Assembly: GCA_031285685.1 (NCBI GenBank)
Contig: JAITVS010000261.1
Location: 1-48,596 of the forward strand
Origin: Tannerella sp.
Lineage (GTDB): Bacteria; Bacteroidota; Bacteroidia; Bacteroidales; Tannerellaceae
Length of the DNA stretch: 48,596 nucleotides
Reading direction: 5' to 3'
Below are positions 1 to 48,596 of this stretch, in pieces (the stretch's first letter is position 1; each line of letters opens with the position of its first letter). Below the pieces are notes generated by a model. That model saw nothing but the letters and a program-made list of their open reading frames with translations, did not search any database and had not been told where the DNA came from. The translations under genes and the position numbers were made by a program.

Positions 1-333
1 TTGTTTGCTTTTCTATCCATACCGCAAATATACTAATTAATCATTTGAATGCCAAATAATTGAATGTGTTTGTCCTGACTTTTGCGCTCGTTTTTTTAAT
101 CTGTTAAAGTAGAAATAAAGTGAATTTAAATATATATGCTTTAGATTTGATGGTCCGAAACACAGATTTTAATCTATGCTCAATAGTAATAAATAAATGC
201 AACATCTTTATTACAAAAATAATACGATTGGTTTTGAGGAATATCTCTATTTGCGAATAATTATACTCCGAATGCGAAAAAAAATAACTGTCTATATTAA
301 AATCACAGATTGAGATTACATGTTTTTTAGGAT
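1..333. other. Intergenic region at left edge, promoter region of a gene beyond the window
   Basis: No coding region is supported here. The stretch is AT-rich and lies downstream of the frameshifted nagB copy. It holds a promoter-like element (214-278, listed separately) that is nearly identical in sequence and spacing to one upstream of the 44508 operon. On the minus strand this would drive a gene starting left of base 1, so its untranslated leader would exceed 200 nt. A further CAAAnnTA string (minus-strand TAnnTTTG) lies at 24-31 and could be a second start. No convincing terminator hairpin is visible after the nagB copy. Confidence 0.5.
214..278 (-). promoter_or_regulatory. Promoter with element B, copy 1 (-7 box plus TTCGCA direct repeat)
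   Basis: On the minus strand a -7 box TATTTTTG (plus-strand 214-221) is preceded, 20 bp further upstream, by a 38-bp element (241-278). The element holds two TTCGCA repeats spaced 21 bp apart, around a conserved GAGTATAAT core. It matches 34 of 38 positions of the element at 44932-44969, and the 20-bp spacing to an identical -7 box is also kept. Two repeats 21 bp apart suit a dimeric AraC-type DNA-binding protein, for example a hybrid two-component regulator; that part is inference. Confidence 0.6.
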
Positions 334-1130
334 TTATAAGTTTAATAATGTGGAACTATCGTTATCAAGATACAGGATAGCGTTTTCCTGTGTGCGCAAT
401 ATACTGGCGGGACAGGATTCATTTATTTCTCCATTCAGAGTATTGTAAACAGCCTGTGCTTTTATCCGGGAAGGTACGACACAAAATATAGAATCAGCTT
501 TTGTTAATGCAGGAATTGTCAGTGTGTAGGCGTATTCGGGAACCTCCGGCAGGGAAGTGAAGCAACCGTCGTTTACCTGTTGCTGCCGGCAGGTAACGTC
601 GAGGTCGACGATTTTTACCAATGCCGGATCTGTGAAATTTGCCACATGAGGATCGTTAAAAGCTATGTGCCCGTTTTCTCCTATACCCAAGAGTGTAATA
701 TCCGGTGGATACTGTTCTAACAGAGAGGCGTATCTGAGCGCTTCTTTTTCATTCGGTTCGCCGGATGAAGAATCTCCGAGATAAAAGACCTGCTTGAATG
801 GCTTGTTTTCAAATAGTTTGTTTTCAGGTAATAACCAAGCCTCTGAGGCGCATTTATATCTAATCCGATATATTCATCCATATGAAACGCGTTGATCTTT
901 TCCCATTCTATATCACATGTTGATAATGCGGACAAAAAATCATCCTGTGAAGGAGCTGAACCAAAAATAATATTGATATTTTTTTTGTTCCGGAGCATCT
1001 CTTTTATTTTAGCTGCTACATCAGATGCTGCTGCTATTCCCATTTCCCGGCGTGAATGGAAAAGTTTGATTGTAAGTTTATCTTTATGGAAAATCATGTT
1101 ATTGATTGTTTTTAGAGTAAATAATATCAT
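334..1130 (-). pseudogene. Second glucosamine-6-phosphate deaminase (NagB-like), frameshifted
   Basis: This is a paralogue of the intact NagB at 3584-4393, broken by one frameshift. The N-terminal part (717-1130) carries the FHMDEYIGLD motif. The C-terminal part, in another frame, carries GIGENGHIAFNDP and the conserved tail. Reading the second frame upstream from 690 restores a peptide that matches the intact copy (PENKLFENKPFKQVFYL, then SLLEQYPPDITLLGIGEN), so a single indel between about 820 and 860 explains the break. An ATG at 1097 may be the true start, since it aligns better with NagB family N-termini. It is the last gene of its operon, 29 nt after the enolase-like gene. The rest is well conserved, so the break is recent or a sequencing error. 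Confidence 0.85.
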
Positions 1131-1159
1131 TCTGAAGATGGTTGGCCCTTCATCATTGT

Positions 1160-2572
1160 TTATTTGTTTGCAAACATTTTCTCATAGTGAGGAATTGGAT
1201 CGAAAATACCGCCGCTTTGTTTATAATAATCTTTGCCGGTATTGTAAAAACCATTGTTTACTTTTACCCATGATGCCTTGTATTGGGGTAAATACGTTCC
1301 CATTACATCCCAGTTTGCATAGTTTTGATGGCCGTTACTTTCTACCAGACCTACATGGTCCAGGCCGGGAAATGATTTCAGGCGCGCGGCAATATTCTTG
1401 TTCCATTCCACTAAAACAGGGTTGACCGTTAAATCGGCACAAAAACAGGGGATATTTCTATCTGTTGCCGCTTTAGCGATCTTCATGGTCATGCTTAATG
1501 TTTTTGCAATAGGTTTAAGCGCCACGGCTTTGTATCCCATTTGAATCCGTTCAATCGTATCTTTATCGGTATGCGCGCTTTCATCTGCCGCTAAACGCAC
1601 CGGAATATCCGAAACATCTATTTCTTCCTCTTCGGGAAAAGGTTCTTCAATCAGTACAATCTGGTCAAAAGCTTTTATCTTTTCGGCGTAATCCAAAAAC
1701 CGGTTAAAGGTATCTTTCGATTCATACCGGCCATTGGCGTCGAAATAATAAGGCAGTCTGCCGTTATGCGTGTATGGTGTTCGTATGTCTTTCAAAACAG
1801 TGTGGATTTCATATAACCGTTGTTTGTCTTTCTCAAGCATTTCTACCTGCGTTCCCGGTTGGCCGATTTTTATTTTCATGAAAAAATAGCCTGCATCCGC
1901 TTCTTTTTTTATTTCAGTGGGGCTAACATTATATGATATCAAGGGGATTGCCGCTAATTTTTCATGTTTTTCGGAGAATGTCGAATGGAATTCCTGTGGT
2001 ATCAGCTTATCAAAGTTCCGGATACCGTTTTCCCCGGCATATAGCAACCAGAGAGCATTATCGACAGAAACCAGCGCGTTCAACGCAAACGTTTTACGTA
2101 GATCCGGATGACGGGTTACCGTTTTTCCGTATTCGTAAATATCCGCATATAGCTGATCGATTAAATCGATGGGTGATTCGAATGTAACGTTTTTAAGCCA
2201 CTGAAGAGCTTGTTCGGTTAAAGCATACATGAGAGCGTTTCCTCCTGATTCGGAACACGATGAAAAAATAGAAGAATCCGACCATAAAACGCTTTGTGTT
2301 CCCAATCCGATGGAGTGCCGGCCGGATTCAGCTTTCAGATAGCTGATTGTTTGCCATAATTCGGACAGGTATCCACCCTTGAAACCAAAAGGTTGCAACA
2401 AAGGCTCCCTCTCAAAGTCGGAGTCGGTAAACGTTATTTTAATTCTTTTTTTTATTTGATGAATCGATTGGACTCCGGCAAAAGAATTTTTCTCTGGTAA
2501 TCCTGCCATAACAACGCCTCCAGCCCCTATAACGAACTTTTTTATAAAATTCCTTCTGTTGCAATTATTCAT
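1160..2572 (-). CDS. Enolase-superfamily protein (mandelate racemase / muconate lactonizing type), exported
   Basis: The 470-residue protein opens with a Tat-like signal (NRRNFIKKFVIGAGG). The body has enolase-superfamily landmarks: a KxK pair (K233, K235, in FMKIKIG), metal ligands D278 (YFDANGRY), E309/E310 (LIEEPF) and D330/E331 (AADES), and a lysine at 353 (ALKP). Lysines on both sides of the barrel are typical of the MLE/dipeptide-epimerase branch, which abstracts a proton alpha to a carboxylate for racemisation, epimerisation, cycloisomerisation or dehydration. The substrate is unknown; an acid sugar is possible. It lies 23 nt after the interrupted Gfo/Idh/MocA gene, in the NagA/NagB operon. 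A Tat signal on this superfamily is uncommon, so periplasmic location is inferred. It ends in TAA. Confidence 0.8.
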   Translation of the reverse strand: MNNCNRRNFIKKFVIGAGGVVMAGLPEKNSFAGVQSIHQIKKRIKITFTDSDFEREPLLQPFGFKGGYLSELWQTISYLKAESGRHSIGLGTQSVLWSDSSIFSSCSESGGNALMYALTEQALQWLKNVTFESPIDLIDQLYADIYEYGKTVTRHPDLRKTFALNALVSVDNALWLLYAGENGIRNFDKLIPQEFHSTFSEKHEKLAAIPLISYNVSPTEIKKEADAGYFFMKIKIGQPGTQVEMLEKDKQRLYEIHTVLKDIRTPYTHNGRLPYYFDANGRYESKDTFNRFLDYAEKIKAFDQIVLIEEPFPEEEEIDVSDIPVRLAADESAHTDKDTIERIQMGYKAVALKPIAKTLSMTMKIAKAATDRNIPCFCADLTVNPVLVEWNKNIAARLKSFPGLDHVGLVESNGHQNYANWDVMGTYLPQYKASWVKVNNGFYNTGKDYYKQSGGIFDPIPHYEKMFANK

Positions 2573-2595
2573 TATCAGGACGTTATTCTTATCTG

Positions 2596-3594
2596 CTACT
2601 TCAATTTGTCGATTAATTTTTGTGCTTCTTTTATTCCTTTGCGGTAGGTATCTTCCATGGAAATGATTTTCCCGTTTTGTCGTTTACTTTCATTGGATGC
2701 TTCCATAAATGTGAATATTTCCAATGTCTCTTTTTCCGGTACAGGTGCAACCCGTGTTTTAAAGAAATTCAGTATTTCACTCAAAAGAAATTCATATCCC
2801 TGATACGGACCCACCGGCTCTGCTCCTTTTTCAGTGAAGGCAGTACCTCCGTAAATGCTTTTTCCTGTACGCAGGCCTCTGAAAGTGCCGATTCTTCCAT
2901 CATTCCATAAACCGACGACAACATCGGTTCCCTCGGCCGACATACGGTTCACGGATACACACCCCGTTCCCATAATTGTAAATAATGTTTCCACGCCGTG
3001 AATACCGTACCAACTGAAATCCGGGTGGGAGGGCTCACTTTTGGCCGGAGAATAACAATCTGCGCCCAGGATCCTGCCGTATTCCCCGTTACGCAATTTC
3101 TGGGTTTGCGGAACGAAACGAAGCGCCTATGAAGAAAATACCGGGACATTGTATTTTTTGGATAATTCAAATATCGCGATCGATTGAGCCAGATTTGCTC
3201 CGATGGGCTTGTCGATAAATACGGTTTTCCCGGATTTAAAAACTTCGTTTGCCTGCTCCAGATGGAGATTGCCATCGTTTGTTTCGAGCATTACACAATC
3301 CACTTTTTTTAATAATTCTGCAATAGAGGATACAATTTCCACTCCGAGTTTTTCTGCCTGTTCCGTGTAATCGGGTATGCGTTCGTAGCTTGATTGTATG
3401 CTTCTTGATCCGTAAGGATACGCTGCAACGATCCTGAAGTTTTTGAATTCTTCTTTTGGGTCTTCTCCATTCAGAAGTTTCGTGAATGCGATGGAGTGGG
3501 AGGTATCTAATCCGATAATTCCTACTTTTATCTGTGCCTGTACTGTCGGTAAAAAAGTTACCAGGATAGTTAATAAGAAAATCTTAAGTTTCAT
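2596..3594 (-). pseudogene. Gfo/Idh/MocA-family oxidoreductase interrupted by an in-frame TAG
   Basis: One continuous frame of 332 codons is broken only by a TAG at 3127-3129, after residue 155. The N-terminal part has a Sec signal (cleavage near VQA/QIKVG), a Rossmann start (VGIIGLDTSH) and a DKP motif (FIDKPIG) in place of EKP. Translation continues past the TAG as ALRFVPQTQKLRNGEYG, then HGVETLFTIMG near the substrate site. The local context PVFSS-stop-ALRF suggests an original Ser codon (TCG), so one base change would explain it. The start overlaps the nagB stop by 11 nt. The normal end is also TAG (2596-2598); reading through it would add six sense codons before a TGA two bases short of the next ATG. 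Without suppression the product lacks its C-terminal domain. Confidence 0.85.
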
Positions 3595-4393
3595 AATATT
3601 CGTTTTTTTGTAATAATGATGCGCTTGCTTTATCCAGATAGAGGATTGCGTCTTTTTTTGTTCTTAAAATAGTGGCAGGACATTTTTCATTGATTTCATC
3701 ATATAAAGTGTGGAAAACAGCCTCTGCCTTAAACTTTGTCGGTACCATACAAAACATATAATTTGCCTTCATCAGTGCCGGTATTGTTAGAGTGAATGCT
3801 TGGGCAGGCACTTCACTTAATGTTGCAAAACATCCGTCATTTACCTGTTGTTGCCGGCATGCCTGTTCCAATTCTACAACTTTTACCTGTTTCTGATCCT
3901 GAAAATCAGCCACAGGCGGGTCATTAAACGCAATATGTCCGTTTTCTCCGATTCCCAGACAAACAATATCCACCGGATACTTTTGAAGCAGTCCGGCATA
4001 TCGATTACATTCATCGGAGAGATTTTCGGCTTGTCCGTTTATGTAATGTACGCTTTTGAACGGCACTTTTCCAAATATGCGTTCCTTCAGAAAATTTCCG
4101 AAACCCTGTGGCGCTTCTTTATCCAACCCGATATATTCATCCATGTGAAAAGCGTTGATTTTTTGCCATTGGATGGAATTATCGGCAGCAAACTCTTTCA
4201 TGAAGTCGTTCTGCGATGGTGCGGCCGCAAAGATTATGTTGATTTCATTCTTCTGTTCAAGCAATTTTTGAATTACATCCGATACATCGTGCGCTGCTTC
4301 CTTGCCCATCTTTTCCCGTTCGTGGAAAATCTTTACTTTCAGCATCTCTTTTTTAAACTCACCTGCGATTGTGTTAGCCTGTATATATGACAT
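3584..4393 (-). CDS. nagB: Glucosamine-6-phosphate deaminase / NagB-family isomerase
   Basis: NagB converts glucosamine-6-phosphate to fructose-6-phosphate and ammonia in the cytoplasm. The 269-residue product has the family motifs FHMDEYIGLD (active-site Asp in the DEY segment) and GIGENGHIAFNDP, at normal length. The ATG at 4393 overlaps the end of nagA by 20 nt. A second ATG at 4345 (protein starting MLKVKIFHEREKMG) aligns better with family N-termini and with the paralogue at 334-1130, so the first 16 residues are doubtful. It sits directly after nagA, as expected for amino-sugar catabolism. It ends in TAA and overlaps the following oxidoreductase start by 11 nt. The family also includes 6-phosphogluconolactonase-like members, but the nagA neighbour favours deaminase. 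Confidence 0.88.
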   Translation of the reverse strand: MSYIQANTIAGEFKKEMLKVKIFHEREKMGKEAAHDVSDVIQKLLEQKNEINIIFAAAPSQNDFMKEFAADNSIQWQKINAFHMDEYIGLDKEAPQGFGNFLKERIFGKVPFKSVHYINGQAENLSDECNRYAGLLQKYPVDIVCLGIGENGHIAFNDPPVADFQDQKQVKVVELEQACRQQQVNDGCFATLSEVPAQAFTLTIPALMKANYMFCMVPTKFKAEAVFHTLYDEINEKCPATILRTKKDAILYLDKASASLLQKNEYYET

Positions 4394-5564
4394 TTCCTTC
4401 TAAAATTGTATATGAAACATTAATATTATCATCAAAAATCACAAAATCAGCATCTTTTCCTTTTTCGATTGAACCCTTATGCTCATCTACATGAATAATA
4501 CGGGCAGGGGTAAGCGTCATCATTTTAACGGCATCCGGCAAAGGTATTCCGGCTATATTTACCATCGTCCTTACTAATCTGTCCGTTGTGGCTACACTTC
4601 CGGCAAAAGCTGTACGATCAGGTAATTTCGCAACCCCGTCTTCGATAATCACCTTTTGCCCTTTTTCCAGGCTTCCGATGATGGAGTCTCCGTCGGGCAT
4701 ACCGGCTCCGCGCATGGAGTCCGTACACAATGCCGTTTTATCAGGTCCTTTGAATTTATACACGAACTGAAGGAGCGGTTTCGGTAAATGCACGCCATCG
4801 GCAATAATTTCCACCGTCATATCATCAATTAAATAGGCCGCTTCCACAACACCGGCGTACCTGAAAGCGTTTTTTCTGGTAACGGTCGACATCGCCGAGT
4901 AGAGATGGGTGATGTGAGTAAACCCTTCCTTATAGGCTTCCAGCACTTCTTCGTATATGGCATCACTGTGAGCAATGGATGCAAGGATGTTTTTTGATGT
5001 CAATACTTTGCCGAATGCGAGTGCACCGGGTAGTTCGGGAGCCAGGCTCCAGCGGACGATATCGTCCGTTTCTTCCAGAATCCGGTGATATTCTTCCGGT
5101 TCGGGATTTCTGAGGTATCTGGCATCCTGAGCCCCACGTTGGTTATAGGCAAAATAAGGGCCTTCGAGATGCAGACCGAGAAATTTAGCTCCCTTTTTAT
5201 TTTGTTTAACCGCATCTTTATAAACCGAAAATGTTTTAGTCAGTTCTTCGGATGTACTTGTAAGGGTTGTGGGTAACAATGCTGTTGTTCCGTGTCTGGC
5301 ATGCATCTCTGCTGCTCCCAGGTAAGCTTCTACGGTTCCGTCCATAAAGTCATGACCGCCGCCGCCATGCGTGTGAATGTCGATGAACCCAGGTGCAATG
5401 TATTTGTTATTGGCATCTATAACCATTTCGCTACCGTTAGGCGGAACATCTCCGGATTTTAGAATTTCAGTAATCTTTCCATTTTCGCAAATGATGTTCA
5501 GGTTCTCTTCTGTACGATCCGGAAAGATCACTTTCCCGTTTTTTATGATTAATCGATTCTTCAT
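4374..5564 (-). CDS. nagA: N-acetylglucosamine-6-phosphate deacetylase
   Basis: NagA removes acetate from N-acetylglucosamine-6-phosphate in the cytoplasm and feeds NagB. The 396-residue protein has the amidohydrolase signatures: the IDIHTHGGGG metal-site motif (H64, H66), GLHLEGPYF with the metal-binding Glu, IAHSDA and HLYSAM with the later His ligands, and CTDSMRGAGM with the catalytic Asp. Length and motif order are normal for the family. It lies 53 nt after the MFS permease and overlaps the nagB start by 20 nt, which suggests translational coupling. No sugar kinase is encoded in the window, so the phosphorylated substrate must be made by an enzyme elsewhere. It ends in TAA. Confidence 0.93.
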   Translation of the reverse strand: MKNRLIIKNGKVIFPDRTEENLNIICENGKITEILKSGDVPPNGSEMVIDANNKYIAPGFIDIHTHGGGGHDFMDGTVEAYLGAAEMHARHGTTALLPTTLTSTSEELTKTFSVYKDAVKQNKKGAKFLGLHLEGPYFAYNQRGAQDARYLRNPEPEEYHRILEETDDIVRWSLAPELPGALAFGKVLTSKNILASIAHSDAIYEEVLEAYKEGFTHITHLYSAMSTVTRKNAFRYAGVVEAAYLIDDMTVEIIADGVHLPKPLLQFVYKFKGPDKTALCTDSMRGAGMPDGDSIIGSLEKGQKVIIEDGVAKLPDRTAFAGSVATTDRLVRTMVNIAGIPLPDAVKMMTLTPARIIHVDEHKGSIEKGKDADFVIFDDNINVSYTILEGNVIYTG

Positions 5565-5617
5565 TGTTATTAATTATTTGGATTAATTTTTTCGAAACAA
5601 TTTTATTCCTGTTTTTA

Positions 5618-6967
5618 TTACTTTCCTGTCCACGATTTTATTTTATATCCGCATGCGGCATACCAGACGATATAGGCGAAGCATGGGATAAGAATCCAAT
5701 ATCCCTGTTTCATAGCTGCAAATGGCGATAGGGAAGCATTCATCTCGACAAAAGAATTATAAATGATGGGCATAATCGCACTACCGCTCAGTGCCATGAC
5801 GAGGAAGGCTGACCCCAGATTGGTGTATTTTCCTAAACCGTCGATAGCCAAAGGCCATATGCCGGCATACAGCAGGGCATTCGGAAGCCCCATCATGACC
5901 AGGAACCAGAGGGAAATGTCGGTTGTCAGGCCAAGAAAGTGAACGGTTCCCGATGTGGTTATAATCAGTGCGGATAATACCAGATTTATTGAGGCGCAGA
6001 TTAAGAGAGCGTTTCGCTGCTGCAGATATTTGGGGATAAGGGCGATTCCAATGAAATAGCCGATGAAAGTCAGGAACATGGTGTAAGAGGGGATGTTTTT
6101 AGCAGGTCCTGCAAGGCTTTCTCCCATGGTTCCGGCATATTGAATGCTGGTTCCCAATGCGATCATCTGTGTTCCTACATGAAAGAACATAGCAACTACC
6201 CCGAGGATTAAATCCGGATACTGGAATATGGACTTATGTGACTTTTCATCTTCGGAAGAACGTTTATTTACTACCGACGGATCTAATTCGGGCAATACCG
6301 AGTAACGGACTATAATACCGAAAATGAATAGCGCGATACCCAAAATGAGATAAGGTGTTATTACTCCTTTAATCAATGTATCTAAAGCTGTTTCCAACGC
6401 TTCTCCGGAGTAGGCGCCCGATTCGATCTCGCGCATAAGAATCCTATCTGATTCCCGGATAACAACAGCGGCGAAGATGAGGTTTGCTATTACTCCTGCC
6501 AGTTTGTTCCCTGTGCCGACAATACTCATTCGTTTGGCTGCACTTTCTATCGGTCCGACAATGGTAACATAAGGATTCGCGGCGGATTGTAGAATCGCCA
6601 ACCCTACCCCCAGCAAAAAGAGCCCCAGAAGGAATATCTGATAGATGCGCCAATATGCTGCGGGAACAAAAAGCAGCGCCCCTACAGCCATACACCATAA
6701 TCCGAACATCATACCTTTCTTATATCCCACCTTATTCAAAAGAAATGAAGAAGGCACTGCCATCACCAGATAGGCAATATAAAAGGCAAATGTAACCAGA
6801 TAGGATTGGAAATTGGATAACTGGAGAGTTAATTGGAAATAGGGGATTAAAATGGTGTTTACCCATGAGACTAATCCGAAAATAAAGAAGAGCAGTGCTA
6901 GGATGATCATCGACTTGATCGTGGTGCTTTTATCCCGGATTTGATTGTTTAGAGGAGTTGTGTTCAT
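5618..6967 (-). CDS. Sugar MFS permease (FHS / NagP-like)
   Basis: The 449-residue protein has about twelve hydrophobic segments and resembles the fucose/glucose-galactose/GlcNAc permease branch of the major facilitator superfamily. Supporting stretches are FFIFGLVSWVNTILIPYF in TM1, FYIAYLVMAVPSSFLL in TM2, then KVGYKKGMMFGL and SAANPYVTIVGP. It probably moves a monosaccharide with protons across the inner membrane. Being the first gene of the nagA-nagB operon makes N-acetylglucosamine or a related amino sugar the best guess, as for NagP-type permeases. Transcription probably starts near 7080, below the operator at 7118-7154, giving a leader of roughly 110 nt. It ends in TAA. Confidence 0.88.
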   Translation of the reverse strand: MNTTPLNNQIRDKSTTIKSMIILALLFFIFGLVSWVNTILIPYFQLTLQLSNFQSYLVTFAFYIAYLVMAVPSSFLLNKVGYKKGMMFGLWCMAVGALLFVPAAYWRIYQIFLLGLFLLGVGLAILQSAANPYVTIVGPIESAAKRMSIVGTGNKLAGVIANLIFAAVVIRESDRILMREIESGAYSGEALETALDTLIKGVITPYLILGIALFIFGIIVRYSVLPELDPSVVNKRSSEDEKSHKSIFQYPDLILGVVAMFFHVGTQMIALGTSIQYAGTMGESLAGPAKNIPSYTMFLTFIGYFIGIALIPKYLQQRNALLICASINLVLSALIITTSGTVHFLGLTTDISLWFLVMMGLPNALLYAGIWPLAIDGLGKYTNLGSAFLVMALSGSAIMPIIYNSFVEMNASLSPFAAMKQGYWILIPCFAYIVWYAACGYKIKSWTGK

Positions 6968-7086
6968 CTTGATTAATTATTAAAATATGGAACAGGCATA
7001 TCACTTGAATTATAATAATATGGTCTTGCCGCGTACTATTCATGAAAAAAAATGTGTGAAAACAGTGCTTTAAAACGTTCGGAATG

Positions 7087-7154
7087 CAAAGATATTATTC
7101 AATATTATCTGAAAATGCCTTAAAAACGAATTTGAGCCTTCAAAAAGCGTCAAT
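7087..7154 (-). promoter_or_regulatory. Promoter and operator A, copy 1 (MFS-nagA-nagB operon)
   Basis: The minus-strand -7 box TATCTTTG (7087-7094) matches the Bacteroidota consensus TAnnTTTG. Upstream of it lies operator A (7118-7154). In plus-strand notation its half-sites are CCTTAAAAACGAA (from 7118) and CCTTCAAAAAGCGTCAAT (from 7137), 19 bp apart. The second half-site begins 50 bp from the start of the -7 box, as at 22157 and 47822. The position just upstream of the -33 region suits an activator. Confidence 0.75.
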
Positions 7155-7200
7155 TATCTGTCCGCCGGATCACAATAGCTTCATGACAAGGGTGGATTTA

Positions 7201-8565
7201 CTAATCATCCGTTGTATGAAGCAGTTTCAGTTTAGTATCGTAATCGGTGTAGTGATAGTAATATCCTGTCATCCACATCACGATCGGTAATCCGTGATTT
7301 TTGCCTGATACAACGTATGGACGTACATTGTCGGATGTTGAATTATTTGTTATTGTTTTAATAACTTGATTACCGTCTTCTTTAATCGTCCGTTTTTCAA
7401 TTTCAAATCTTCCATTGATTTCCCGGGATAAGAAAACTACGTCCGGATTATTAGGGTCTAATACGATCCCTCCGGAGTAGTAATGTTCCGATAATTTCTT
7501 TCCGGGCTTAATAATAGTAATGTATTTTCCGGCATCGGCTATCTTAAATTCATTCCATTTTTCACCGTTCCATTTTGCGTAATAATACTGATGGTTTGTA
7601 TAAGAGGGATAACGGGTATAGGTGATAACCGGTCTGTTTTTCTTATCTAAAGTAATGTCCCAGATCCATGCCCTGATAGGAGTATGGTCGGTATCGTAAA
7701 CTTTATTTACTTCATTAATTTTAATCGGTATTCCCTTTTCCGGCGAGGTAATGTGGTTACCGTTTGTTTGATAAAAACCTCCTTCCTTGTAATACATGTG
7801 ATAAACAGAAATATTGTTTTCCTGTCCGGGGTGGCCATTTGTGAACAGAAAATCGATTCGGGACTTATTGTCTGAAGCGAATTTAATGTATTGACGACTA
7901 TTCATACCTAAATTATCCAGTATATTTAATTCTTCGCTCCATGTTTTGCCCAGGTCGTCACTATAAATACAATAGGTTCTCGTATCAGTATAAGTCCCTT
8001 TTGTATTTTTTACAATGTTTCGTCCGAAGAGATATATGCGATTATTTTCTTCACTTAACATAACAGGATTAACATAGCAATATCTGTTTTTGTTATCCTC
8101 TTTAAGTAAAATAATTTCATCTTCCCATTCACGAATGTTCTCTGCTGCTTTACTTTTTCTCATAAAAATATTTCTGTTATGGTGACCGTAAAAAGCCAAA
8201 AGTTTGCCGTCAGGTAAAAATAATAAGCTGGGTACGTTATGATCATCCCGTTGTAATTCTCTATGCAATGTAAATTCATCTGCTTCTTTTGTTTTCAAAT
8301 CGTAAGATTTAATCATTACGTCGCCTTTTGAATTTATATATCCAAAATAAACCGCTTCTTTTTTACTCTTTCGGTAGATGGCCCGGGGATCCGAAAACCA
8401 ACACCAGGAAGCATCCTCTGCTACGACAGGATACTTATCTTTATCCGGGAAGAGTAATTCTTCTTTCTCTTGCTGTATGTTGGCTTGTACATTTATATTC
8501 CATGGATGGAGCAACAGAAAAAATAACAAAATGATAATTTGTGTTGTCTGTTGGTTTTTCTTCAT
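7201..8565 (-). CDS. Secreted BNR_4-family beta-propeller protein
   Basis: The 454-residue product has a Sec signal (hydrophobic IIILLFFLLLHPWNI, cleavage near VQA/NIQQ) and the pattern of BNR_4 proteins: ASWCWFSDPRAIY, then GYINSKGDVMIKSYDL, then QRDDHNVPSLLFLPDGKLLAFYGHH. The family is a seven-bladed propeller found in polysaccharide lyases of the PL24/PL25 kind and in uncharacterised glycan-active proteins. A lyase or glycosidase role is therefore plausible, but the active residues cannot be assigned by eye. It is the last gene of the 22059 operon, and its ATG overlaps the preceding TAA by one base. It ends in TAG followed directly by TAA. Confidence 0.75.
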   Translation of the reverse strand: MKKNQQTTQIIILLFFLLLHPWNINVQANIQQEKEELLFPDKDKYPVVAEDASWCWFSDPRAIYRKSKKEAVYFGYINSKGDVMIKSYDLKTKEADEFTLHRELQRDDHNVPSLLFLPDGKLLAFYGHHNRNIFMRKSKAAENIREWEDEIILLKEDNKNRYCYVNPVMLSEENNRIYLFGRNIVKNTKGTYTDTRTYCIYSDDLGKTWSEELNILDNLGMNSRQYIKFASDNKSRIDFLFTNGHPGQENNISVYHMYYKEGGFYQTNGNHITSPEKGIPIKINEVNKVYDTDHTPIRAWIWDITLDKKNRPVITYTRYPSYTNHQYYYAKWNGEKWNEFKIADAGKYITIIKPGKKLSEHYYSGGIVLDPNNPDVVFLSREINGRFEIEKRTIKEDGNQVIKTITNNSTSDNVRPYVVSGKNHGLPIVMWMTGYYYHYTDYDTKLKLLHTTDD

Positions 8566-10928
8566 TATTTAAGTGTTTTTAGAAAGTCATATACTTTTTG
8601 GCGCATCGTGGTCGAAAACCGGTTATAATCATCGGGGGCATATGCTTGAATATGATCTTCCGCATTGTATAAACCATAAATTTTTTTAACCTCATGGATG
8701 CATTGCTTTATATCGTCCATGTGTGCATCTTTATCGCGAAGAGGTGTTATCAGCAATACCGGACGTGGTGCGATGCCGGCAATGATTTCATTAAAATCTA
8801 AGGGAATGTGGTTTTCATGTCCTGCAAAAAATCCCAACTTAGGCATGAGCCCGTGCAGATGTGAATAGTATTTAATGCCTTCGGTTCCCCTGTCTGATGT
8901 ATTTGTACGCATAGGAGTGAAACCGGCTATGGATACAACTCCTGCAGTTCTGTCGTCCAATGCTGCAGAAAAGAGTCCTACCGTTCCGCCTAAGGAATAG
9001 CCCACAACAAAAATTTTTGAACTATCTGCAAAATCCAGGTTAGACATGGCGTCTACCGCTCCCTTAACATCTGCGACCATTTTCCCCATTTTCGACCAAT
9101 GAGGATAACGTTCATAAAAGTAGGAACCCTCTTCCATTCTATTTCCAAAACCAATCATATCGAACGCAAATACGCCGAATCCCATGTGAGTCAGATTCGT
9201 AAACACGGATTGAATCTCATGATCAAACTTCATCGAAGAAAATCCTTTGGAATAATCGTACTCGTGTAAATAAATGACGATCGGGAGATTTTTATTTTTC
9301 ATTTCACCTGTTTCGTCTACAGGATAATACAGATATCCGAATAAATTGTCGCCGAATCCACTATAGGGGGTAATCGCCATTACTTTCATGGATCTGGTTT
9401 CGTGGGGACGGATCAGGAAAGAGCCGAACCGTTCTTCTCCCATCCCTCCGTTTTTCAGACTTTCAGGGCCTGGATTTGTGACTCCTGCCGGTTCTTTCCC
9501 TAATAGCCAACGGATATGGTGTTTGATTTCTGTTTTTTTATGATCCCAAATGTTCAGGGAGATGCGCTTGTTCTTTTTATCCGAAGCCAATCCGTGCTCT
9601 TTCGGTTCGTAGTCTGACGGATTTATTTGTTCTCCGCTTAACTCACGCCACCGGTCAAACGTATAATGACAGAATAACCTGTTTTCGGGTTGCCGGTCGG
9701 TTCTCCCGAATATATAATCGAAGAAATCTATGTAAATCTCTATATCTTTTGCATTTACACCGTGTACGCCGTAACGCGAAGCTATCGCCAGATTATTTTC
9801 GGCATTTAAAAACCGATAGACTGTTTGGGCCGAATGGAAAGCTTGTTCTATGCCGAATATATTGCTTGCCGGTTCGGTTACTGCGGTACTCAACATTAAT
9901 CCCCGGGGAGCAATCAGGGACATGAAGGAGTGCTGATCGACGGGTAACTTTTGTTCCCGGCCGATAAAAAACCTTAATCTCGGGTGTAACCAGGCGGGTT
10001 GGGCGCAGGAGAGAAGTGCAATGTCTTCCACATCATATTTCTGTGTATTATAACGCCAGGGGACTTCGGCGCCGCTACCCCCACTACTGGGAATACAGGC
10101 GCTTATCCGGTTATCGAACGCCGCTGCCATCAGCGACGTCTTTCCATTTCTGGAATGGCCGGTGATACCGATTTTTTTTTTATCTACATAAGGCAGTGTG
10201 TATAAATAATCGATTGCCCGGGAAGCGCCGTATGCCCGTCTCATCAACCGTGTAAAGTCGTATTGTCCGGCCCAGATTCCGGAATAGGCTTCTGTGTCAT
10301 CTTTCGAATCCGCACCGGCATATAAGCAACCGATATAACCTCTTCTGACAGCGATGCGTGCCCAGTCCCGGTGTGTCCAATTGGTTAAAAAAACCGGAAA
10401 TGTTCCTTCTCCCGGCGGAATCATTATTTCGACGGTCAGTTTTGCCTGATGGCCAGGACCAAAAAATAATTCAACGGTTCGGATAGTCACTTCACCATCT
10501 TTTATTTCGGACCGTATCTCCGATTTCAAGTTATCCGGAATGGGAGGAATGGTTCCGGTGATATAATGAGCCAGTTCCTTCTTCATCCGTTCTTTTTGTA
10601 TTTCCCATTGGTTCTCGGATATGACAGGTATGTTTTTTCCACCCTCATCTATCATCAGGGGATCCGGTAAGAACGGAATGGAAGGCATGTTGTCAAAATC
10701 CGGCGGCAGTTCTCCGGTTCGTTGAAGCCAATCCTGGAACGTCTCGTCCAGATAAGAAACTCTTCCACTGGAAGTTCTGTCGGGGGGTAACACAGATAAT
10801 ATCCACTCTAATTCGGCTGTTCTTTTCAGCGAATCTGAATGGAGATCCTTATCGGATGTTTGTTCCGGATACACTTGTAAGGAAAGGAATAATAATATTA
10901 ATAATGAAATGCTTTTTAGATTTCTCAT
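8565..10928 (-). CDS. Two-domain secreted esterase: CE15-like domain plus second alpha/beta hydrolase
   Basis: The 787-residue protein has a Sec signal and two alpha/beta-hydrolase domains. Domain 1 (about 85-410) resembles CE15 glucuronoyl esterases: GITGHSRNGKTSLMAAAFD with Ser259, then SSGGSGAEVPWRYN and a late His in YGVHGVNAKD. Domain 2 (about 500-787) has IVIYLHEYDYS, the nucleophile elbow VVGYSLGGTVG (Ser645), an Asp region TPLRDKDAHMDD and a late His in EDHIQAYAPDD, like acetyl-xylan esterases. CE15 enzymes cut esters of glucuronic acid, so the protein may remove two kinds of ester from one glycan. Both nucleophile Ser residues are present. It sits 14 nt after the DUF1080 gene and ends in TAA. 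Confidence 0.72.
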   Translation of the reverse strand: MRNLKSISLLILLFLSLQVYPEQTSDKDLHSDSLKRTAELEWILSVLPPDRTSSGRVSYLDETFQDWLQRTGELPPDFDNMPSIPFLPDPLMIDEGGKNIPVISENQWEIQKERMKKELAHYITGTIPPIPDNLKSEIRSEIKDGEVTIRTVELFFGPGHQAKLTVEIMIPPGEGTFPVFLTNWTHRDWARIAVRRGYIGCLYAGADSKDDTEAYSGIWAGQYDFTRLMRRAYGASRAIDYLYTLPYVDKKKIGITGHSRNGKTSLMAAAFDNRISACIPSSGGSGAEVPWRYNTQKYDVEDIALLSCAQPAWLHPRLRFFIGREQKLPVDQHSFMSLIAPRGLMLSTAVTEPASNIFGIEQAFHSAQTVYRFLNAENNLAIASRYGVHGVNAKDIEIYIDFFDYIFGRTDRQPENRLFCHYTFDRWRELSGEQINPSDYEPKEHGLASDKKNKRISLNIWDHKKTEIKHHIRWLLGKEPAGVTNPGPESLKNGGMGEERFGSFLIRPHETRSMKVMAITPYSGFGDNLFGYLYYPVDETGEMKNKNLPIVIYLHEYDYSKGFSSMKFDHEIQSVFTNLTHMGFGVFAFDMIGFGNRMEEGSYFYERYPHWSKMGKMVADVKGAVDAMSNLDFADSSKIFVVGYSLGGTVGLFSAALDDRTAGVVSIAGFTPMRTNTSDRGTEGIKYYSHLHGLMPKLGFFAGHENHIPLDFNEIIAGIAPRPVLLITPLRDKDAHMDDIKQCIHEVKKIYGLYNAEDHIQAYAPDDYNRFSTTMRQKVYDFLKTLK

Positions 10929-10942
10929 ATTCGTGTGATCTA

Positions 10943-11689
10943 TTATAATTCTCTTATCATAATTTTTCTATAGTGTATCTGGTCTCCATGGTCTTGCAGC
11001 AGTATCCGGCCATTTCTTTTTTTTCCGAAATCGTCATAATTTTTAAATTTGGTTTCCTGTACCAATTTACGAAATTCTTCCGAGTCGGAATCTATACTTA
11101 ACACCAGTTTCCCATTCAACCAATGTTCTATTCTACTTCCCTGCACTTTGATTTTCATTGAGTTCCAGGTGCCTAAAGGTTTCAGTCTTTTATCCTTTTC
11201 CGGAGCATATAATAAATATAAGGCAGCTGTAGAGCCTTTTTCATTGTTAAACCCCCGTATTTCATCCTGATGAAAATCATCGATGAGCTGGTATTCAAAT
11301 CCGATCCATTCCGTTTTACCGTTTGTCTTATTTTTCATTTGCTGAACGAAATATTTCACTCCGGAATTGACAAGCCTTGTCATCTTGAATTCCAATTTTA
11401 ACTCAAAATCGGAATATGTTTTGCGCGTAATAATATCACCCCCTTTGTTTCCGGAAAGTAAAACCAGTTCTTTCTTTTTAATTTGCCAGCCTTCATCTGG
11501 AAATGATGTGCCCCGGGTGCTTATCCAATGTATTGTATCTTTGACGGTGCTGAAAAGCGGTTGCCAACGACTATGATCAACAAGATCTTTGTTATCTGCC
11601 CTTTTAGGATCAGAGGCATTCACTGTTGTGATCTGAATGCAAAAGCAGTGAATGATTACAGCGGAAAAAAACTTACAGATTAAACTCAT
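10943..11689 (-). CDS. DUF1080 protein (3-keto-glycoside hydrolase type)
   Basis: The 248-residue protein has a Sec signal and a concanavalin-like DUF1080 fold, now described in Pfam as 3-keto-disaccharide hydrolase. Supporting stretches are GGDIITRKTYSDFELKLEF, NSGVKYFVQQ, WIGFEYQLIDDFH and GTWNSMKIKVQGSRIEHWLNG. Characterised family members cut glycosides whose sugar has first been oxidised at C3 by a Gfo/Idh/MocA dehydrogenase. Several predicted exported Gfo/Idh/MocA proteins are encoded in this window, one in the same operon (20713-22059), so such a pairing is likely here; the substrate is unknown. Some members may only bind carbohydrate. It lies 63 nt after the propeller gene and ends in TAA. 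Confidence 0.8.
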   Translation of the reverse strand: MSLICKFFSAVIIHCFCIQITTVNASDPKRADNKDLVDHSRWQPLFSTVKDTIHWISTRGTSFPDEGWQIKKKELVLLSGNKGGDIITRKTYSDFELKLEFKMTRLVNSGVKYFVQQMKNKTNGKTEWIGFEYQLIDDFHQDEIRGFNNEKGSTAALYLLYAPEKDKRLKPLGTWNSMKIKVQGSRIEHWLNGKLVLSIDSDSEEFRKLVQETKFKNYDDFGKKRNGRILLQDHGDQIHYRKIMIREL

Positions 11690-11752
11690 AAATAAAAACG
11701 GATTAATTTTTTACTAAAAAAGACAATTATTCAGTGGTGTGTATTTAAATAG

Positions 11753-14113
11753 TCATGGCATAAAGTCATCTTCAGACGCTAATTTCCAACTCTTTCCTTC
11801 GTCGGAAGACATGATTAAAACTCTGTCCGAAAACTTTCTGTCAGTTCTGTAGAACCAATAGGTCGACCAATAATCGTAAGAAATAAATAGCCGTCCCTTG
11901 CGATCAATGGTTAAACGATGACGAAAATTACTGTAATGGGATAACGGTGCCTGTACTAATATCTGTGGTTCCGACCATGGTTGACCTGGTTTTTTAGACA
12001 TATATGCCAATCTCGCATAATGGGTATCCGGGAAAGGCTCCTTATTGTGTTGCCAGAATCTGAAAATAGTATGTAATGTATTTTCCTGATCGGTGACCAA
12101 ACCTAAATATGTCTGAGTCGAATGCGGTATGTTTGGGTCCAAAAGGGATTCGGCCTTTGACCAACCGTCATTGACACTTAAAGGCTGTAAGGATTTTGCA
12201 TATTGGAAAGGCCTGCCGTGTGTGCCTGTCAGAACATGCAGGAATCCCTCGCTATCCATCGTAATACCAGGAATATTATGCGTATCATTGGGTGGCGCTC
12301 CGAATCCGACGAGAACCGGTTTGTTCAGTTGTTTCGTTTTTTTATTGTATGAAGTGACGAAAACAGGCACTCCCGGTATTTCTTCTCTGCTGATGTTTAC
12401 ATCTGTGACTTCGCCCCATACCATAAATATGTTATCCTTATGGGATACAACCGATGCCGGAAGTCCCGAATGGGACGACACACCGAGGCACTTATCGGAG
12501 ATTAAAACAGGTTGTTCCCATTCGAATCCTTCGTTTGTTTTTTTGGGGATTAATAATTCAAGATTTCCATACTTTCTCCAGAAATGCTGTTTGTCAGCGC
12601 CTGTACGGGTGTATTTCATGACCGGAGGCGGACCATCCGGTATGTTATGACCCGTAAATTGTTCGATATCGAAACCGGTTCCGGCGGTTGCGTTTGGAAT
12701 AATAAACGACTTGAAAGAGATACCGTTGTCTGTAGAATGTAATAGAACCGTCTGATTGTTTTCATGGCCTAATACATACACATCACCTTCCGAATCAAAA
12801 GCAACAATTGAACCCTGAAGTCTATTCACGGGTGTTTCATACCATCGGTTGTTTTGGAAAGAGAATATGCCATTTTCAGATAATATATACGGTTTATTGT
12901 CAATATTGAAGTAAGGCTGATTCGTGGCAGGGTAATCGGGTGAATAACCGAATTGTTCGTTTTCATGAAAATAAGGTTTAAGGACAATCGGCATTTTTAA
13001 AGGAGAGTCCGTGTTGGAATCTTGCGTTTTAACATACAATGTAGCATAAGTTGTAAATTCTTCATCTGTTGCTCGCAGATGTACCGATCGGTCTGTACTA
13101 TCTCCTTTCCAGCTTAATGTTACCTTTTTTTCTTCATTTGGCTGAAGAAGAACCTCATCATGCGACAGACGTACATCCCAGCGATTTTCGGGAAACTCTA
13201 ATGTAAATTTAACTTTTTTGGGTTTTGTTCCATTATTATGTACTTTGAATGAAGCTGATTTTTGTTCCTCCGGATGCTCATAAGTAGTACGGCTATAGGG
13301 CGTTAATAACCAGCGATTATCGTGGAAACGAAACCAACTCGGCGTCCAAAGTGCTCCGTCGGGATATGTAGAGAAATCATCTGATTGATCATTCGCATCC
13401 CAACGGGTCACGCCCTCTATTTTTATTTCTGCCTGCGCCTTGGAAAAATGTAATTTCCAGGGGATCGAATGTCTTTTTCCCTCTTCTACGTGATAACGGG
13501 CCGTATCATTGAGAACTTCCAGTAATCCAATAGGTTGATCTTTTGCATCTTTCAGTCCGATCGTTTTTATGTCATCGGAAAGGTGGGTTATCAGAATGTC
13601 GAACTCATTTCGTTGAGGCAGAAAGCATAAATCGGTTTCTTTTTCCGGATCGGCCAGTATAATCGGCTCTTCATGATATTGATCTTTGTGCCCTCTTGAG
13701 GTTTCTATGATATATTTATCACAATTTGTTTTGAATCTCCAGGCGATATTTTCGCCATAACGATCATTGGAGACTGTGATCATTATGGCATAGACACCCG
13801 GTCTGTCAACCTGGGTCTCCAGACGCAGTACATTCTTGATTTCATTGTTTTCCGAAGCGGAAGTATTGATATCCTGTATCATTTTCCGGTCCGGACCAAC
13901 GAAAACAGCGCGTAGTATCCTTGAAAGGGAATCGTTTTTCAGATCTGTTTTTTCAATTTCTATGATTAATGGTCCTTTCTGTGCATTTAAAAAAATGCCG
14001 CCGCACCCACTTATTTTAGGAGTCCAGTCTCCTAATTGCTTTGCTTCCGGCGATCTGCATGAGGTATATAACCCTAGCGTTACTGAAAAAACAACAACAA
14101 ATATAAATCTCAT
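11753..14113 (-). CDS. Large lipoprotein with N-terminal beta domains and C-terminal BNR-type propeller
   Basis: The 786-residue product has a lipoprotein signal (LGLYTSC/RSPE), about 350 residues of beta-rich sequence and then a propeller with Asp-box-like repeats (VLLHSTDNGISF, LIMSSDEGKSW). The segment NDTHNIPGITMDSEGFLHV, followed by TGTHGRPFQYAKS, matches the BNR_4 pattern of His-Asn and His-Gly-Arg-Pro residues around the propeller axis in PL24/PL25-related proteins. It is probably an outer-membrane-anchored glycan-binding or glycan-cleaving protein; lyase activity is possible but not shown. Its neighbours are the DUF1080 gene (63 nt downstream) and the surface lipoprotein gene ending at 14258 (144 nt upstream). 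It ends in TGA. Confidence 0.65.
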   Translation of the reverse strand: MRFIFVVVFSVTLGLYTSCRSPEAKQLGDWTPKISGCGGIFLNAQKGPLIIEIEKTDLKNDSLSRILRAVFVGPDRKMIQDINTSASENNEIKNVLRLETQVDRPGVYAIMITVSNDRYGENIAWRFKTNCDKYIIETSRGHKDQYHEEPIILADPEKETDLCFLPQRNEFDILITHLSDDIKTIGLKDAKDQPIGLLEVLNDTARYHVEEGKRHSIPWKLHFSKAQAEIKIEGVTRWDANDQSDDFSTYPDGALWTPSWFRFHDNRWLLTPYSRTTYEHPEEQKSASFKVHNNGTKPKKVKFTLEFPENRWDVRLSHDEVLLQPNEEKKVTLSWKGDSTDRSVHLRATDEEFTTYATLYVKTQDSNTDSPLKMPIVLKPYFHENEQFGYSPDYPATNQPYFNIDNKPYILSENGIFSFQNNRWYETPVNRLQGSIVAFDSEGDVYVLGHENNQTVLLHSTDNGISFKSFIIPNATAGTGFDIEQFTGHNIPDGPPPVMKYTRTGADKQHFWRKYGNLELLIPKKTNEGFEWEQPVLISDKCLGVSSHSGLPASVVSHKDNIFMVWGEVTDVNISREEIPGVPVFVTSYNKKTKQLNKPVLVGFGAPPNDTHNIPGITMDSEGFLHVLTGTHGRPFQYAKSLQPLSVNDGWSKAESLLDPNIPHSTQTYLGLVTDQENTLHTIFRFWQHNKEPFPDTHYARLAYMSKKPGQPWSEPQILVQAPLSHYSNFRHRLTIDRKGRLFISYDYWSTYWFYRTDRKFSDRVLIMSSDEGKSWKLASEDDFMP

Positions 14114-14257
14114 AAAATAATCTCCTATTCCTTTTTTTGTGAATAATATTAAAAATAATCATTCTTGGACCCATTCCGCAGAGGACTTTGATTTCATCGT
14201 GTCATCTATGGATTGCAAGCACTATCCGGATTGGATTCAATATCAAATCATTTGTTT

Positions 14258-15235
14258 TTACATCGTATATCTTTTCATACTGACGGTCATCGTTTTCGTA
14301 GCATCATTAACATTATTGATGTAGATATAGGCACGATACTTCTTATCTGACGTTTCCACCCAGATTCCGTATTCCGCTCTTAAATCGATGGCGTAATTCG
14401 GGGCGTCGGAGATATTGAGCTTTTCAAAATCGGGATCATCAACATATACTCCGTATTGCAAACCGGCCAAATGCCGATCCGCCAAATTATACGCCTTCTG
14501 TATTTTCGTCGAATTATTGTTGGGAACCTCTTTTCCCTGTAAAAATTCGGCATTCGTACCGGGCGCTACTAACGCATGGTTAAAGCTTATGCCCGAAATA
14601 ACTTTGTATAAATAAACCAAATCTATTTTATTTGCTTTTGATATGGCTTCCGTTTTGTCATAAGCAGCCATATCTGCGATTGAAAAATAACATTTGCCTT
14701 CATCCGACAACACAATGTCTCTTTTCATATCCATTTTTGTTATTTGGTAAGGTCCCATTTCATAAGACACTTTTTCTCCTGTGCTTGCCGTCGAGGAAAA
14801 CCTGAAGCTGACCCACTTGCCTTTCGCACTTTCCGGGATGATATAATAATACCTGAGTGTCGCTGCACATGTGTCTTTCGTAAATGTTATTTTTGTTGAA
14901 TTACCGACCGTAGCAGACGGTTCAGCGATGGTAATACCGATATCGATCCCCCCATCATCGGTATGAAAGGAACGATGTTCTAAAAATGTTCCGTTGTCAC
15001 CGGGTATTGACGCTTCCACTTCGGCGGAAATAATCCTGCCTCTGCCATAGCCTAAAGCCATCGCGTAAGCAAATTCCAGATCTAATCCCACGATATTGGG
15101 CCCTAACGACCTTTTAATGCAATCATTCTGAAATTGGGTGTTTGTTTCCGGTATGGTATACTCCTTGTCGCAAGCTGTCAGGAGGCAACTTAAGCAAGCG
15201 ATCGATAAACAGATGTTATAAAATTTTGCATGCAT
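14258..15235 (-). CDS. SusD-associated surface lipoprotein, DUF4466-like
   Basis: The 325-residue protein has a lipoprotein signal (LSCLLTAC/DKEYTIPE) and an acidic stretch after Cys22 that may act as a lipoprotein export signal to the cell surface. The segment GLDLEFAYAMALGYGRGRI and the later ATVGNSTKITFTKDTCAATLRYY resemble DUF4466-type lipoproteins found next to SusD genes; I rate this family call as tentative. The likely role is glycan binding beside the SusC/SusD pair. It follows the small lipoprotein gene by 4 nt and ends in TAA. No enzymatic motif is visible. Confidence 0.6.
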   Translation of the reverse strand: MHAKFYNICLSIACLSCLLTACDKEYTIPETNTQFQNDCIKRSLGPNIVGLDLEFAYAMALGYGRGRIISAEVEASIPGDNGTFLEHRSFHTDDGGIDIGITIAEPSATVGNSTKITFTKDTCAATLRYYYIIPESAKGKWVSFRFSSTASTGEKVSYEMGPYQITKMDMKRDIVLSDEGKCYFSIADMAAYDKTEAISKANKIDLVYLYKVISGISFNHALVAPGTNAEFLQGKEVPNNNSTKIQKAYNLADRHLAGLQYGVYVDDPDFEKLNISDAPNYAIDLRAEYGIWVETSDKKYRAYIYINNVNDATKTMTVSMKRYTM

Positions 15236-15239
15236 AATA

Positions 15240-15641
15240 TCAAGGATTTAATTGTTGAACGGATATATTAACGGTATAAACTTTTTTCACTTTCCGGTTA
15301 CCGGAAATAACCGTCCACTGCTTCGGTGAATTTAAGTCGGAAAAATCAGTCCATCCCGTTATCTTCGGATCTAATTTGGCATCCGTTACTAATGTAAATT
15401 GCGGCCATAATTTGGCTAAATTTGTTCCCCAGCGGACTTCAACATCAATGGTTTGGGCCAGTGTATCAATTACCGGGTTTTTCGTCCTTACTGTCTGGTG
15501 ATCCGTATTTAATAATTCAAAATTACTGACATAACATTCTTCGCGTTCTGTTATTAATAGTCCGTCTTCGTCGATCGGGTAATTAAAACAACCCTGTAAG
15601 CCGGCAAATATTAATAGTATTAAGATACTGTATTTTTTCAT
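15240..15641 (-). CDS. Small lipoprotein with DUF5018-like domain
   Basis: The 133-residue product has a lipoprotein signal (IFAGLQGC/FNYPIDEDG) and one small beta domain. The pattern (VIDTLAQTIDVEVRWGTNL, PKITGWTDFSD, VYTVNISVQ) resembles the repeated Ig-like DUF5018 units of surface lipoproteins beside SusD; the name is tentative. It lies between the interrupted susD (27 nt) and the DUF4466-like gene (4 nt), in the position usually taken by surface glycan-binding proteins. It ends in TGA. No catalytic motif is visible. Confidence 0.6.
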   Translation of the reverse strand: MKKYSILILLIFAGLQGCFNYPIDEDGLLITEREECYVSNFELLNTDHQTVRTKNPVIDTLAQTIDVEVRWGTNLAKLWPQFTLVTDAKLDPKITGWTDFSDLNSPKQWTVISGNRKVKKVYTVNISVQQLNP

Positions 15642-15668
15642 AGATTGTTTTTTATGGGATTATTATTT

Positions 15669-17507
15669 TTACATCCACGGTCTGTTTTGGGTCAGGTTCG
15701 GATTTCTGTCCCTTTCGGCCGGGGGTATTCTGAATATATAACATTGTTCGTATGTTCTCTCTGAAGCATTATTGAAATATCTGGTTATTTGAGATCCGTG
15801 GGCATCAATGCACCATACCCCGGGGCTATACGGCCCAACCCACGCCCTTTCGATCGCTCTCCAACGGCGCAAGTCAAAAGCTCTTTGTCCTTCACCTAAT
15901 AATTCGACAATCCGTTCTTGTTCAATGGCCTCGAAAAATGCATTTTTGTCGGTATATTTTTCCGGTTTAAGAGGAGGAAGATTGCCCCGATGTCTTATCT
16001 TATTGACTAACTCTATGGCATCCGGTTGAGGTCCGTTTATTTCATTGGTTGCCTCTGCATACATCAGAAATACATCGGCTAATCGCATGACCGGCCAGGC
16101 AAAATCTCCGGATGCCCGGTCCTGGCCCGGATAATTCCGCAGGAATTTTCGATAAACATACCCGGAGTTTACCGTTCCATGTCCTGTATAGGTGACATAC
16201 TCTACTCCATTTATAATAACAGGAGCTGTCCAGGTTTTATAGATATACGGAACCCATCCGGCGTACTGAAAATCGATGATTCCCATGATCATTTCATAGT
16301 CCCACAAAATAGAAGCTTTCATTCTATAGTCCCTGTCTTTATAACTTTCGGGGTTTAAAGCGGAATTTTCAGCGCTTCTTGCATCCGGAGCGGTGGGGTG
16401 CATCGGAATTAAAGGATCGCAAAAATCACCGGTAATCGTAGATTGATACCGATCAGCAATTTCATAACGAGGATAAACCTGCAACTGACTGTTCTGAAGC
16501 TGACGTCCGCCCATTGCCCGCATTAAAGATTCTCCCTGACCTGATCCCTGGCCTCCATGCGTAAAACACATAATAACTTCCGGATTTCCATTAGAGGTAG
16601 GGAGGAATAAATCGAAATAGTTCGGCAATACGCTGGCATCCCCTAATCCGCTGCATTCTCCGGGTTCTCCGTTTCTGAATAAGGTCAGGCCGAAATCATT
16701 GATCACTCTTTTAAAATCATCCGCAGCTCCGATATAGGCTTTCCGCGCTTCTTCCTTATCAGGCGTAAAACCATCCAACTCCGGCCAGCCAAAGTTGTTC
16801 CAGCATGCCCAATAAAGTTGCAGCTTTCCTCTGAAGGCTAAAGCAGCCGGCTTGGCAGCTCGTCCCAATGCCGGTATCTGATCCGGAAGCTTTTCGGAAG
16901 CGTAAGTGAAATCTTCATAAATCAAGTCTTTGACTTGCTTCAATGGCGTCCTTGTAATATGCTCCACTTCCGAATTATCATAGATGATTTTTCCGATATA
17001 GGGAACATCACCCTAAAGGGAAATAAGCCGGAAATAGATCATGCCTCTTAATAAACGAGCCTCTCCAATGACGGTTTCGAGTTCACGTATGATATCCGGA
17101 GACGTGTTTTCATGAAGCATTCTCTCTACATTTTCAATCACATAGTTGGTTCGGTGTACTCCTCCGTAAAGGTATTGGTACATTGAATTAAAAGAACCTC
17201 CATAGCCGCTTGGGTTAAAAGAGCCGTTGGTAAATCCGGGTGATCTTTCGACAGCAGTCGTGTTTAATACTTTTACATACTCGCCTTGTCCGTCCCAATA
17301 CCAATCCCATTCGAATAGCGAACGTACATCGGCATAGGCTCCCATTAATGCAATTGTCGCGTCATCGGTTGTTTTCCAGAAAGCTGCGGCTCCCAATTCG
17401 GTTGTCGGCTGATTATCCAGAAAATCATCACATGAGAAACACAGGAATGATAGCAGGCTTATCAGGATGATGTTTTTGATACTTGTGTAAGATAGTTTTC
17501 TTTTCAT
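15669..17507 (-). pseudogene. SusD/RagB-family surface lipoprotein interrupted by an in-frame TAG
   Basis: One frame of 612 codons is interrupted only by TAG at 17013-17015, after residue 164. The N-terminal part has a lipoprotein signal (SFLCFSC/DDFLDNQP) and the first TPR-like helices (EARLLRGMIYFRLISL). Translation resumes directly with GDVPYIGKIIYDNSEVEHI, the usual SusD segment, and runs to the typical end RDRNPNLTQNRPWM. SusD proteins commonly have Trp, Tyr or Phe before GDVP, so TGG, TAT or TAC to TAG is the simplest origin. Without suppression only an inactive fragment would be made, leaving the SusC at 17520-20618 without its lid. It lies 12 nt after that SusC gene and ends in TAA. 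Confidence 0.9.
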
Positions 17508-17519
17508 ATTTTTATTTGT

Positions 17520-20500
17520 TTAGATACCAATTTGAAAACCAAAGGAATAAGATTTAACAAAGGGGTATGCGTCATAATTCGCATCCCCTTGTTTTTCCGG
17601 ATCAAGCCCTCTGTAACCGGTTATTGTTAATAAATTCTCACCTGAAACAAAAAGTCTTATATCACTTACGCCTAACTTAGACAAAACATGATTGTTTTTT
17701 AATGTATATCCAAGTTGGATGTTTTTCAGTCTGATATAACTGAGATCATCCAACCATAGAGTGGTCTCGACACGATTATTTGATCCGCCCAACCGGGGCC
17801 AGCCGCCGTTTCTGTTTTCCTGGCTCCAGGGTTTATCTATATGCCACCGGCTGAAAGCATAACTGATGATGCCCGGATTAACATAGTTATACCTGTTTAA
17901 CCAGTAATCTTTACGTCCGGTCGCTCCTGTAAATAAAGTAGATACATCAATTCCTTTCCATCTCATACCAAGATTAAAACCGAAATTAGTCCGCGGTCTG
18001 TTTTGGTCAATTTTAGGAAATGCTTTTTGATCATTTCCGTCAATTCTTCCATCTCCGTTCAAATCAAGCCTTAATATATCACCGGGTGATGCTCCTTGCG
18101 GCGTACTGCGATAAATGTCCTCCCAGGTCTGTGCTATACCCTTATCTATGTATGAGTATAAAAAGCCATAAGGCATGTCTATGAATGTAGAGCCCCTGCC
18201 TAAATACTGATTCCAACTTTCGAGCCTGTTATTATTATATGAAATATTAAAGTGTACAAAATAGGAAAAATCGGATATTTTATCCTGCCATCTGAAATTA
18301 CCCTCTATACCCCGGTTACGTAGATTACCAATATTGGTTCTTGGCGCCGTATAGGCTCCCGTTAAATGGATGGACATCTCCGAAGGCCGATTCATTCCTT
18401 TGGTCAACCGGTCGTAATAGTCAATTTCTGCGGTCAACCGATTCCTGAAAAAACCAAGATCCAATCCTATGTTTGTCACATACGTACTTTCCCATGATAA
18501 GTTTCTGTTGATCATTTTTTTATTTACGAATCCTTTGACGATCTGGCCGTCAATAACATAATTGTTTGTTGTTAATGTTTCCTGTTGTTCATATCTTCCT
18601 ACGCCGCTGTTGTTCCCTAATCCGCCGTATGAAATCCGTAGTTTTCCGTTACTTAGAATTCCTTCCGTAAATTTGTTGATAAAATGTTCTTCCGAAAATC
18701 TCCAACCTAAAGAACCGGACGGGAAAAATCCATACTGATTGTCTCCGATAAAGCGGGAAGAACCGTCGTATCTTGCACTTAACTCCAGGAAATACTTATC
18801 ATAAGCATTGTAATTTAACCGTCCTACAAAGGAACGCATACTTTCTTCGTTTGAATTTCCTCCGGTAGACTGTATGGATACCAACGCCGCATCTATTTCG
18901 GTTAGGGAAGGATGTAAGCGGTCATTTCGGGAGGCCGTTTGAGACCTGTTATACCAGTATTCCTGACTAAATACGAACAATGCATTCAATTGATGATTTT
19001 CGTTGATTTTTTTATCATAATTCAACAGGCCGTTTAATTGCGTTTTATAGCCGGTGTTCGTAAAGTTGCGAATCGGAGCGCTTTCTACTATGAACCAACG
19101 ATCCGTCATCATCTCTCTTTGGAAGTCATAAGCACGGGCAGGGGTATTGGCGTTTAATCTGAATTGATTATAATAATTAATGGTGTAGTCAATTTTTGCT
19201 CTTAAACCCTGAACCGGAAACCACTCGAGATATATGGAAGGATTGATTTCCTGCCTGTTCTGACGATTGTGTATATTCGTAAAGTAGAGATAGGGATTGA
19301 AGGCGAGCAGGTTTTCGTTGTAAGCCATCTTCCCGCCGAAATAACCGGTCACCGGGTCATAGGGTGTTACTCCTGCAATGGCAGCGTATAGGTCGGTACC
19401 CACACCGCCTCCCGTGAATCCGTCATCACCGGCATATTCATAAATGGACCAGTTCCCTCCGAAACGTGTACCGATCTTCAGGTTTTCTTTCAATTTATAA
19501 TCGAAATTAAATCTGGCATTATATCTCCTGTAGTCATTGTTGATTTGCAGGCCCTCTTCGTCCATTAATCCGATTGAGATAAAAAAATTTGATTTGTCAT
19601 TGCTTCCTGATGCTGACATATTATAATTCTGCATCACGCCGGTGCGCATAATGATATCCCACCAATCCGTATTCGGGTATTTTACCGGATCAATCATTCC
19701 TAACGCCATCCATTGATCAATGGTTCCGTCTTTGAAGTTATAATTCTGACGTAACGTTCCTGTGGCCTGCGCTACCTGATGAAGGGTTAACGCCCTGGGG
19801 TAATCTGCCATGTATTCATAATTATTAGTTGGCGAACTGAAGCTTAGGTTACCGGAGAATTCAAATCTTGCCTTATCCTGTCCTTTTCCTGATTTTGTAG
19901 TAATTAAAATAACGCCATTCGCCGCCCTGGAACCATAGATTGCAGCCGAACTTGCGTCTTTTAACACCGTGACACTTTCCACATCATTGAGATTCAGACG
20001 ATTCATATCTACATCCGGCATACCGTCAACAACGATCAAAGGATTCGCGTTATTGACAGTCCCCATTCCCCTGATTAAGATGGATACATCGTTTTTACCT
20101 GCCATACCGCTGTTCTGACTAATCGCCAGACCGGGCAGTTGTCCGCTTAATGCGGTAGATAAATTGGTTAATGCTCTGCTGGTTATCTTCTCATCAAGCG
20201 CAACCGTTGATACGGAGCCGCTCAGATTGACCCGTTTCTGGGTTCCGAACCCAACGACTACGACTTCATCCAGCAGACTCGTTTCTTCTTTCAAAATAAC
20301 ATTAATGATAGTCCTGCCATTGATTTTAACCTGTTGTTCTTCATATCCGATGTAAGTAAACTTCAGGTCAGCGTTTTCTGATCCTACTCTGATGGAGTAG
20401 TGTCCATCCGGATCAGTTATTGCTCCATTTGTAGTACCTACTTCCATTACCGTAGCGCCGGCCAAAGGTTCATTATGGATGTCTATTATTCTACCTGTGA

Positions 20501-20618
20501 TATGGAAGTTTTGCGCAAAAACAGACGGTGTAACAAAAAAACAAAGAAAGAAAATGCATAAGAATATCTTTATATCCGAGACATTTTTTAATAAGATCTT
20601 CGATGATGTAATTTTCAT
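17520..20618 (-). CDS. SusC/RagA-family TonB-linked outer-membrane transporter
   Basis: The 1032-residue product has a signal peptide (FLCIFFLCFFVTPSVFAQ), a carboxypeptidase-regulatory-like domain (about 38-115, ITGRIIDIHNEPLAGATV), the TonB-box/plug start LLDEVVVVGFGTQKRVNLSG, the plug segment GSRAANGVILITTKSGK and a beta-barrel with the family-typical end FVKSYSFGFQIGI. It imports glycan fragments through the outer membrane with energy from TonB-ExbBD. It pairs with the SusD at 15669-17507, which carries an in-frame TAG. It follows the Gfo/Idh/MocA gene by 94 nt. No N-terminal STN domain is present, so control by an anti-sigma factor is unlikely. It ends in TAA. Confidence 0.95.
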   Translation of the reverse strand: MKITSSKILLKNVSDIKIFLCIFFLCFFVTPSVFAQNFHITGRIIDIHNEPLAGATVMEVGTTNGAITDPDGHYSIRVGSENADLKFTYIGYEEQQVKINGRTIINVILKEETSLLDEVVVVGFGTQKRVNLSGSVSTVALDEKITSRALTNLSTALSGQLPGLAISQNSGMAGKNDVSILIRGMGTVNNANPLIVVDGMPDVDMNRLNLNDVESVTVLKDASSAAIYGSRAANGVILITTKSGKGQDKARFEFSGNLSFSSPTNNYEYMADYPRALTLHQVAQATGTLRQNYNFKDGTIDQWMALGMIDPVKYPNTDWWDIIMRTGVMQNYNMSASGSNDKSNFFISIGLMDEEGLQINNDYRRYNARFNFDYKLKENLKIGTRFGGNWSIYEYAGDDGFTGGGVGTDLYAAIAGVTPYDPVTGYFGGKMAYNENLLAFNPYLYFTNIHNRQNRQEINPSIYLEWFPVQGLRAKIDYTINYYNQFRLNANTPARAYDFQREMMTDRWFIVESAPIRNFTNTGYKTQLNGLLNYDKKINENHQLNALFVFSQEYWYNRSQTASRNDRLHPSLTEIDAALVSIQSTGGNSNEESMRSFVGRLNYNAYDKYFLELSARYDGSSRFIGDNQYGFFPSGSLGWRFSEEHFINKFTEGILSNGKLRISYGGLGNNSGVGRYEQQETLTTNNYVIDGQIVKGFVNKKMINRNLSWESTYVTNIGLDLGFFRNRLTAEIDYYDRLTKGMNRPSEMSIHLTGAYTAPRTNIGNLRNRGIEGNFRWQDKISDFSYFVHFNISYNNNRLESWNQYLGRGSTFIDMPYGFLYSYIDKGIAQTWEDIYRSTPQGASPGDILRLDLNGDGRIDGNDQKAFPKIDQNRPRTNFGFNLGMRWKGIDVSTLFTGATGRKDYWLNRYNYVNPGIISYAFSRWHIDKPWSQENRNGGWPRLGGSNNRVETTLWLDDLSYIRLKNIQLGYTLKNNHVLSKLGVSDIRLFVSGENLLTITGYRGLDPEKQGDANYDAYPFVKSYSFGFQIGI

Positions 20619-20712
20619 AAGCTAACAATTTAAATTTTTCATAGTATTTGAGATTTTGGTAAAAAAAAATCAGAATAAGATTGACAATATTATCGCCATT
20701 TGATCTTTCTGA

Positions 20713-22059
20713 TCAAACCTTTAACTCCCAGCCCTTTTCATACTCTCTTTTCCAGTATCTGGATGCCTCGGTATCATTTATAATGGTACCATCGTGACTG
20801 TTTATGTTTAACGATCTTCCCACCCGGTGAGCAATATTTGACAGCTGTACCAGCTGTGTGCTTTTACAAGCTTCTGTTAAGCAGGAATTTAAAGGCTCTC
20901 CTTTACGGATCGCATCAAAGAAATTCTGGAAATGATAGGCATCCAGTTTCTGTGTCGGATTTACTAAATTACCTTGTTCAAACACCATCTTACTATCAAA
21001 ATGTTTGACTAATGTATCATCCACGTTAAAAACCTTGTACTCATTTCCCCCTCCGATTACCAGACTTCCTTTATCTCCATAAAAAATTACTCCGCTACCA
21101 TAACCGGCAATATTAGATTTTATACAGCTTTGGCTTTCCCAGGTCATTACTTTGCCATTTGAAAAGGTGAAATTAACCAATTGCGTATCGGGCGTTTCCC
21201 AGTCGTCCTGATAATGATATCTGCCACCTCTGGAATCAACTATTGTCGGATAATCCAGTTTCATCCCCCAGCGAAGCAAATCAATAAAATGCATACCGTT
21301 GTTTAAAGCTTCTCCTGTCCCCCAATGCCAGATCCAATGCCAATTATAGTGAATTAGATTATCTTTATAGGGCTTTCTGGGTGCCGGCCCTTGCCAGAGA
21401 TCCCAATTCAACCAGGATGGTACAGCCGCTGTTTTACCCGTGCCCATGGTCGGGCGTTTATTGTAATACCAGCTTTTGCCATAATATATATCACCAATAA
21501 TACCATCATGCAGTTCTTTTATGGCATGCGCCACGTTCGGCCATGAACGCCTTTGATTGCCTACCTGGACCGTCCTTTTATATTTTTTTTCGGCCTCGGT
21601 TAGAAAAACGTTTTCTTCAGGATTGTGACTTGTCGGTTTTTCTACATAAACATGTTTTCCGGCTTTCATCGCCATCAGTGCCGCAGGCGCATGCCAATGA
21701 TCGGGCGTGGCGATAAAAACCGCATCGAAGTCTTTAGATTCTAACATTTTGCGGATGTCTTCGTGCTTTCTTACTTTATTATCCCCAATCTTTTCAATCT
21801 CGGCAACACATTTTTCGATTGCGCGTATATCCACGTCACAAATATCAGTTACGATGCATCCGTTTTCTTTTTCACCGGCAAATCCTTTCGCCAGTGAATT
21901 TCCTCTTGCGTTGACCCCTATCCCTGCCATCCGGATGCGTTCGTTCGAACCGATAATATTTTTGTAGCTTGATGCACTGAAGCCCGGTAAAACCCCTCCG
22001 AATGAGATTGCAGAAGTACCTAAAGCGACTTTTTTTATAAAATTTCTTCGTGTAGTCAT
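20713..22059 (-). CDS. Gfo/Idh/MocA-family oxidoreductase with Tat signal
   Basis: The 448-residue protein starts with a twin-arginine signal (MTTRRNFIKKVALGTS). The Rossmann part begins at RIRMAGIGVNARGNSL, followed by IATPDHWHAPAALMAM, and the catalytic lysine motif EKP is at 140-142. The C-terminal domain carries YNWHWIWHWGTGEALNNG. The family uses NAD(P) to oxidise or reduce sugars and also includes glycosidases that act through a keto intermediate. Export is inferred from the RR motif. It is the closest paralogue here of 46404-47744, and both stand first behind an operator A copy. It ends in TGA. Oxidation of a glycoside at C3 for the DUF1080 protein of the same operon is a reasonable but untested role. 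Confidence 0.85.
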   Translation of the reverse strand: MTTRRNFIKKVALGTSAISFGGVLPGFSASSYKNIIGSNERIRMAGIGVNARGNSLAKGFAGEKENGCIVTDICDVDIRAIEKCVAEIEKIGDNKVRKHEDIRKMLESKDFDAVFIATPDHWHAPAALMAMKAGKHVYVEKPTSHNPEENVFLTEAEKKYKRTVQVGNQRRSWPNVAHAIKELHDGIIGDIYYGKSWYYNKRPTMGTGKTAAVPSWLNWDLWQGPAPRKPYKDNLIHYNWHWIWHWGTGEALNNGMHFIDLLRWGMKLDYPTIVDSRGGRYHYQDDWETPDTQLVNFTFSNGKVMTWESQSCIKSNIAGYGSGVIFYGDKGSLVIGGGNEYKVFNVDDTLVKHFDSKMVFEQGNLVNPTQKLDAYHFQNFFDAIRKGEPLNSCLTEACKSTQLVQLSNIAHRVGRSLNINSHDGTIINDTEASRYWKREYEKGWELKV

Positions 22060-22106
22060 AGTTTAATAATTGAAATTAAATAATATTTGGATTGTAAAAC
22101 AAAGCA

Positions 22107-22174
22107 TAAAATTATTATTTACTGTTATTCAAAAATACCTTAAAAGCGAATTTAAACCTTCAAAAAGCGTCAAT
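22107..22174 (-). promoter_or_regulatory. Promoter and operator A, copy 2 (20713-22059 / susCD operon)
   Basis: Operator A (22138-22174) has half-sites CCTTAAAAGCGAA and CCTTCAAAAAGCGTCAAT, starting at 22138 and 22157. The stretch differs from copy 1 (7118-7154) at only a few positions. A -7-like box (TAATTTTA on the minus strand, 22107-22114, one mismatch to TAnnTTTG) lies 50 bp from the second half-site, the same distance as in copies 1 and 4. The ATG at 22059 lies about 48 nt downstream of the box. Confidence 0.72.
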
Positions 22175-22313
22175 CAGCTGTTTGTTTGATTTAAGGAGTT
22201 GTTTATCAATTGAATATATTTTAAAAATCATCCATTTACGGATTCTTTACTATCCATCTAATTATCCGGTTCATGATCGTTTTTCGAAAACAGGGTTTTG
22301 AGAGAGAAATTAT

Positions 22314-23513
22314 TTATCCGATGGTGGGTATTTTCAATAATTCTCCGTCTTTGAGAGCAGATTGATGAGCGATAATGCCGGGTACGGTATAGGCCAATGC
22401 TTCACGAATATTAACCTCCGGTTCACGTTCCTTTATGAGTGAATCGATAAATTCATGGGTGATAAAGCAGTGTGAATTGTCATGCCCGCTTTTGTGGCGC
22501 ATGGCAGAGGGCAATATGTCGCTCTTCCACCATTCTTCCCGGGGATACGAAACCATTTCCTGTTTGGCAACTGTAAAACCACCATGGTCCGCTTCCGTTT
22601 CCGATGTAGAAATCACCTTGTGATCGTCCGTATTTTTGTAGGCAGAATAATAACTCATTTTATCCCCGTGCCATTCGCCGCGTTCCGTCCCGACCAGCGC
22701 CCCTTTCCAGCAGACTTCCCCGAAGAAAGAGTTTCCCCGGTCTGTCCTGAAAAAGGCGGCTTCATTCCAGAAGGGGTTATTGTACCGGTTCTTTTTAAGA
22801 ATCGGGCTGTCATCGCTCCAGCCATTGCAGGAAACCGAAGCTAATCTTTCTCCCGTTACAGCAATCAGGTGGGAAGTGACATGTGTAGGATAGAGCATAG
22901 GTGGGAGTCCGTGCCGCCAGGTTTTTGTGCCGTCTTTTGCAAAATAAAGTTCTTCCAGCCCGGGATGGTAATATTGAGCTGCACTGCTGAATATGTTTCC
23001 GAAGGCACCGTCCCGGTACATTTTCTTTGCCGAAATAACCGTTTGGAACCAGGTCGTTGTTTCCGCCATCATGTAGGTCAATCCGGTGCGTTTAACAGTA
23101 TTAAAAACTTCATAGGCTTCTTTTAATGTCATTACTGCCGGCACGGCGCACAGCACATGTTTCCCGGCATTGAGCGCCTGGATGGTGTGGGCCGCATGAT
23201 CGGGAGCCGGGGTAAATATGGCTACGGCTTCTATCTTCGGATCCCGAAGCAATATTTTCAGCGATTCGTAAGACTTATCGCACTGGTAATTCCGCATCAT
23301 GTCCTGTCTGCGCTCCGGGATCAGATCGCTGACCGCTTCGACATGACAATTGGGATGTTCATTGAAATAAAAGGTATTTCCGAATCGTCCTCCGACTATT
23401 CCTATACGTATTTTCCGGTTGAAAACAAGTGTTCCGGCAAAAGCAAAGCGGGGCGACAGACAGGAAACTCCTACTAGTGTACCTGCGGTTTTAATAAAGT
23501 TGCGACGTTTCAT
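22314..23513 (-). CDS. Tat-type Gfo/Idh/MocA-family protein lacking the EKP lysine
   Basis: I chose the ATG at 23513 because it puts a twin-arginine signal at the N-terminus (MKRRNFIKTAGTLVG); an upstream ATG at 23558 would add 15 residues. The 399-residue protein has a Rossmann start (IRIGIVGGRFGNTFY) and the segment FTPAPDHAAHTIQALNAGKH, but EKP is replaced by AVP (123-125, in HVLCAVPAV). That lysine contributes to the active site of dehydrogenases in this family, so the protein may have another chemistry or bind a ligand without turnover. It is the last gene of the 37750 operon, 60 nt after the DapA-type lyase. It ends in TAA; operator A copy 2 lies 140 nt further on. Confidence 0.8.
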   Translation of the reverse strand: MKRRNFIKTAGTLVGVSCLSPRFAFAGTLVFNRKIRIGIVGGRFGNTFYFNEHPNCHVEAVSDLIPERRQDMMRNYQCDKSYESLKILLRDPKIEAVAIFTPAPDHAAHTIQALNAGKHVLCAVPAVMTLKEAYEVFNTVKRTGLTYMMAETTTWFQTVISAKKMYRDGAFGNIFSSAAQYYHPGLEELYFAKDGTKTWRHGLPPMLYPTHVTSHLIAVTGERLASVSCNGWSDDSPILKKNRYNNPFWNEAAFFRTDRGNSFFGEVCWKGALVGTERGEWHGDKMSYYSAYKNTDDHKVISTSETEADHGGFTVAKQEMVSYPREEWWKSDILPSAMRHKSGHDNSHCFITHEFIDSLIKEREPEVNIREALAYTVPGIIAHQSALKDGELLKIPTIG

Positions 23514-23573
23514 TTGTGTCCTATTAAAAATTAACATACTTATTGATAATCTTGCCATTCGTCAACTTAAAAT

Positions 23574-24653
23574 TTACTTTTTTAATGAATGGTTATCATC
23601 CTTTTTAATGAATTCTTTTACATAATCATCATCCGTCCATTTTTGGTATTGAGAGATCACCCTGTCAATTTCTCCGGCTTGTCCTTCGGATAATTTTTCT
23701 TTTGGATTCAAACACCAGATGCCTTTCAACAATCCTTGCCTCCTGAGGACTTCGTGAATCCCGGAGATCGATCCCTGAAATTGATTTGCCGCGTCGAAAA
23801 TGGCTGCGTTCATGTCGGTAATTTCAACAGCAGTGCTTAGCATTTCTTCATAATCCAGATTACTGTTTTTCAATCCTTCTTTTATTTTATGAAACAATTC
23901 AACGGATCTTTTAGTCCATATGGCATAATGACCCAATAAGCCTCCTGCAAATCTTTTCTGAACCGGGTGATTGCTATTTATGATTGTGTAAGGAGTTAAT
24001 AAATCTACCACAATATTATCATCATTACCCGTATAAAGGGCGATCTCATTGTTCCTGCCGGAATTACAAATTGCCCGGACGACATCCAGTGTGAAATACC
24101 GGTTAAACGGAGCTGTTTTTATTGCGTAAACGTTCTCTGTATTACAAAACTGTTCCCAAAAATCATAACTGAATATTCGCCCCCCAACCGAAGGTTGCAG
24201 ATAAAATCCGAATACCGGGATTTCTTTGGCAACTGCTTGAGTACGTTCAATAAGTTCTTTTTCTGAAAACGAATGCAATCCTCCCATGCTCAGTAAACCG
24301 AAATCATACCCTAATTTTTTTGCAATCCGGGCTTCTTTAATGGCCTGTGATGTTGCACCGCAAATGCCGGCCACTTTAATAAAAGAGGGATTGGTGGTCG
24401 AACGGTTAATTTCATCTAGGGTGATCTCTAACACTTTTTCGTAATAATTATAGGCGGGATCCCTTATCTCGAATTGAGTTGTGTGGACCCCGATCGCTAT
24501 TCCGTCAACTCCACAGGATATATAATAACGCGTTAACCTGCGGTGTGACTCTTCGTCGATAGTCAGGTCTTCATGAAGGGCTAAAGGATGTGCCGGAATG
24601 AATCCTCCTTCCCATAGTTTGTGCAGTACTTCTGTTTTTATCATTTCTGTCAT
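23574..24653 (-). CDS. Dihydrodipicolinate synthase / N-acetylneuraminate lyase family protein
   Basis: This is a class I (Schiff-base) aldolase of the DapA/NanA superfamily, cytoplasmic, 359 residues from the ATG at 24653. A GTG at 24677 would add eight residues and has an A/G-rich stretch before it, so the start is not certain. Tyr151 (VFGFYLQPSVGG) and Lys179 (YAIKTAPFN) are 28 residues apart, the spacing of the catalytic Tyr and Lys in this superfamily. It is longer than typical DapA (about 290 residues) and is not in a lysine-biosynthesis setting, so a retro-aldol or dehydration step on a sugar-acid or keto-sugar substrate is more likely. It follows the SDR gene by 13 nt and ends in TAA. 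Confidence 0.82.
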   Translation of the reverse strand: MTEMIKTEVLHKLWEGGFIPAHPLALHEDLTIDEESHRRLTRYYISCGVDGIAIGVHTTQFEIRDPAYNYYEKVLEITLDEINRSTTNPSFIKVAGICGATSQAIKEARIAKKLGYDFGLLSMGGLHSFSEKELIERTQAVAKEIPVFGFYLQPSVGGRIFSYDFWEQFCNTENVYAIKTAPFNRYFTLDVVRAICNSGRNNEIALYTGNDDNIVVDLLTPYTIINSNHPVQKRFAGGLLGHYAIWTKRSVELFHKIKEGLKNSNLDYEEMLSTAVEITDMNAAIFDAANQFQGSISGIHEVLRRQGLLKGIWCLNPKEKLSEGQAGEIDRVISQYQKWTDDDYVKEFIKKDDNHSLKK

Positions 24654-24666
24654 GTGGATATCGTTT

Positions 24667-25689
24667 TTAATAGGCACCTTTTCTTTCTTGAAAATGAGTA
24701 GGTTTGTTAATCATTTTCCCTTTTTCCATCACCCAATGCCCGATAAGTTCCATCATTTGTTTCAGGTTGATATGAGGATACCCGAAGAGTTTGAAGCATT
24801 CGGATGCATTACTCAGTAAAGCTTCCTGTTTCTCTTTACCGGAAAAAACCGGGGTTTTACCGAATTGCTTCCCAAATTCTTCCGCAATCCATTTTACTGA
24901 AATTATCTCCGGCCCTGTCACATTCAGTATTTTTGCCGGAACAGTGCAATGTAACAATGCCCGGATGGCAATTTCATTGGCATCTCCCTGCCAGATTACG
25001 TTTACATTACCCATGGTTAAATCAATTTCTCTTTCTTCATGAACCGATTTGGCGATCTCTAATAAAACGCCATATGTTACATCATTGGCATAATTTAACC
25101 GGTAGAGTAGGACAGGGGTGTTATTTTTCGTTGAAAAGTACTGGAAGATACGTTCCCTGCCTAAACAAGACTGCGCGTACTCCCCAATGGGTGAAGCCGG
25201 CATGTCTTCGGTCATTCCTCCGTTTACAACCGGAGATAGAGGATAAACATTACCTGTAGAAAATACGACGATATTGGATTTGTTGAATTTTTCGGCAATG
25301 ATCCCTGGAAGAAATGTATTCATGGCCCAGGTATAGGTTTCATTCCCTGTCGTGCCGAACTTATGTCCGGCTAAGTAGATGACATTGGGAACATCGGGGA
25401 TTTTGTCCAGATCGTTATCATTTAACAGATCTGCCCGTATGGTCGTAATACCGTAACTGCTTAGTTTCTCCCTCGCATCTGCGTCTGAAAACCTTGAAAC
25501 TGCAATTATTTCCTTGTTTATACCTATGGCATTTATTGCATCTTTCGCTAGTATAGCCATTGCCGGTCCCATTTTTCCGCCGGCTCCCAGTATCAGGATG
25601 TCGCCCTCTATCTTAGAAATGTCATCTAATAAGGCCTGAGAAGGTTTCAGGTAGTTTTTCAATACAATTTCTTTTTCGAATGTTCCCAT
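24667..25689 (-). CDS. NAD-dependent epimerase/dehydratase-type (extended SDR) protein
   Basis: The 340-residue protein has an extended SDR Rossmann start (GDILILGAGGKMGPAMAIL, glycines at 35-41) and VVFSTGNVYPLSP holding the usual catalytic Ser/Thr region. The active-site Tyr stands in GEYAQSCLGRERIF, where the usual YxxxK lysine is Cys. Epimerases and dehydratases of this family act on nucleotide sugars or free sugar derivatives in the cytoplasm; the altered motif makes the chemistry uncertain. It lies between the Nramp-like transporter and the DapA-type lyase and may act on what that transporter imports. The preceding TAG lies in frame only two codons before this ATG. It ends in TAA. Confidence 0.78.
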   Translation of the reverse strand: MGTFEKEIVLKNYLKPSQALLDDISKIEGDILILGAGGKMGPAMAILAKDAINAIGINKEIIAVSRFSDADAREKLSSYGITTIRADLLNDNDLDKIPDVPNVIYLAGHKFGTTGNETYTWAMNTFLPGIIAEKFNKSNIVVFSTGNVYPLSPVVNGGMTEDMPASPIGEYAQSCLGRERIFQYFSTKNNTPVLLYRLNYANDVTYGVLLEIAKSVHEEREIDLTMGNVNVIWQGDANEIAIRALLHCTVPAKILNVTGPEIISVKWIAEEFGKQFGKTPVFSGKEKQEALLSNASECFKLFGYPHINLKQMMELIGHWVMEKGKMINKPTHFQERKGAY

Positions 25690-25695
25690 ATGTTT

Positions 25696-26922
25696 CTATT
25701 TAATAAATATATCAATAAAATTAATGACTGCTAATACGAGAATGATACATAGGCCAACGATGCCTGAGATCCGGAAAAACAAACTGATCCGGTTTTCTTT
25801 CATGATCTGTTTGTTGTTGGCTATTAAAAACATCGCAATACCGATTACCGGAACAATAAAAATCGTTATGCTTTGGGCAAAAACGATCAATTCAAGCGGA
25901 GCGCTACCGAATAATAAGGCGATGACGGTTCCGATAACCATGACAATGGCAATCAGTATCCTGGTTTTGCTTGAGTCAAAATCTTTTCCATAACCAAGCG
26001 CATCGCTCATTAACGTACCGCCGATCGTAGCATTGCCTATAACAGACGAAAAACCGGCGGCAAACAGTCCGATTAAGAATACGGCGGAAGCGGCTTCTCC
26101 AAAAGCGGGACGTAACGCCAGAGACATATCTGTCGCCGTTTTTACTTCGATATTCAACGGTTGAAGAATTTCGGCCGCGCAAATCATCAGGATGGCGCTC
26201 AAGACGCCCAATACGATAATACCGGTCAAACTACTGTTTCGGGAAATATGACTGTCCCTCTCCGGGTTTAGTTTTTTTCTTGCCTGGACCAGGTACGATG
26301 TATAAAATGCACCGACGATGGAAAAGCAGGATGCCATAAATGCAATGATTAATCCTACGGAGCCATCCGGAACTTTCGGTACGAAAAATCCCGTAAATAT
26401 TTTGTCAATACCGGGCCTGACTTCGATTAATGTGATTAAAAATGCAATCAACATCATCCCGATTAAGACAAGCATGAGTTTTTCCAATACTTTGTAGAAG
26501 TTCCTGAAAAAGAGGAGGGTAATGCCGATGCAATTAAAAACTAAGATCCAGAGACTGTTATTGGTCCCGGTTAATTCTCCGATGGCAATTCCTACACCGA
26601 CCGAGTTTCCTGTTTGGAAAGATGTACATACCATAAAAATACCGATACCAATGATCATTGAAAATACTTTTCCCCATTTCTTGCCGATCATTGTCAGCAG
26701 GGATTCATCCGTGGCCATTCCTATTCGTTCGGCGATGATCGTGAATATAGCCATAAAAAAGATGGCGATAATGATAATCCACAGTAAATCATAACCAAAA
26801 TTAGCGCCGATTTTGGAAGTGATGGTGAGCTTACTCGGGCCGAAAACGAGCGCCCCGACAATTAATCCCGGCCCGATCGTATGTATCCAGTTAAATCTCT
26901 TTTTCTTAGTCATAGATTTCAT
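25696..26922 (-). CDS. Nramp-related inner-membrane transporter lacking the metal-binding motifs
   Basis: The 408-residue protein has about eleven membrane segments and an Nramp-like start (WIHTIGPGLIVGALVFGPSK). The canonical TM1 motif DPGN is replaced by GPSK, and the TM6 motif MPHN is absent where it would be expected (FSIVGAFYTSYLVQARKK). These residues coordinate Mn(II)/Fe(II) in true Nramp proteins, so this one probably carries something else. Its neighbours (oxidoreductases, SDR, aldolase) suggest an organic solute, perhaps a sugar acid or keto-sugar; this is inference. ATGs at 26922 and 26913 are both possible. It ends in TAG, in frame with and two codons before the SDR start. Confidence 0.78.
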   Translation of the reverse strand: MKSMTKKKRFNWIHTIGPGLIVGALVFGPSKLTITSKIGANFGYDLLWIIIIAIFFMAIFTIIAERIGMATDESLLTMIGKKWGKVFSMIIGIGIFMVCTSFQTGNSVGVGIAIGELTGTNNSLWILVFNCIGITLLFFRNFYKVLEKLMLVLIGMMLIAFLITLIEVRPGIDKIFTGFFVPKVPDGSVGLIIAFMASCFSIVGAFYTSYLVQARKKLNPERDSHISRNSSLTGIIVLGVLSAILMICAAEILQPLNIEVKTATDMSLALRPAFGEAASAVFLIGLFAAGFSSVIGNATIGGTLMSDALGYGKDFDSSKTRILIAIVMVIGTVIALLFGSAPLELIVFAQSITIFIVPVIGIAMFLIANNKQIMKENRISLFFRISGIVGLCIILVLAVINFIDIFIK

Positions 26923-26949
26923 TTTTATTTTTCGAAAGAATCCGGAATC

Positions 26950-28368
26950 CTACTCACGGTCTTTTTCCTTTGCTACTTCCACTGCTTTTGTAGTGATATA
27001 GTATTTTGCCAGGGTATTGGGTGTTTCCCACTCAGGCATGTTACGGTTTACTAAAAAGCCGAAAAAGCTTTCGGCGACGTATTTGAAATGAGATTCATGA
27101 CCCTCCCTGTTTTCTTCCGGTATGTTGATAAGATATTCGCCTTTATTTCCCGTTGGAGAATAGGAGACAAAAGGATAGTTCGTTTTGATTTTATCGATTG
27201 TTTTCTGCAATATTCCGACGAATACTTTTTCGTCAATCCCTTCCGGTTGTTGCGCATACAGTTGTTTCATAAAGTTTTGTTCTTTGCCTTGAACCGTTCT
27301 CAAAATGGCTTTTGTACCTTTCATTTCTGCCATAAACATGTCACTGCTGCCTTCCGGAGCCTGATAGTTCCAGATTACTTTCAAACTCACCTGATGATTT
27401 CGTACATTGAAATGAATCGTTCCGTTTGCATAAACTTTCAAAGTGGAGTTGTCGAGATATTTTTGAAGGTAATCAGGATAGGTTGTCTCTTGTGTAGACC
27501 GAGTAAATTGTTCCAAGTTGAGATCGGTTGTCCAATGGGTTGCGGTAATCGTTCCGATGTCTTGTCTGTAATCAATCGCTTGATCAGGAAAACATTTCCA
27601 GAACAGTAAATCAATCAGATGAGTCGTTATGTCGGCAATTCCTTCGCCTTGTTGTTCTACGTCGTAAAACCAGGCCGGACGAATCAACGGTGCACCTGAT
27701 ACCTCTTTATAAAAGTGATGTATACTTTCCATATACACTGCCGGCGCTTCCGGGGTTCCCGGTTGCAGTTGACCAAAGAACTCGTTGTCATTGATAAGTT
27801 CCTTTTCGATGATATTCAGCATATCATAACGTTCGGTCATCATATCGTAGACCTGTACGTGCCGGTTCTTTGCATTGGCATAGGCTTTTTCCAACAGCAG
27901 GAAGTTTTCCCGGTTAATCGCCATCGGTTTGTCAGATAATACATGCAAGCCGGCTTCTATCGCATTAAATATATATTCGGTCTTTTCCCTGTTATTACCG
28001 GCAAGTATGACTATATTTCCCTTTTGATTGTCGAGCATTTTTTTCTGAAAATCACTGCCTGTATAGACGATCTCCTTCCAGTCTGTCGGAACTTTTTTCC
28101 TGTTATTGAATGATTTAATTGCTGAAAGATATTGTTTTAATCCTGTGTCATCGGGTGATACTGCGTATATATACACCGAATCATTCACTTGTGGCATCCA
28201 GCTCTTTTGGAGCAGACTGGCATGAAAATGTCCCGGAGCCAAAACAATTAATTTTGCTTCTCCTTCTTTTCCGGTGAAAGTTGTTGTATTCCTGGCGCTG
28301 TCTTTGCTTTTCGGGTTGCATGAAAATAGTGCCAGTCCGATTGCGCCTACTATCCAATAAATTTTCAT
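26950..28368 (-). CDS. Gfo/Idh/MocA-like oxidoreductase lipoprotein
   Basis: The 472-residue protein has a lipoprotein signal (GAIGLALFSC/NPKSK). The Rossmann-like segment is LIVLAPGHFHASLLQ, without the usual GxGxxG. A DKP motif is present (HVLSDKPMAINRENF), followed by ESIHHFYKEVSGAPLIRPAWFYDV and a long C-terminal domain of the 'putative oxidoreductase C-terminal' kind (IADITTHLIDLLFW). It is likely anchored in the periplasm or at the surface and acts on a sugar; NAD use is expected but the altered loop leaves doubt. It follows the double-hydrolase gene by 52 nt. It ends in TAG; nine sense codons later the Nramp-like gene begins in the same frame. Confidence 0.78.
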   Translation of the reverse strand: MKIYWIVGAIGLALFSCNPKSKDSARNTTTFTGKEGEAKLIVLAPGHFHASLLQKSWMPQVNDSVYIYAVSPDDTGLKQYLSAIKSFNNRKKVPTDWKEIVYTGSDFQKKMLDNQKGNIVILAGNNREKTEYIFNAIEAGLHVLSDKPMAINRENFLLLEKAYANAKNRHVQVYDMMTERYDMLNIIEKELINDNEFFGQLQPGTPEAPAVYMESIHHFYKEVSGAPLIRPAWFYDVEQQGEGIADITTHLIDLLFWKCFPDQAIDYRQDIGTITATHWTTDLNLEQFTRSTQETTYPDYLQKYLDNSTLKVYANGTIHFNVRNHQVSLKVIWNYQAPEGSSDMFMAEMKGTKAILRTVQGKEQNFMKQLYAQQPEGIDEKVFVGILQKTIDKIKTNYPFVSYSPTGNKGEYLINIPEENREGHESHFKYVAESFFGFLVNRNMPEWETPNTLAKYYITTKAVEVAKEKDRE

Positions 28369-28420
28369 TTGATTTGTATTTTAGATTTGTTACTTTGATT
28401 TATTACTGAAAAATACGGTT

Positions 28421-31039
28421 TTAAGGTTCCGGCCAATTCAGGTGCTTATGTAAAAACGGATATGTTTTTATTCCGTTGATGATATGCCCTCCTTCATGTA
28501 AATCCAAATCGGTCAGGTCTCCTTTTCCCTGTTGTTCATAATATTCCTTTATTTTTGCGTATTCATGTTCTACCCAACCCGGAGGTGCAATTCCATCCTT
28601 TTTTCCATGTTCGACCATAAAGGGACGTGGAAAAATGAGGTAGTTAGATATTTCGGCGTATTCCATTGTGTGGCCTCTGTTCCACATCGGCATTTCGGAA
28701 TCGACATGATACACAAAACCGGTTGGAAAATAAACAGTTGTTTCTTTTCTGGCGCTTTCATTAAAGTATGCGCAATTGATACTCATGGAATACTCCGGTA
28801 CCATGGAGGCGATAAGAGAAGCCGCCTGTCCGCCGATACTTTTACCGTACAGGGCAATTCTGGAAGTATCAATAAACGGCAGTGCCCCGAACCAGCGTAT
28901 TAATTGTTCGTGTTGCCTTCCGACGTTTGACCAGAGCGTGTTTTTTAAAGGTTTGGCAATCCGGTCGATCCACCGGAACCGGGTTTCTCCGGTCCAGTTT
29001 CCTAAAGGCGTAAAAACAACAAATCCCCGGTCAGCCATTTTCCGGCCGACCTCAAAATAACCGCTTTTTTCACTCATGGCTGTCATCGGATTTCCACCCC
29101 GTCCGTGTTGCAGGACGATTACAGGACGTTTTTCATCCGGTTTGATCCCTTTCGGAATCGTCAGAATACCCCATAATTCGACATCCGGAAAAACATCGAT
29201 TAATACATCGTAACATGTATAACCCGGCTGTTCGTCGATCCGTTTCGTTCTTGCGTTCACAGGTGAAAAGTCATCATCCAGCCATCCGGTTAATTCCTGC
29301 CGGAAAAACTCCCGTGTCTTTTCCGGTCCGGTCAGTGTTTTTACGAAATCTTTCCTGACATATTCACTGTCCCTTAATAAGAGTTGTGTATGACCAACCA
29401 TTTGTTCGACCATGCGTCCCATTCGTGCAGTGAAATCAACTTCTTTGCGGGTATCTTCCGGGATGACATCCGAAAGAGGCGTCGGTTCCACATGACCCAA
29501 CACATTCATAAACCGGAGCATAGCTTTTTCAGAACCAGCAGGAAGAGTTTTCCCTGCATGATGTTCCAAAAATACCTGTTTGCCCAACTCTTTTCCGGTA
29601 AGCGGGACGATACGGTTAAATTCCGATTCCACCTCATCGAACGAATGTGTCCATAGTTCACCCGGAGGCTCGATTTTTTTTCCTTCATTTTTTGTGCCGT
29701 CATAAACCGGAACGTCACTGTATTCAACAACTAAGGAACGGGGGGCGATAAGGTTTGCTATTTCTGCGTCACCGAACATTTTCAGCAATCCCCAGACATT
29801 CCGGTAGATAGGTTCCTGCCATATCTTTTCCCGCGGAGCAAAATAGCCACTGACCAGAGCCGCTTTTATCCGGATATCCAGGGCCGCCGTATAAAAGGCT
29901 AATAAACCGCCTTCGCCGTATCCGGCTATTCCGATCGGCACACTGCCTTTTCCCTGTTGTTCAAACCAGTCGACAACGGCCTCTATTTTTTGTATTTCAT
30001 ACCCTGCGACAGTCCGTCCCATCTCATGTGCCTGCGAATAGATCCAGGTTCGGGAAGGCCTATCTGTACCTCGTGACCAGCGATTGGTGCGATCAATAAT
30101 CACCGGAATCACGACCGTATATCCGTTTTCGGCCAAATGGCGGGCAAACTGTGATTCTTCCTGTATGTTTGTACTCAATCCGGCAAGATCTTCTGGATGC
30201 TGATCGGCATCCGGAATGGCTATCGTATACCCTTTGGGTGTCGTCCTGGGTTCCAGTAAAAGACCTTCTCCAAAGATCTGACGGGGAACATCGAGTTCCG
30301 GCCAGTTTTGCAATGCCGGCCGTGGAACGATTTCTTTCAATACAGGCCAGTGAACTTCATATACGGTATACAAATCTGTTTCGCTTACCTTATTTAACTT
30401 TTTCATAGAGACAGGTACACGTTCGTCTATAGCACCGAGAATTTTTCTGAACTGCTCCCGGTTCGATTTAATCGAAGCCTCATATGCTTCCGGAGAAGAA
30501 AGATCTCTTTCCCAGTATAATTTTCTTTTCTCTTTTTCGGATTCTACTCTCTTTTCATAAAATAAGCGTACGCCGTCAATGATATTCTCCCATTGTACGT
30601 CTTTTTCCAGCCGGGTGGTGAAAGGAAGGTATTCGCCTGAATAGTCACTTGCATTAAATTCGGGAGGTTCGGGCAGTATGCCGAGTGACAAATTGCTTAA
30701 CCGGGATGATATATGATATTCCAACGATTGAAATCCCTTTTTTTCGGCAATTAATGTCATGTTGAAGCCTGGTGTCCTCTTTTTTATAAAGGATGTGGTA
30801 TTTATGTCTTCAATGGAGATTGCGGGATAGGTGGAAAGAGGAATTTTCAGTTTGAAATCTCCATTTTTATTCGTAACGGTTGAATAACCGGTTCCTTGTA
30901 AACAAACTTTAGTTCCTTTTGCCGGTTCTCCGTTTAATCCATTTTGAACAACTCCTGTTATTTCAAAAGAAGGATTCGTGCATTTTACCGTTAAAAAAAC
31001 AGTAATGGCCAGAATATATAATATACGATATTTAAACAT
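28421..31039 (-). CDS. Lipoprotein with two alpha/beta-hydrolase domains, the first with Gly for the nucleophile Ser
   Basis: The 872-residue product has a lipoprotein signal (FLTVKC/TNPSFE) and a carboxypeptidase-regulatory-like domain (about 25-110). Hydrolase domain 1 (about 230-480) has a nucleophile elbow reading GIAGYGEGGLLAFYTAALD, with Gly375 where a Ser is expected. Domain 2 (about 580-872) has an intact elbow ALYGKSIGGQAASLIA (Ser734), oxyanion-region HGRGG and a late His in LDLHEGGHIING. It resembles acetyl-xylan-esterase-like proteins. Probably only domain 2 is catalytic, while domain 1 may bind substrate. It lies 23 nt after the DoxX fusion gene and ends in TAA. Confidence 0.75.
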   Translation of the reverse strand: MFKYRILYILAITVFLTVKCTNPSFEITGVVQNGLNGEPAKGTKVCLQGTGYSTVTNKNGDFKLKIPLSTYPAISIEDINTTSFIKKRTPGFNMTLIAEKKGFQSLEYHISSRLSNLSLGILPEPPEFNASDYSGEYLPFTTRLEKDVQWENIIDGVRLFYEKRVESEKEKRKLYWERDLSSPEAYEASIKSNREQFRKILGAIDERVPVSMKKLNKVSETDLYTVYEVHWPVLKEIVPRPALQNWPELDVPRQIFGEGLLLEPRTTPKGYTIAIPDADQHPEDLAGLSTNIQEESQFARHLAENGYTVVIPVIIDRTNRWSRGTDRPSRTWIYSQAHEMGRTVAGYEIQKIEAVVDWFEQQGKGSVPIGIAGYGEGGLLAFYTAALDIRIKAALVSGYFAPREKIWQEPIYRNVWGLLKMFGDAEIANLIAPRSLVVEYSDVPVYDGTKNEGKKIEPPGELWTHSFDEVESEFNRIVPLTGKELGKQVFLEHHAGKTLPAGSEKAMLRFMNVLGHVEPTPLSDVIPEDTRKEVDFTARMGRMVEQMVGHTQLLLRDSEYVRKDFVKTLTGPEKTREFFRQELTGWLDDDFSPVNARTKRIDEQPGYTCYDVLIDVFPDVELWGILTIPKGIKPDEKRPVIVLQHGRGGNPMTAMSEKSGYFEVGRKMADRGFVVFTPLGNWTGETRFRWIDRIAKPLKNTLWSNVGRQHEQLIRWFGALPFIDTSRIALYGKSIGGQAASLIASMVPEYSMSINCAYFNESARKETTVYFPTGFVYHVDSEMPMWNRGHTMEYAEISNYLIFPRPFMVEHGKKDGIAPPGWVEHEYAKIKEYYEQQGKGDLTDLDLHEGGHIINGIKTYPFLHKHLNWPEP

Positions 31040-31062
31040 GTTAATAGAATTGTATTAGGTGA

Positions 31063-32640
31063 TTATCCGTACCATGGTCTGTTTCGGTTTTGGGCTTTTT
31101 CTACGCTTTTAATCGTTTGTATGACATTCTGAACAATCTGAAAATCGAACATTCCTACCTCGATGAAGTCAGCACCGTTGTCAAAGGCCCATTGGAATCC
31201 TTCTTCCGGAACAATAGCGCCACCGGCCAGCACTTTAAATCCCACTACCGGCTTTTTGACTTTTTGTACAAATTCGATTGTTTCTTCCGGAAATAGACAC
31301 CACATGTTGTCATGAAATTCGTTATGGTCTTCACTAATGTTGGCGCTCCATAGGAATGGTTTGCGGTTTTCTCTCGGATGTGCCGACCAATATTTGTCGT
31401 GGTGCATGGTCTTATAATAGAAATCGGGTTCAACTCCTGCATGCTGACAACTTATCATTGCCATGTTCATCGCTTGGATCGTATGTGCTCCAAGTCCGGC
31501 CGGATATCCTTGCTGCTGAATGTATTCAATACATTTGGCCACCACCTCGATGTCTCCTTCATAAGCTCTGCGATCGCAGGCTGCGCCTTGTATGAAAATG
31601 TAATCTACGCCCATATCGATAGCCTGGTCAACCGGGCCATAAATATCTTTTTGGGTAGGGGAGACATTTCTCCAGGTCTGGATTTTACTGCCGTACATTT
31701 TTTTATACTGTTCTAAAAGCGGAGTTGCATAAAAGAGATTAATACCGGTCTCTTCTGCCAGCAGATAGGTCTCAAGAACCTTTTTATTCGTATTGTATGC
31801 TTTGAATAAGGAACTGGCATATTTCAAATCCCGTGCATGGGCTGTTCCCGACAGGTGATTTGTCCCCATAATCAACCGGCTGACGGGAGGTCTGCCTTTT
31901 GCCAGGACTCCCATCGGTATTTCTCCCTCAATTTCGTTCAGCGAACTCCGCTTTAACATGATTGTTCCACCGGAAATCGCATCTATTTCAGAATCTTTTT
32001 TAGCCTTGATATAAGACCATGTGAAGACCCCGGCAAAAGGTAAAAATGTCAGGTTTTTGATCATATTGCGACGGCCGTTTGGAACCGGTATTTCCGTTGC
32101 AACAGGAATATGCTTTTTTCGCTTTTTAGGGAATGAAATTTTTTGCAGATAAGGTTTTATTTTTAAAAATAAGTTTTGCAAACCGATATTCAGCGTTTGA
32201 GGGAATAATGAGAGGACGATCAGTACAACCATCTCGATGAACGTCTTATCCACGACTAAATAACTCCCTTCCAGCGCAATTCCATAGTTATATCCGTTAA
32301 AAGGAGGATAAGCAAGGTAATAAAAGGATAGAAGCACAATCCCTGCATAAACGGCTATGCGGGCAAAAACCCCCAGGAATAATCCCAAGCCGATCAGAAT
32401 TAATCCCCAGATATTTAGAAAATCAACGATTTCCATAACCGTTTGGTTTGAGGCCAATGCATGAAAGAAGGCGGACATAAAACTGTGTGAATTTAACAGG
32501 TAGTTCTGGGCAGACCAGCCTGGAGTAACCAGTTTGATGAGTCCTTCATACAAGAAGTGCCAACCAATTATAATCCTGAGAATAACAAGCCCGTATTGTT
32601 TCCAGGATCTTGGTTTCGAGTTGTTTGTCAATTTGTCCAT
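31063..32640 (-). CDS. DoxX membrane domain fused to a TIM-barrel (aldo/keto-reductase-like) domain
   Basis: The 525-residue protein joins two modules. Residues 1-160 form a DoxX-type four-helix membrane domain (VILRIIIGWHFLYEGLIKLV, then ILIGLGLFLGVFARIAVYAG). Residues about 222-525 form a TIM-barrel-like domain (VSRLIMGTNHLSGTAHARD, VGFKVLAGGAIVPEEGF) that looks like an aldo/keto-reductase relative. Between them is NGRRNMIKNLTFLPFAGVF, a Tat-like twin-arginine motif at 190-191 followed by a hydrophobic stretch, as if a signal sequence had been kept inside the fusion. This suggests a barrel on the periplasmic side tied to the membrane. Function and substrate are unknown. It is separated from susD by a hairpin at 32710-32748 and ends in TAA. 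Confidence 0.72.
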   Translation of the reverse strand: MDKLTNNSKPRSWKQYGLVILRIIIGWHFLYEGLIKLVTPGWSAQNYLLNSHSFMSAFFHALASNQTVMEIVDFLNIWGLILIGLGLFLGVFARIAVYAGIVLLSFYYLAYPPFNGYNYGIALEGSYLVVDKTFIEMVVLIVLSLFPQTLNIGLQNLFLKIKPYLQKISFPKKRKKHIPVATEIPVPNGRRNMIKNLTFLPFAGVFTWSYIKAKKDSEIDAISGGTIMLKRSSLNEIEGEIPMGVLAKGRPPVSRLIMGTNHLSGTAHARDLKYASSLFKAYNTNKKVLETYLLAEETGINLFYATPLLEQYKKMYGSKIQTWRNVSPTQKDIYGPVDQAIDMGVDYIFIQGAACDRRAYEGDIEVVAKCIEYIQQQGYPAGLGAHTIQAMNMAMISCQHAGVEPDFYYKTMHHDKYWSAHPRENRKPFLWSANISEDHNEFHDNMWCLFPEETIEFVQKVKKPVVGFKVLAGGAIVPEEGFQWAFDNGADFIEVGMFDFQIVQNVIQTIKSVEKAQNRNRPWYG

Positions 32641-32709
32641 ATCTGAAAAATGATTAAGAATAGTATCCGCTCTTAGCTTCCGGTTTCATCTGTTATTGTA
32701 TGAGTAAAT

Positions 32710-32748
32710 CCATAAAATCGGATGATAATAACACACCCGATTTTATGG
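32710..32748 (-). terminator. Intercistronic hairpin between susD and the downstream enzyme genes
   Basis: A perfect 12-bp inverted repeat (CCATAAAATCGG at 32710-32721 and CCGATTTTATGG at 32737-32748) flanks a 15-nt loop, just downstream of the susD stop. The minus-strand sequence after the stem has no clear U-run, so it is more likely a partial terminator, processing site or mRNA-stabilising stem that raises susCD transcript over the following genes than a full terminator. Confidence 0.6.
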
Positions 32749-32758
32749 AAAAATGCAG

Positions 32759-34489
32759 TTATTTACCTGGAGCGCCTTCCCATCCCGGATTTTGAGTTAA
32801 ATTAGGATTTAATACAATCTCTGAAATCGGAATGGAATTCAGATAATCTCTTTCCGGAATAAAACCATACCCATTGGGTAATGCTTTCTGAAATGGGTCT
32901 AAAAATCCTTCTTCATCTACGGGATAAGGATTATTGGCAACTTGTGATGCTTTGAAACCTTTCGGCCTGGTTCCTACGATCAATTCTTCTGCGGCTGCCC
33001 ACCGGGCAATGTCATTCCAGCGATATCCTTCGCAAGCCAGTTCGATACGCCTTTCCCGTCTGATCTCATTGATAAGTGGGGAAAGATCCGGGAAGTCCCA
33101 GCCCGGGTCGACTGCAATGTTATTCAGTTCCATATCCGGCATACCGACTCTTTTTCTGAGCTTGTTAATAGAGAGATCCAGATCTTGCTGGGTGATTGTC
33201 TCTGATTCGGCTTTTGCTTCCGCATAATTTAATAACGCTTCTGCGTATCTGTATATCATACCGGGTGATTCCTCATACTGTTGTACATGATAATTCATAT
33301 CGGGATTGTACCCTTTAATATTGATATAACCTCCGGGTGAATTATGATATGCACTTGAATTTAAATTATCATATACGCTTGCCCAATAGTCGATCGTGCC
33401 ATCTTTGTGAATTCGCTGGATTCCATCATGAGGCGCGATGGTTTGAAAGAACCTGGGATCCCTGTTTTTCATTTCGTCCCTGAGTGATTCATGTCCTTCG
33501 AATAACGGACTGATACTGATCGGAAGACCGTCATTACATAGATAGGAGTCTGCCAGTTGTTTGGTAATCGAGAAGTTATTGGGAAATTCCATCCTGTGGT
33601 TCCGGTCATTTGTAAAATCACTGCTACCTCTTGAAAGTTCATTATTGTATTCCCTCCAGAACATGACCTCTACATTATTGGAAAAATCCTGTAATGCAAA
33701 CAGTTCCCTGTAATCATTTAGCGGATCGCCTGTGGTGTAAATGTCATAAGGACCCGATTGTATCAAATCTAAAGCCGCTTCGGCTGCCTTTTGGAAATAT
33801 TTTCCGGGATTCGCATTCTGGACCCCGAAAGGTGTTTCGTTATGATATTTCTGCCAGGTTCCTTCATAAAGTGCCACTCTGCTTTGAATCAGTAATGCGA
33901 TCCATTTATTGATCCGTCCTTGTCCTTTTGTTTTGTCAGCTGTCAGATACATAACAGCCGAATCTAATGCCGATATGATGTTAGACGCAATAAGATCGCG
34001 CGAATCTCTCGGATTGTATAATTCCGGGGAACCGGTATTTAATTCATGCGAGATCCATTGAATGTCTCCATATGACTGAAGCATGGAATAGTAGGATAAT
34101 GCCCTGAAAAAATAAGCTTCGCCTAAATACTGCTGGTAATCTGTCAATTTATAATCTGCTTCAACCTTTTTGTAATGATCGAAAAAATAATTTACCCGTC
34201 TGATCCAGCTAAATCCGATACTGCCGCTTGTCGCTACGACCCGGGTTCCCTGTAAACGGGTGTCTACGTTGGGGCCAACCTGATTATCGCTGTTGAAATC
34301 ATCTCCAAAATTTGGATATTTAGCAAAGAAAGACGTGCTGTAGAAACTATTCATATAGGTTTTCAGATCATCGGGAGTGTAAAAATAACTCATATCCGAA
34401 ATCGCGTCCTGTGGATAACGATCCAGGAAATCATCGCAAGACGGTAAACCTATTAACAATAAACTTAAATATAAATAAATCTTTCTCAT
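32759..34489 (-). CDS. SusD/RagB-family surface lipoprotein
   Basis: The 576-residue protein has a lipoprotein signal (LLLIGLPSC/DDFLDRYP) and the SusD pattern: YLGEAYFFRALSYYSMLQSYGDIQWI near residue 130, YRYAEALLNYAEAKAE near 420, RRERRIELACEGYRWNDIARW near 480, and the ending NPNLTQNPGWEGAPGK. It binds the glycan as the lid of the SusC at 34508-37750, lying 18 nt downstream of it. It is intact, unlike the SusD at 15669-17507. A hairpin follows its stop. It ends in TAA. Confidence 0.95.
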   Translation of the reverse strand: MRKIYLYLSLLLIGLPSCDDFLDRYPQDAISDMSYFYTPDDLKTYMNSFYSTSFFAKYPNFGDDFNSDNQVGPNVDTRLQGTRVVATSGSIGFSWIRRVNYFFDHYKKVEADYKLTDYQQYLGEAYFFRALSYYSMLQSYGDIQWISHELNTGSPELYNPRDSRDLIASNIISALDSAVMYLTADKTKGQGRINKWIALLIQSRVALYEGTWQKYHNETPFGVQNANPGKYFQKAAEAALDLIQSGPYDIYTTGDPLNDYRELFALQDFSNNVEVMFWREYNNELSRGSSDFTNDRNHRMEFPNNFSITKQLADSYLCNDGLPISISPLFEGHESLRDEMKNRDPRFFQTIAPHDGIQRIHKDGTIDYWASVYDNLNSSAYHNSPGGYINIKGYNPDMNYHVQQYEESPGMIYRYAEALLNYAEAKAESETITQQDLDLSINKLRKRVGMPDMELNNIAVDPGWDFPDLSPLINEIRRERRIELACEGYRWNDIARWAAAEELIVGTRPKGFKASQVANNPYPVDEEGFLDPFQKALPNGYGFIPERDYLNSIPISEIVLNPNLTQNPGWEGAPGK

Positions 34490-34507
34490 AATATGATGTA
34501 TTGTAAT

Positions 34508-37500
34508 TTAAAACGTTAAGTTAACACCCACGGAAAAGACCTTGGAAAGAGGATAAATACGTCCGGCCTGATAGCCGTCATTTGCCGGATCGGAAGCAAT
34601 CGTCGTTTCCGGATCGAAATTATCTGGCAAGCCTGTGATTGTCAGTAGATTTTCGCCAGATAGATAAACTCTGGCTCTTTGAAGAAATACTTTTTCAGAA
34701 ATACGGGTCGGTAAAGTATAACCGATCTGAAGATTTTTTAATCTCAGGTAGGCCGCATTCTGAAGATATCGTGTTTGTACCTGCCGGTTTTTGTTCGTTT
34801 GTGCGGAGAAATAGGGTTTTGCAAAATAAGCATTGGTATTAGGACCCAGCATATTCGTTTCGTCGGCGGGCCTCCAGTAATCCATGGTTCTGGAATTCTC
34901 ATAAAGTCCGGAACTGGCATAGCCTGACAGCATTCCCCAAAATACCTGCATCGTATTAGGAGGGAAATAATCTCTTTTTCCGACACCTTGCCAGAACATA
35001 TTGAAATCTAGCCCTTTCCAGTTAAAGCCAGCCGATATGCTATAATTATACCGGGGGGTGGTGTTCCCTATTACTTTCAGATCACCATGATCATTCAGTG
35101 TCCGGGTACCGTCATTGATTTTTCCGTCACCGTTTAAGTCCTTATATTTGATGTCGCCAGGCCCCCAGGTTGCATAAAATTTGGATTGATCAGGCATTGC
35201 TTCTCCCTCGGCCTGGATAATGCCATCGGTGGTGTAACCCCAGATCTCTCCAACTTCTTTGCCGGGATACCAGGTATCAATTAACTCCTTGTCATTATAA
35301 TATTTCAGAATCTTTGCCCGGTGATCTCCAATGCTGATTTTAGCATTGTAAGAAAAATCAGATGAGATCCGGTCTCTCCATGAAAGCACCAATTCAAATC
35401 CTTTAGTAGACAGTTCCGCATTGTTTCTTTGGGGAGCAGAAGCGCCTAACGGATAAGGCAAGGTCTCGGTCGGGCCCAGCATGTCTTTAGTAATCCTTTC
35501 AAACCAGTCGAAAGTCACCTGCAATCGGTTATTCAGGAAGCCGGCATCGAAACCAATATTAGCCGTAGTGATTTTTTCCCATGTGAGGTCATGACTTATA
35601 AGTCCGGGAGGAGTGACATACTGAGGTCTCGTTCCGTCAATGATCCAATTGAGTTCAGAACCGACTCCCATCGTTGATAAGTAAGAATACAAACCGACAT
35701 TCTGATTCCCTAATGAACCGTAAGATCCTCTGATTTTAAGGATGTTAATGGCTGATTGGAGCGATTCCCAGAATTCTTCTTTGGAGATTACATATCCAAC
35801 GGAAGCGGATGGGAAAAATCCCCATCGGGTATCCGGAGAAAAGCGCGATGAACCGTTGTATCTCGCACTGACTTCTATCAGATATTTCTCTTTGTAGTTG
35901 TAATTAATACGTCCGAAAATACCTTGTGTAGCCCAGTGATTCATGGCATCTGTAACTGTTTTTTCTCCCAGAGATGTCTTTATTGATGGAACTTCGTCAG
36001 TTATCAGGCCGACGCCTTTTCCTGTTAATGAAGTATATTTTTTTTCTTCTTGCTCATATCCCGCTAAAGCATTCAGATAGTGATTACCCAGTGTCGTTTC
36101 GTAGGAAGAAACAACATTCAGTAACGAATAGTTTGTTTGTGTATAGACTGCTTCCCAACTGGATTCGGGTTTTCCGACATTACCGAATTGGCCGGTGCCC
36201 AATTCAACCCATACGGGTTTTGGATGTGTAAAACGCCTGGTATTTATTACATTGTGATTATATGAAAAACTCGTTACCCATCCTTTAATAGGTTCAATAT
36301 CAGCTCCTAAATTTGCAAAGAAGTCGTTCGATTCCCATTTATCCCTTCCGGAATCCTGTTGCCATCTGACTAACGGACATTGAATCGTTCCATTAATATT
36401 GTACATCGGCATCAGGGGGGCAAATGTAAGCATCTCACCCATCATGTGTTCCCTGCCGACAGTAGTTTGCCCTACGGGATAATCCGATAATCCTTTGGCG
36501 TATTTAATGCCTGTTTTCACATTCAGCCACTTGGTTACTTGCGAATTCAGGTTGGAGAGCAGGTTGAATCTTTTATAATTGTCATTTCCATAACGGTAGA
36601 TACCATCCTGAGTTACAAATCCACCGGCTATGTAATAATTTGTTTTTTCGCTTCCTCCGGATAGATTAATATGATGCTTTTGATTAAAGGAATGATCTGC
36701 GATCAATAACTTCGGCCAATTGTTATTGGCATTTCCGACGCGTCTTCCGGCCCAGATATTATCAACAGGTTTTTCCGGATCGTACTCATAAGGGAAAGTT
36801 CCTTCCATATAACGCCGTACCCGATCCACTTGTTCATCACTATAAAGCGGGGCTAAACCAGCATTCGCATTCGCCTGATTATAGGCTGTAACCCATGACA
36901 TCGCGTCCACAAAACTGGATATTCTCATAGGTACATTCATGGATAAATTATTACTGTATCCAACGCTTACTTTACCCGTTTTACCTTTTTTGGTAGTAAT
37001 AAGTATAACCCCAAACGGCGCTCTGGAACCGTAAATGGCAGAAGCCGAAGCATCTTTTAATATAGAGATACTCTCTATTGATTCAGGGTCAATGTTATTG
37101 ATATTCACTTCAACTCCATCGACTAGTATTAAAGGAGCAGCATCGGCATTGATTGACCCCATTCCACGGATGTTCCAGCTTGATGTAGCCCCAGGTTCTC
37201 CTCCCCGCATTCCCATGGTTATATTTAAGTTTGGAGATGCTCCTTTCACCAATTCACCCATATTTACCGCAGCTCTGTTCTGGAGTTCATCCCCGGATAT
37301 TGCATCGACCGATCCGGTTAAATTTACCTTCTTTTGGGTTCCGTATCCTATCACGACCACCTCTTCCATTTGCTGAAGATCCTCACCCATCGTGATATTT
37401 ATAACAGTTTGATTACCGGTTTTCAATTCCTGTGTGATGTATCCGATATAAGAAAAGACTAATATCGCTTCCTTATCAGGTACATTAATACTATACTGGC

Positions 37501-37750
37501 CGTCGGATTTGGTCGACGTGCCGATCGTTATTCCTTTTACGACCACGTGTACTCCCGGCATAGGATCGCCGAATTCGTCGATGACGGTACCGGTAATTGT
37601 GGTTGTTTGTGTGGTGTTTTGCGGCACAATGACTGGAAATATTTCATCTGCGGAAGATGGGCTCGCCTGTATTCTGATACATAAAATTGCTGAAAACATC
37701 AGAATGATTTTTATCATTAATAGTTTTCTGATTGTTATATACTTATACAT
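34508..37750 (-). CDS. SusC/RagA-family TonB-linked outer-membrane transporter
   Basis: I chose the start MYKYITIRKLLMIKIILMFS (ATG at 37750), which gives a normal signal peptide; an ATG at 37774 would add eight residues. The protein (about 1080 residues) has a carboxypeptidase-regulatory-like domain (TITGTVIDEFGDPMPGVHVV), the plug start QQMEEVVVIGYGTQKKVNL, the plug segment GSRAPFGVILITTKKGKTG and a barrel ending SKVFSVGVNLTF. It pairs with the SusD 18 nt downstream. It is the first gene of the long operon under operator A copy 3, with a leader of roughly 170 nt. No STN domain is present. It ends in TAA. Confidence 0.95.
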   Translation of the reverse strand: MYKYITIRKLLMIKIILMFSAILCIRIQASPSSADEIFPVIVPQNTTQTTTITGTVIDEFGDPMPGVHVVVKGITIGTSTKSDGQYSINVPDKEAILVFSYIGYITQELKTGNQTVINITMGEDLQQMEEVVVIGYGTQKKVNLTGSVDAISGDELQNRAAVNMGELVKGASPNLNITMGMRGGEPGATSSWNIRGMGSINADAAPLILVDGVEVNINNIDPESIESISILKDASASAIYGSRAPFGVILITTKKGKTGKVSVGYSNNLSMNVPMRISSFVDAMSWVTAYNQANANAGLAPLYSDEQVDRVRRYMEGTFPYEYDPEKPVDNIWAGRRVGNANNNWPKLLIADHSFNQKHHINLSGGSEKTNYYIAGGFVTQDGIYRYGNDNYKRFNLLSNLNSQVTKWLNVKTGIKYAKGLSDYPVGQTTVGREHMMGEMLTFAPLMPMYNINGTIQCPLVRWQQDSGRDKWESNDFFANLGADIEPIKGWVTSFSYNHNVINTRRFTHPKPVWVELGTGQFGNVGKPESSWEAVYTQTNYSLLNVVSSYETTLGNHYLNALAGYEQEEKKYTSLTGKGVGLITDEVPSIKTSLGEKTVTDAMNHWATQGIFGRINYNYKEKYLIEVSARYNGSSRFSPDTRWGFFPSASVGYVISKEEFWESLQSAINILKIRGSYGSLGNQNVGLYSYLSTMGVGSELNWIIDGTRPQYVTPPGLISHDLTWEKITTANIGFDAGFLNNRLQVTFDWFERITKDMLGPTETLPYPLGASAPQRNNAELSTKGFELVLSWRDRISSDFSYNAKISIGDHRAKILKYYNDKELIDTWYPGKEVGEIWGYTTDGIIQAEGEAMPDQSKFYATWGPGDIKYKDLNGDGKINDGTRTLNDHGDLKVIGNTTPRYNYSISAGFNWKGLDFNMFWQGVGKRDYFPPNTMQVFWGMLSGYASSGLYENSRTMDYWRPADETNMLGPNTNAYFAKPYFSAQTNKNRQVQTRYLQNAAYLRLKNLQIGYTLPTRISEKVFLQRARVYLSGENLLTITGLPDNFDPETTIASDPANDGYQAGRIYPLSKVFSVGVNLTF

Positions 37751-37929
37751 GTCTGTAAATAAAAAATTATCCATAAATTATCAGATTTAATAGTTAACTG
37801 GCTTTTTAATTATGAAAAAAGAACGGAATCTGGTTTTTCTTTGGGTTTAAGGTATTGCATCTGTGTCATAGGCATTACATTTATAATTGATTTATTTTCC
37901 GCTTAACGATCCTGATCTGTTTCGTATTA

Positions 37930-38026
37930 CAAATATATAATTAGGTGTGACCTGAAGTTATTTCATTTTGCGTATAATGACCTTCAATAGACGTCAAGGT
38001 TATTTTTTATCCAAAAAACGTCAATT
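37930..38026 (-). promoter_or_regulatory. Promoter and operator A, copy 3 (37750 susCD operon), with an extra half-site
   Basis: The minus-strand -7 box TATATTTG (37930-37937) matches TAnnTTTG. The main half-site CCTTCAATAGACGTCAAG starts at 37981, 51 bp from the box, nearly the spacing of the other copies. A weaker partner keeping only the TGCGTAT core lies about 19 bp below it. An additional half-site CCAAAAAACGTCAAT starts at 38011. This copy is the most diverged and may bind differently. Confidence 0.65.
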
Positions 38027-38039
38027 GGCAATCATAAAA

Positions 38040-38069
38040 GAATGTGTTCTGTATTTTCAGAACACATTC
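38040..38069 (-). terminator. Intrinsic terminator after the 38125-39924 susD gene
   Basis: A perfect 12-bp inverted repeat (GAATGTGTTCTG at 38040-38051, CAGAACACATTC at 38058-38069) encloses a 6-nt loop. On the minus strand the stem is followed by TTTTATGATT. It lies 55 nt after the susD stop and directly upstream of operator A copy 3, so it separates the two operons. Confidence 0.8.
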
Positions 38070-38124
38070 CTGCCATGAAACCAACTGATACTATCGGATA
38101 ATTGGGTAAAATTATACATTAAAT

Positions 38125-39924
38125 TTAATATCCAGGATTTTGAACTAACATATTATTACGCAATATTTCATTATGATGGATCGGCTTAAAGTACATTGCA
38201 TTTTTCCATTTTCTTGTTTGAAAGACCTTATGGCTTATTATAGGAATTTCGGAAGTCGTTTTATCCTCTAAGAGAGGGTATAATACATCTGCAGCATAAC
38301 AAGGGCCATACGCTTTTTCTCCTATCACCCATCTGCGAACATCGTAATAACGTTGATCTTCGTTCATCATTTCGACGCGTTTTTCGTTTCTCATCCTGTT
38401 TCTTAATGCTTCTCCCGTATCTGTAATATCCGGCATTCCAGCCCTTTTTCTTATCATATTAAGGTACTTACGGGCTTCCTCTTCTTCACCTGACGCTATA
38501 CATGCTTCGGCGTAATTAAATAATATTTCCGCGTATCGGAAATAACGCCATGGTATATCCTGAGCATAAAACCATCCATCAATCGTATGATCCATCATTT
38601 TTCGAATGTAATAGCCCGTAAAACCGGCTTCGGATGGTCTGACGGAGCTTTGACGGGTATCTAAACCATATTCGATGACAATCTTATTCTCGGCTTCATC
38701 CCATTTTTCATATCGACCGATCTGAAGGACAGAAAATGGATCTTTTAGCAATAATGAGGCATCTCTTCCCATATCTCTGACTTTTGATCCTTCATAAATA
38801 ATAAATGCATGAAAACGCGGATCTCTATTTAGATAAGGTTGAGAAGCATGTTTTGGATTATCCCAATCAAAACGGCTGCCATCGATCATTTCAAAATCGT
38901 CAACTAAATTACCCAAGGGGGCATTGTTCCCTCTTCCTCCAAATCCGTTGGGAAAATAAAGCTGTAAAGGACAGGTATTTACTCCCTGCCACCAATCCGG
39001 CCGGAAATACCGGATAAAAATATCTTCTTCATTGCCATAGGATAGAAACAGGTCAATATAATTCTGAGAGACAGACTCATTGGAAGACGGATTCTTTTTA
39101 TACAAATCATATATATTCATGTCTATCATTTCTTTAGATGCCTTTCTGGCTCTTATCCACCGCTCTGTTTGGCTTCCGTCCACATAACCTAATAGTTCGG
39201 GATATGGATAATCAGGAAAAATGGTTTGAATGTTATGATGTAAGTCACTTGCCGCATAAGTGAGTACTCTTGATTTCAGCGCTAAGGCAGCGCCTTTCGT
39301 GGCGCGTCCTGAATTTGATCCCGTATATTCTGTTGGGAGTAATTTAGCTGCTTCATCACAGTCCTTTACTATAAAATCGATGCATTCTGCATATGTATTT
39401 CTTGGTACCAGAAATTCATCCGTCAATTTATAGGCCTTGGTAATGATCGGTGCTCCTCCGTATATTTTAATAAGTTGATGATAATGCATTGCTCTTAGAA
39501 AATAAACTTCCCCTTTTATCCGGTCGATTGTTTCCTGATCTATCGGAGAATGATCTATATTTTCCAAAGCAATGTTGCAATACCTGACAGCCTGGTATAT
39601 TTTTGCCCATTGATCCCAATATCCGGTGGTTGTTGAAGCGTCCGCTCCGCTGTTTGTATTTAAGATACCGGTATTAGCCCGGGCATCCGCTTCATCCACA
39701 TAGACCGATGTGGGAAATTTTTCATAGCCGTGTTCTACTTCAATATATATTTGTGCAATAAAAGATTCTATTAAACTCGGGTCTTCACTTTCCCAGACAT
39801 CTACATCGGAATATTCTGTGAGTGGTTTGGTCTCAAGAAAATCACTACAGGAAAAAATAAGTAATGACAAAAAATAGAATAGTATCATTCTGATCGGATT
39901 AATATTTTTCATGTTGTTCATCAT
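38125..39924 (-). CDS. SusD/RagB-family surface lipoprotein
   Basis: The 599-residue product has a lipoprotein signal (FLSLLIFSC/SDFLETKP) and SusD features: VYFLRAMHYHQLIKIYGGAP near 150, FRYAEILFNYAEACIAS near 470, RNEKRVEMMNEDQRYYDVRRW near 520, and an end of the usual kind (LRNNMLVQNPGY). It serves as the glycan-binding lid for the SusC at 39924-43010, which carries an in-frame TAG. Its ATG overlaps the SusC TAA by one base (TAATG), so coupling is likely. It is the last gene of the operon and is followed by a strong terminator. It ends in TAA. Confidence 0.95.
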   Translation of the reverse strand: MMNNMKNINPIRMILFYFLSLLIFSCSDFLETKPLTEYSDVDVWESEDPSLIESFIAQIYIEVEHGYEKFPTSVYVDEADARANTGILNTNSGADASTTTGYWDQWAKIYQAVRYCNIALENIDHSPIDQETIDRIKGEVYFLRAMHYHQLIKIYGGAPIITKAYKLTDEFLVPRNTYAECIDFIVKDCDEAAKLLPTEYTGSNSGRATKGAALALKSRVLTYAASDLHHNIQTIFPDYPYPELLGYVDGSQTERWIRARKASKEMIDMNIYDLYKKNPSSNESVSQNYIDLFLSYGNEEDIFIRYFRPDWWQGVNTCPLQLYFPNGFGGRGNNAPLGNLVDDFEMIDGSRFDWDNPKHASQPYLNRDPRFHAFIIYEGSKVRDMGRDASLLLKDPFSVLQIGRYEKWDEAENKIVIEYGLDTRQSSVRPSEAGFTGYYIRKMMDHTIDGWFYAQDIPWRYFRYAEILFNYAEACIASGEEEEARKYLNMIRKRAGMPDITDTGEALRNRMRNEKRVEMMNEDQRYYDVRRWVIGEKAYGPCYAADVLYPLLEDKTTSEIPIISHKVFQTRKWKNAMYFKPIHHNEILRNNMLVQNPGY

Positions 39925-42900
39925 TAAAAAGTTAATTTAAATCCTACACTATATACTTTATTCAGAGGCCATAAGGTGCTATTACTTCTCTCGGGATCAA
40001 ATCCTTTTGGTAATTTTGTGAGGGTGAATAAATTCATGCCTGATATATAAACATTCAGTTCCTTTATACCTATTTTATGGATCATATTTTTAGGAATGGA
40101 ATACCCGACTTCCATGCTTTTCAGTCTCAGGTAATTGCCTTTACGCAAAAAGAAAGTATTAGCCTGTTCGGACCAGTAAACCCGTCCTCCTCTTGCCAGT
40201 ATAGCAGCTCTTGGCATCGACGCATTCGTATTATTTTCTTCTGTCCATCTGTTTTCTGTAATAAATTTATAATAATTTGATTCCGGTGATCCCGTTATCA
40301 GAGTTAGATAATAATCGTATCCGGCTGCACCTTGGAAAAAGATAGATGTGTAAAAATTCTTATACGCCAAATTGATGTTTAATCCTCCGAAATATTTAGG
40401 AACGGAACTGTTCTTACTTCGAACCTGATCGAGGCCATCTATTTTTCCGTCTTTATTATAATCTTCAAAAATGATATCTCCCGGCTTAGCCGAAGGTAGA
40501 TGGGGATAAGAATCGATATGAGCCTGATCTCTGAAAAATCCGATTGCCTGATAATATAATCCGGCGCCGATCGGACGTCCGGTCGATTTTCTATAATCTT
40601 CCACATTCGGAGTTTCATCCCAGAAGATTATTTTATTTGTAGCAAAAGAAAGGTTCGGAGCAATAGAATAGGAAAAATCCCCGATCGTATGATTGTAACT
40701 TAACTGAATTTCAAATCCCTGGTTTTTGACTTTTCCTATATTTTCACGAGGTAATGTCAGTCCTGTGGAGAGAGGAACAGAGGCATTCCGATATTCCAGG
40801 ATCTTTTTACGAAGATTATGAAAATACTCTACCGTCAGCGAAAATCTTCCATGAAACATCTGCATGTCGATTCCTATATTTGTCTGATTGGCAACTTCCC
40901 ATGTGATTTCTTCGTAAGGAATACGAAGTTCTTTTAATGTAGTTGTTTCTTCGTTTATATTAAAAATATACTTATTTTTCCAATCGGTTCTGAATCCGTA
41001 TGTTGCCAGATATTGATAAGGAGAAATCCGGTCGTTTCCTGTTTGTCCCCAGGAACCTCTCAGCTTAAGATAGGTCACGGGATTATTTTCTTTCCAGAAT
41101 TTTTCTCCTGAAACAATCCATCCCAATGAAACTCCCGGGAAAAATCCGAACCGGTAATCTTTTTGAAATATATAAGAACCGTCATACCTGAAAACAAATT
41201 CAGCCAGGTACTTTGACATATAATTATAATTGACTCTTCCGAAATAATTCAGTCGCGCGCTTTGGCTTGCCGAACCGCCATTATCTTTTTCAAAATCTCC
41301 CCCGGCAAATAACTGGTCTATTTCCTGAGAAGGAAAATATTTACGGCTTGCATTGAAGTTCATATTATCTGATGTAGACTTTTCCACACCGACTAAAGCG
41401 CTTACAGTGTGATCCTTGAATGTATTATTGTAATTTATCAGGCCGTTCAATGTTATCGAACCTGCATCAGCCATGCTTTGAGTTAATTCAGGTTGTTTTA
41501 CTCCGTGTTTTGTTTTAATTAGTTGAGGTTCATTGTTCTCATTGTAGCCACCCCAATAATATAAATAATAAGGTATACTCCATTTTTTATTATTGTTAAA
41601 GGTTTTATCAACAGCAAGATTGCCGCTAAGTGTCAAACCTCTGATAAAAGGTATATTGATATCCAGTTTTAAAAGCCCTCCAAACACATACGATTTAAAC
41701 TTATCGTATCCCATGTCTTTAGAAGAAGAAACAACGGGATTCAGATCAGATTCTACTCCCGGACCGGGCAATCCGTTCGGCCAGCGAGCCGGCATATTAG
41801 GACGGCTTTGAACGACTAACTGATTGGAATAAAGCGGATTATACATATCTGCCGGACGATTTGTAATCGATTGTCTTCCGGATAAATCAAAATTTATTTT
41901 TATATTCTCCGATATCTTTCCGTCAATGTTACTTCGGAAGTTAATCTGAGAATAGTTGTTACCGCTGTTGCGATGAATACCTTCCTGATAATTGGCTCCT
42001 AATGAAATAAAATATTTGAATCTTTCCATACCTCCTATTACGGATACATTTCCGTAAGTTTCAGGACTTAATGGCTTGTAAACCGCATCGTACCAGTCGG
42101 TTTCAGGATATAACTAGGGATCTCTGTCTTTATTTTCCTTATATATACTGAGCACTTCGTCCGAATAAGTAGGTGACATCCCGCTGTAATGGTTTTCTTC
42201 ATTTATCATCGACATATAGGTGTATGCATCAGCCATTTCAGGAAGACTGGTCGGTCTGCTCCAGCCTTGATTTAAAGTGAATGTAACTTTGGCATTTCCC
42301 GCTTCTCCTCTTTTTGTTGTAATCAGGATGACCCCATTTGCTGCCTGTGCACCGTAAATGGCTGCAGAAGCATCTTTCAAAACGGTAATAGACTCAATGT
42401 CCACAGGGTCCAATCGTGATAAGTTTCTGTTTGCGATCCCATCGACCACGATCAGAGGGCTATTATTCCCTGTCGTATTTACGCCTCTTATTCGTATCGT
42501 AGGGTCATCTTCTCCGGGAACAGAACTGGTCTGTACCGTACTTAATCCGGGAATTTTTCCGGTCAGGCGGTTTGTCATATTAATGGCTGGCGTCATCTGC
42601 AAGTCTTTTCCTTTGACAGATGATACGGCGCCTGTCAGGGTTGCTTTCTTTTGTGTGCCGTAACCTACCACTACTACTTCGTCAAGCAATTCTGTATCGG
42701 ATAGTAAAACTACATCTATCCGGGTTCTATTATTGACGGGAACCGTTTGCGTTTTCATTCCCACATAACTGAATTTCAACGATGCATTTGGAGGAACATT
42801 ATTCAATGTATAATTCCCGTCAACATCAGTAATCGTGCCTTGACTTTCCTGATTTTCTACGGTTACGGTTACTCCTATCATTATTTCACCTATATCATCT

Positions 42901-43010
42901 GTTACCTTCCCTTTGATCGTAACGTTTTGAGATACGGCAATCATGGATATGAATAATATTATAGTTGATAATATAATTTTATTTCTGATTGACAATTTCG
43001 ATATTTTCAT
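39924..43010 (-). pseudogene. SusC/RagA-family outer-membrane transporter interrupted by an in-frame TAG
   Basis: One frame of 1028 codons is interrupted only by TAG at 42114-42116, after residue 298. I placed the start at ATG 43010 (MKISKLSIRNKIILSTIILF, a signal peptide). The N-terminal part has the regulatory-like domain (TIKGKVTDDIGEIMIGVTV), plug start LLDEVVVVGYGTQKKATLTG and GAQAANGVILITTKRGE. Past the TAG the frame runs straight on as LYPETDWYDAVYKPLSPET, the usual SusC continuation, to the family end NKVYSVGFKLTF. SusC proteins have a variable residue before LYP, so the original codon is not clear. Without suppression only the plug would be made. The downstream SusD is intact and overlaps by one base. 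It ends in TAA. Confidence 0.9.
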
Positions 43011-43101
43011 TCTTTTTATATTAAAATTGTTATAGAACTTTTTCTTATATAATAAGTAGGTGTAAAGATGATATCTTTTAACGATCAGGCTCCCTTTTTG
43101 C

Positions 43102-44508
43102 TTATAGCGTCCATGGCTTCCTGTATTCGTAAGACAAATAGCGATTCGCTTCGTCGGAATTGGTGAATCGTTCATTGACAGCATCCCATACGAGTCTTTG
43201 ACGTGTTTGCATGGCAATTGTACCCAAATGTGCCAATGTTGTGGAGCGATGTCCTATCTCCAATGTCGCCCACGGCTCGTTTCTGGATTTTACACAATCC
43301 AGAAAATTGCGTATCAGACTGAAAGCGCTGTTTTTGTAACTGCCGTCAATCAGGAGTTTGTCGTCTTTATTGAGAGAATAATCTTCTTTTTCTATCATGG
43401 GCTTCCATGTCTGGAACTGTCCGGCAGTTGTCGGCGTAATCCGGTAATCGTTCTCTCCGGTATGCAAAGTCCCTTTTGTCCCTCTGAACTCCAGAAATCC
43501 GTGAGGGATAAAACTTCCTGAACTGGCTTCAAGAATACTTAGCGTAACCAGCACTCCCGATTTAAATTCATAGGTAACATGCATGGTGTCGGGAATTGTA
43601 CGATCGTCATCGACAATGTATTTGCCTCCATGTGCGCTCACTGCCGTAGGAGCTTCTTCATTCAGCAACCACCGGAGCAGGTCCAGATAATGTACCCCGT
43701 TATTGGATATCTGATTGGCATAATCTTCCCACCAACGGAACATATAAGGCGCAATGTTGTATTGATAGGGTCTGTAACCCCTGGGTCCTAACCACATATC
43801 CCAATCGAAATCAGCCGGCGGTGTCTCAGGCTTCAACTTTCCGATACCGTTCGGAAACATGTTACTTACATGACAAGCGGAGGCAAACGTAATCTTTCCG
43901 ATTTTTCCCGACGGGATATCTTTGGCTAATTTCTGAAAAGTCGGCGCTCCCCGTCTGTTCAGTCCGACAGTGATAATCTGTTTGCTGTTATTTCCGATTT
44001 CGACCATCTTCCGCCCTTCAGCAATCGTTTTGGATAATGGTTTTTCGACAAAGACATCCTTTCCTGCCTTGATCGCATCAATTGTCTGCAAAGCATGCCA
44101 ATGATCGGGCGTTGCGATACAAACGGCGTCTATATCTTTGTTTTCCAGCATTTTCCGGTAATCGGTATATTGCTTGACCTGTTTGGAAAAATTCTCACCC
44201 ATTTTAGGAATCCTGGATCCCATGTCTTTAATATAACGCGGCAGAACGGTCGTATAATTGCGGGTGGTATAAGGCTTATACACATCGCATAGTGTGGCTA
44301 CTTCACAATCGGGTTGTTCCATAAACAGATGCAGAAGTTGCGAGCCCCGGTTGCCGACGCCGATAAACCCTACCCGAACCTTATCGTTGGCTCCGATAAT
44401 TCGTTTGTTTACATCGATAAAGGGAAAACCTGAAGAGGTCAATGATAGTCCTGCAACTGCAAGGGATGTTTTTTTTATAAAATCTCTACGTGTAGTTTGT
44501 GTTTTCAT
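43102..44508 (-). CDS. Gfo/Idh/MocA-family oxidoreductase with Tat signal
   Basis: The 468-residue protein begins with a twin-arginine signal (TTRRDFIKKTSLAVAGLSL). The Rossmann part starts at KVRVGFIGVGNRGSQLL, followed by IATPDHWHALQTIDAI and FVEKPLSKT with the catalytic-type Lys156. The C-terminal domain has NQISNNGVHYLDLLRWLL. It is intact and more distant from the 20713 and 46404 paralogues than those are from each other. It is the first gene of the operon with the TAG-interrupted SusC, 91 nt upstream of that start. Its promoter is probably the one near 44905, which carries element B instead of operator A, so it may answer another regulator. It ends in TAA. Confidence 0.85.
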   Translation of the reverse strand: MKTQTTRRDFIKKTSLAVAGLSLTSSGFPFIDVNKRIIGANDKVRVGFIGVGNRGSQLLHLFMEQPDCEVATLCDVYKPYTTRNYTTVLPRYIKDMGSRIPKMGENFSKQVKQYTDYRKMLENKDIDAVCIATPDHWHALQTIDAIKAGKDVFVEKPLSKTIAEGRKMVEIGNNSKQIITVGLNRRGAPTFQKLAKDIPSGKIGKITFASACHVSNMFPNGIGKLKPETPPADFDWDMWLGPRGYRPYQYNIAPYMFRWWEDYANQISNNGVHYLDLLRWLLNEEAPTAVSAHGGKYIVDDDRTIPDTMHVTYEFKSGVLVTLSILEASSGSFIPHGFLEFRGTKGTLHTGENDYRITPTTAGQFQTWKPMIEKEDYSLNKDDKLLIDGSYKNSAFSLIRNFLDCVKSRNEPWATLEIGHRSTTLAHLGTIAMQTRQRLVWDAVNERFTNSDEANRYLSYEYRKPWTL

Positions 44509-44570
44509 AAGTTTGTATATTTAATGATAAATAGCATTTAACTCCGGGAAATCCGTTTTTTTCATTGGTT

Positions 44571-44813
44571 TCAGGTTTTTACGTCCGGTTCTTTACCGGC
44601 AGATCTGTTTGTCAAAATACAGATAAAAAGAGGGAGACCTCCTGAATATATAGTAAAAACAGGTGTCTGTAATCCGGATAACAGGTCTTTTAAGGAACTC
44701 TCAGAATTCGACACGATGGTCGCTTGGATAATCTGATTTTCTGAACGGACAATGGATAGATTATTTTTGTGGTAAGTGTTTATAATGTGCGCTTTAGAAT
44801 AAATAAGAGACAT
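44571..44813 (-). CDS. Doubtful small open reading frame in the leader
   Basis: An 80-codon frame starting MSLIYSKAHIINTYHKNNL lies between promoter element B copy 2 and the 44508 gene. I do not recognise it: no signal peptide, no motif, one modestly hydrophobic stretch (FTIYSGGLPLFICIL). It would be transcribed from the promoter near 44905, about 90 nt before its ATG. It may be a leader peptide, a decayed remnant or chance; chance is most likely. Confidence 0.2.
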   Translation of the reverse strand: MSLIYSKAHIINTYHKNNLSIVRSENQIIQATIVSNSESSLKDLLSGLQTPVFTIYSGGLPLFICILTNRSAGKEPDVKT

Positions 44814-44904
44814 TAGACTCAGTATTTATCCGGATTTAGAGAATGTTGGCCAAATCATTATACTATCAGTATACAAAATCTTATTTAAGAGGTTGCATCA
44901 GTTA

Positions 44905-44969
44905 CAAAAATACAATGAACTCATTGTTTACATATCTCCATTTGCGAATGATTATACTCAAAATGCGAA
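44905..44969 (-). promoter_or_regulatory. Promoter with element B, copy 2 (44508 operon)
   Basis: A minus-strand -7 box TATTTTTG (44905-44912) lies 20 bp from a 38-bp element (44932-44969) with two TTCGCA repeats 21 bp apart around GAGTATAAT. Box, spacing and element match copy 1 at 214-278 (34 of 38 positions in the element). It is the only recognisable promoter ahead of the oxidoreductase-susC-susD operon that starts at 44508, about 400 nt downstream. Confidence 0.6.
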
Positions 44970-45039
44970 TATTTTTTATTTAGGTATAAGATTCTATTTA
45001 TAAGGTGATTAATATTAGTTTTGCCCGTTTTGTAATTAA

Positions 45040-46188
45040 TTATTTCAAAATCCATTCGAAAAAAGCATATAGTAATTCGTTTGATTCGGCATTGGGACTG
45101 TGTTCCGGACGGTTGGTCATAGCGACCTTGCTTTTATATCCCAGCAGATCGTTGACGGCAATGGTGTGATTCAACGGAATCCAGCGGTCAATCGGATCGG
45201 AGGAACCTCCGGAGACAAGAAACGGACGAGGAGCCATCAATGCATGTAATTCATGTAGATCATATCCTTCTTTGCGTAATTTGGGATATAATCCTTTTGC
45301 ATTTTCACCGGTTTTACTCCAGGTATCTTTCCATGGTGGCGGATAATATCCTAAGTACCATGGTTCCCAGTAATTTACGCCCGAACCTTTTGTCTCATCG
45401 AAAACAATGCCGGGGTCAGCCCAGGCAGCGCAGGCGAATTTATCGTACAGGCAGGATGCAAACATCGCCCATTTACCGCCATAGGAGTGTCCGACAATAC
45501 CAATTTTTGTAGAATCAACATCACTGACCTTAGCCAATACTTCCCATGCATTGGCGGCTGCATAAGCCAATGCCGATAAAGGCTGTACGGACGCGTTGTC
45601 AATATCTGGGTAATAGATTGAATAAGTTCTGTTTTCTGTTGTTTCGGAAGTCCCTATCGATAAGGTTACAAACCCTCTTTTAGTAAGCTGATATGCGAAA
45701 TCCCGATAAGGTTTACCTCCGATTCCCACTGCTGTTTCAGGTTCGTAGAAAACAGTAATTACCGCAGGTTTTTTTCCTTTTTTATCCGGGATCAACAGAT
45801 AACCTTCCGTTTGTTGATTGGGTGTCCAATAGAACTGTATACGATGTTGCGTAAAGTTTTCACGATGGGTTGTTTCCATTATTTCAAACTTTTGTCCTTT
45901 GATAATCGGAGGCCATTCGCCCATTAATGACATCCACTTGTAGCGAATCTCTTCTCTTCTTTTCTGCCAATCCGGCTTTGTCCGTACCGTTTCCCCATTA
46001 TAAAATTTTAATGGAGAACGATAGTCTCCATATTGATTCTTAAATTCTTCAGGCGGATCAAAATAAGCTTCTATTTTATTCCACGTATCGCTTTTATCGG
46101 TGTTATTCCGATCAGAAAATTGTGATGAAACATTTTCGAAAATAGGCGGAAAAAACAATATTATGAGATAATAGAATTGTGTTTTCAT
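45040..46188 (-). CDS. Secreted alpha/beta hydrolase, acetyl-xylan-esterase-like
   Basis: The 382-residue protein has a Sec signal (YYLIILFFPPIFENVSS) and an alpha/beta-hydrolase domain with the nucleophile elbow GIVGHSYGGKWAMFASCLYD. A likely Asp lies in GGSSDPIDRWIPL and a likely His in NRPEHSPNAESNELL, so the triad looks complete. The segment WADPGIVFDETKGSGVNYWEPWYLG is typical of secreted esterases from polysaccharide loci. It probably removes acetyl or another ester group from the glycan in the periplasm. It lies 215 nt after the Gfo/Idh/MocA gene and probably shares its promoter, as no other box is evident in that gap. It ends in TAA. Confidence 0.72.
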   Translation of the reverse strand: MKTQFYYLIILFFPPIFENVSSQFSDRNNTDKSDTWNKIEAYFDPPEEFKNQYGDYRSPLKFYNGETVRTKPDWQKRREEIRYKWMSLMGEWPPIIKGQKFEIMETTHRENFTQHRIQFYWTPNQQTEGYLLIPDKKGKKPAVITVFYEPETAVGIGGKPYRDFAYQLTKRGFVTLSIGTSETTENRTYSIYYPDIDNASVQPLSALAYAAANAWEVLAKVSDVDSTKIGIVGHSYGGKWAMFASCLYDKFACAAWADPGIVFDETKGSGVNYWEPWYLGYYPPPWKDTWSKTGENAKGLYPKLRKEGYDLHELHALMAPRPFLVSGGSSDPIDRWIPLNHTIAVNDLLGYKSKVAMTNRPEHSPNAESNELLYAFFEWILK

Positions 46189-46403
46189 ACAGAGCTTTAA
46201 TAGGTGGTATTATGATTTTTTCAGCCTCATTGAATCCTTTTCCGATGGGAATTGACAGGCTTTATGTTCTACTTCTCAATTTCCTCGTGTATCCGGAGAT
46301 GCGTTTTACACTACTCTCAATTGTTTTTGAACCATATAAATAAGCTGTTGTGACGTTAAACTCCTGCGGCCCGGATAAAGATTTTCGCCGTTTAACAGAT
46401 TGA

Positions 46404-47744
46404 TTATAACTTCATTTCCCAACCGGGTTCATAATCACGACTCCATAGTTTCATGGCTTCCTGATCGTTTAATATGCGTCCGTTCTTCTCATCGATGCAC
46501 AATGAACGTCCCATTCGCTGGGATATATTTCCTAACTGTACAAGTAATGTGCTTTTGTGCCCGGAAACAATATCAGAATTGAGTGTTTCATTTTTTTTGA
46601 TCGCATCGAAAAAGTTATTGATATGTATAGCATCCAGGCTTTCAGCCGGGTTCATCAGGTTACGCGGATCGATTGTTATTTTACTGTTTTGTTCTTTAAT
46701 TACTGTATTATCCAGACTGAAAATTTTATATCCGTCGCTGCCTGTAATCAAAAGACTTCCTTTATCACCGTAAAACATGCTGCCGACGCTACTGCTTTCT
46801 ATATGTCGTCCATTACAGCTCCTGCCTTCCCATGTCATGGAGAATTTATTGCCAAACTCCATATTGATAACTTGCGTATCAGGTGTTTCCCAGTCGTCGT
46901 CGGCAAAATAACGCCCTCCGACGGAGTTAACCATTGTCGGATAATCCGCACCCATACCCCAACGAAGAATATCGACCATGTGTGTTCCGTTATTTAAAGC
47001 TTCGCCTGTTCCCCAACGCCAGAACCAATGCCAGTTATAATGTACCACATTGTCTCTGTAGGGTACGCGTGGAGCAGGACCCTGCCATAAATTCCAATCC
47101 AGCCATTCCGGAACCGTTGTTTCTTTACCGATACCGATCGGTTTCCGGTTGTTGGTGTACCAGGATTTGCCAAAATGTACATTTCCGATAACGCCTTCTT
47201 TCAGCGCCAGGATCCCTTCCTGTACATTTGGCCATGAGCGGCGTTGGTTTCCCATCTGTATAACCCGTTTGTATTTTTCAGCCGCTTGAATCAGGATTTC
47301 ACCTTCGGCGGGGGCATAGCTGCATGGCTTTTCCAGATAAACGTCTTTGCCCGCCTGCATGGCCATTAATGCTGCGGGTGCATGCCAATGGTCCGGTGTT
47401 GCAATGATAAATGCATCCGTATCTTTTGTCTCAAGTACTTTGCGTATATCTTTTTCTCCTTTTGGCTTGTAACCCATGGCTTTCTCTATGGATGATACAC
47501 ATTTGGTAATAGCTCTTGAGTCTACATCGCAAACGCGCGTTATTTCACACCGGGGTTGTTTTGAGAAATTGGTGGCTAAAGCTGTTCCTCTTGCATTTAC
47601 ACCAATAACTCCTACCCTTATTTTATCATTGGCTCCAATGATGTTCGCATAACTTTTTGCGCTCATTCCGGGAATAACACCTCCCACAGAAAAGGCTGCT
47701 GTCCCGATAGCTGCTTGCTTGATAAAATCTCGTCTGGTTGTCAT
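46404..47744 (-). CDS. Gfo/Idh/MocA-family oxidoreductase with Tat signal
   Basis: The 446-residue protein has a twin-arginine signal (MTTRRDFIKQAAIGT), a Rossmann start (KIRVGVIGVNARGTALA), IATPDHWHAPAALMAM and the catalytic lysine in YLEKPCSY (Lys139). The C-terminal domain carries YNWHWFWRWGTGEALNNG. It is close to 20713-22059 over its whole length, so one is probably a duplicate of the other; both follow operator A directly. The role is likely NAD(P)-dependent sugar oxidation or keto-intermediate chemistry in the periplasm. The ATG lies 28 nt below the -7-like box of operator A copy 4. It ends in TAA. Confidence 0.86.
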   Translation of the reverse strand: MTTRRDFIKQAAIGTAAFSVGGVIPGMSAKSYANIIGANDKIRVGVIGVNARGTALATNFSKQPRCEITRVCDVDSRAITKCVSSIEKAMGYKPKGEKDIRKVLETKDTDAFIIATPDHWHAPAALMAMQAGKDVYLEKPCSYAPAEGEILIQAAEKYKRVIQMGNQRRSWPNVQEGILALKEGVIGNVHFGKSWYTNNRKPIGIGKETTVPEWLDWNLWQGPAPRVPYRDNVVHYNWHWFWRWGTGEALNNGTHMVDILRWGMGADYPTMVNSVGGRYFADDDWETPDTQVINMEFGNKFSMTWEGRSCNGRHIESSSVGSMFYGDKGSLLITGSDGYKIFSLDNTVIKEQNSKITIDPRNLMNPAESLDAIHINNFFDAIKKNETLNSDIVSGHKSTLLVQLGNISQRMGRSLCIDEKNGRILNDQEAMKLWSRDYEPGWEMKL

Positions 47745-47771
47745 GATATTGATTTATACGGTTTGTTGATG

Positions 47772-47839
47772 CAAATATGTCGTCAATTTTGAAAAAATAA
47801 CTCCCTAAATACGAAACAAAACCTTCAAAAAACGTCAAT
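47772..47839 (-). promoter_or_regulatory. Promoter and operator A, copy 4 (46404-47744 operon)
   Basis: Operator A (47803-47839) has half-sites CCCTAAATACGAA and CCTTCAAAAAACGTCAAT, starting at 47803 and 47822, 19 bp apart. A -7-like box (CATATTTG on the minus strand, 47772-47779, one mismatch to TAnnTTTG) lies 50 bp from the second half-site. The operator overlaps the last 15 bases of the regulator gene ending at 47825, which suggests that this regulator is the one that binds it. Confidence 0.7.
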
Positions 47840-48596
47840 ATCTGTAGTATCTTCCACGTTATTATTCGTATAGCGCCGACGATATTCTGCCGGTGAAATT
47901 GCATTATATTTTTTGAAAACACGAAATACATTTTTGTAATTGTCAAATCCTGACTGAAAGGCAATATCAAATAAAGAATCGTTGGAAGTCAATAGTAATC
48001 GCTTGAATGTATTTATCCGGCAATTTTGTATATATTGATATAATGTATCATCTGTTTCAGATTTGAATTTTTTTTCCAAAGCCCGTCTGGATAACGGTAT
48101 TTGCTTTACTAATTCGGTTACGGAAATAGGATTGGTATAATTATTATCGATGTAGTTAAGGATGTGTTGTATATGTTTATTGGAGACAGCGTATTTATCT
48201 GTTGAACTTCTGTTTTCAATCATTAGCGGTTCTACGACAATATTTACCGGCGGTGAGATTTCCTTGTTTATCAGTTGGTGGATTAGTTTCCCGGCCTGGT
48301 ATCCGCCGTTAATAGCATCTACTTTGATTGACGATAGAGGAGGATCGGAAATATTGCACAACAATTCGTCATTGTCCACACCAAGAATGGCAATTTCATC
48401 CGGAACTTTTATATTGCAGATATTGCATGTTTCGGAGATACGCAAGGCGAAATGATCGTCGCAGGCAAAAAGAGCAATGGGCTTCGGTAATTTTTCAAGC
48501 CATTGAGCCAGCTCTGTATCATTATAACTCCATTCCTCTTTATCAAGAGGCCTATCCTCAAAAGTATAAAGCGAATAGTTGTGTTTTTCTATTTCG
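47825..48596 (-). CDS. XylR-like transcriptional regulator, C-terminal part (cut by window edge)
   Basis: The visible 256 codons run off the right edge, so the N-terminus is missing; an internal TTG at 48445 is not the start. The first part is the end of a LacI/periplasmic-binding-type sensor domain (PIALFACDDHFALRISE, then VPDEIAILGVDNDELLC, PPLSSIKVD). The last 100 residues are an AraC-type DNA-binding domain with two helix-turn-helix units (PISVTELVKQIPLSRRALEK and SLFDIAFQSGFDNYKNVFR). This order matches XylR-type activators that sense a sugar directly. It is the only regulator in the window and probably binds operator A. It ends in TGA, inside operator A copy 4. Confidence 0.88.
   Translation of the reverse strand, partial: EIEKHNYSLYTFEDRPLDKEEWSYNDTELAQWLEKLPKPIALFACDDHFALRISETCNICNIKVPDEIAILGVDNDELLCNISDPPLSSIKVDAINGGYQAGKLIHQLINKEISPPVNIVVEPLMIENRSSTDKYAVSNKHIQHILNYIDNNYTNPISVTELVKQIPLSRRALEKKFKSETDDTLYQYIQNCRINTFKRLLLTSNDSLFDIAFQSGFDNYKNVFRVFKKYNAISPAEYRRRYTNNNVEDTTDIDVF

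Follow-up and report, generated by a model that had tools for sequence, protein, structure and literature searches.

The stretch of DNA analysed here (the window) comprises 48,596 nt of the forward strand of contig JAITVS010000261.1 from Tannerella sp. (assembly GCA_031285685.1), an uncultured gut-type bacterium, and the genes and sites of the window described below all lie on the minus strand. The core of a first predicted operon encodes a NagP-like MFS transporter (5618-6967), NagA (4374-5564) and NagB (3584-4393); the operon probably continues through 334..3594, with a Gfo/Idh gene in two pieces, an enolase-superfamily protein and a second NagB-like gene, also in two pieces. A second predicted operon (7201..22059) would include genes for Gfo/Idh, SusC, SusD in two pieces, DUF4466, BNR, 3-keto-disaccharide hydrolase, glucuronoyl esterase and BNR_4 proteins. 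A third (22314..37774) would encode SusC, SusD, DoxX-like, DLH/esterase-like, Gfo/Idh and Nramp proteins, a protein without a family match, a DHDPS-like protein and another Gfo/Idh; no close orthologues of this operon were found within the stretches read of G009, one of the genomes compared. A fourth (45040..47744) would consist of a Gfo/Idh gene and an esterase-like gene. The open frames in the window without a Pfam match are 24667-25689, 39924-42029, 15240-15641, 2596-3096 and 717-1130, and for some such frames a name was taken from similar neighbours in relatives. At 47825..48596 lies the 3′ part of a gene for a XylR-like regulator, with Peripla_BP_3 and AraC HTH_18 domains. The contig end cuts this gene, and its 5′ part is found on another contig (C330:2-406); compared with the G009 orthologue, C330 holds regulator residues 1-135 and C168 residues 140-395.

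Each of the four operons is headed by a copy of a 21-bp direct repeat that we predict to be an operator (class A): S1 at 7117..7154 (E = 1.8e-7) precedes the nagP-nagA-nagB operon, S2 at 22137..22174 (E = 1.5e-8) the Gfo/Idh-SusC-SusD...BNR operon, the diverged S3 at 37961..37998 (E = 6.2e-6) the second SusC-SusD operon, and S4 at 47802..47839 (E = 5.0e-8) the Gfo/Idh-esterase operon. The genes directly downstream start at 6967 (MFS/NagP-like), 22059 (Gfo/Idh), 37774 (SusC) and 47744 (Gfo/Idh), in agreement with a preliminary description of this DNA that had placed every copy before the first gene of an operon. That description had also listed the half-site starts, one of them diverged, and all were recovered: the half-site, which reads ATTGACGYTTTTTGAAGG on the transcribed strand, occurs three times exactly and once in diverged form, and a window search with CCTTCAAAAARCGTCAAT found it without mismatches at 7137, 22157 and 47822 and with three mismatches at 37981. 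Allowing up to three mismatches, the window holds five matches vs 0.21 expected in shuffles, the fifth being an extra half-site (38008..38025, three mismatches) located 27 bp above copy 3. A second half-site, CCYTAAAWRCGAA, had been reported 19 bp below the main one in three copies; it is present without mismatches in copies 1 and 2 and, with two mismatches to the searched pattern TTCGYTTTTAAGG, in copy 4, although on its own it performs no better than chance (43 matches vs 39 expected). A second CG stands exactly 21 bp below the first in all five known copies, S3 and a fifth site outside the window (S5, below) included. S4 overlaps the 3′ end of the XylR-like gene, as had been described: it covers the stop codon, and its DNA encodes the last residues of the regulator, IDVF-stop.

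Beside each site we located a -7 box and measured the offset on the transcribed strand from the first base of the half-site to the start of the box, obtaining 60, 60, 61 and 60 bases for copies 1-4. The boxes are TATCTTTG (S1, 7087..7094), TAATTTTA (S2, 22107..22114), TATATTTG (S3, 37930..37937) and CATATTTG (S4, 47772..47779), those of S2 and S4 being imperfect, each with five of the six fixed letters of TAnnTTTG. The spacings of 50, 50, 51 and 50 bp given earlier are these same distances counted from the low edge. The fixed -7 spacing thus stands, but the -50-type position that had been assigned to the sites needs amendment: judged from the -7 box, the operator would reach from about -71 to -34 and border directly on the -33 region. 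Among 48 aligned offset-60 sites, whose fixed letters are present by construction, no -33 element is conserved and columns 34-59 are nearly uninformative. Offsets of 59-61, a fixed helical phase and a weak or absent upstream promoter element together suggest the class II layout of AraC-type activators. The sensor domain of the regulator is LacI/PurR-like, which could suit a repressor whose operators are freed when ligand binds that domain. We consider this very improbable, as the sites lie upstream of the -7 box and the start rather than across them, which together with the fixed phase and the lack of a conserved -33 element makes the layout activator-like; in addition, gammaproteobacterial XylRA is described as an activator, and E. 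coli XylR is called one too (PMC12125979).

The preliminary description had proposed running a site model on the genome and its relatives. With a 40-bp model, which scored 150 of 1866 candidates (at most 150 per genome), five sites were recovered in the genome at E values of 1.5e-8 to 6.2e-6, the next best match having 0.178, and the good class A sites were confined to the island. The four copies claimed are all present in the window, but the total becomes five: S5 lies on C330, between the 5′ part of the regulator gene and a divergent Gfo/Idh gene. The half-site alone, at up to three mismatches, matched 18 places in the whole genome vs 22 in a reversed control, so that only the best places or a longer model are informative, and a degenerate whole-genome pattern with two mismatches was dropped in favour of the 40-bp model because it was too loose (340 matches, 293 in the reversed control). 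A long flanked alignment made with MAFFT acquired gaps, and the sites were compared ungapped instead. This comparison bears on the idea that chance or a recent duplication of DNA spread the repeats together with copied promoters. S1 and S2 are alike beyond the half-site, and the Gfo/Idh encoded downstream of S2 shares 58% identity with the orthologue that G009 has of the S4 Gfo/Idh, both of which a duplication could produce. We nevertheless regard such an origin as highly improbable, given the chance expectation above, flanks that differ among the five sites while the half-site, the 21-bp CG and the -7 offset are kept, and an architecture that is retained in other families of the phylum.

Across the genus, sites at E ≤ 0.01 co-occurred with the regulator: nine of the ten genomes that carry a regulator homologue at 50% identity or more have one, vs 3 of 31 without such a homologue (Fisher 5.7e-6), where the 50% threshold was chosen after seeing the data (adding G012, at 41%, gives 9/11 vs 3/30) and the matches of G000, whose five sites trained the model, arise by construction. 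The match in G002 falls inside an open frame, and leaving it out gives 8/10 and about 7e-5 (calculated by hand). Three genomes have a site and no regulator that we could find (G024, G052 and G011), and one, G004, has a regulator and no site that we could find; several assemblies of the genus are incomplete.

One operon of the window, the Gfo/Idh-SusC-SusD operon at 38125-44508, has no class A site directly above it. It is preceded by a predicted operator of a second class (class B; 44932..44969), a direct repeat of TTCGCA with the same 21-bp spacing, followed by the -7 box TATTTTTG at 44905-44912. A second copy lies at 241..278, with TATTTTTG at 214-221, and the open frame below it starts at about 20 and runs off the contig. 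The class B offset to the -7 box is 60 bases, as in class A, and the half-site differs. The island is thus probably not the single response that had been claimed. We lean toward a reading in which a single regulon covers no more than part of the island, with class B (241 and 44932) under another regulator and two signals acting within the island. This would add to the assignment of class A to the XylR-like regulator rather than contradict it, and it fits the shared architecture, the distinct half-site, the restriction of class B to two copies in the genome, both inside the window, and its absence at up to three mismatches from the other 122 family genomes (123 family and 41 genus genomes were searched), although the regulator that would go with class B was not found. 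C1:7329-8570, the only full-length regulator paralogue located, was considered as the owner of class B, and the 20-kb stretch read around it holds no such site.

The regulator is, by its predicted domain content, a one-component LacI-AraC fusion of the XylR type. It aligns over its full length with E. coli XylR (PDB 4FE4/4FE7; residues 3-379 to 7-385 of 4FE4, E 5.6e-45), and the G009 orthologue, on which the full-length architecture was judged as the window gene is incomplete, has a Peripla_BP_3-type sensor followed by an AraC domain and no N-terminal HTH. In many genomes 21-bp direct repeats stand beside the regulator gene, and the regulator may bind them in the way that XylR-family proteins bind tandem direct repeats before target promoters. 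The likely targets are different from those of E. coli: no xylose isomerase or xylulokinase families were found among the window proteins scanned against Pfam, and the core targets would be NagP, NagA and NagB. XylRA, an activator, senses xylose, and its predicted motif consists of two AT-rich direct repeats that resemble XylR sites (PMC12125979). Unlike XylR and XylRA, the system described here combines another operator sequence with a Bacteroidota -7-box promoter, and its targets are NagA/NagB, susCD and oxidoreductases instead of xylose genes. E. coli XylR senses xylose. Judging from the neighbouring genes only, the ligand here is most likely an amino sugar or a derivative of the GlcNAc type, a suggestion that we word cautiously because xylose is the sugar sensed by the XylR-type regulators known to date. 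In function, the nearest counterpart described is NanR of B. thetaiotaomicron (BT0433, ROK family), which is listed for sialic acid and N-acetylglucosamine use and belongs to an unrelated protein family; the protein called XylR in B. thetaiotaomicron (BT0791, NrtR family) is likewise of an unrelated family, its name not denoting a LacI-AraC fusion (PMC3878776).

To place the system in a wider context, we analysed 80 loci of regulator homologues across Bacteroidota, taken as the best 80 among at least 535 relatives. The operator architecture matched 67 times in these 80 loci vs 1, 3, 0, 0 and 2 times in five Markov controls, fixed letters being present by construction, and in 42 of the 80 it lay no more than 400 bp from the regulator gene, in 37 of these just after the regulator 3′ end, as in the window. 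Near-copies (L133/L134 and L142/L143) and loci from a single genome (L123, L147, L149 and L153) mean that these counts are not independent events. They are also lower bounds, because the pattern overlooks sites whose box is imperfect: of the window sites it recovers S1, S3 and both class B sites but neither S2 nor S4. In 38 of the 80 loci the pattern found no site within 400 bp. These 38 comprise 23 of the 27 in a Cytophagales-containing branch and 15 elsewhere, and some of the latter, such as L104 and L105, do have a site, with an imperfect box. The 52 model matches of at least 16 bits include nine training places (three in L104, two each in L107 and L116, one each in L105 and L126), and seven Tannerella loci were for this reason left out of the next two counts. 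In the remaining 73 loci, 31 of 46 half-site matches have CG at the 21-bp position, the next offset having 5, and T[AT]nnTTTG occurs 27 times at offset 59 or 60 and three times at other offsets. Sites thus recur beside XylR homologues in other genera with the -7 spacing kept, consistent with the expectation of the preliminary description.

These loci also bear on whether another AraC-type regulator, such as a hybrid two-component system (HTCS), owns the operators and the XylR-like gene is a mere neighbour. The regulator fragment has 39 matches in the genome, so that other AraC-type proteins exist, and the HTCS of B. thetaiotaomicron resemble the present system in joining an AraC-type domain to direct repeats, found before polysaccharide-utilisation operons, with an average spacing of 21 bp (Ravcheev et al. 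2013, PMC3878776). Each HTCS combines a two-component sensor into a single protein, in contrast to the one-component fusion described here, and a fixed distance to the -7 box, a feature of the sites reported here, is absent from the HTCS descriptions in the available portion of that source. We found no HTCS gene, adjoining or otherwise, among the window proteins scanned against Pfam, and site and regulator co-occur across the genus. Furthermore, the architecture was not found in any of 23 loci of more distant matches, nearly all to the AraC domain alone (these loci cover just 1.5 kb on each side, the L042 match is to the sensor part, and some HTCS labels were assigned from frame length), vs the 42 of 80 XylR-like loci with a nearby site. 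Ownership by another AraC-type regulator is therefore improbable in our assessment.

The XylR-like regulator, the gene of which ends at 47825, very probably uses the repeats as operators and would switch on an amino-sugar core together with susCD, oxidoreductase and esterase operons. In the mechanism that we infer, a dimer would bind the two tandem half-sites on one face of the DNA, 21 bp or two helical turns apart, with its proximal subunit against the spot at which a -33 element would contact RNA polymerase. By class II activation, the sugar-bound regulator would then recruit polymerase carrying the primary sigma factor of Bacteroidota to the TAnnTTTG -7 box. Five transcription units would be switched on: NagP-NagA-NagB and companions from S1, the susCD/oxidoreductase/esterase operons from S2 and S3, the Gfo/Idh-esterase operon from S4, and from S5 the Gfo/Idh gene divergent to the regulator gene on C330. 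The conserved core of this predicted regulon is amino-sugar catabolism, and the susCD, oxidoreductase and esterase operons may be lineage-specific additions to it. Of the 48 loci with a site, 30 encode NagA or NagB nearby, vs 3 of the 32 without, and on the regulator tree this label changes 11 times vs a shuffled mean of 25.5, so that it is clustered, yet carried by no single clade. Operator similarity correlated with that of the sensor and of the DNA-binding domain (Mantel 0.58 and 0.51), and in partial tests the HTH value was weak (0.10, p 0.04) and the sensor value was 0.32; as similarity tracks the sensor as well as the HTH, these results support co-inheritance, and we claim no HTH recognition code.

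PUL regulation in Bacteroidota has been described mostly through HTCS and SusR-like systems, with sigma/anti-sigma systems also among those described. A broader proposal, for and against which we find the case evenly balanced, is that Bacteroidota share a broad, undescribed class of one-component XylR-type activators with the code CG N6 GA N11 CG placed 32 ± 1 bases from the -7 box, which would ancestrally have controlled NagP-NagA-NagB and been extended repeatedly to susCD and 3-keto-sugar operons, and of which two operator classes would meet in this island, one copy in the regulator stop codon. With an operator code that can be read from raw sequence, a one-component XylR-type regulator would make regulon, ligand class and promoter geometry open to testing in many uncultured gut bacteria, and the same operator and promoter could serve as a compact inducible promoter part. 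The association of amino-sugar use with susCD pairs and with 3-keto-sugar oxidoreductases may likewise be a clue to the substrate. The overlap between operator and regulator 3′ end is present in the G009 orthologue as well.

The source genome is a draft of 5.58 Mb in 423 contigs, one of which (C168; 48,596 bases) is the full window, and the island's genes are on the minus strand. Pattern matching on that strand placed the half-site ATTGACGYTTTTTGAAGG exactly at 7137-7154, 22157-22174 and 47822-47839 (class A sites S1, S2 and S4) and with three mismatches at 37981-37998 (S3), in agreement with the positions and the one diverged copy reported in the preliminary description. A fifth match on the same strand, at 38008-38025, adds a further half-site 27 bp above the diverged copy; the five matches at this quality in the window compare with 0.21 expected by chance. 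Measured from the first base of the operator, the -7 box begins at offsets of 60, 60, 61 and 60 bases for S1-S4, which corresponds to the edge-to-edge spacings of 50, 50, 51 and 50 bp noted earlier. Searching the whole genome for the half-site gave one further close match, with one mismatch, at 572-589 of contig C330 (S5), ahead of a Gfo/Idh gene starting at 673 and with TATATTTG at offset 61. In an ungapped alignment of the five sites, TTGACG, one T and TTGAAG of the first half-site are invariant, as are T and CG of the second, with the two CG 21 bp apart; the second half-site is otherwise poor in copies 3 and 5, with the CG still kept.

On the other side of S5, in divergent orientation, is a gene that runs off the start of C330; the N-terminus of its product reads MIKILLLTDFSSEYS. 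Compared with the intact 395-residue orthologue in genome G009, C330 encodes residues 1-135 (94% identity) and C168 residues 140-395 (92% identity); it is thus very probable that the two contigs meet inside the regulator gene, base 48596 of C168 facing base 1 of C330, with about four residues missing between them. In this arrangement the regulator gene has an operator at either end, S5 next to its 5′ end and S4 across its stop codon. S4 (47822-47839) is part of the coding end of the gene and encodes the last residues IDVF and the stop, an overlap likewise kept in G009. As judged on the G009 orthologue, the predicted regulator is homologous to E. coli XylR over its full length.

The specificity of the sites was assessed with a 40-position, sequence-only model, for which the genome scan scored 150 of 1866 candidates. 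The five sites had E-values of 1.5e-8 to 6.2e-6 and the next best candidate 0.178, and the many coding-region matches that had been named as evidence against a regulon were absent with this model. The half-site alone, at three mismatches, occurred at 18 places in the genome versus 22 in a reversed control; the places with at most one mismatch numbered four, all within this island.

Across the genus, 12 of 41 genomes had a site at E <= 0.01 under the same model and 10 of 41 a regulator at 50% identity or more. The two co-occur: a site was present in 9 of the 10 genomes with the regulator versus 3 of the 31 without it (G024, G052 and G011, where no regulator was found; Fisher 5.7e-6), and G004 had the regulator and no site in the model scan. 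One of the nine matches, in G002, lies inside an open frame with no box at the right distance, and leaving it out gives 8 of 10 (about 7e-5, calculated by hand); another phase-locked site, which the model scan did not list, adjoins the G002 regulator (L092:10671-10708). Among the matches listed, the regulator has its closest homologues from named records in Tannerella sp. MAGs; MAGs of this kind are known from termite or cockroach guts.

We then compared 80 homologue loci from named genomes (42-100% identity), which are the 80 best among at least 535. A matrix built from 27 genus sites, with the -7 box left out, gave 52 matches at 16 bits or more versus 0.33 per Markov control, nine of the 52 being training sites again; full TAnnTTTG boxes behind these matches fell at offsets 59 (7), 60 (24), 61 (3) and 44 (1). 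The bare architecture, CG N6 GA N11 CG N31-33 T[AT]nnTTTG, matched 67 times in 1.195 Mb around these best 80 of at least 535 loci, versus 1, 3, 0, 0 and 2 times in five controls; the 80 regulators together with their surroundings (325,353 bases) held 50 matches, and there were none in 23 more distant loci (71,631 bases), nearly all AraC-domain-only matches. At 42 of the 80 loci (again the best of at least 535) the regulator gene has a site within 400 bp, in 37 cases directly past the 3′ end and on the gene's own strand, a common placement in other genera; of the other 38 loci, 23 fall in a 27-row branch holding Cytophagales and 15 outside it. Two free tests used the 73 loci outside the training set. 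The first half-site alone was found at 46 places, 31 of them with CG at the 21-bp repeat position (other offsets, at most 5), and T[AT]nnTTTG stood at 59 or 60 in 27 cases and at another offset in 3, bearing out the constant -7 spacing proposed beside XylR homologues of relatives. One record labelled Anaerolineaceae (Chloroflexota; L120) carries a Proteiniphilum-like regulator, operator and NagP-like gene, and is probably binning contamination.

It is highly likely that the class A sites are operators of the XylR-like regulator. Their geometry suggests that a regulator dimer would bind both half-sites on one helix face, at about -71 to -34, and would activate through polymerase contact at a promoter that lacks a -33 element. 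Between the second half-site and the -7 box, an alignment of 48 offset-60 sites shows no conservation beyond slight A/T preferences (0.44 bits at most) and thus no visible -33 element. The -7 consensus is that given in PMC7366714. HTCS motifs of B. thetaiotaomicron are known as direct repeats averaging 21 bp apart (PMC3878776), and the predicted motif of gammaproteobacterial XylRA consists of two direct repeats (PMC12125979). In the abstracts and excerpts consulted from the open-access literature, which also include PMC11253607, PMC12596196 and PMC5583593, neither this operator nor any XylR-type regulator of amino-sugar genes in Bacteroidota was described, which is weak evidence of absence.

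As candidate targets we took, for each of the 67 architecture matches, the first following open frame of 150 aa or more; one match had none within 500 bases. Of the 66 frames, 19 matched MFS transporters, 16 SusC-type receptors (Plug), 6 Gfo/Idh, 5 ROK, 4 amidohydrolases and 3 glucosamine-6-phosphate isomerases, and NagA or NagB homologues were present at 30 of 48 loci with a site versus 3 of 32 without. Petrimonas, Proteiniphilum, Paludibacter and others share a gene order in which the regulator and operator are followed by NagP-like MFS, NagA and NagB, and S1 heads the same trio in the window, where NagA scores above its curated cut-off and the transporter has NagP as best model, under its cut-off. 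In our reading, amino-sugar genes make up the conserved core of the regulon, to which this lineage has added the operons behind S2-S4 with their susCD, Gfo/Idh, 3-keto-disaccharide hydrolase and esterase genes; the balance tips slightly towards a ligand of amino-sugar type.

A second operator class (class B), TTCGCANNNNGAGTATAATNATTCGCAAATNGAGATAT, occurs on the minus strand at 44932-44969 and 241-278, the only two copies in the genome, and in none of the other 122 family genomes at up to three mismatches. Its half-site differs from that of class A; the 21-bp direct repeat and the 60-base offset, here to TATTTTTG, are common to both. On visual comparison it looks similar to sites that adjoin XylR-like genes in Lentimicrobiaceae and a related MAG (L159, L164). 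The upper copy heads a Gfo/Idh-SusC-SusD operon (38125-44508), which limits the earlier claim that the whole island forms one response. This copy is an unusually long ~460 bases from the start codon, and the ~420 bases separating the site from that codon (44509-44931) contain no clear gene.

For the ~22 kb block 22314-44508, the G009 stretches read contain no close orthologues (nothing at E 1e-20, or distant family members only), and the genes on either side of it are neighbours there, namely the regulator with the S4 Gfo/Idh gene and the S2-operon SusC; the block may reflect gain here or loss in G009. The most diverged class A site lies within this block, with a class B site at its border. 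Several minus-strand genes of the window are in two pieces, namely a SusC (39924-42029/42114-43217), a SusD (15669-16967/17013-17507; one intact frame in G009), a Gfo/Idh gene (2596-3096/3127-3594) and a NagB-like gene (334-690/717-1130), which may be assembly errors or pseudogenes.
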